Notes under the pieces: generated by a model
Told to the model about the DNA's origin: nothing
What the model saw: the letters and a program-made list of their open reading frames with translations, nothing else
Databases searched by the model: none
Virus record (IMG/VR): IMGVR_UViG_3300029319_000504
Span: 1-24,097 of that record
Reading direction: 5' to 3' (one strand)
Length of the DNA stretch: 24,097 bases
Source of the DNA: a virus
Translations under genes and position numbers: made by a program
Shown: positions 1 to 24,097 of the stretch, one piece after another
Position numbering within the stretch: the first letter of the stretch is position 1
How the letters are laid out: every line of letters begins with the position of its first letter

Positions 1-368
1 TGAAAAAGGTTCTCAAGCCACTAATCAAACAATGTATCAAGGAGGTTATCTTTGAAGAAGGTGTTCTTTCTGGGATCATTAGCGAAGTAGTGAAGGGTGT
101 TGATATAGCACCAGTTATCCGAGAACAAAAACAAGTTTCTAAGCCAAAACCAACTAACGGTCTGGCCAAAAAGCAGCTTGAACAACAAAGAAAGAAAATG
201 TTAGATGCTATTGGAAAAGATGCTTACAATGGTGTTAACATCTTTGAAGGTACTGAGCCGATGTCTAGTCAATCAAATTCTCACTCTCCTTTAGCAAATA
301 TTTCACCCGGAGATGCGGGAGTCGACATTTCGCAACTATTTAGTAATAATTGGAGTAAATTAATCTAA
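1..368 (+). CDS. 5'-truncated small phage protein, function unknown
   Basis: The frame is open from the left edge of the window, so the first in-frame GTG at 90 is unlikely to be the true start. The first two bases (TG) could be the end of an ATG lying one base outside the window; in that case the protein would have 122 residues and begin M-K-K-V-L-K-P-L-I-K-Q-C. The visible N-terminal part is amphipathic and probably helical, with alternating hydrophobic and charged residues. The middle is rich in K, Q and E, and the C-terminal third is a polar S/N/P/G-rich stretch. I do not recognise a characterised family. Its stop overlaps the ATG of the bS21 gene by one base (TAATG), which suggests translational coupling. 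It may be a minor head or neck protein, but only its position among virion genes supports that. Confidence 0.6.
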   Translation, partial: KKVLKPLIKQCIKEVIFEEGVLSGIISEVVKGVDIAPVIREQKQVSKPKPTNGLAKKQLEQQRKKMLDAIGKDAYNGVNIFEGTEPMSSQSNSHSPLANISPGDAGVDISQLFSNNWSKLI

Positions 369-586
369 TGGGAATTAACATGGAAGTTGTCGTAAGACGG
401 AATGAAGATCCGAAAAGGGCAATTAAAAGATTTATTAAGAAATGCAAGAAGGAAGGTTTTCTTCGCGAAGTGATGGATAGACAGTATTTTATAAAACCTT
501 CGAAGACAAGAAGATTAAAAAAGATTAGAAGAAAACAAGTCTATCAAAAGTTACGTCAAGAATGGGAACAAAAAAATAGAGATTAG
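368..586 (+). CDS. rpsU: Phage-encoded ribosomal protein bS21
   Basis: A 72-residue very basic protein matching bacterial bS21 across its length. The conserved features are V-R-x-N-E near the start, the A-I-K-R-F block, K-C-K-K-E-G-F-L-x-E-V, Y-F-x-K-P-S and the basic C-terminal helix. bS21 binds the platform of the small ribosomal subunit beside the 3' end of 16S rRNA, where mRNA Shine-Dalgarno pairing occurs. The ATG at 380 gives the usual bS21 N-terminus (M-E-V-V-V-R-R) and may be the real start, giving 68 residues; the ATG at 368 adds four. bS21 genes are known from other phages and viromes, where host ribosome modification has been proposed. That role here is inference. It lies between unknown and structural phage genes, so this is not host DNA. 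Confidence 0.93.
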   Translation: MGINMEVVVRRNEDPKRAIKRFIKKCKKEGFLREVMDRQYFIKPSKTRRLKKIRRKQVYQKLRQEWEQKNRD

Positions 587-595
587 GAGATAATA

Positions 596-1078
596 ATGGG
601 CACATTTACAACACACAACAGCTGGGGAAGAACGAGAAGCCCCAAGAATTTAGCAGGCGCAAATGGCACTGAAATTACAGTTTTGGCGAATACGAACGAT
701 TTGGTGGGCATCACTGCATCAACTGCGGGATATGCAACAGAAAATCAAAGATATTTGCACGTTCTTGTTGAAGATGCTACAACGTCCGATGATCCGGGAG
801 CGGTTACTATATTTGGTTATTGTCACGCCTTTAATCGATGGTTTGAGATTTCTGGCGCTCAGGAGCGTTCGGACCACGTTGGAGGGGATGAAACCAACGC
901 AGCGCCGGTAGCTGCCTCGATTGACATTGGCAATATCAGTGCCCGCGCTCCTGCCGCTCAGACTCCAGGCGATAGGGAATATCGGGTCTATGAGATTTTG
1001 GGAATAGACAGAGTTGCTTTTGTTTGCGCCAGCGCAGTCGCCCAGGTCAATGTCTTCGCAGCTTGCTCCACCTTTTAA
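596..1078 (+). CDS. Unknown 160-residue protein, possible virion protein
   Basis: The ATG follows an AGGAG site with normal spacing, nine bases after the bS21 stop. The 160-residue product is rich in G, A, T and V with alternating hydrophobic residues, suggesting a beta-sandwich rather than an enzyme. It has no hydrophobic segment or signal peptide and contains three cysteines, at about residues 80, 144 and 157. The C-terminal part (R-V-Y-E-I-L-G-I-D-R-V-A-F-V) looks like paired beta strands. I do not recognise the family. Position beside fibre-like and head genes suggests a small virion or fibre-attachment protein. No terminator is visible after it; the next gene has its own putative promoter motif at 1156. 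Confidence 0.75.
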   Translation: MGTFTTHNSWGRTRSPKNLAGANGTEITVLANTNDLVGITASTAGYATENQRYLHVLVEDATTSDDPGAVTIFGYCHAFNRWFEISGAQERSDHVGGDETNAAPVAASIDIGNISARAPAAQTPGDREYRVYEILGIDRVAFVCASAVAQVNVFAACSTF

Positions 1079-1155
1079 TATGACGGACGCCGGTTATAAT
1101 TTCTAGAATATAGGAATTTAAATATATCTTAGTCGGACGATTCTTGATGAGCCTA

Positions 1156-1163
1156 ACTACTTA
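1156..1163 (+). promoter_or_regulatory. ACTANTTA motif (ACTACTTA)
   Basis: Copy of the recurring intergenic motif, 46 bases upstream of the ATG of the 1003-residue fibre-like gene. It sits in the 123-base gap after the 160-residue gene, in the context TAACTACTTATG. Read as a putative late promoter element; see the finding on the motif. Confidence 0.5.
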
Positions 1164-1201
1164 TGTATAGTTGTCAGAAATAAGGAGTAGGAGAACAAGA
1201 A

Positions 1202-4200
1202 ATGCCACTTTATTCAGATAGATTATTCGTTACCGGTTCAGGAACCACATTTAACATTTCCGGGTCTTCAGCATTAGGAGATGCTGCAGACGATATTACA
1301 ACCTGTACAGGACAGTTTACTGGTTCGCAGGGTGCAACATTTTCCAAACCTATTGATATCACAGACGCTAGGGATGCCGTAGATAATAGCGGCGATACCG
1401 GCGCTCTTAAGGTTGAAGGTGGTGCCAGCATTGCCAAGAGGGTGTTTGTTGGAACTCACCTGCTTGTCTCTGGTTCTGCAGAGGTGGCTGGAAACCTAAC
1501 TGTTGGTGATGGCGGTGCAGAAGATCAAAAGATTGTTCTTGACGGTAATGCAGTAGATTTCTATCTTGGAATCGATGATGATGATGACACATTCAAGCTT
1601 GGTCTAGGTTCAGCAGTTGGAACTAATGCTGCACTTACATTTGATAATTCTGGGAAAGCTAAGCTTCCCCTAGCGCAGGGTCTTTCTGGATCTGGTCCTT
1701 TGGAATTTGCGGGTGAAACAACTCTAGGTAGCACGCTAACTGTTTCCGGATCTACAACATTGGGTAGATATGCATCAACTGTTGCAACCGTAACGAGTCA
1801 GCTAACTGCCTCACAGGGTGCGACGTTCTCCCTACCTGTTGACATAACAAGCACTAGGGACGCTGTCGATAATAGTGGTGATACTGGTGCTCTGAAAGTA
1901 GAAGGTGGTGCCAGCATTGCCAAGAGGGTATTCGTTGGCACTAATTTGCTTGTCTCTGGTTCTACTGATTTAGGAAGTGATTGTGCTGATGTCTTGAACA
2001 TAAGTTCTCAATTAACAGCCTCATGTGGTGGTTATTTTACCAAGGCTGTTGGTATTGGTTCGCAGGGCCCTGGCCAGGGTACATTATATGTTAGCGGTTC
2101 TCAGGATTCTGGTATTCCCAGTCTTCGTGTTGACCATGCTGATGAGAATGTTATAGGCATAGATATTAATACATTTAACACAACAGCGAATGCTGTTGAT
2201 ATTGCGGCCGATCGACTTACATTAGGCCACATGGTTTCTGCCTCTGCTGGTGCTTTGACTTCCGGCAGTATGTTGGTCCTTGCCTCCGATAGCCCTTCCT
2301 CGGCAGCCCGAACCTTGGTCAAGATAAGAAATGATAATGCTTTGGCAACGAACACAACTAGTCTCCATGTTTTCCAAGGCTCGCGACCAAGCGGCAGTCA
2401 CGATGATAACTTAGGTGCGGCAGTTATGATAGAAACACCTGCTGCTGGGTATACCGAAGACTTGTTGTCCTTGACAAACACAAATGCAGATGCTAATGGT
2501 CCAACAATGAGTTTTGTAAAGGAAGCAGAAGGAAGCGCTGCCGATGATGATGACCTTGGTGTTATCAAATTCGATGGCCTTGATTCAGGCGACGACGAAC
2601 ATACATTTGCTAAAATTCTCGTTGAATCATCTGACGTGACCGATTCAGCAGAGGGTGGAAAGATGACTTTCAGCCTTGCGGCTACCGGTAGCTTAAGAGA
2701 ACTTCTGACACTTGGAGGTGCTGACGCTGCTAATGGCACTCATTGTGGAGTTGTTGTCAATGAGGGCAGTTATGACTGCGACTTCCGTGTTGAATCAAAT
2801 GATGAAACTCACATGTTGTTTGTGGATGCTTTAAGTAATCGGATTAGCATTGGTGATTCGACTGATCTTCCTGCAGCAACGTTGGAATTAACAAATAATG
2901 CTTCTGCGGGTGCATCTGGCGTTCCGCTTTTTCAACTTAATAGTAACGATGTTGATCAGATAGGAATGGATCTGAACTTTGCCAACACAACAGCAGTGGC
3001 TATGGATATTGACGCTTCTAATACGACGGCGAACGTGTTCGATATCGCTGCTGATAGTCTCACACTAGGACATATGATGTCTGCTTCGGCAGGTGCCTTG
3101 ACTTCTGGTAGTATGTTGGTTCTGGCTTCCACCAGTCCTTCTGCAGGAGCTAAGAGTCTGGTTAAGATTAAGAATGACAATCCTTTGGCATCAAATACAT
3201 CTTGTCTTCTCATTCAACAAGGTGCTCGCCCAAGTGGTAGCCATGATGACAATATCGGATCAGCAGTTATGGTAGAAACTGCAGTGGCTGGTTACACCGA
3301 GGCGCTTTTGACATTGTCAAACTTAAATGCAGATGCAAACGGCCCAGTATTGAGCTTTGCGAAAGAGGCTGAAGGGAGTGCCGCTGATGATGATGATCTT
3401 GGTATTATCAATTTTGTGGGTCTTGATTCGGCCGATGATGAAGTAACGTTTGCTCAAATTCTCGCTGAATCGTCTGACGTAACTGATAATGATGAAGGTG
3501 GTAAATTAACTTTTAATGTCGTGGCTGGCGGTACAGCTGGTACTGCTGCTGCGGCAAACCTCTTCTCAATTGGTGGCGAAGACGTTGCAAATGGTACTCC
3601 TTGTGAGGTTGTTGTCAATGATGCAAGCATCGATTGTGACTTCCGTGTTGAGTCAGATGCTGTTACACATATGTTCTTTGTTGATGCCGGAAACAATAGG
3701 ATTGGTTTTGCCAACTCTGCGCCAGAGGCAGCGTTGTCTATAGGTTCCGGAATGCACACCATCACCTCTGACGTGACCGTTACATCAGCTGATAGCGGAG
3801 ACAACACGGTTATTGCTCAATTACCTGGTGTGGTTATACCACAACACGCCATTATCACAAGAGTTATTGCTGTTGTTAAAACTGCTTCCAACTTGAGCAC
3901 ACACCTCTGCAATATTCAATTATCTTCTACTAATGGAACAGCGGCTGATAGTAGCATTTCATCTGGTACCGAGATTCTTGGTGCAGGTATGGGCGCTGAT
4001 GCAGAAGATGCTTATAGCACCGATAATCCTGGTGGAGATACAAAGGAAGACATCAATCTTAAAGAAGCAAAAGAGGTCTTCTTGAGCGAAGGAATTCTTT
4101 CAGTCGATGCTGACAAATTTGTTTATGTTTGCAATGCAGGCACAGGAAACGGCACAAGCAATGCATCTTCGGGTGTTCTTACAGTTATTATAGAATATTT

Positions 4201-4213
4201 CGGAATGACTTGA
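1202..4213 (+). CDS. Large repeat-rich fibre-like virion protein (1003 aa)
   Basis: A 1003-residue protein rich in G, A, S, T and D with no enzymatic motif, typical of phage fibres. It is modular. A 55-residue block occurs twice (about residues 38-92 and 200-254), and a much larger block of roughly 250 residues occurs twice (about 304-553 and 573-839). L-x-V-S-G-S turns recur in the N-terminal third, and clusters of four or five aspartates occur near residues 122-126 and in each large block. The last 160 residues are unique and beta-rich, which fits a terminal binding or trimerisation domain. It shares a 25-residue motif with the 431-residue protein at 4805. Start supported by AAGGAG and GGAG upstream. 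Because it lies next to head genes, a head fibre is as possible as a tail fibre; the receptor is unknown. Confidence 0.8.
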   Translation: MPLYSDRLFVTGSGTTFNISGSSALGDAADDITTCTGQFTGSQGATFSKPIDITDARDAVDNSGDTGALKVEGGASIAKRVFVGTHLLVSGSAEVAGNLTVGDGGAEDQKIVLDGNAVDFYLGIDDDDDTFKLGLGSAVGTNAALTFDNSGKAKLPLAQGLSGSGPLEFAGETTLGSTLTVSGSTTLGRYASTVATVTSQLTASQGATFSLPVDITSTRDAVDNSGDTGALKVEGGASIAKRVFVGTNLLVSGSTDLGSDCADVLNISSQLTASCGGYFTKAVGIGSQGPGQGTLYVSGSQDSGIPSLRVDHADENVIGIDINTFNTTANAVDIAADRLTLGHMVSASAGALTSGSMLVLASDSPSSAARTLVKIRNDNALATNTTSLHVFQGSRPSGSHDDNLGAAVMIETPAAGYTEDLLSLTNTNADANGPTMSFVKEAEGSAADDDDLGVIKFDGLDSGDDEHTFAKILVESSDVTDSAEGGKMTFSLAATGSLRELLTLGGADAANGTHCGVVVNEGSYDCDFRVESNDETHMLFVDALSNRISIGDSTDLPAATLELTNNASAGASGVPLFQLNSNDVDQIGMDLNFANTTAVAMDIDASNTTANVFDIAADSLTLGHMMSASAGALTSGSMLVLASTSPSAGAKSLVKIKNDNPLASNTSCLLIQQGARPSGSHDDNIGSAVMVETAVAGYTEALLTLSNLNADANGPVLSFAKEAEGSAADDDDLGIINFVGLDSADDEVTFAQILAESSDVTDNDEGGKLTFNVVAGGTAGTAAAANLFSIGGEDVANGTPCEVVVNDASIDCDFRVESDAVTHMFFVDAGNNRIGFANSAPEAALSIGSGMHTITSDVTVTSADSGDNTVIAQLPGVVIPQHAIITRVIAVVKTASNLSTHLCNIQLSSTNGTAADSSISSGTEILGAGMGADAEDAYSTDNPGGDTKEDINLKEAKEVFLSEGILSVDADKFVYVCNAGTGNGTSNASSGVLTVIIEYFGMT
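1313..1477 (+). repeat. Fibre repeat A, copy 1
   Basis: Encodes about residues 38-92 of the 1003-residue protein. It is nearly identical in protein sequence to copy 2 at 1799, including D-A-V-D-N-S-G-D-T-G-A-L-K-V-E-G-G-A-S. A 29-base stretch within the repeat (from GAAGGTGGTGCC) is identical in the DNA of both copies. Confidence 0.9.
1799..1963 (+). repeat. Fibre repeat A, copy 2
   Basis: Encodes about residues 200-254. Same block as copy 1, ending with L-L-V-S-G-S. The near-identity at DNA level suggests a recent duplication or gene conversion. Confidence 0.9.
2111..2860 (+). repeat. Fibre repeat B, copy 1
   Basis: Encodes about residues 304-553 of the 1003-residue protein. It contains L-T-L-G-H-M, S-A-G-A-L-T-S-G-S-M-L-V-L-A-S, R-P-S-G-S-H-D-D-N and E-G-S-A-A-D-D-D-D-L-G in that order, all recurring in copy 2. 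Confidence 0.9.
2918..3718 (+). repeat. Fibre repeat B, copy 2
   Basis: Encodes about residues 573-839. It follows the same order of blocks as copy 1, but has a short extra segment near its start (an additional N-T-T-A-x-x-x-D-I unit) and a small insertion near G-G-T-A-G-T. Many silent differences show that this duplication is older than repeat A. Confidence 0.88.
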
Positions 4214-4225
4214 TAAGATTGACTA

Positions 4226-4522
4226 ATGAACGATGACTCAAGCAAAATCGTCACCATTCTCTATGAACTCTGTCAGTCACTAATCTTTAGTTTAGATATG
4301 ACTCTCGACAATCATGAAAAGTTTGTTGCGATCTTAGACAAGCTCTCTCCAATAATTAGCAGAACAAGTCTCGGTCAATACTTCGACGAGACAAGAAAAG
4401 ATATCGTGAAAACTACAAAAGAAGATCGTGAAGCTTTGCAGGAATCCATTCAATTTCTTGAAACTATGAAGAAACAATGGGAAGAGAGAACAAATAATAA
4501 AGTTGATATAACTTATAACTGA
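4226..4522 (+). CDS. Small helical protein of unknown function (98 aa)
   Basis: A 98-residue, charged, almost entirely helical protein starting 12 bases after the fibre stop. The ribosome binding site is weak, so translation may depend on coupling to the fibre gene. The C-terminal half (K-E-D-R-E-A-L-Q-E-S-I-Q-F-L-E-T-M-K-K-Q) fits a coiled coil. It has a single cysteine, no glycine-rich turns and no membrane segment. I do not recognise a family. A small helical protein directly behind a large fibre gene could be a fibre-folding chaperone, comparable in size and fold class to T4 gp57A, but that is only positional inference. Confidence 0.7.
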   Translation: MNDDSSKIVTILYELCQSLIFSLDMTLDNHEKFVAILDKLSPIISRTSLGQYFDETRKDIVKTTKEDREALQESIQFLETMKKQWEERTNNKVDITYN

Positions 4523-4529
4523 TTGTCGA

Positions 4530-4537
4530 ACTAATTA
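4530..4537 (+). promoter_or_regulatory. ACTANTTA motif (ACTAATTA), within a palindrome
   Basis: Lies 37 bases upstream of the ATG at 4567. It is embedded in the perfect 12-base palindrome AACTAATTAGTT at 4529-4540, so this copy cannot by itself show an orientation. Confidence 0.45.
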
Positions 4538-4566
4538 GTTTGATTATCTGAGGAGGATAGTAGTAA

Positions 4567-4776
4567 ATGCCAAATGTTGGTTCAATAGGGTGGGCTTATG
4601 TTTCTGGCTCTACATCAATCGATGTTAACTATAACGCCTCAACGTTAAGCGAGGACACTACCATTCCGGGAGGCTATTTTTCTGTCTTATATGGTCCTTT
4701 TAGAATAGGTGAGGGTGTCACGTTTACGATTCAGGCTGACGCCAAGGTAAAAATTAAAGACTTTGACGATGTTTAA
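4567..4776 (+). CDS. Small beta-rich virion-like protein (69 aa)
   Basis: A 69-residue protein with a strong GAGGAGG ribosome binding site. The N-terminus holds a V-S-G-S turn like those in the neighbouring fibre-like proteins. The second half (Y-G-P-F-R-I-G-E-G-V-T-F-T-I, then A-K-V-K-I-K-D-F) resembles the short beta-strand modules found at the ends of many phage structural proteins. No signal peptide or membrane segment. It probably belongs to the same fibre or decoration assembly as its neighbours, perhaps as a small tip or collar subunit. The exact role is unknown. Confidence 0.72.
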   Translation: MPNVGSIGWAYVSGSTSIDVNYNASTLSEDTTIPGGYFSVLYGPFRIGEGVTFTIQADAKVKIKDFDDV

Positions 4777-4804
4777 ATCTAATTAATAAAGGGAAACATA
4801 AAAC

Positions 4805-6100
4805 ATGAGTACACTGTATGTAAACACTATTTATCCACAATCTGGCGACTATATTGCGCTCTCTGGAAACCTGGAAGTTTCTGGGACGATCAAGTCATAC
4901 GAACTACGCACGATCACTGAATCAACATATCGCGGGTCTTCGTTTTTTGGTAACGACTATACCAATGACATGCATCAATTCACTGGGAGTCTCCAAGTAT
5001 CTGGCTCCGGGATTACGCTTACCGCCGGCGGTGGCAGTGCTGCTACTATAACCCTTAAGGCTGATGCCGCACAAGACTCGGCAGATACAACTACTATTAC
5101 TACTGGCGACGGTGGCGACTTTACAGTTGATTGCGCTGCTGATATTATTTTAGATGCTGATGGTGGTTCTTTATTCTTTAAAGATGCAGGCACACAGTTT
5201 GCTGCTCTTAGCAGTGTTGATGGTTTTACTGTTAACGCTCCCTTGGGCGTCAGTGGTTCTGTAACCCTTGGTGACGCTGCAGCAGATGTTACGACAGTAA
5301 CGGGCCAATTAACGGCATCTCAGGGTATCCTCGCCACGTTAAATTCTAGTTTTAATGCAAATGTTACTCTAGGAAATGCTGCATCAGATATTATAACTTC
5401 AACAGGGCAGTTAACAGCATCCCAAGGCGTCTCTGCTACCAAGATTCTAAGTTCGGGTGACATGACCCTTGATTTTGATGGTGGTGATCTTTTCTTTAAT
5501 GATGCTGGCGTACAGCAAGGTGTTCTCAAAGTTGATACTGGGAATAAGTTTATCTTATCTTCTAGTTCCCCCAGCGATGATTTCTATTTGATGTCTGGGC
5601 GAGATATTTTCCTTGATGCCGATGGTGCGGATATTACTTTTCAAGATGCAGCCACTTCATTCTTAAAATTCTCTAACAGCAGTGCGGATTGTGTTATAAC
5701 AAATGGGGCTGCTGATAAAGACATCATGTTTAAGGATGCTGGCGGTAACGAAGTTTTCAGAATGGATGGTAGCGAAGAAGCCTTGCTAATGGCTACTAAT
5801 AAAAAAATAATGTTTCATGATGCCAGTGAATACATCGTGAGTGATGCCACAGATTTGACAATTGCTTCTGGAGGAGATATTATTCTAAATCCTTCCGGTG
5901 GCGATGTTTTGCCAGATGCTGATTCCACTCGAAGTTTAGGTTCCCCCTCAAAGCGCTGGGCTAACATATATACCGGTGACTTACATCTTAGGAATAATCG
6001 CGGCGACTGGACAATCTTGGAGGAAGAGGATTTCCTTTGCGTCGTTAATAATAAAACAGGTAAAAAATATAAGATGATGTTGCAGGAATATGAAGAATAG
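4805..6100 (+). CDS. Fibre-like virion protein with R-W-x-x-I-Y C-terminal domain (431 aa)
   Basis: A 431-residue G/A/S/D/T-rich protein. Two copies of the 25-residue motif shared with the 1003-residue protein start near residues 155 and 189 (T-L-G-D/N-A-A...G-Q-L-T-A-S-Q-G). From about residue 117 a second repeat recurs about four times, with the pattern D-x-D-G-G-x-L-F-F-x-D-A-G. The C-terminus has the L-G-S-P-S-K-R-W-A-N-I-Y-T-G-D-L-H segment, then R-G-D-W-T-I and N-N-K-T-G-K-K-Y-K-M. That ending is common in fibre-like proteins of marine phages and probably forms a trimeric tip or attachment domain. The ribosome binding site is modest (AAGGGAAAC). Tail or head fibre cannot be decided from sequence. 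Confidence 0.8.
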   Translation: MSTLYVNTIYPQSGDYIALSGNLEVSGTIKSYELRTITESTYRGSSFFGNDYTNDMHQFTGSLQVSGSGITLTAGGGSAATITLKADAAQDSADTTTITTGDGGDFTVDCAADIILDADGGSLFFKDAGTQFAALSSVDGFTVNAPLGVSGSVTLGDAAADVTTVTGQLTASQGILATLNSSFNANVTLGNAASDIITSTGQLTASQGVSATKILSSGDMTLDFDGGDLFFNDAGVQQGVLKVDTGNKFILSSSSPSDDFYLMSGRDIFLDADGADITFQDAATSFLKFSNSSADCVITNGAADKDIMFKDAGGNEVFRMDGSEEALLMATNKKIMFHDASEYIVSDATDLTIASGGDIILNPSGGDVLPDADSTRSLGSPSKRWANIYTGDLHLRNNRGDWTILEEEDFLCVVNNKTGKKYKMMLQEYEE

Positions 6101-6162
6101 AACAGTAAAAGCTTCTTCTATCTTGTAATCTCTACAAATAAGGTCATTTAAAGATCATAAAT

Positions 6163-6170
6163 ACTATTTA
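6163..6170 (+). promoter_or_regulatory. ACTANTTA motif (ACTATTTA) before scaffold-capsid operon
   Basis: Lies 50 bases upstream of the scaffold start, in the 12-mer ATACTATTTATT at 6161-6172, which recurs exactly at 13549. Here it overlaps CATAAATA (6156-6163), a 7/8 match to the T4 late promoter TATAAATA. Together they form the palindrome ATAAATACTATTTAT. Confidence 0.55.
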
Positions 6171-6212
6171 TTTGTGGATATCTTATTATTAATATTATAG
6201 AAGGAGTTATAT

Positions 6213-7202
6213 ATGTCATCGATGCTAGAACAAGCTATTGTGGATGCTAAATCCCTAAGAGAAGCAGCCATCCGGAACGCAGAGGAAACTTTGGTTGAGA
6301 AGTACTCTGACGATATCAAGGAGGCTGTTGAAAAACTTTTAGAACAAGACGAAACCGCGCCTATCCTCGAACAGGAAGAGGAGGCCGCTGTGCCTAACCT
6401 TCCCTTGGCGGCCACAGATGGTGAGGATGTTTGTCCTTGTCCAGATGAGGCAGAAGAGGTTGAATTGGATTTGGGAGATATTAAGAGAGAATTATCCGCC
6501 CTTGAAGATATGAATGCTCCCCTTGGTGCTGCAGAACCCCATTCTGCAGTCGCAGCAGCCCTAGAAGAGGGTCAAGAGGTTGAGCTAGAAGAGGACGAAG
6601 AAATTGAACTCTCCGAAGAAGAGCTTTCCGACCTCCTGGAGAAAGTCATTGTCGACATGGCTCCTGTTTCTAATGGTTGGGCAGGTCGCCCACAATCGCA
6701 GCTTGAGTTTGAGAAAGACAAACACCTCGCTGTGTTGGCTCAAGAAGAAGAAATTGATGTCTTGAAGAAAGAGAATAAGAAACTTGAAGGAAAACTAGCT
6801 AAACTTCAAGAGTCTGTTGAATCGCTTAAATCGCGAGAAGATAAATATAAAGAAGTTGTTACTTCATTAAAAGAAAAATTTGATGAAATGACCCTTTCTA
6901 ATGCTAGATTGGTTTATACGAATAAGGTTTTGAATAGTGACTCTTTGAATGAGCGGCAAAAACAAAAAGTTGCCGATGCTATTTCTAATGTAAGTTCGGC
7001 AGAAGAGGCTAAAGTAATTTTCGAAACTCTTCAGAACGCAGTGGGATCCGCACCGTCTAGGCGGCGAGGACCGAAATCACTGAGTGAAGCAGTAGAGAAG
7101 AGAAACTCATCCTTGCTGGCCAGCCGCCGCAATAAGCAGCCAAAGTCAGACGTGCCGGATGGTGCTAAGAGTCGTATGCAACGACTCGCAGGAATTAAAT
7201 AA
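6213..7202 (+). CDS. Prohead core scaffold protein, gp22-like
   Basis: A 329-residue protein directly upstream of the major capsid gene, the position of gene 22 in T4. Composition fits a scaffold: a helical N-terminus (A-K-S-L-R-E-A-A-I-R-N-A-E), a very acidic middle (about residues 40-150, with runs of E and D), a strong coiled coil (about 175-230, L-K-K-E-N-K-K-L-E-G-K-L) and a basic C-terminal tail from about 280 ending R-L-A-G-I-K. Scaffolds form the inner core of the prohead and are normally destroyed by the prohead protease. Several L/I-x-E tripeptides that could be cleavage sites are present. AAGGAG supports the start, and the capsid gene follows after 18 bases. The primary sequence is too divergent to name from motifs alone; context carries much of the call. 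Confidence 0.8.
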   Translation: MSSMLEQAIVDAKSLREAAIRNAEETLVEKYSDDIKEAVEKLLEQDETAPILEQEEEAAVPNLPLAATDGEDVCPCPDEAEEVELDLGDIKRELSALEDMNAPLGAAEPHSAVAAALEEGQEVELEEDEEIELSEEELSDLLEKVIVDMAPVSNGWAGRPQSQLEFEKDKHLAVLAQEEEIDVLKKENKKLEGKLAKLQESVESLKSREDKYKEVVTSLKEKFDEMTLSNARLVYTNKVLNSDSLNERQKQKVADAISNVSSAEEAKVIFETLQNAVGSAPSRRRGPKSLSEAVEKRNSSLLASRRNKQPKSDVPDGAKSRMQRLAGIK

Positions 7203-7220
7203 AAAGGAGAATTTAGAAAA

Positions 7221-9122
7221 ATGAGTGTTTTAGAAAAATTAACTGAAGGAATTGTCGATAGAGACCTTCAAAAGGAAGGTGCCGCTCTTCTTAATAAGTG
7301 GGAGGCAACTGGACTTCTTGAGGGACTTCAAGGTGATTCGAAGAGAAACGGCATGGCCCGTCTTCTTGAAAACCAGGCAAAGCAGCTTCTTAAAGAGGCT
7401 TCTTCTATGGCTGGTGGTGATGTTGAGGGCTTTGCTGCCGTCGCATTCCCGATCGTCCGTCGTGTATTCGGTGGGCTTGTTGCTAACGATCTTGTAAGTG
7501 TTCAGCCCATGAGCTTGCCTTCTGGTCTGATCTTCTTCCTCGACTTTACTTTCACCAATACCCGAGCCGGCCAGAATGCTGGTGATTCGGTTTATGGTGG
7601 ACAAAGAGTCGCTGCAGAGATCACCGGTGGTGTTGATCTTAATCCCGCCGTCGACGGTACGAACGCTGTCAGTTCTTTTGGCCAGGGTGGTGGTGGACTC
7701 TACAACCTTGGTTCTGGGTATTCATCGCCCACTGGATCTGTTGCACTAGCCGACGCTGCCGGCAACAATCCCGCAGTTGGAACTGGCGCTGCAAGACTTC
7801 ACGATGTATCCAGCTGGACCACAGCTGACACTGCATTGGGATCTGCTGGTGTTCAGGTATCTGCTTTATCTGAGGCCCAGAAGAGAAGTATTGATTTTGA
7901 CCCGGATATTCTTGCTCGTACCTCAGACTTTGTTGGTACGATGGTTGTTCGTCTTCCGGATGCCAATATGGATGAACTCAATAAGAGAATGCTTCATGCA
8001 ATCCACATTGGTGATGATGGAACGTTGGGTACAATGGCTGCTTTCACTGGCGCGGGTACTACCGGTACGGGCGCGCAGATTGTGAGAAGGCTGACTCACT
8101 TGGGGTATCGTGATACCACTGGTGCTATTGTTGCTAACTCGGAGCTTAACCACCTTACGATCGTCATTCAAGCATCGGATACTTTCGATGGTGATATTGG
8201 TGGCACCTTACAGCAGTTGATTTATCCCATCGTGGATAACTTCAATGCTGCAGATGGCGCTGTCGGCGCTGTTGTTGGTGCAAACCAGTGGGGACTTGAA
8301 GGTGCCAGCAATTCTGCCGGTGCATTTGACGGTACTCAGAAAGACATCATTCCCGAAATCGACATCAAAGTCGATTCGGTAAGCGTCACGGCAATCACCA
8401 AGAAACTGAAAGCGAAGTGGACTCCTGAGCTTGGCCAGGATCTTAACGCTTATCACAACTTGGATGCCGAGGTTGAGCTTACGGGTATTCTCTCCGAGCA
8501 GATTGCTCTTGAGATTGACCGTGAGATTCTTAATGACCTTGTCCAACATGCCACGGCTGGTACTTTCTACTGGTCGCGTTCGCCTGGTCTGTTCGTCAAG
8601 CGAGACACTGGTGCTGAGCTTGGTGCTACGGCAGCTGCTCCTGACTTTACCGGTACTGTTAGCGAATGGTACGAGACCCTCATTGAGACGATCAATGATG
8701 TGTCTGCCCAGATTCACCGTAAGACGCTTCGCGGTGGTGCAACCTTTTTGGTTGTTTCCCCCGAGGTTGCGAACATTCTTGAATTCACTTCTGGCTTCCG
8801 AGCCAGCGTGACTCATGATGATGATCGCGGTACTGTCGGTGCTGTCAAGGTTGGTGCCCTGAGCAAGAAGTTCGATGTCTATGTCGATCCTTACTTCCCA
8901 CGTAACGTTGTACTCGTAGGCCGCAACGGCGGTTCCTTCCTTGAGTCCGGCTACGTGTACGCTCCGTATGTACCTCTCCAAGTCACCCCGACGATCTTCG
9001 GTATCGAGGACTTCGTGCCCCGCAAGGGCGTGATGACTCGTTACGCTAAGAAGATGGTCAGACCTGATATGTATGGTCTGGTTATTTGTCGCGGCCTGCT
9101 TGGTGAAAGTGGAGCCAGCTAG
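7221..9122 (+). CDS. gp23: Major capsid protein, T4 gp23 family
   Basis: A 633-residue protein with clear gp23-family landmarks. These are an N-terminal K-W-E-x-T-G-L-L-E-G-L and M-A-R-L-L-E-N-Q-A-K-Q-L-L region; F-P-I-V-R-R-V-F-G-G-L-V-A-N-D-L-V-S-V-Q-P-M near residues 75-96; L-K-A-K-W-T-P-E-L-G-Q-D-L-N-A-Y-H and E-L-T-G-I-L-S near 395-425; and a C-terminal V-Y-V-D-P-Y-F, then Y-V-P-L-Q and T-R-Y-A-K-K. It forms the HK97-fold shell. T4 gp23 has 521 residues, so this one is about 110 longer, with the extra mostly between residues 110 and 380. L-K-E59|A60 fits the prohead protease rule L/I-x-E and lies close to the T4 cut site. AAAGGAG precedes the ATG; a strong terminator follows. Confidence 0.97.
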   Translation: MSVLEKLTEGIVDRDLQKEGAALLNKWEATGLLEGLQGDSKRNGMARLLENQAKQLLKEASSMAGGDVEGFAAVAFPIVRRVFGGLVANDLVSVQPMSLPSGLIFFLDFTFTNTRAGQNAGDSVYGGQRVAAEITGGVDLNPAVDGTNAVSSFGQGGGGLYNLGSGYSSPTGSVALADAAGNNPAVGTGAARLHDVSSWTTADTALGSAGVQVSALSEAQKRSIDFDPDILARTSDFVGTMVVRLPDANMDELNKRMLHAIHIGDDGTLGTMAAFTGAGTTGTGAQIVRRLTHLGYRDTTGAIVANSELNHLTIVIQASDTFDGDIGGTLQQLIYPIVDNFNAADGAVGAVVGANQWGLEGASNSAGAFDGTQKDIIPEIDIKVDSVSVTAITKKLKAKWTPELGQDLNAYHNLDAEVELTGILSEQIALEIDREILNDLVQHATAGTFYWSRSPGLFVKRDTGAELGATAAAPDFTGTVSEWYETLIETINDVSAQIHRKTLRGGATFLVVSPEVANILEFTSGFRASVTHDDDRGTVGAVKVGALSKKFDVYVDPYFPRNVVLVGRNGGSFLESGYVYAPYVPLQVTPTIFGIEDFVPRKGVMTRYAKKMVRPDMYGLVICRGLLGESGAS

Positions 9123-9148
9123 GCAATAGCTAACGGCTAATAAAGAAG

Positions 9149-9176
9149 CCCGCCCCTTTTTGGGGCGGGTTTTTTT
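9149..9176 (+). terminator. Intrinsic terminator after the capsid gene
   Basis: Perfect 8-bp stem CCCGCCCC/GGGGCGGG with a T5 loop, followed by T7. It ends the scaffold-capsid transcription unit. The next ACTANTTA motif starts 30 bases later. Confidence 0.95.
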
Positions 9177-9205
9177 GTTTCTTATGGATTAATCCAAAAG
9201 TCGAT

Positions 9206-9213
9206 ACTATTTA
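9206..9213 (+). promoter_or_regulatory. ACTANTTA motif (ACTATTTA) after first terminator
   Basis: Lies 61 bases upstream of the ATG at 9267 and 30 bases after the capsid terminator. It is part of ATACTATTTATA and overlaps TATAAATG (9212-9219), a 7/8 match to the T4 late promoter TATAAATA. Confidence 0.6.
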
Positions 9214-9266
9214 TAAATGAAACGAATTAAGGCGAATAGCCTAAATTAAAAAGGAGATTTAAAAAG

Positions 9267-9719
9267 ATGAGTAAGTTAGGAAGATACGCAGCGGATAGAA
9301 AAAAGATTGAAGAAGTTAGCGCAGCGAAGACACTCGTACAGGCAGATTGTGGTACAATTTTCATGTTGGCCTCTGGTAGTGCTGATTACACGATTACTTT
9401 GCCCACGGTTGCAACCGCTGGTAAAGGTTGGTGGTGTAAATTTGTTCTTGGTTTTGCCCCTTCCTCCGACACAAACAACGTCACGATTGCACAAAGCACG
9501 GATGACACAAACAACATTGTTAATGTAACTGTTGTTCATGGTCCTGCTAACCGATTGGCAGCCCATAGTGCCTCTTTCCTTCATACTGGTGATGGTGCTA
9601 ATTTCGACCTTTCCTTTGGGGCGATTGGAGATACTTTAGAACTCTTTACCAATGCCACCAAGTGGTATGGGCAAGCTATTTGCTCCTCTTCTCTGAGCAT
9701 TGGGCAGTATGACGCTTAA
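9267..9719 (+). CDS. Putative capsid decoration protein, copy 1
   Basis: A 150-residue protein with AAGGAG upstream, forming a single-gene unit between two terminators. A short basic helical N-terminus (M-S-K-L-G-R-Y-A-A-D-R-K-K-I-E-E) is followed by a beta-rich domain. A-D-C-G-T-I-F near residue 26 and T-L-P-T near 44-47 match A-D-S-G-M-T-L-F and Q-L-P-T in the next gene, so the two look like distant paralogues. This strand-turn pattern is common in small virion surface proteins. Position right after the major capsid gene suggests decoration of the head, similar in role to T4 Hoc or Soc but with no sequence link to them. It could also be a head fibre. Confidence 0.7.
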   Translation: MSKLGRYAADRKKIEEVSAAKTLVQADCGTIFMLASGSADYTITLPTVATAGKGWWCKFVLGFAPSSDTNNVTIAQSTDDTNNIVNVTVVHGPANRLAAHSASFLHTGDGANFDLSFGAIGDTLELFTNATKWYGQAICSSSLSIGQYDA

Positions 9720-9750
9720 TAAAAACTAATCTTCTTAACATCTGAATATT

Positions 9751-9782
9751 AAACCCCACGTTTTCACAGCGTGGGGTTTTTT
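9751..9782 (+). terminator. Intrinsic terminator after decoration gene 1
   Basis: A 10-bp stem, AAACCCCACG/CGTGGGGTTT, with a 9-base loop, followed by T residues to 9782. The outer nine base pairs recur in the terminator at 10425. Confidence 0.93.
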
Positions 9783-9790
9783 ATTGGATA

Positions 9791-9798
9791 ACTATTTA
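9791..9798 (+). promoter_or_regulatory. ACTANTTA motif (ACTATTTA) after second terminator
   Basis: Starts nine bases after the terminator and 51 bases upstream of the ATG at 9842. Context ACTATTTATTGTATAA resembles the copy at 10465. Confidence 0.6.
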
Positions 9799-9841
9799 TT
9801 GTATAAACCGGAGATATCGGTGTTCAAGGAGGTGTATTATC

Positions 9842-10390
9842 ATGGCAAGAAGAGTGGGGACAGCGAGAGTAGAGGCGCTTTTGGAAGCGCAAGCAAGAGA
9901 GATTGCTTGGGGAGGTAGCACTAGCTTTAAGGGCCACAAGGATGTGGTTGAAACGTTGTCTGCGGTTGGAACTGTTGGTTCGCCAACAAAAACATTAACA
10001 GCAGCAGATTCAGGTATGACATTGTTTTGTGATATCAGTTCGAACAGTGTTGTTATTCAATTACCAACCCCAGAGGCCGGTCTAAACTATAAGATAATCT
10101 TATCAACCGCCAGTGATGGCGAAGGTACTTACGATCTTTTAATTCATACAGGTAGTAGTAGTATTGATATGGGCGGCAATATATTGATTGCTGGTGCTAT
10201 TGTGGAAATCACAAGTGGCACTTCGGCAATTCATATCGATAGCTCTCAGGGCGGAGGCAATCTAGCAACTGTCGGTGATTACTTGATATTTGATTGTGAC
10301 GGAACCGATTGGTATGTGCAAGGCAGCGTCCGCAACACCGGTGCTGGTGCCATAGCTGATGCTTTTGACGGTATTACACCGCAAGCATAA
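9842..10390 (+). CDS. Putative capsid decoration protein, copy 2
   Basis: A 182-residue protein with a perfect AAGGAGGTG ribosome binding site, again alone between two terminators. Its basic helical N-terminus (M-A-R-R-V-G-T-A-R-V-E-A-L-L-E-A-Q-A-R-E) parallels that of copy 1 but is followed by about 30 extra residues. The beta domain has A-D-S-G-M-T-L-F near residues 55-62 and I-Q-L-P-T near 72-76. It ends with W-Y-V-Q-G-S-V and a short acidic tail; copy 1 has W-Y-G-Q-A at the matching place. The conserved order of these blocks argues for common descent despite low identity. A virion surface role is inferred from position and fold type. Confidence 0.7.
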   Translation: MARRVGTARVEALLEAQAREIAWGGSTSFKGHKDVVETLSAVGTVGSPTKTLTAADSGMTLFCDISSNSVVIQLPTPEAGLNYKIILSTASDGEGTYDLLIHTGSSSIDMGGNILIAGAIVEITSGTSAIHIDSSQGGGNLATVGDYLIFDCDGTDWYVQGSVRNTGAGAIADAFDGITPQA

Positions 10391-10424
10391 GATTATTTTT
10401 TCGATATCAGATTATTAAATGATT

Positions 10425-10460
10425 AAACCCCACTTCTTCCGAGAGGTGGGGTTTTTCTTT
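10425..10460 (+). terminator. Intrinsic terminator after decoration gene 2
   Basis: A 13-bp stem (10425-10437 with 10442-10454, one G-U pair) and a TCCG loop, followed by TTCTTT. Its outer nine base pairs, AAACCCCAC/GTGGGGTTT, are the same as in the terminator at 9751. Confidence 0.94.
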
Positions 10461-10464
10461 TTAA

Positions 10465-10472
10465 ACTACTTA
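10465..10472 (+). promoter_or_regulatory. ACTANTTA motif (ACTACTTA) after third terminator
   Basis: Starts five bases after the terminator and 29 bases upstream of the ATG at 10494. Context ACTACTTATTATATAA aligns with the copy at 9791. Confidence 0.6.
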
Positions 10473-10493
10473 TTATATAACCCAGGAGGTATT

Positions 10494-10787
10494 ATGGGAA
10501 AGAAAAGAAGAGCAATGAAGTTTCCTCAAAAGTTTGGAAACAAGTTTGGTAGAAAATTTGCTTCAGTTTTAAAGATTGAAACAAAGCAGGAAGTTGTGAA
10601 ACCAGAGCCAGAGCCGATTGTTGAAGAGGTTGTGGTTGCTGCCAAGCCAGAACCAATCGTAGAGAAGCCTGTTCCAAAGGTCACAAAGAAAGCACCAGTA
10701 AAGCGCAAAACGACCACGAAGCGGAAGGTTACTAAAAAATCCACCACAAAGCGAACCAAAAGAACTACGGTAAAGAAAGATAAGTAG
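10494..10787 (+). CDS. Lysine-rich, histone H1-like tailed protein (97 aa)
   Basis: The start is the ATG at 10494, behind CAGGAGGT. An upstream in-frame ATG at 10419 is rejected because it lies before the terminator hairpin. The 97-residue product has three parts: a basic head (residues 1-27, with F-P-Q-K-F-G-N-K-F-G-R-K-F), a proline/glutamate hinge with two P-E-P-I-V-E-like repeats (about 34-58), and a tail of about 35 residues made almost only of K, T and R in repeats such as K-R-K-T-T-T-K-R-K. This resembles the disordered C-terminal tails of histone H1-like and bacterial HU-tail proteins, which bind DNA non-specifically. A virion internal protein contacting packaged DNA is plausible but unproven. 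Confidence 0.8.
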   Translation: MGKKRRAMKFPQKFGNKFGRKFASVLKIETKQEVVKPEPEPIVEEVVVAAKPEPIVEKPVPKVTKKAPVKRKTTTKRKVTKKSTTKRTKRTTVKKDK

Positions 10788-10792
10788 TTTTA

Positions 10793-10841
10793 CACCGCCA
10801 ACAACTAATTATATCCGAGGAGATATAATTTAATGGCGGTG
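10793..10841 (+). promoter_or_regulatory. Nested stem-loop covering the gp13-like start
   Basis: The perfect 8-base inverted repeat CACCGCCA (10793-10800) / TGGCGGTG (10834-10841) places two bases of the ATG (10833-10835) in the right arm. Inside it, ATATC (10811-10815) pairs with GATAT (10822-10826), leaving CGAGGA of the ribosome binding site in the loop. The left arm begins six bases after the stop of the lysine-rich gene. Confidence 0.65.
10804..10811 (+). promoter_or_regulatory. ACTANTTA motif (ACTAATTA)
   Basis: Lies 29 bases upstream of the ATG at 10833, inside the loop region of the nested stem-loop. If transcription starts downstream of this motif, the left arm of the outer stem is absent from that transcript. 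Confidence 0.45.
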
Positions 10842-12128
10842 CCCAACCTAACCCCTGCGAGTCAAACTAGTAGAGTCAGATTACCATCTACAGGTTCAGT
10901 TGGTGATATAACTTCAGCAAATTTACCATTTGGCATTTATGCGACTGGTGGCTCTCTTGTTGATTCAAATTTTCTTTCGGGTGCAGCAGACCAAGTCGCT
11001 TACACTTATAGAAAGCTTGGTGGTGATGTACTAGACATTGAGTTGAAGGCTCAGAATGTTTATGCAGCCTATGAAGAGGCTGTGTTGGAATATTCTTATA
11101 TTGTTAACACTCACCAATCAAAGAACGTACTAGATTCTCTCCTAGGAAGAACCACTGGATCGTTTGATCATGAAGGTCAAATAATATCCGGAGAAGAACT
11201 ATCTGGTAGTAATATATCTCTTAGGTTTCCAAGGTTTCAATTTGGATACGCACAGCGTGTAGGGGGTGCAACTTCCACTGAAGTGGGCCTGGGGGGCCAG
11301 CAAGCCATATATTCAGCATCATTCAATACGACTTCTAGTGTCCAAAATTATGATTTGCAAGCAATAATTTCAGGCTCATCAGCGGATCTTGATAATACTG
11401 ATATCCCCTATTATAATAAAGTAAAAGATAGAAGGGTAACAATTAGAAAGGTGTATTATAAAACTCCTCATGCTATGTGGCGATTTTATGGCTATTATGG
11501 TGGGTTAAATACGGTCGGCAATCTTCACCAGTATGGTCAGTTTGCTGATGATGCAAGTTTTGAATTGGTCCCTGCTTGGCAGAACAAGCTTCAAGCAATG
11601 GCATTTGAAGATAGTATTTATACTAGAATATCTCACTTTTCTTATGAGGTAAAAGATAATATGTTGAGATTGTACCCGACAGTTACCAGATCTCATCCTT
11701 CGAAGATGTGGGTGGAGTTTACAATCGACGATGATCCATGGGATACTAGTAGTAGTCAGGCCGGCCTTCGAGACGCAACCAAAGGTATAAACAACATGAA
11801 CACCTTGCCTTTCGAAAATATTCCATTTAAGAATATTAATGCTATCGGTAAACAATGGATACGAAGATTTGCTTTAGCTTTGACGAAGGAAATGTTGGGA
11901 CAAGTACGAGGTAAATTCTCAACTATCCCAATACCGGGTGAATCGGTTACATTAAATCATTCTGATTTGCTCTCACAGGCAAAAGAGGAGCAAGATAGAT
12001 TAAGAGAAGAATTAAAAACAGTATTTGATGAAATGGTCTACAGTAAACTAGCCGAAACAGAGGCTGCAGTGACAGAACATGTCAACAAGACCAATTCTAC
12101 AATCCCGGCCGGTATCTTTGTGGGGTAA
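10833..12128 (+). CDS. Neck / head-completion protein, gp13-like
   Basis: A 431-residue protein with GAGGAG upstream. The N-terminus (P-S-T-G-S-V-G-D-I, F-G-I-Y) leads into a helical region (L-D-I-E-L-K-A-Q-N-V-Y-A-A-Y-E-E-A-V-L-E). The C-terminal part has I-G-K-Q-W-I-R-R-F-A-L-A-L-T-K-E-M-L-G-Q-V-R-G-K, then S-V-T-L-N and a helix rich in Q, E and K, which matches the C-terminal pattern I know from gp13-type neck proteins of T4-like and cyanophage genomes. gp13 with gp14 seals the portal after DNA packaging and makes the site for tail joining. The gp14-like and gp15-like genes follow directly, as in T4. It is longer than T4 gp13 (309 residues). The assignment rests on the C-terminal pattern and gene order. 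Confidence 0.68.
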   Translation: MAVPNLTPASQTSRVRLPSTGSVGDITSANLPFGIYATGGSLVDSNFLSGAADQVAYTYRKLGGDVLDIELKAQNVYAAYEEAVLEYSYIVNTHQSKNVLDSLLGRTTGSFDHEGQIISGEELSGSNISLRFPRFQFGYAQRVGGATSTEVGLGGQQAIYSASFNTTSSVQNYDLQAIISGSSADLDNTDIPYYNKVKDRRVTIRKVYYKTPHAMWRFYGYYGGLNTVGNLHQYGQFADDASFELVPAWQNKLQAMAFEDSIYTRISHFSYEVKDNMLRLYPTVTRSHPSKMWVEFTIDDDPWDTSSSQAGLRDATKGINNMNTLPFENIPFKNINAIGKQWIRRFALALTKEMLGQVRGKFSTIPIPGESVTLNHSDLLSQAKEEQDRLREELKTVFDEMVYSKLAETEAAVTEHVNKTNSTIPAGIFVG

Positions 12129-12134
12129 TAAGCG

Positions 12135-12623
12135 ATGGCTGACAACAAATGGTCACAACCAGCGGCTCCCCCTCCTCCATTATTTATTGGTGAAAAGGAG
12201 AGGGATCTTGTAAAACAAGTTAATGATGAGCTTATCGAGCGAGTTATTGGCCAACAAGTTCTTTATTATCCAATAAGCTTGGAACATACGAACTTTCATC
12301 CTCTTTATGGCGAGGCAATAAAGAAAACTTTTCTCCCTCCTGTCAGGATCTATGCTCTTGTCGAGTGGGAAGGACATGAAACAACGACAACAAACTATGG
12401 TGTTGATCGACGGTCAAGTTTAACAGTTCATTTTCACAAGAGAAGGTTAACCGAGGACCAAGATCTCTTTGTAAGAGAGGGTGACTTCCTTCTTTACGGT
12501 TCTTTTCATTATGAGATTGTAACTTTAAACGAAACAAAGCAGATTTTTGGCCAAGTAGATCACAAAATGGAAATATCAGCGAAATGTATTAGAGCACGTA
12601 AGGGGTTATTTGATGCCAGCTAG
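12135..12623 (+). CDS. Neck protein, gp14-like
   Basis: A 162-residue protein starting six bases after the gp13-like stop. A proline-rich N-terminus (A-A-P-P-P-P) is followed by G-Q-Q-V-L-Y-Y-P-I-S, comparable with the L-Y-L-P-R region of gp14. The second half has R-S-S-L-T-V-H-F-H-K-R-R-L, R-E-G-D-F-L-L-Y-G-S-F-H-Y-E-I and I-F-G-Q-V-D-H-K-M. These match in order the blocks of gp14 described as an oxidised-strand series ending in G-D-L-I-Y and the closing Y-Q-L-G-K-L segment, recalled from the family rather than computed. The protein is shorter than T4 gp14 (256 residues). It would form the neck ring between head and tail. It overlaps the next gene by 11 bases, so the two are probably translationally coupled. 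Confidence 0.62.
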   Translation: MADNKWSQPAAPPPPLFIGEKERDLVKQVNDELIERVIGQQVLYYPISLEHTNFHPLYGEAIKKTFLPPVRIYALVEWEGHETTTTNYGVDRRSSLTVHFHKRRLTEDQDLFVREGDFLLYGSFHYEIVTLNETKQIFGQVDHKMEISAKCIRARKGLFDAS

Positions 12624-13530
12624 AACACAAGAAATACCATTTATGCCCTCCACTCTGGAAACTGTTGATTTTGCAATCTATCATTGGTTACGAGACGAAT
12701 TGAATCTCCACACGACGACCCGTGAGGGCTTTGAGAAGGTTCCTGTTATTTGGTCCTCTGCAGAGCGAGCGTTTCAGGTAAAAAGAGACAAGGATATCAG
12801 AGATCAAGATGGCACCTTGGTTTTGCCTCTAATAACGATCGAAAGAACGAATGTTGTGAAGGATCCGACAAGAAAAGGCAGTGCTTGGGCAAATATTCCG
12901 CCCACTAGAGATGCAAAAGGCGGTACTTCAATAACAATTGCGAGAAGAATAAAGCAAGACAAGACTGCCAACTTTGCTAATGCTGATTCATGGAGGAAAT
13001 CTGTCGATGCGGGCGCCGGCGGCCGCGCTCTGAACCCTTCAGGCCAATCCTCAGTTAATCAGCGCACATTTCCTCGTCGTACTGATACTTTTGGTCGCCA
13101 AGGAACGAACCCTAAAACTGTGTATCAGACAATTACGATTCCAATGCCTGTGTATTTAGATATTACCTACTCAATTATGATTAGAACTGAATACCAAGAA
13201 CAGATGAATGATTTGGTTACTCCTTTTATGACAAGAACTGGTGGAATTAATTATTTTCTTGCAAGTCATGATGGCCATCGTTTTGAATCTTTTATACAAA
13301 CCGACTTTGGTCAAGACAATAACGTTGCCTCTATGGAAACCGAGAATAGAAAATATGAAACCAAAATCGACATCAAGACCCTTGGTTATATCATCGGAGA
13401 GGGCAAAAACCAAGAGCAACCAAAGGTTGTTGTTCGTGAAAATGCTGTGGAAGTTAAACTCCCGAGAGAGAAAGTAATATTCGGAGATATTCCAGAGCAT
13501 ATAGATAAAAGAGGATTTTACAAAGAGTAA
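12613..13530 (+). CDS. Tail completion / sheath terminator, gp15-like
   Basis: The ATG at 12613, with AAGGGG seven bases upstream, is preferred over the TTG at 12610, giving 305 residues. The N-terminal half has an L-P-L-I-T-I-E-R strand followed by a variable R/K/G-rich insert (about residues 90-170). The family core is in the second half: I-P-M-P-V-Y-L-D-I-T-Y-S-I-M-I-R-T-E-Y, then Q-E-Q-M-N-D-L-V-T-P-F. This parallels the strand and helix of gp15 that carry D-D-M-x-Q-x-V-E-Q-I-L-P-Y-F in T4. gp15 caps the finished tail, stabilises the sheath and joins it to the neck. The gene lies immediately before the sheath gene; in T4 the terminase genes 16 and 17 separate them. Confidence 0.72.
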   Translation: MPARTQEIPFMPSTLETVDFAIYHWLRDELNLHTTTREGFEKVPVIWSSAERAFQVKRDKDIRDQDGTLVLPLITIERTNVVKDPTRKGSAWANIPPTRDAKGGTSITIARRIKQDKTANFANADSWRKSVDAGAGGRALNPSGQSSVNQRTFPRRTDTFGRQGTNPKTVYQTITIPMPVYLDITYSIMIRTEYQEQMNDLVTPFMTRTGGINYFLASHDGHRFESFIQTDFGQDNNVASMETENRKYETKIDIKTLGYIIGEGKNQEQPKVVVRENAVEVKLPREKVIFGDIPEHIDKRGFYKE

Positions 13531-13550
13531 TTCTTTTGAATCTTTAATAT

Positions 13551-13558
13551 ACTATTTA
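13551..13558 (+). promoter_or_regulatory. ACTANTTA motif (ACTATTTA) before the sheath gene
   Basis: Lies 49 bases upstream of the sheath ATG in the 12-mer ATACTATTTATT (13549-13560), identical to the one before the scaffold gene at 6161. This gives the two most highly expressed structural genes, capsid and sheath, the same element. Confidence 0.58.
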
Positions 13559-13599
13559 TTAGAGACAAACACCATTTATCAACAAGGAGACTCTAGCAT

Positions 13600-16560
13600 A
13601 TGTCAATATCAAAATATAAGTTTGTATCACCAGGAGTTTTTGTTAATGAAATTGACGAAACACAACGTCCTGCAGTGACACCGGATCGAGGTCCGGTAAT
13701 TATTGGTCGAACTTCTCGCGGCCCTGGAATGAGGCCGACACAGGTTAATTCTTTTTCTGAATTTATTGAAACTTTCGGTAACCCTGTCCCCGGTGGGCGC
13801 GGTGGAGATGTTTGGAGAAATGGAAACTACACTTCACCCATGTATGCTACTTATGCAGCACAGGCTTGGCTAAGAAACGGCCGAACTTGTACGGTCATAC
13901 GCCTCCTTGGTGCTGAACATACTAATAAAACTACTGCCGGTAAGGCTGGTTTTGGTGATTATTCCAGAACTTCGCAAGGTGGTGGTAGTTATGGACTCTT
14001 TTTGATTGATTCTGGTTCGTCGACTCAAGAATTAACTGGAACATTGGCGGCAATATGGTATTTCCCCACAGGAAATGGTGGAATTAAGTTATCTGGTTCA
14101 ATTAGAGGTGCCGGCGGCACTACTGGTGTTAAGGTAGCGACAACTGGTTCTGCTGTGATGGTTGAGTCAGCCGAGGCTAATTATGGTTTCAAGGGCTTGA
14201 TTTGTTCTGGCACCACTGCTGATAAGCAAATTAACTTCAATTTTGATCCGGATTCTGATAGATACATTAGAAAAGTATTCAACACTAATCCGATTTTGAC
14301 AGATTCAACTATAACTGATTCTGCTAATTTAGAGAAATACTTTCTGGCCCACACGTTTGACAGAGCCGTTCGAGACACAGTGTCTGGAAGTGCTGCTGGT
14401 AGTTGTTATGGTTTCCTTTTAGGCTTGGGTGACTCTGGTGATGACGAATTCCAATCAGTTGAATTTTCTGACTTTAAGTTTGGCGGCCGCGCAGCAGAAA
14501 CCGGCTGGATTATTTCTCAGGACTTGAGAGGTTCTACAACCGCTAATTTCAATCCTGAGTCTACGAGTTATGTCACGAGGCTTTTCAAATTTAAAGGCCG
14601 AGACGTCGGAGGCTGGGACAATGCGAATCTTAAGATTTCTATTGCCAACATTAAAGCGTCTCCAAATGAAGATGTAGATCCATATGGTACGTTTGATGTT
14701 GAGATTCGCGATGCCAGAGATTCGGATCACGCTAAGCGAGTCCTTGAGCGATACACTGCCTGTAATTTGAATCCAAACTCACCGAACTTTATCGCAAGAA
14801 AGATAGGTAATGTTCACTTCTCTTGGGATGATAATGAGAGAAGATTTAGACAATATGGAGATTATCCAAATATTTCTAAGTTTGTTTGGGTCGACCTAGA
14901 TCCCGATGTTTCCCTGGGCCAGGCAAAGGCTGAATTGCTTCCTTTTGGTTTCCATGGTCCTCTGAGACCGAGCCCTTTCTGGCTTCGGGCAACCAACGAA
15001 ACTAGCGCTCTGACCGGTACGATGACGGAATTCCTCAGTTCTGGCACTGGCGGTGGAACTGCCGGCGCAACTTTTGCTACTTCAAGTGCAACTTCTCAAG
15101 GCAGTCACACTGAACACGGTTCGCGTATAACTGGCTCTCATGCAGCCCAGCTTTCTGGTGGTTTCTGCAGTGGTTTCGGAGCACTTGCAACTAGTTCCTT
15201 TATCTATCCGACGATTGCTCTTCGTAGTTCCTCTGCGGACGTGCAATTGGCCAACCCACGTATGGCTTACTTTGGATATGATTCTAGAAGGGCTGGTTCG
15301 GACGATCGATACGATCCTAGCAACAATGATATCCTACGTCCGCTTCCGGGTAACATTACATCAACGGGCACAGACGTGGAGCTTGGTTGTGTATTCACTC
15401 TTGATGATTTAAGAGTTGATGAGTTAATTTCCGGTAAGCTGGGTGTTGCTACATACGAGTCTGGCTCTAGATTGGCCGGAACCTCTGCTACTGCACTGAG
15501 TGGTAACTACAAGTGTATTATTGATGACCACGGATTCAATAAGTTCACCACACCGTTGTTTGGTGGATGGGACGGTGAAGATATCACCAAGTCAGATCCT
15601 TATGCTAACAACAATATTGGTAGCACTGAGCAAACCAGTTATGTTTATAATACTTGGAGAAGAGCAATTGATTCTTGCACAAATCCTGAAGAAGTTGATT
15701 TCAACTTGATGGTTGCTCCCGGTATGACGAACGAGTCTCTTAATGACTTGATGATTTCTGTTTGTGAGAATCGCGGAGATGCTTTGGCAATTACTGACTT
15801 GCCGGATGTTTATAAGCCCCCATACGAAAGTAATGCAAACAAAACATTCAGCGATCGTGTATCACAAACTGTGAATACTCATGTAACAAACTTTAAGAAC
15901 AGAAGAAAGAACTCTTCTTATGGAGCGACCTACTATCCTTGGGTTCAAATCCAAGATAGTCTCAATAACGCTGCAGTTTGGGTACCACCCTCTGTTGTTG
16001 TTCTCGGGACTTTCGCTTCTTCTGACCGAGTTGGCGAGCTTTGGTTCGCACCAGCCGGGTTTAACAGAGGTGGGTTGAGCAGAGGGTCTGCCGGCCTCAC
16101 GGTAACCAATGTTACCGAGAAGCTGACTTCTGAGCAGAGAGACAAGCTTTATGAGGTCAATATTAACCCGATTGCTTCTTTCCCGAACGAGGGTATTGTA
16201 GTCTTCGGCCAGAAGACGATGGATGCCACGACTTCGGCACTTAATCGAATTAATGTCCGGAGATTGCTCATCTTCCTTAAGAAGGAGATCTCCAGACTGG
16301 CAAATACAGTGCTGTTTGACCAAAATGTTGCTGCAACATGGTCTCGATTTAAGGGCTTGGTCCTGCCATTGCTGGAAAGTGTCAAGGTTCGGTTCGGTCT
16401 TGAAGATTTCAGAATGGTGTTGGATGAAACCACGACCACGCCGGACTTAATCGACAGAAACATTATGTATGCAAAGATTTTCCTTAAGCCTGCTCGCGCC
16501 ATTGAGTTTATCGCACTTGACTTCATTGTCACGGATAGCGGTGCTGCATTTGAGGATTAA
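13600..16560 (+). CDS. gp18: Contractile tail sheath protein, T4 gp18 family
   Basis: A 986-residue protein. The N-terminus S-P-G-V-F-V-N-E-I-D, then R-G-P-V-I-I-G-R-T-S-R-G-P and F-x-E-F-I-E-T-F-G-N-P is the standard opening of T4-like sheath proteins. The C-terminal 140 residues hold the conserved inner domain: G-I-V-V-F-G-Q-K-T-M, R-I-N-V-R-R-L-L-I-F-L-K-K-E-I, F-D-Q-N and a final A-R-A-I-E-F-I-A-L-D-F. These ends interlock neighbouring subunits and drive contraction. T4 gp18 has 659 residues; the additional 330 lie in the middle (about 110-720), where sheath proteins carry surface-exposed domains rich in G, S and T. AAGGAG precedes the ATG, and the tube gene follows after 51 bases. Confidence 0.97.
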   Translation: MSISKYKFVSPGVFVNEIDETQRPAVTPDRGPVIIGRTSRGPGMRPTQVNSFSEFIETFGNPVPGGRGGDVWRNGNYTSPMYATYAAQAWLRNGRTCTVIRLLGAEHTNKTTAGKAGFGDYSRTSQGGGSYGLFLIDSGSSTQELTGTLAAIWYFPTGNGGIKLSGSIRGAGGTTGVKVATTGSAVMVESAEANYGFKGLICSGTTADKQINFNFDPDSDRYIRKVFNTNPILTDSTITDSANLEKYFLAHTFDRAVRDTVSGSAAGSCYGFLLGLGDSGDDEFQSVEFSDFKFGGRAAETGWIISQDLRGSTTANFNPESTSYVTRLFKFKGRDVGGWDNANLKISIANIKASPNEDVDPYGTFDVEIRDARDSDHAKRVLERYTACNLNPNSPNFIARKIGNVHFSWDDNERRFRQYGDYPNISKFVWVDLDPDVSLGQAKAELLPFGFHGPLRPSPFWLRATNETSALTGTMTEFLSSGTGGGTAGATFATSSATSQGSHTEHGSRITGSHAAQLSGGFCSGFGALATSSFIYPTIALRSSSADVQLANPRMAYFGYDSRRAGSDDRYDPSNNDILRPLPGNITSTGTDVELGCVFTLDDLRVDELISGKLGVATYESGSRLAGTSATALSGNYKCIIDDHGFNKFTTPLFGGWDGEDITKSDPYANNNIGSTEQTSYVYNTWRRAIDSCTNPEEVDFNLMVAPGMTNESLNDLMISVCENRGDALAITDLPDVYKPPYESNANKTFSDRVSQTVNTHVTNFKNRRKNSSYGATYYPWVQIQDSLNNAAVWVPPSVVVLGTFASSDRVGELWFAPAGFNRGGLSRGSAGLTVTNVTEKLTSEQRDKLYEVNINPIASFPNEGIVVFGQKTMDATTSALNRINVRRLLIFLKKEISRLANTVLFDQNVAATWSRFKGLVLPLLESVKVRFGLEDFRMVLDETTTTPDLIDRNIMYAKIFLKPARAIEFIALDFIVTDSGAAFED

Positions 16561-16582
16561 AAATACAATTTTAGATTTAGTA

Positions 16583-16590
16583 ACTAATTA
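16583..16590 (+). promoter_or_regulatory. ACTANTTA motif (ACTAATTA) before the tube gene
   Basis: Lies 29 bases upstream of the tube ATG in the 51-base gap after the sheath gene. No terminator separates sheath and tube, so this would be an internal promoter. Confidence 0.48.
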
Positions 16591-16611
16591 GAGTAAAGGA
16601 GACAAGAGAAC

Positions 16612-17205
16612 ATGGCACAAGCACAATTTTGGGCAACACCCGGATTAGAACCTAAAAGAGCTTATAGGTGGCTTATGCGTTTTGCCAATAACGGTAGTGG
16701 CGATACAGCGAACATCGATGAGTGGTTTATAAAGAAGGTAACCAGACCTAGTTGGTCTTTGTCAGAGACCAAACATAATTTTCTGAATCATACCTTTTAT
16801 TACCCTGGCCGGATAGAATATGATGAGTTAAATGTGACTTTGGTCGATACAATTACTCCAAACGGTGCTGTTAACATGCAAAATCTTTTGATCGCTTCTG
16901 GTTACATCCCCCCGGATGCAGCCGCGAATCGAGGTGCTAATTATGCAACTATCTCCAAGGACGGCTGGGGCACCGGCGGTGCAGGACTGGCAAATGTTGA
17001 GATTGTCCAGCTTAATGAAATGGGCGATGCATTAGAGACATGGCAGTTGAAAAATACTTGGATCAAGACTTGTAAACTCAGTGAGTTGAGTTATGAAGAC
17101 GATGAATTAACAAATATCGAATTGACACTTAGATATGACTTTTTCAAAGTTGAGCAAAGCGATCTGGTCGCCCCGCGCCCCGCAACTTTAATTCGAGCGA
17201 AATAA
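16612..17205 (+). CDS. gp19: Tail tube protein, T4 gp19 family
   Basis: A 197-residue protein directly after the sheath gene, as in T4, where gp19 has 163 residues. Family features are the N-terminal P-K-R-A-Y-R-W-L-M-R-F strand, the I-K-K-V-T-R-P-S-W-S-L-S-E-T-K-H-N-F-L-N-H segment, Y-P-G-R-I-E-Y-D-E-L-N-V-T-L-V-D and the closing E-L-S-Y-E-D-D-E-L-T-N-I-E-L-T-L-R-Y-D. Tube proteins stack as hexameric rings inside the sheath and form the DNA channel. About 30 extra residues (Y-I-P-P-D-A-A to G-G-A-G-L-A) lie in the middle. AAAGGAG precedes the ATG. Confidence 0.94.
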   Translation: MAQAQFWATPGLEPKRAYRWLMRFANNGSGDTANIDEWFIKKVTRPSWSLSETKHNFLNHTFYYPGRIEYDELNVTLVDTITPNGAVNMQNLLIASGYIPPDAAANRGANYATISKDGWGTGGAGLANVEIVQLNEMGDALETWQLKNTWIKTCKLSELSYEDDELTNIELTLRYDFFKVEQSDLVAPRPATLIRAK

Positions 17206-17222
17206 TAAATAAGAGGTGAAAT

Positions 17223-18077
17223 GTGAGAAACAATCAAGACCGCCTAAGAGCGGTCACCGGGGGTGAAAGTCCCCCTGTCCAACAGCCGCAACAAGCGGAA
17301 CCACAACCATTACAATTCGTAACCCCAACAGAGTTCGTTGAGCTTCCTTCAAGGGGGAAGTTTTATCCTGAAGGGCACCCTTTGCACAATGTTGAAGTAA
17401 TAGAAATACGACACATGACAGCAAAGGATGAAGATATCCTTACGTCCAGTGCCTTGCTTAAAAAGGGATTGGCAATTGACAGGTTTCTTCAGAACATCAT
17501 TGTTGATCGATCAGTAAAGATTTCTGATTTATTGGTGGGTGACAAGAATGCTGTTATCTTTGCTGCTAGAATTAGTGGTTATGGTCCGCACTATGAGGCT
17601 AGTATCAGTTGTCCTAGTTGTGCTTCCACGGTACGTTTTAGCTTCGACTTAGAAGAGTGTGAAGTAATGCCTAGCGATGTGTATAAGGATTACGATGTAC
17701 AGTTAACAGACAAGGGAACTTTTATCATTCATGCTGATAGGACCAATCTTGATGTTGAGGTTCGACTGTTAACAGGCAAGGATGAAACCTTCCTGCTGCA
17801 ACAGGCAGAAAGAAAAAGAAAGAAGAAGATGCCAGAAACCAACTTAACTGATCAGCTTCGTAAAATTATTGTATCTGTTGGTGGCAATACAGACCCTAAC
17901 TATATTGAGTCTTTTATTGGGCATATGCCAGCAGCTGATTCCAGAAAGATACGAGGAATCTATCAGAAAATTGTACCTAATATCGATACGACACAGGACT
18001 TTGTGTGCTCTAGTTGTGGCCACGAAGGGGAGGTAAATGTGCCCTTTGGCGCAAACTTTTTTTGGCCTCAACAATGA
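17223..18077 (+). CDS. Baseplate hub / assembly protein, gp26-like, with two CxxC pairs
   Basis: A 284-residue protein starting at GTG, with GAGGTG four bases upstream. The N-terminus is Q/P-rich and low in complexity. The conserved part begins T-E-F-V-E-L-P-S-R-G-K-F-Y-P-E-G and R-H-M-T-A-K-D-E-D-I-L, the opening of the T4-like baseplate hub family related to gp26. It then has C-P-S-C (residues 130 and 133) and C-S-S-C-G (262 and 265), which could form one zinc ribbon. The C-terminus ends F-G-A-N-F-F-W-P-Q. It lies between tube and tape measure, the place of tail assembly chaperones in many phages. Three hairpins lie in codons 6-26, and a T7 run near the stop could allow +1 frameshifting into the next gene. 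Confidence 0.75.
   Translation: MRNNQDRLRAVTGGESPPVQQPQQAEPQPLQFVTPTEFVELPSRGKFYPEGHPLHNVEVIEIRHMTAKDEDILTSSALLKKGLAIDRFLQNIIVDRSVKISDLLVGDKNAVIFAARISGYGPHYEASISCPSCASTVRFSFDLEECEVMPSDVYKDYDVQLTDKGTFIIHADRTNLDVEVRLLTGKDETFLLQQAERKRKKKMPETNLTDQLRKIIVSVGGNTDPNYIESFIGHMPAADSRKIRGIYQKIVPNIDTTQDFVCSSCGHEGEVNVPFGANFFWPQQ
17238..17298 (+). promoter_or_regulatory. Three consecutive hairpins just inside the gp26-like gene
   Basis: H1 is GACCGC/GCGGTC with a 6-base loop (17238-17255). H2 is GGGGG/CCCCC around TGAAAGT (17259-17275). H3 is CCGC/GCGG around AACAA (17286-17298). The start codon overlaps an ATGTGA start-stop sequence at 17221. They may slow or regulate translation; no known riboswitch class is recognised. 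Confidence 0.45.
18057..18063 (+). other. T7 run, possible +1 frameshift site
   Basis: Codons in the gp26-like gene are TTT TTT TGG. A +1 slip on the T7 run gives TTT TTT GGC and stays open through the 55-residue gene to 18249. See the corresponding finding. Confidence 0.3.
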
Positions 18078-18081
18078 TTAT

Positions 18082-18249
18082 ATGGAGCAAGTTTATGAGC
18101 AATTCTTCTTGCTCAAACACCATGGGGGATGGAGCTTTATTGAAGCTTATAACCTCCCCGTTGGTTTAAGGAACTGGTTTATAAAGCGCTTAGCTAAACA
18201 GTTTGAGGACGAAAAAGAACAAGTCGAGAAAGCAAGAAAGAAAAGATAA
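18082..18249 (+). CDS. Small conserved-type tail protein (55 aa), possible assembly chaperone
   Basis: The ATG at 18082 lies four bases after the gp26-like stop; an ATG at 18037 in the same frame would overlap that gene by 41 bases and has no good ribosome binding site. The 55-residue product has an aromatic N-terminal half (Y-E-Q-F-F-L-L-K-H-H-G-G-W-S-F-I-E-A-Y-N-L-P), then L-R-N-W-F-I-K-R-L and a highly charged helix ending in K-K-R. Small proteins with this F-x-x-x-Y-N-L-P-x-x-x-R-x-W-F-I-x-R pattern occur between tube and tape measure genes in related phages. In many tailed phages that position encodes tail assembly chaperones, often made by frameshifting. The role is inferred from position. 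Confidence 0.65.
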   Translation: MEQVYEQFFLLKHHGGWSFIEAYNLPVGLRNWFIKRLAKQFEDEKEQVEKARKKR

Positions 18250-18271
18250 TTCTTTTTTAAACTATCATAAG

Positions 18272-18303
18272 AGGGGTCAGGACATATGTTCTGGCCCTTT
18301 TTT
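18272..18303 (+). terminator. Intrinsic terminator after the tube-hub unit
   Basis: A stem of about 12 bp with three G-U pairs (AGGGGTCAGGAC with GTTCTGGCCCTT) and an ATAT loop, followed by a T-rich run to 18303. An ACTANTTA motif starts 11 bases later. Confidence 0.85.
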
Positions 18304-18313
18304 GTATAACTTT

Positions 18314-18321
18314 ACTAATTA
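18314..18321 (+). promoter_or_regulatory. ACTANTTA motif (ACTAATTA) after fourth terminator
   Basis: Lies 26 bases upstream of the ATG at 18340 and 11 bases after the terminator. It would start the tape measure and baseplate unit. Confidence 0.52.
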
Positions 18322-18339
18322 CCGTTGGAGGATAATAAC

Positions 18340-18663
18340 ATGGATGATCTGACACCTATTGTCATTGATTTGGAAAAAGCAAAGGAAAAAGACTTAGATG
18401 AAAGTTTCCTAAGAATGTTTGGATGGGGCATCAAAAAGCTTCTAAAGGCAGTTTTGGGAGATGTATCGATACCAGTTAATCTCAAGGGAAACCCCTCTGA
18501 TGTTAAGTCCTTCCTAGGAGCCCTTGGAGCAGAAAAAAGTTATGTTCGCAATATCAAAGATTTTGGATTAAATAATCCGCGAACTTATAAAAGCAAATCT
18601 GCACTTAATAGAGCCGTCACAGGGTTCGAAAGAAAGACCGGGATTAAGTGGCCTTTCAAATAG
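18340..18663 (+). CDS. Unknown protein upstream of the tape measure gene (107 aa)
   Basis: The ATG at 18340 follows TGGAGG with good spacing; the in-frame TTG at 18325 would lie within that binding site and is rejected. The 107-residue protein has an acidic N-terminus (M-D-D-L-T-P-I-V-I-D-L-E-K-A-K-E), an amphipathic helix (F-L-R-M-F-G-W-G-I-K-K-L-L-K-A-V-L), a central strand region and a basic C-terminus ending F-E-R-K-T-G-I-K-W-P-F-K. I recall similar short proteins just before tape measure genes in marine phages, always without assigned function. Together with the 55-residue gene it fills the interval usually used by tail assembly factors, so a tape measure chaperone is a reasonable guess. 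Confidence 0.75.
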   Translation: MDDLTPIVIDLEKAKEKDLDESFLRMFGWGIKKLLKAVLGDVSIPVNLKGNPSDVKSFLGALGAEKSYVRNIKDFGLNNPRTYKSKSALNRAVTGFERKTGIKWPFK

Positions 18664-18676
18664 GAAAAAGCTATAA

Positions 18677-21157
18677 GTGGAAATCTTATTAACAGCATTA
18701 GCGATATTCGTTCTTACTCTTCTTGTTCCGGCACCTGCCCAGGAAACTGAGGAACAGCGCAGAATCCGTCGTGCCCGTGCGATTGAAAAAAGAGAGGATG
18801 CTCTGGAATTGGCTCGTATCGAGCGCGAAGCCGCCGAGCAAGAACTAGCCAGATCTGAAGAAGCAAAAGAATCGGCTCTCGAACTCGCGAGGGCGAAAAA
18901 GGATGAGCTTGATGCAGTCCTTGCGGTTAAACAAGCTGAAGCTGAGCTTGCAAAGGCTCGTGGCGAATACGGCCCACAACACATAAAAAATATTAAAGAT
19001 GCTACGGACGAACTAGAAAAGCATGCAGAAGTCCTAGATAAAGTTACCAAAGCAGAGAAAGCAGTAGAGTCAGCTGCTAAGGGACTTGCCAATGAGCTTG
19101 GAGGGATGCTTGGAGTCTCTGAAGATCTGGGAGATTCTCTAACAGGAAGCTTTATATTAGCGGCTCAAAATGCCGGCAGCCTTAGTGAAATTTTTAAAGA
19201 AGTCGATGATGCGTTCGGCAAGGTCTTTAGCGCTTCGAATATTTTGGCTTCTGGCCTCGCAAAACTTCAAGAAATGACGATCGGTGTGGCTTTGGCACAA
19301 GATCAGGCTATTTCTGGATTTATAAAAGCCACAGGCACCAGTGGTGCTTACACAGAGGCGATCACAGACGCATATTTTAATACAAGAACACTTGGTGTTG
19401 AGATGAATGAAGCTGCAGAAGCCGCCATGTCTCTTTATACCGAGTTTGCTGTTTTCACATCGCTTGGAAACGATATGAAGCAGATGTTGATAGAAAATGT
19501 TGCCGAGATGCAAGAATTTGGCATTGCCACATCGGACTCTGCAGCCGCACTGAATACCATGGTAATGGCCTTCGGTATGACTGTCAGAGAAGCTGATAGT
19601 ATGCAGATGGAGCTTATAAACACTGCAGAAGCTATGGGCATGCCCCCAGCACGAATGATGTCAGAATTGGCCAGAGTTGGCCCTGAATTGGCTGCGTGGG
19701 GTAGTAATGCAACAGAAGTCTTCGAGGGTCTTATGGAGGTTTCTCGACGCACCGGTATGGAAATGAGTAATCTGCTGGGCGTGGCAAACCAGTTTGACAC
19801 ATTCTATGGGGCAGCGGAGGCTGTTGGTCGCTTGAATTCATTATTAGGCGGCCCCTTTTTAAATGCTGTAGAATTAGTGAATATGGAACAAGATGAGATT
19901 ATCCGCACTTTACATGGTGTAATGGACGCAGCCGGCCTTAGCTTTGAAGCACTGGGGCGACACCAAAGACAAGCCTTTGCCACAGCTGCCGGCTTTAGTA
20001 GTGTCGCAGATGCTGCCGCTGTCTTTGGTGAAAACTTTGAACGCAATTTAGTATTGGCAGAGCAAGAAGCTGCTGCTGAAAGAGATCGAGCAGCCAGGGC
20101 AGAACAAGCAAAAAGTGTTTATGAGTCACTAGCTATTGCAGCCCAAACATTTGCCATATCGATGGGGCCAGTTGTTGAAGTGCTAAAGGAAGTCCTGATA
20201 GGTTTTGCCAGATTTGTTGATTTTTTCACAGGCTTGCCCATCGTTGGTGATCTTACATTATTTGCAATTGGACTCGCTTCGGTAGCCGGCGGCATCATGA
20301 TTCTTAAAGCCAGCATAGGTGGCTTGTTCGCTCCGTTGATAGCAATGGGGGCTTTTCTTAAAGCTAGTGTGCTCAGCATAAGAGAAAAGGGTTTTGCGGC
20401 AACCGTGGCTGCGAACTCCAATAGGGTTCTGGGCCAAACGGCCACAATCGCAGCAACCCAATTGAACGTTGAGACACAAGCAGTAAATACGCAAACGGCT
20501 GCTTTTGCCCGGCTCGGCCAACAAATTGATTTGCTGAATGTAAAACAGAAAGGCATCACCACGATGGGCCCGACCTCTTCTTTGCAGGGAGCGACCACCG
20601 CCACGCTCGGGTTCGGGGGGGCACTGAGGGGAGTCCTAGGCGTCGTAACAAGGTTTATTGCGCCACTTGCAATAGCTTTTACACTTTTCGAGGGAATAAG
20701 ATTCCTCATGGGAAGAGGGGCCGACGATACAAACACAGTCGGCGGTTCAGCCCGTTTGGCTGCCCAGGGGATGAGGGAATATGATCAAGCCACAAGAGAT
20801 GCGACCAGATCATCTCAACGGATGGTTGGTACATTCGCCGGATTACAAGATGGTTTCAGGGTCACTGCCACACAAGTTAACGAGACAAGAAAAATGACAG
20901 TGGCAACAACAGCCATCGTCGCTGATAGCACCGACATTTTGAGAAATAGTAAAGCCGCTTTAGAACTAGTTAGGACTGAAGATGCATCTATAGTTAGAAC
21001 ACTTGAGGGCCTTCAAAGAATCATGCTTAGGGGGAACGAGATACAAGAGAGAGGCAATCAAGGAGATCTCATTCTTAAGGTGAATGATAGAGAGCTTGCT
21101 CGCCATACAAAGGGTGTCATGAATAAAGCGTTGCGATTGCAAAGGGAGGCTATATAA
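18677..21157 (+). CDS. Tail tape measure protein
   Basis: An 826-residue, mostly helical, alanine-rich protein starting at GTG 13 bases after the previous stop. Order: a hydrophobic N-terminal segment (residues 3-20) ending P-A-P-A-Q, a charged coiled coil (about 23-130, repeated A/E/R/K heptads), a long helical middle rich in A, M and E, then hydrophobic stretches near 525-562 and 650-678 and a polar C-terminus. Those hydrophobic segments, the length and the place between tube and baseplate genes are typical of tape measures, which fix tail length and enter the cell envelope on ejection. At about 0.15 nm per residue, the expected tail would be near 125 nm. The signal-peptide-like N-terminus is unusual. 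Its stop overlaps the next start (TAATG). Confidence 0.87.
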   Translation: MEILLTALAIFVLTLLVPAPAQETEEQRRIRRARAIEKREDALELARIEREAAEQELARSEEAKESALELARAKKDELDAVLAVKQAEAELAKARGEYGPQHIKNIKDATDELEKHAEVLDKVTKAEKAVESAAKGLANELGGMLGVSEDLGDSLTGSFILAAQNAGSLSEIFKEVDDAFGKVFSASNILASGLAKLQEMTIGVALAQDQAISGFIKATGTSGAYTEAITDAYFNTRTLGVEMNEAAEAAMSLYTEFAVFTSLGNDMKQMLIENVAEMQEFGIATSDSAAALNTMVMAFGMTVREADSMQMELINTAEAMGMPPARMMSELARVGPELAAWGSNATEVFEGLMEVSRRTGMEMSNLLGVANQFDTFYGAAEAVGRLNSLLGGPFLNAVELVNMEQDEIIRTLHGVMDAAGLSFEALGRHQRQAFATAAGFSSVADAAAVFGENFERNLVLAEQEAAAERDRAARAEQAKSVYESLAIAAQTFAISMGPVVEVLKEVLIGFARFVDFFTGLPIVGDLTLFAIGLASVAGGIMILKASIGGLFAPLIAMGAFLKASVLSIREKGFAATVAANSNRVLGQTATIAATQLNVETQAVNTQTAAFARLGQQIDLLNVKQKGITTMGPTSSLQGATTATLGFGGALRGVLGVVTRFIAPLAIAFTLFEGIRFLMGRGADDTNTVGGSARLAAQGMREYDQATRDATRSSQRMVGTFAGLQDGFRVTATQVNETRKMTVATTAIVADSTDILRNSKAALELVRTEDASIVRTLEGLQRIMLRGNEIQERGNQGDLILKVNDRELARHTKGVMNKALRLQREAI

Positions 21158-22062
21158 TGAGTTTTAGACACGGAGACGCCTCAGACAGTTATGCTAATAG
21201 CTATAACCATATCATTGTGTTCACACACATCGCAACTGGCTTGACTAGTCGTTTTAAAGCTTTTGTCACGAGTTTTAGCGATCAATATCAAAGCAGGTGG
21301 AATGATGTAGATGTGTTTGGAAGGATGGATCCAATTACAACTTTTCAAGGAACAAAAAGAGAAATTAATTTTAGTTTTGATGTTGTTGCTAATTCAAGTA
21401 GAGAAGCTCTGAGAAACCTGGAACACAGTAGAAGGTTGATACAAAGTCTTTATCCAGTTTATGATGATATCGGCGGTGCAGGTAGGGCTTTTTCTGCTAC
21501 ATCTATTCAAGCTCCCCCTTTGTTGAAATTGAAGTTTTCTAATTTGATTACAAATCATGATGGACAAGGTTTGGTGGGCAAATTAGATGGTATTAATTAT
21601 GTGCCTGATTTTGAGCCCGGTGTTTTTGAGAGAAATGGCAGGATTTTACCAAAAGTTAACAAGTTTGACTGCACTTTTACCGTGCTGCACACTGTAGCGC
21701 TAGGTTTCAATTCACAGGGTGCATATCGAGGACGAAGTGGGCAAAAATATCCATATTACATGAGTACTGGCGGCGAGGCCAACCCGGGCCCAGATCCAAG
21801 TAATCAAGAGACTGAGGGAGCAGAGGAAACCACAGCAGAACAAGGCACTCCCGCTGAAGAAACCGCAGAAGGTCAGGAGACGACTGCAGAAGGAGAAACA
21901 TACCCAACTGACGGCACTGCAGCTGACGAGGTTACTGCTGCAGAGGAGGACAGGGATGCCGAGATTGTTCTCACTACCGGCGCTGGAGTTCCAATCACAG
22001 ACGCCGGACTAGGAGACCTTTCCCCACCAGGCACTACTGATTACCCGGAGTCCCCAGAGTAA
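21157..22062 (+). CDS. Baseplate or tail-tube-initiator-type protein with acidic tail (301 aa)
   Basis: The ATG overlaps the tape measure stop by one base and has AGGGAGG upstream. Residues 1-205 form a beta-rich domain with F-K-A-F-V-T-S-F-S-D, W-N-D-V-D-V-F-G-R-M-D-P-I-T-T-F-Q-G-T-K-R and N-F-S-F-D-V-V-A. I know this pattern from marine myovirus genomes as a structural protein next to the tape measure. The position matches T4 gp48/gp54, which start the tail tube on the baseplate, but I cannot prove that link. Residues from about 206 on form an unstructured tail dominated by E, T, A, G and P (repeats such as E-E-T-A-E-G-Q-E-T-T-A-E), with almost no hydrophobic residues until its end. Confidence 0.7.
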   Translation: MSFRHGDASDSYANSYNHIIVFTHIATGLTSRFKAFVTSFSDQYQSRWNDVDVFGRMDPITTFQGTKREINFSFDVVANSSREALRNLEHSRRLIQSLYPVYDDIGGAGRAFSATSIQAPPLLKLKFSNLITNHDGQGLVGKLDGINYVPDFEPGVFERNGRILPKVNKFDCTFTVLHTVALGFNSQGAYRGRSGQKYPYYMSTGGEANPGPDPSNQETEGAEETTAEQGTPAEETAEGQETTAEGETYPTDGTAADEVTAAEEDRDAEIVLTTGAGVPITDAGLGDLSPPGTTDYPESPE

Positions 22063-22068
22063 AAGATT

Positions 22069-22416
22069 ATGATGAACAGATACACATATAGAAGATTATT
22101 TCGCAATAAATTGAAAAGATATCAAGAGCAACTTAAGGCGAGAAATATAAATCATATTTCTCACTATAGCACGCCAAATATGACTTATCCAAGTTCTAAC
22201 GAATTAAAGAATCTTACTTTGATAAGACATATTTGGAAACAAGGTGATCGATATTATAAGTTGGCTTATAGATATTACGGAGACAAGAACCTTTGGTGGT
22301 TAATTGCCTGGTACAATAAGGCCCCAACTGAAAGTCATTTAAGATTTGGACGAAAAATAAGCATACCTATGCCTTTGGTCTCTGCTTTATCGTACATGAA
22401 AGAAAGAGTGGATTGA
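22069..22416 (+). CDS. Baseplate wedge protein, gp53-like, with LysM-type segment
   Basis: A 115-residue basic protein; ATG codons at 22069 and 22072 are both possible. A basic N-terminus (Y-R-R-L-F-R-N-K-L-K-R-Y) is followed by W-K-Q-G-D-R-Y-Y-K-L-A-Y-R-Y-Y-G-D, N-L-W-W-L-I-A-W-Y-N and R-F-G-R-K-I-S-I-P-M-P. The pattern of G-D, L-A-x-x-Y-Y-G-D, W-W-x-I-A-x-x-N and final I-P is the LysM-like signature of gp53 baseplate wedge proteins and of P2 gpX-type tail proteins. It probably links wedges around the baseplate hub. It starts seven bases after the previous stop and ends three bases before the next gene, so the three genes form a tight operon. Confidence 0.7.
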   Translation: MMNRYTYRRLFRNKLKRYQEQLKARNINHISHYSTPNMTYPSSNELKNLTLIRHIWKQGDRYYKLAYRYYGDKNLWWLIAWYNKAPTESHLRFGRKISIPMPLVSALSYMKERVD

Positions 22417-22419
22417 AAG

Positions 22420-24097
22420 ATGGTTTTGATGTTAGCAATAACAACAGTTGCAGCATTGATGCTTTTGCCTGGTTTCGCCTCTCAAGACGAGGCTGGCACT
22501 CCCGCTGCGGGTGCTGATTACATTGCTGCGCGGGAAGCGGAGGAGCAACGACGCCGCGAGGAGGACGAACGCTTTGCCGCTGCTCGCCTCCGCCAGCAAG
22601 CTGCCCGGGAAGCCAATCAAAATGAGGCACCAGCCGAAACTGAGCCAGCTGATGATGCGCCCGACACACCCGCAACTGCCGGCGAGGGTGAGCCCCCCGC
22701 TCAAGTCGACGGTTCAGTTGATCAACTAAGTGAAGGGGCTGGTGGTGCTGCCGGGTTATCAGGTGAAGAAGGTCCACGCCCAGCAGCCGATGAAATTCGA
22801 TTTCAAAAACAATGTTTTTTGTCGACAAACTTATTGAGAGTAAGAGAAAAGATTTCAGCATTGCAAGGTGTTACTGCTCGGGGCCGAGGCCAACAACAAT
22901 GGTCTGTAACTTATCCGAGACGACATTATACTATTCGGAATGGCAGTGCAGCAGATATAACGTCTATGTTTACCAGTCGTCCTGGAATAGCTACGCTTTT
23001 AAATGAGGGCCCGGCCTTTTTATCATTTCTTATGCCTCATATCAGGTTTTATAAGGTTTTTCGCGATGGCACTGAAACAGAATTCCTTTTTGATGACCAC
23101 ATTAACCAAGAGGACGTTGAGATGCTTACTCAAAGCCATCGTGGCCGCCCCGGAGGCGTTGGTTTGGAAAGTTTTGAGTGGAATTTTCAAGGGGTGAACC
23201 CTGCTGAAGTCGAAAATAATATTATGGCAAAAATACAACTGCGATTTAATAATATGAGAGATTTTGATAGACCTCGAAAATCCACCACTACAGTTGGAGG
23301 CGGCCCATACCGGTTTAGTGATCTTGTTCTTCCGGAGCCGATGCGTAATCGCGGCGAGTCAGAAGAATATAATCCCCTGCATTTTAGAATAAAAGTGGTG
23401 GTGGGCTGGGCTCTCATGCCATCGATTACTCAAGAATATGATCCTGAAACTGGGGAACGTGTCGACGCAAGCAGTTATGTAGTTGCTGACGCTGTTGAAG
23501 ATTTACTTCGAAATCGAGAGAGCTATGAAGTTATTAAGGACTTAATTGATCAAAATAAAAAAGTGATGTATCTTAATTTGATCAGTCATGAAATTGATTT
23601 TGATGAAACAGGTTCCATATCTTTGACCGCTGAATATCAAGCATATGTCGAGGGTATTTTTTCTTCTTTGCAATCAGATATTATAAACCTTTCACAAGCC
23701 GGTATTACAAATAACGCTCAGAGGAGTTTAGAAGAGGTGGAGGGTGATTTAAGGCAAATCCGTGCGTCTCGCTCAAATGGAAGTGATTGTGCAGTTACTT
23801 ATGATGGGCAAGTTGTTTCCGATGAAGACTCTTTGGAAGAAATTCAAGAAAACGCAGTGCAAGCACGACAAAATCTAGCTGCAGCTTTTGGCCTTCTCCG
23901 AAGAAGAGATAAGTTGGTGGCCTATCAAAGTATTTTAAGTCGTTTGACGGATGGCAATAAAATATATGTTGCATCTGTTCCAATGGAAAACATTTGGGGC
24001 GAAGAAGCAGATGATCTACAAGGGTTTCTTGAAGCTTTGTCTCCTACAAATCCAGATCCGGATGCAACCGGTTTGCGGCAAGCCATAGCAGCCCAAC
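22420..24097 (+). CDS. 3'-truncated large baseplate/tail protein with hydrophobic N-terminus
   Basis: An ATG at 22420, three bases after the gp53-like stop, opens a frame with no stop to the window end (559 complete codons). Residues 1-20 are hydrophobic and end L-P-G-F-A, like a signal peptide or membrane anchor. Next comes a charged helix (A-R-E-A-E-E-Q-R-R-R-E-E-D-E-R) and a P/E/A/G-rich linker to about residue 120. The main domain follows, with W-S-V-T-Y-P-R-R-H-Y-T-I, F-L-S-F-L-M-P-H-I-R-F-Y-K-V-F and L-E-S-F-E-W-N-F-Q-G-V-N-P-A-E-V-E-N-N-I. I recall similar domains in marine phage baseplate regions with no assigned function. After about residue 370 it is helical, with coiled-coil character near 430-500. 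The real length is unknown. Confidence 0.78.
   Translation, partial: MVLMLAITTVAALMLLPGFASQDEAGTPAAGADYIAAREAEEQRRREEDERFAAARLRQQAAREANQNEAPAETEPADDAPDTPATAGEGEPPAQVDGSVDQLSEGAGGAAGLSGEEGPRPAADEIRFQKQCFLSTNLLRVREKISALQGVTARGRGQQQWSVTYPRRHYTIRNGSAADITSMFTSRPGIATLLNEGPAFLSFLMPHIRFYKVFRDGTETEFLFDDHINQEDVEMLTQSHRGRPGGVGLESFEWNFQGVNPAEVENNIMAKIQLRFNNMRDFDRPRKSTTTVGGGPYRFSDLVLPEPMRNRGESEEYNPLHFRIKVVVGWALMPSITQEYDPETGERVDASSYVVADAVEDLLRNRESYEVIKDLIDQNKKVMYLNLISHEIDFDETGSISLTAEYQAYVEGIFSSLQSDIINLSQAGITNNAQRSLEEVEGDLRQIRASRSNGSDCAVTYDGQVVSDEDSLEEIQENAVQARQNLAAAFGLLRRRDKLVAYQSILSRLTDGNKIYVASVPMENIWGEEADDLQGFLEALSPTNPDPDATGLRQAIAAQ

Follow-up and report, generated by a model that had tools for sequence, protein, structure and literature searches.

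A bipartite motif before virion genes as a probable late promoter of Far-T4 phages, and a candidate phage sigma factor to read it

Introduction

Late transcription in phage T4 relies on gp33 and the gp45 clamp. The T4 late sigma factor gp55 has 185 aa, and members of its family lack region 4 and end in a short tail that binds the clamp. T4 late promoters (TATAAATA) show no sequence conservation at -35 (PMC7892883, PMC2988020). The late motifs of KVP40, 44RR, S-PM2 and Aeh1, which were defined in silico, are close to TATAAATA (PMC2988020). Transcription control in the Far-T4 phages, a group common in natural waters, was stated to be unknown, and T4 core genes for transcription regulation were not detected in them (Roux 2015, PMC4360716). 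We found no description of a promoter or late sigma factor in the Far-T4 literature searched (RM378 and uncultivated contigs), nor any promoter description for phages immuto and Mel-JY01 in the literature searched.

The DNA analyzed here, called the window, is a stretch of 24,097 nucleotides whose best annotated capsid matches were LR756508, immuto, Mel-JY01 and RM378, ahead of cyanophages. It carries repeated copies of a bipartite motif that is almost certainly the on-switch for virion genes in a widespread uncultured group of T4-related phages, distinct from the promoter of T4. What is shared with the T4 late promoter is a -10-like element before virion genes, a phage sigma factor with region 2, here in a putative role, and the host RNA polymerase. 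The core is ACTATTTAT here and TATAAATA in T4. While KVP40, 44RR, S-PM2 and Aeh1 keep the T4 consensus or alter only -13/-12, the clade of the window, probably one of Far-T4 phages, alters the centre and adds an upstream block.

Results and Discussion

The 8-mer ACTANTTA was found in 10 intergenic copies in the window, each 27-61 bases before a start codon (46, 37, 50, 61, 51, 29, 29, 49, 29 and 27 bases, in order). All ten coordinates given in a preliminary description of this DNA were exact, and the spacing of 26-61 bases reported there was recomputed to the above range. The claim that the motif occurs above chance also held, as 15 matches were counted on both strands, whereas dinucleotide shuffles of the window averaged 2.68 and never gave more than 9.

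In what is very probably a two-part promoter, the 8-mer supplies the -10-like half. In the full pattern GG[C/G]nTTT(T), which spans about -34 to -28, is separated by some 13 bases from a core with the consensus ACTA[T>A>C]TTA(T), which runs from about -14 to -7 (to -6 with the last T), these positions being counted from a predicted start, the purine 13-14 bases past the first A of the core. A purine at +13/+14 is seen at sites of this clade and likewise in the Flavobacterium phage, and the promoter is followed by a leader, usually with a Shine-Dalgarno site. The earlier reading of the 8-mer as a promoter element is supported but was incomplete, the -35-like block at a fixed distance, the feature that sets this promoter apart from those of T4 late genes, having gone unseen. 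This block was recovered at its fixed spacing on held-out contigs, with a peak at the expected offset ±1, and accompanies 23% of the in-gene sense copies compared with 77% in the comparison set (Mann-Whitney p 4e-14). Its strength did not differ significantly between core variants (T vs A, p 0.33; T vs C, p 0.43), giving no sign of compensation. The two-part pattern, its strand and location, its regional contrast and the presence of the sigma are observed here, and the identity of the motif as a promoter is well supported; we infer its recognition by this sigma, the RNA start position and the contact partner proposed below for the upstream block.

All features of the window described here lie on the + strand. 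Promoter copy 1 (1136..1169; core ACTACTTA, 1156-1163; weak upstream block GGacgaTTC; total score 12.9) stands before a long repetitive structural-like ORF starting at 1202. Copy 2 (4510..4543; core ACTAATTA, 4530-4537), before the gene at 4567, has no clear upstream block and a weak score of 5.0, and a weaker variant, TCTAATTA (4778-4785, within 4758..4791; score 8.8), with a partial block, precedes the gene at 4805. Copy 3 (6142..6176; block GGtcaTTTa; core ACTATTTA, 6163-6170; score 20.0) lies ahead of the scaffold-capsid genes at 6213 and 7221. Downstream of the major capsid gene, an intrinsic terminator (9149..9177; hairpin 9149-9169) is followed by copy 4 (9186..9219; block GGattaat; core ACTATTTA, 9206-9213; score 15.6; gene 9267). 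Two further terminator-promoter pairs contain copy 5 (9751..9804; hairpin 9751-9779; core ACTATTTA, 9791-9798; score 18.2; gene 9842) and copy 6 (10425..10478; hairpin 10425-10454; core ACTACTTA, 10465-10472; score 11.2; gene 10494), the latter with a shifted upstream block. Copy 7 (10784..10817; block GtagTTTT; core ACTAATTA, 10804-10811; score 14.8) precedes a head-tail adaptor-like gene at 10833, copy 8 (13531..13564; block TTcTTTTg; core ACTATTTA, 13551-13558; score 18.3) the tail sheath gene at 13600, and copy 9 (16563..16596; core ACTAATTA, 16583-16590; weak block; score 6.3) the tail tube gene at 16612. The last pair, a terminator with copy 10 (18272..18327; core ACTAATTA, 18314-18321; score 18.3), leads to a gene starting at 18341 (ATG) or 18325 (TTG). 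The upstream block is poor in 3/10 copies (4530, 10465 and 16583). The 12-mer ATACTATTTATT, previously noticed as shared by two copies, is present at 6161 before scaffold-capsid and at 13549 before sheath, and the two 7/8 matches to TATAAATA reported earlier were located as CATAAATA (6156-6163) and TATAAATG (9212-9219).

Four strong terminators thus lie ahead of motif copies in the window, as had been described. Three came from the hairpin scan; the fourth, at about 18272-18297 with a 10-base loop, was read by eye because the scan takes loops of 3-8 only. At copy 5 the terminator tail GGGGTTTT occupies the position of the upstream block, and at copy 10 the terminator's GGCCCTTTT does so. Coincidences of a terminator's GG...TTTT with the block at several sites would be expected if the block were nothing but terminator tails situated at that distance. 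We consider this highly unlikely, as 259 of the 292 sites have no terminator-like hairpin and the block is retained, and equally strong, at these 259, with a detector that may miss bulged or long-loop terminators.

Sense copies inside genes were found at 335..342, 4826..4833 and 20965..20972 (ACTAGTTA). None has an upstream block and all three are probably due to chance; the preliminary description had listed the last two and overlooked the first.

As proposed earlier, we examined relatives for a preference for one strand and for intergenic DNA, with a strongly positive result. In 81 related contigs, ACTANTTA is found between genes 315 times in sense and 6 times in antisense orientation; within ORFs the counts are 119 and 19, part of the 119 being due to the ORF caller choosing the longest start. 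A de novo 8-mer search of the gaps ranked ACTATTTA first (185 gaps vs 0). When contigs were picked by the candidate sigma factor alone, ACTANTTA was strand-biased in 19/20 (e.g. 40:3, 54:4), the remaining one showing 14:11. Among longer gaps, 253/341 (74%) near capsid/tail genes contain the motif, against 15/86 (17%) near sigma genes (Fisher p 4e-22). Host-type TTGACA/TATAAT promoters show the opposite regional pattern, being found around the sigma gene instead, and the two rarely share a gap (5/169, p 0.001). Like T4-type late promoters, the motif precedes virion genes and avoids the early region. A copy follows the major-capsid stop within 200 nt in 68/76 relatives, in terminator-then-motif order after the capsid gene in the relatives displayed, and the gene preceding the capsid gene has an upstream copy in 57/57 relatives.

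Strand specificity and placement upstream of genes would also be expected of a 5'-UTR RNA element, a transcribed site at which a phage or host protein would control translation or processing. This is very improbable, given the position of the motif behind terminators, its -35-like partner block and a spacing to the start codon that varies (about 25 to over 100 in relatives). With the motif directly behind the capsid terminator in the relatives displayed, a second promoter would be needed in the same short gap; the block at a fixed distance upstream and the purine at the start distance also argue against an RNA element, and the motif has no Rfam match.

A gp55-like sigma factor, which the preliminary description had proposed to look for elsewhere in the genome, was found in near-complete relatives, which encode a conserved sigma of about 230 residues. 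Its gene is absent from the window, a 24 kb fragment, and the pairing of motif and sigma therefore rests on the relatives. At least 346 relatives of this protein are present in viral contigs, and in cultivated relatives it is annotated as a hypothetical protein. It matches phrog_234 (the gp55 profile) weakly in three large genomes (E about 1e-5 to 5e-4, or 5e-5 to 5e-4 in one comparison), Pfam detects region 2 only marginally, region 4 being too distant in sequence, and structural alignment to sigma region 2 gave VIA-align Z 8-9, covering about 91-96 residues at 2.6-2.9 Å. Compared one to one, the family profile and T4 gp55 showed no significant match, and a profile search against PDB returned nothing. 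The weak sequence similarity to T4 gp55 counts against the proposed reading.

In place of the short clamp-binding tail of the gp55 family, the longer protein carries a conserved C-terminal domain of 88 residues, and the T4 gp55 tail has no counterpart in the family alignment. Taken alone, this helical domain had its best, modest structural matches in region 4 of SigA, SigE, SigH and SigF (Z 5-6); a Foldseek search with it was not significant (E above 1). It is predicted to fold most like sigma region 4, which would give the protein the same two-domain architecture as sigma-70 family members with regions 2 and 4, the top structural matches of both modelled domains being sigma factors. The sigma of RM378, which clearly belongs to the sigma-70 proteins (region 2 and, weakly, region 4 in Pfam), was not matched by the family profile, and a one-to-one profile comparison with it was not significant; it may be a different sigma.

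In this protein the phages carry a longer, distant relative of the T4 late sigma factor that probably reads the motif. A GG-rich -35 combined with a short -10 resembles alternative-sigma promoters generally, as would be expected if the motif were read by an alternative sigma of the host and not by the phage-encoded one. That reading is quite unlikely, as the TATTTA(T) core recurs ahead of structural genes in phages whose hosts (Flavobacterium, Microcystis and perhaps Rhodothermus) belong to different phyla, and as the phage sigma itself is conserved and found together with the motif. Phage immuto, a cultured relative that infects Flavobacterium sp. LMO8, encodes this sigma and shows a motif of the CTATTTATA type, and the Microcystis phage has ATATTTAT before structural genes. 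No clear motif was seen in the stretches read of the huge phage LR756508, and the Flavobacterium phage, whose sigma has the C-terminal domain, shows no clear GG-TTTT block at 19 sites.

A standard T4-type late promoter that has drifted from TATAAATA but still needs gp33 and the gp45 clamp for activity would share the -10 position, would differ at two positions (TATTTATA vs TATAAATA), and would suit a sigma distantly related to gp55. We regard it as unlikely. The consensus here, ACTA[T/A/C]TTAT, departs from the T4-type -10 consensus, and a GG[CG]nTTTT block is conserved at the -35-like position, where T4 late promoters have none (PMC7892883, PMC2988020). Profiles of gp33 and gp45, which both detect T4, yielded a single marginal clamp hit and nothing else when run against 11 large relatives, although divergent or analogous proteins could escape them. 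A DNA polymerase of family A was found instead.

The interpretation first offered for the 8-mer, in which a phage sigma factor recognizes it as a late promoter, is supported as the best reading. In its present form, the motif is very probably the late promoter of this clade of Far-T4 phages, read by the gp55-like sigma, probably through -35 contacts and not through a clamp. Host RNA polymerase with the phage sigma (region 2 and a region-4-like domain) would start virion-gene transcripts at the motif, while early genes, the sigma-gene region included, seem to depend on ordinary promoters of the host sigma. Since the searches found neither gp33 nor a gp45 clamp of the T4 type, the C-terminal domain of sigma is the probable contact of the upstream element, for which clamp tethering is the substitute in T4; a contact through region 4 is plausible. 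A broader proposal, to which we give slightly less than even chances, is that late transcription in this branch of the T4 family is clamp-free, a gp55 relative having kept or regained a region-4-like domain that reads the -35 directly, with terminator tails reused as -35 and no gp33/gp45. If so, the clamp-coupled late transcription of T4 would be suggested to be a derived state. For the Far-T4 phages, this defines a late promoter and puts forward a candidate sigma, the temporal gene classes of uncultured phages become readable from sequence, and a direct test is offered of whether the replication-coupled late transcription of T4 is ancestral or derived.

A generic scan of the window for host sigma-70 promoters gave 45 promoter-like sites vs 34 in shuffles, none of them at the motif, and no known RNA families or tRNAs were found in the window. 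Two antisense matches to ACTANTTA are present in the window, at 4532 and 10781; the former is a near-palindrome of the copy at 4530, and the latter lies within a gene end.

A bipartite motif in the window and its relatives

The window, a complete IMG/VR record of 24,097 bases, contains 15 matches to the repeated 8-mer ACTANTTA, 13 of them on the + strand and two on the - strand, against a mean of 2.7 and a maximum of 9 matches in dinucleotide-keeping shuffles. The ten intergenic copies upstream of genes reported in the preliminary description were all recovered on the + strand, 27-61 bases ahead of start codons. Its two copies inside genes (4826 and 20965) were also confirmed, but they are not the total, as a third + strand copy lies within a gene at 335. 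The copy at 4530 is nearly palindromic and accounts for the - strand match at 4532. Genes of the window include those encoding the major capsid protein (phrog_138), head-tail adaptor, tail sheath, tail tube and a baseplate hub protein. The window also encodes ribosomal protein S21 (phrog_21469; 368-586), a gene that Mel-JY01 likewise carries near its capsid genes, and two internally repeated proteins of 1003 and 431 aa (1202-6100) that are fibre- or decoration-like in appearance.

The window's capsid protein matched 80 viral contigs at 56-67% identity, and the nearest annotated phages by capsid were an uncultured 484-kb phage, the Flavobacterium immuto phages, Microcystis phage Mel-JY01 and Rhodothermus phage RM378. 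These capsid similarities suggest that the window phage is of the Far-T4 type. The strand and intergenic bias expected of a promoter held in the relatives: the window and the 80 contigs (980 kb, of which only 51 kb is intergenic, with ORFs called by a simple longest-ORF rule and contigs that are related to one another) contained 315 intergenic copies in the gene direction vs 6 against it. When the motif was not supplied, the top strand-biased intergenic 8-mer was ACTATTTA, present in 185 gaps and 0 in reverse.

Alignment of 292 sites resolved three blocks: an upstream block, GG[C/G]nTTT(T), at -20 to -13 counted from the first A of the core; the core itself, ACTANTTA (N being T in 63%, A in 21% and C in 13%), followed mostly by T; and a purine at +13/+14. 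Information was close to nil outside these blocks, and common descent of the flanks therefore does not explain them. An upstream-block model trained on half of the contigs was scored on 160 sites of the other half: the top match fell at the expected offset ±1 in 89 of them, and no second peak appeared. The upstream block might have been no more than terminator tails, but it was equally strong in the 259 sites without a terminator-like hairpin. Where a terminator lies nearby, its GGGG/GGCCC-TTTT often occupies the place of the block (in the window, for the copies at 9791 and 18314), and a single stretch there probably doubles as terminator tail and upstream element. Most in-gene copies lack the block (above threshold in 23% of them vs 77% otherwise). 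The variant TCTAATTA at 4778-4785, which has a partial upstream block and lies 27 bases 5' of the gene at 4805, is perhaps an eleventh promoter of the window. Were the purine the RNA start, the T-A of the core would fall at -12/-11 and the upstream block would lie close to -34, both being classical positions.

A candidate sigma factor

A gp55-like factor, which the preliminary description had proposed to seek elsewhere in the genome, was detected in the large relatives G005, G006 and G008 (phrog_234; hmmscan 5e-5 to 5e-4); it is known from relatives of the window phage, the window contig being a fragment. This sigma, which probably reads the motif, has at least 346 relatives among viral contigs and is annotated as hypothetical in immuto and Mel-JY01. 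In contigs picked by the sigma alone, the motif was strand-biased in 19 of 20, and a reversed control pattern showed no bias. A structure predicted from a 53-sequence alignment (mean pLDDT 83) matched sigma region 2 over residues 13-117 (91-96 residues, 2.6-2.9 A). The last 88 residues, predicted with a pLDDT of 92, have no counterpart in T4 gp55 in alignment A1, and their best matches were region 4 of SigA, SigE (with -35 DNA), SigH and SigF, at a modest Z of 5-6. Every relative inspected (stretches L120, L121, L122, L204 and L212) has a small ORF of ~100 residues overlapping the sigma gene's start; it possibly encodes a partner protein.

Placement along the genome

Counting gaps of at least 40 bases, the motif was present in 253/341 gaps near the capsid gene vs 15/86 near the sigma gene (Fisher p 4e-22), and its bipartite form in 238 vs 3 of these gaps. 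Sigma regions carried host-type promoters (18 sense vs 3 antisense), several being near-perfect (TTGACA-17-TATAAT with TG), and in five large genomes only 5 of 169 gaps held both motif and host-type promoter (p 0.001). In the 185-kb relative G005, the first 77 kb in the gene direction held one match, the remainder lying beyond, upstream of genes that include head-tail adaptor, sheath, tube and tail spike. Its match-free region encodes glycosyltransferases, a kinase-like protein and PhoH, but also a baseplate wedge protein, the gene for which has a plain ACTANTTA 5' of it. Of 76 relatives, 68 have a motif copy within 200 bases 3' of the capsid stop, which in the examples inspected comes after a strong terminator, and the gene ahead of the capsid gene has a copy 5' of its start in 57/57.

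Comparison with T4 and the wider family

Late transcription in T4 relies on gp55, gp33 and the gp45 clamp, and its promoters have a -10-like element and an unconserved -35 (PMC7892883; PMC2988020); the window's clade differs in having a -35-like block. The gp33 and gp45 profiles, which do detect T4, found no match in eleven large relatives except one marginal clamp match (E 0.004), and neither was found in immuto, Mel-JY01 or RM378. Family-A DNA polymerase was present in 9 of the 11 large relatives and family-B in none. Roux and colleagues (2015) could not detect T4 core transcription-regulation genes in Far-T4 contigs and suggested that transcription might differ (PMC4360716); a probable late promoter with a candidate sigma provides a concrete, testable answer.

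In immuto, TATTTAT stands 5' of ~19 structural genes, mostly with AC or GA ahead of it, and is followed by two A bases at +13/+14, the same offset as the purine in the window's clade. The Mel-JY01 motif is ATATTTAT, and RM378 has TTATTTAA near several starts. These motifs indicate that a TATTTA core is shared beyond the window's own clade, whereas the GG-TTTT block stands out clearly in that clade alone. RM378 encodes its sigma (L208:43330-43929) close to the major head gene; this protein is clearly a sigma-70 factor with two regions and was not matched by the Far-T4 sigma profile.

The usual host link of Far-T4 phages is to Flavobacteriales. Shine-Dalgarno sites precede 13 of 21 window genes vs 1 of 53 genes of immuto, a Flavobacterium phage; this contrast, together with the near-perfect TTGACA/TATAAT early promoters of the relatives, makes a Bacteroidota host unlikely for the window's clade. 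Immuto has, at 60-76 kb (L204), a different long repeated upstream element, approximately TATATTTAGGTATCAATAATTAAAAC, among small genes of unknown function, which is possibly its early promoter.
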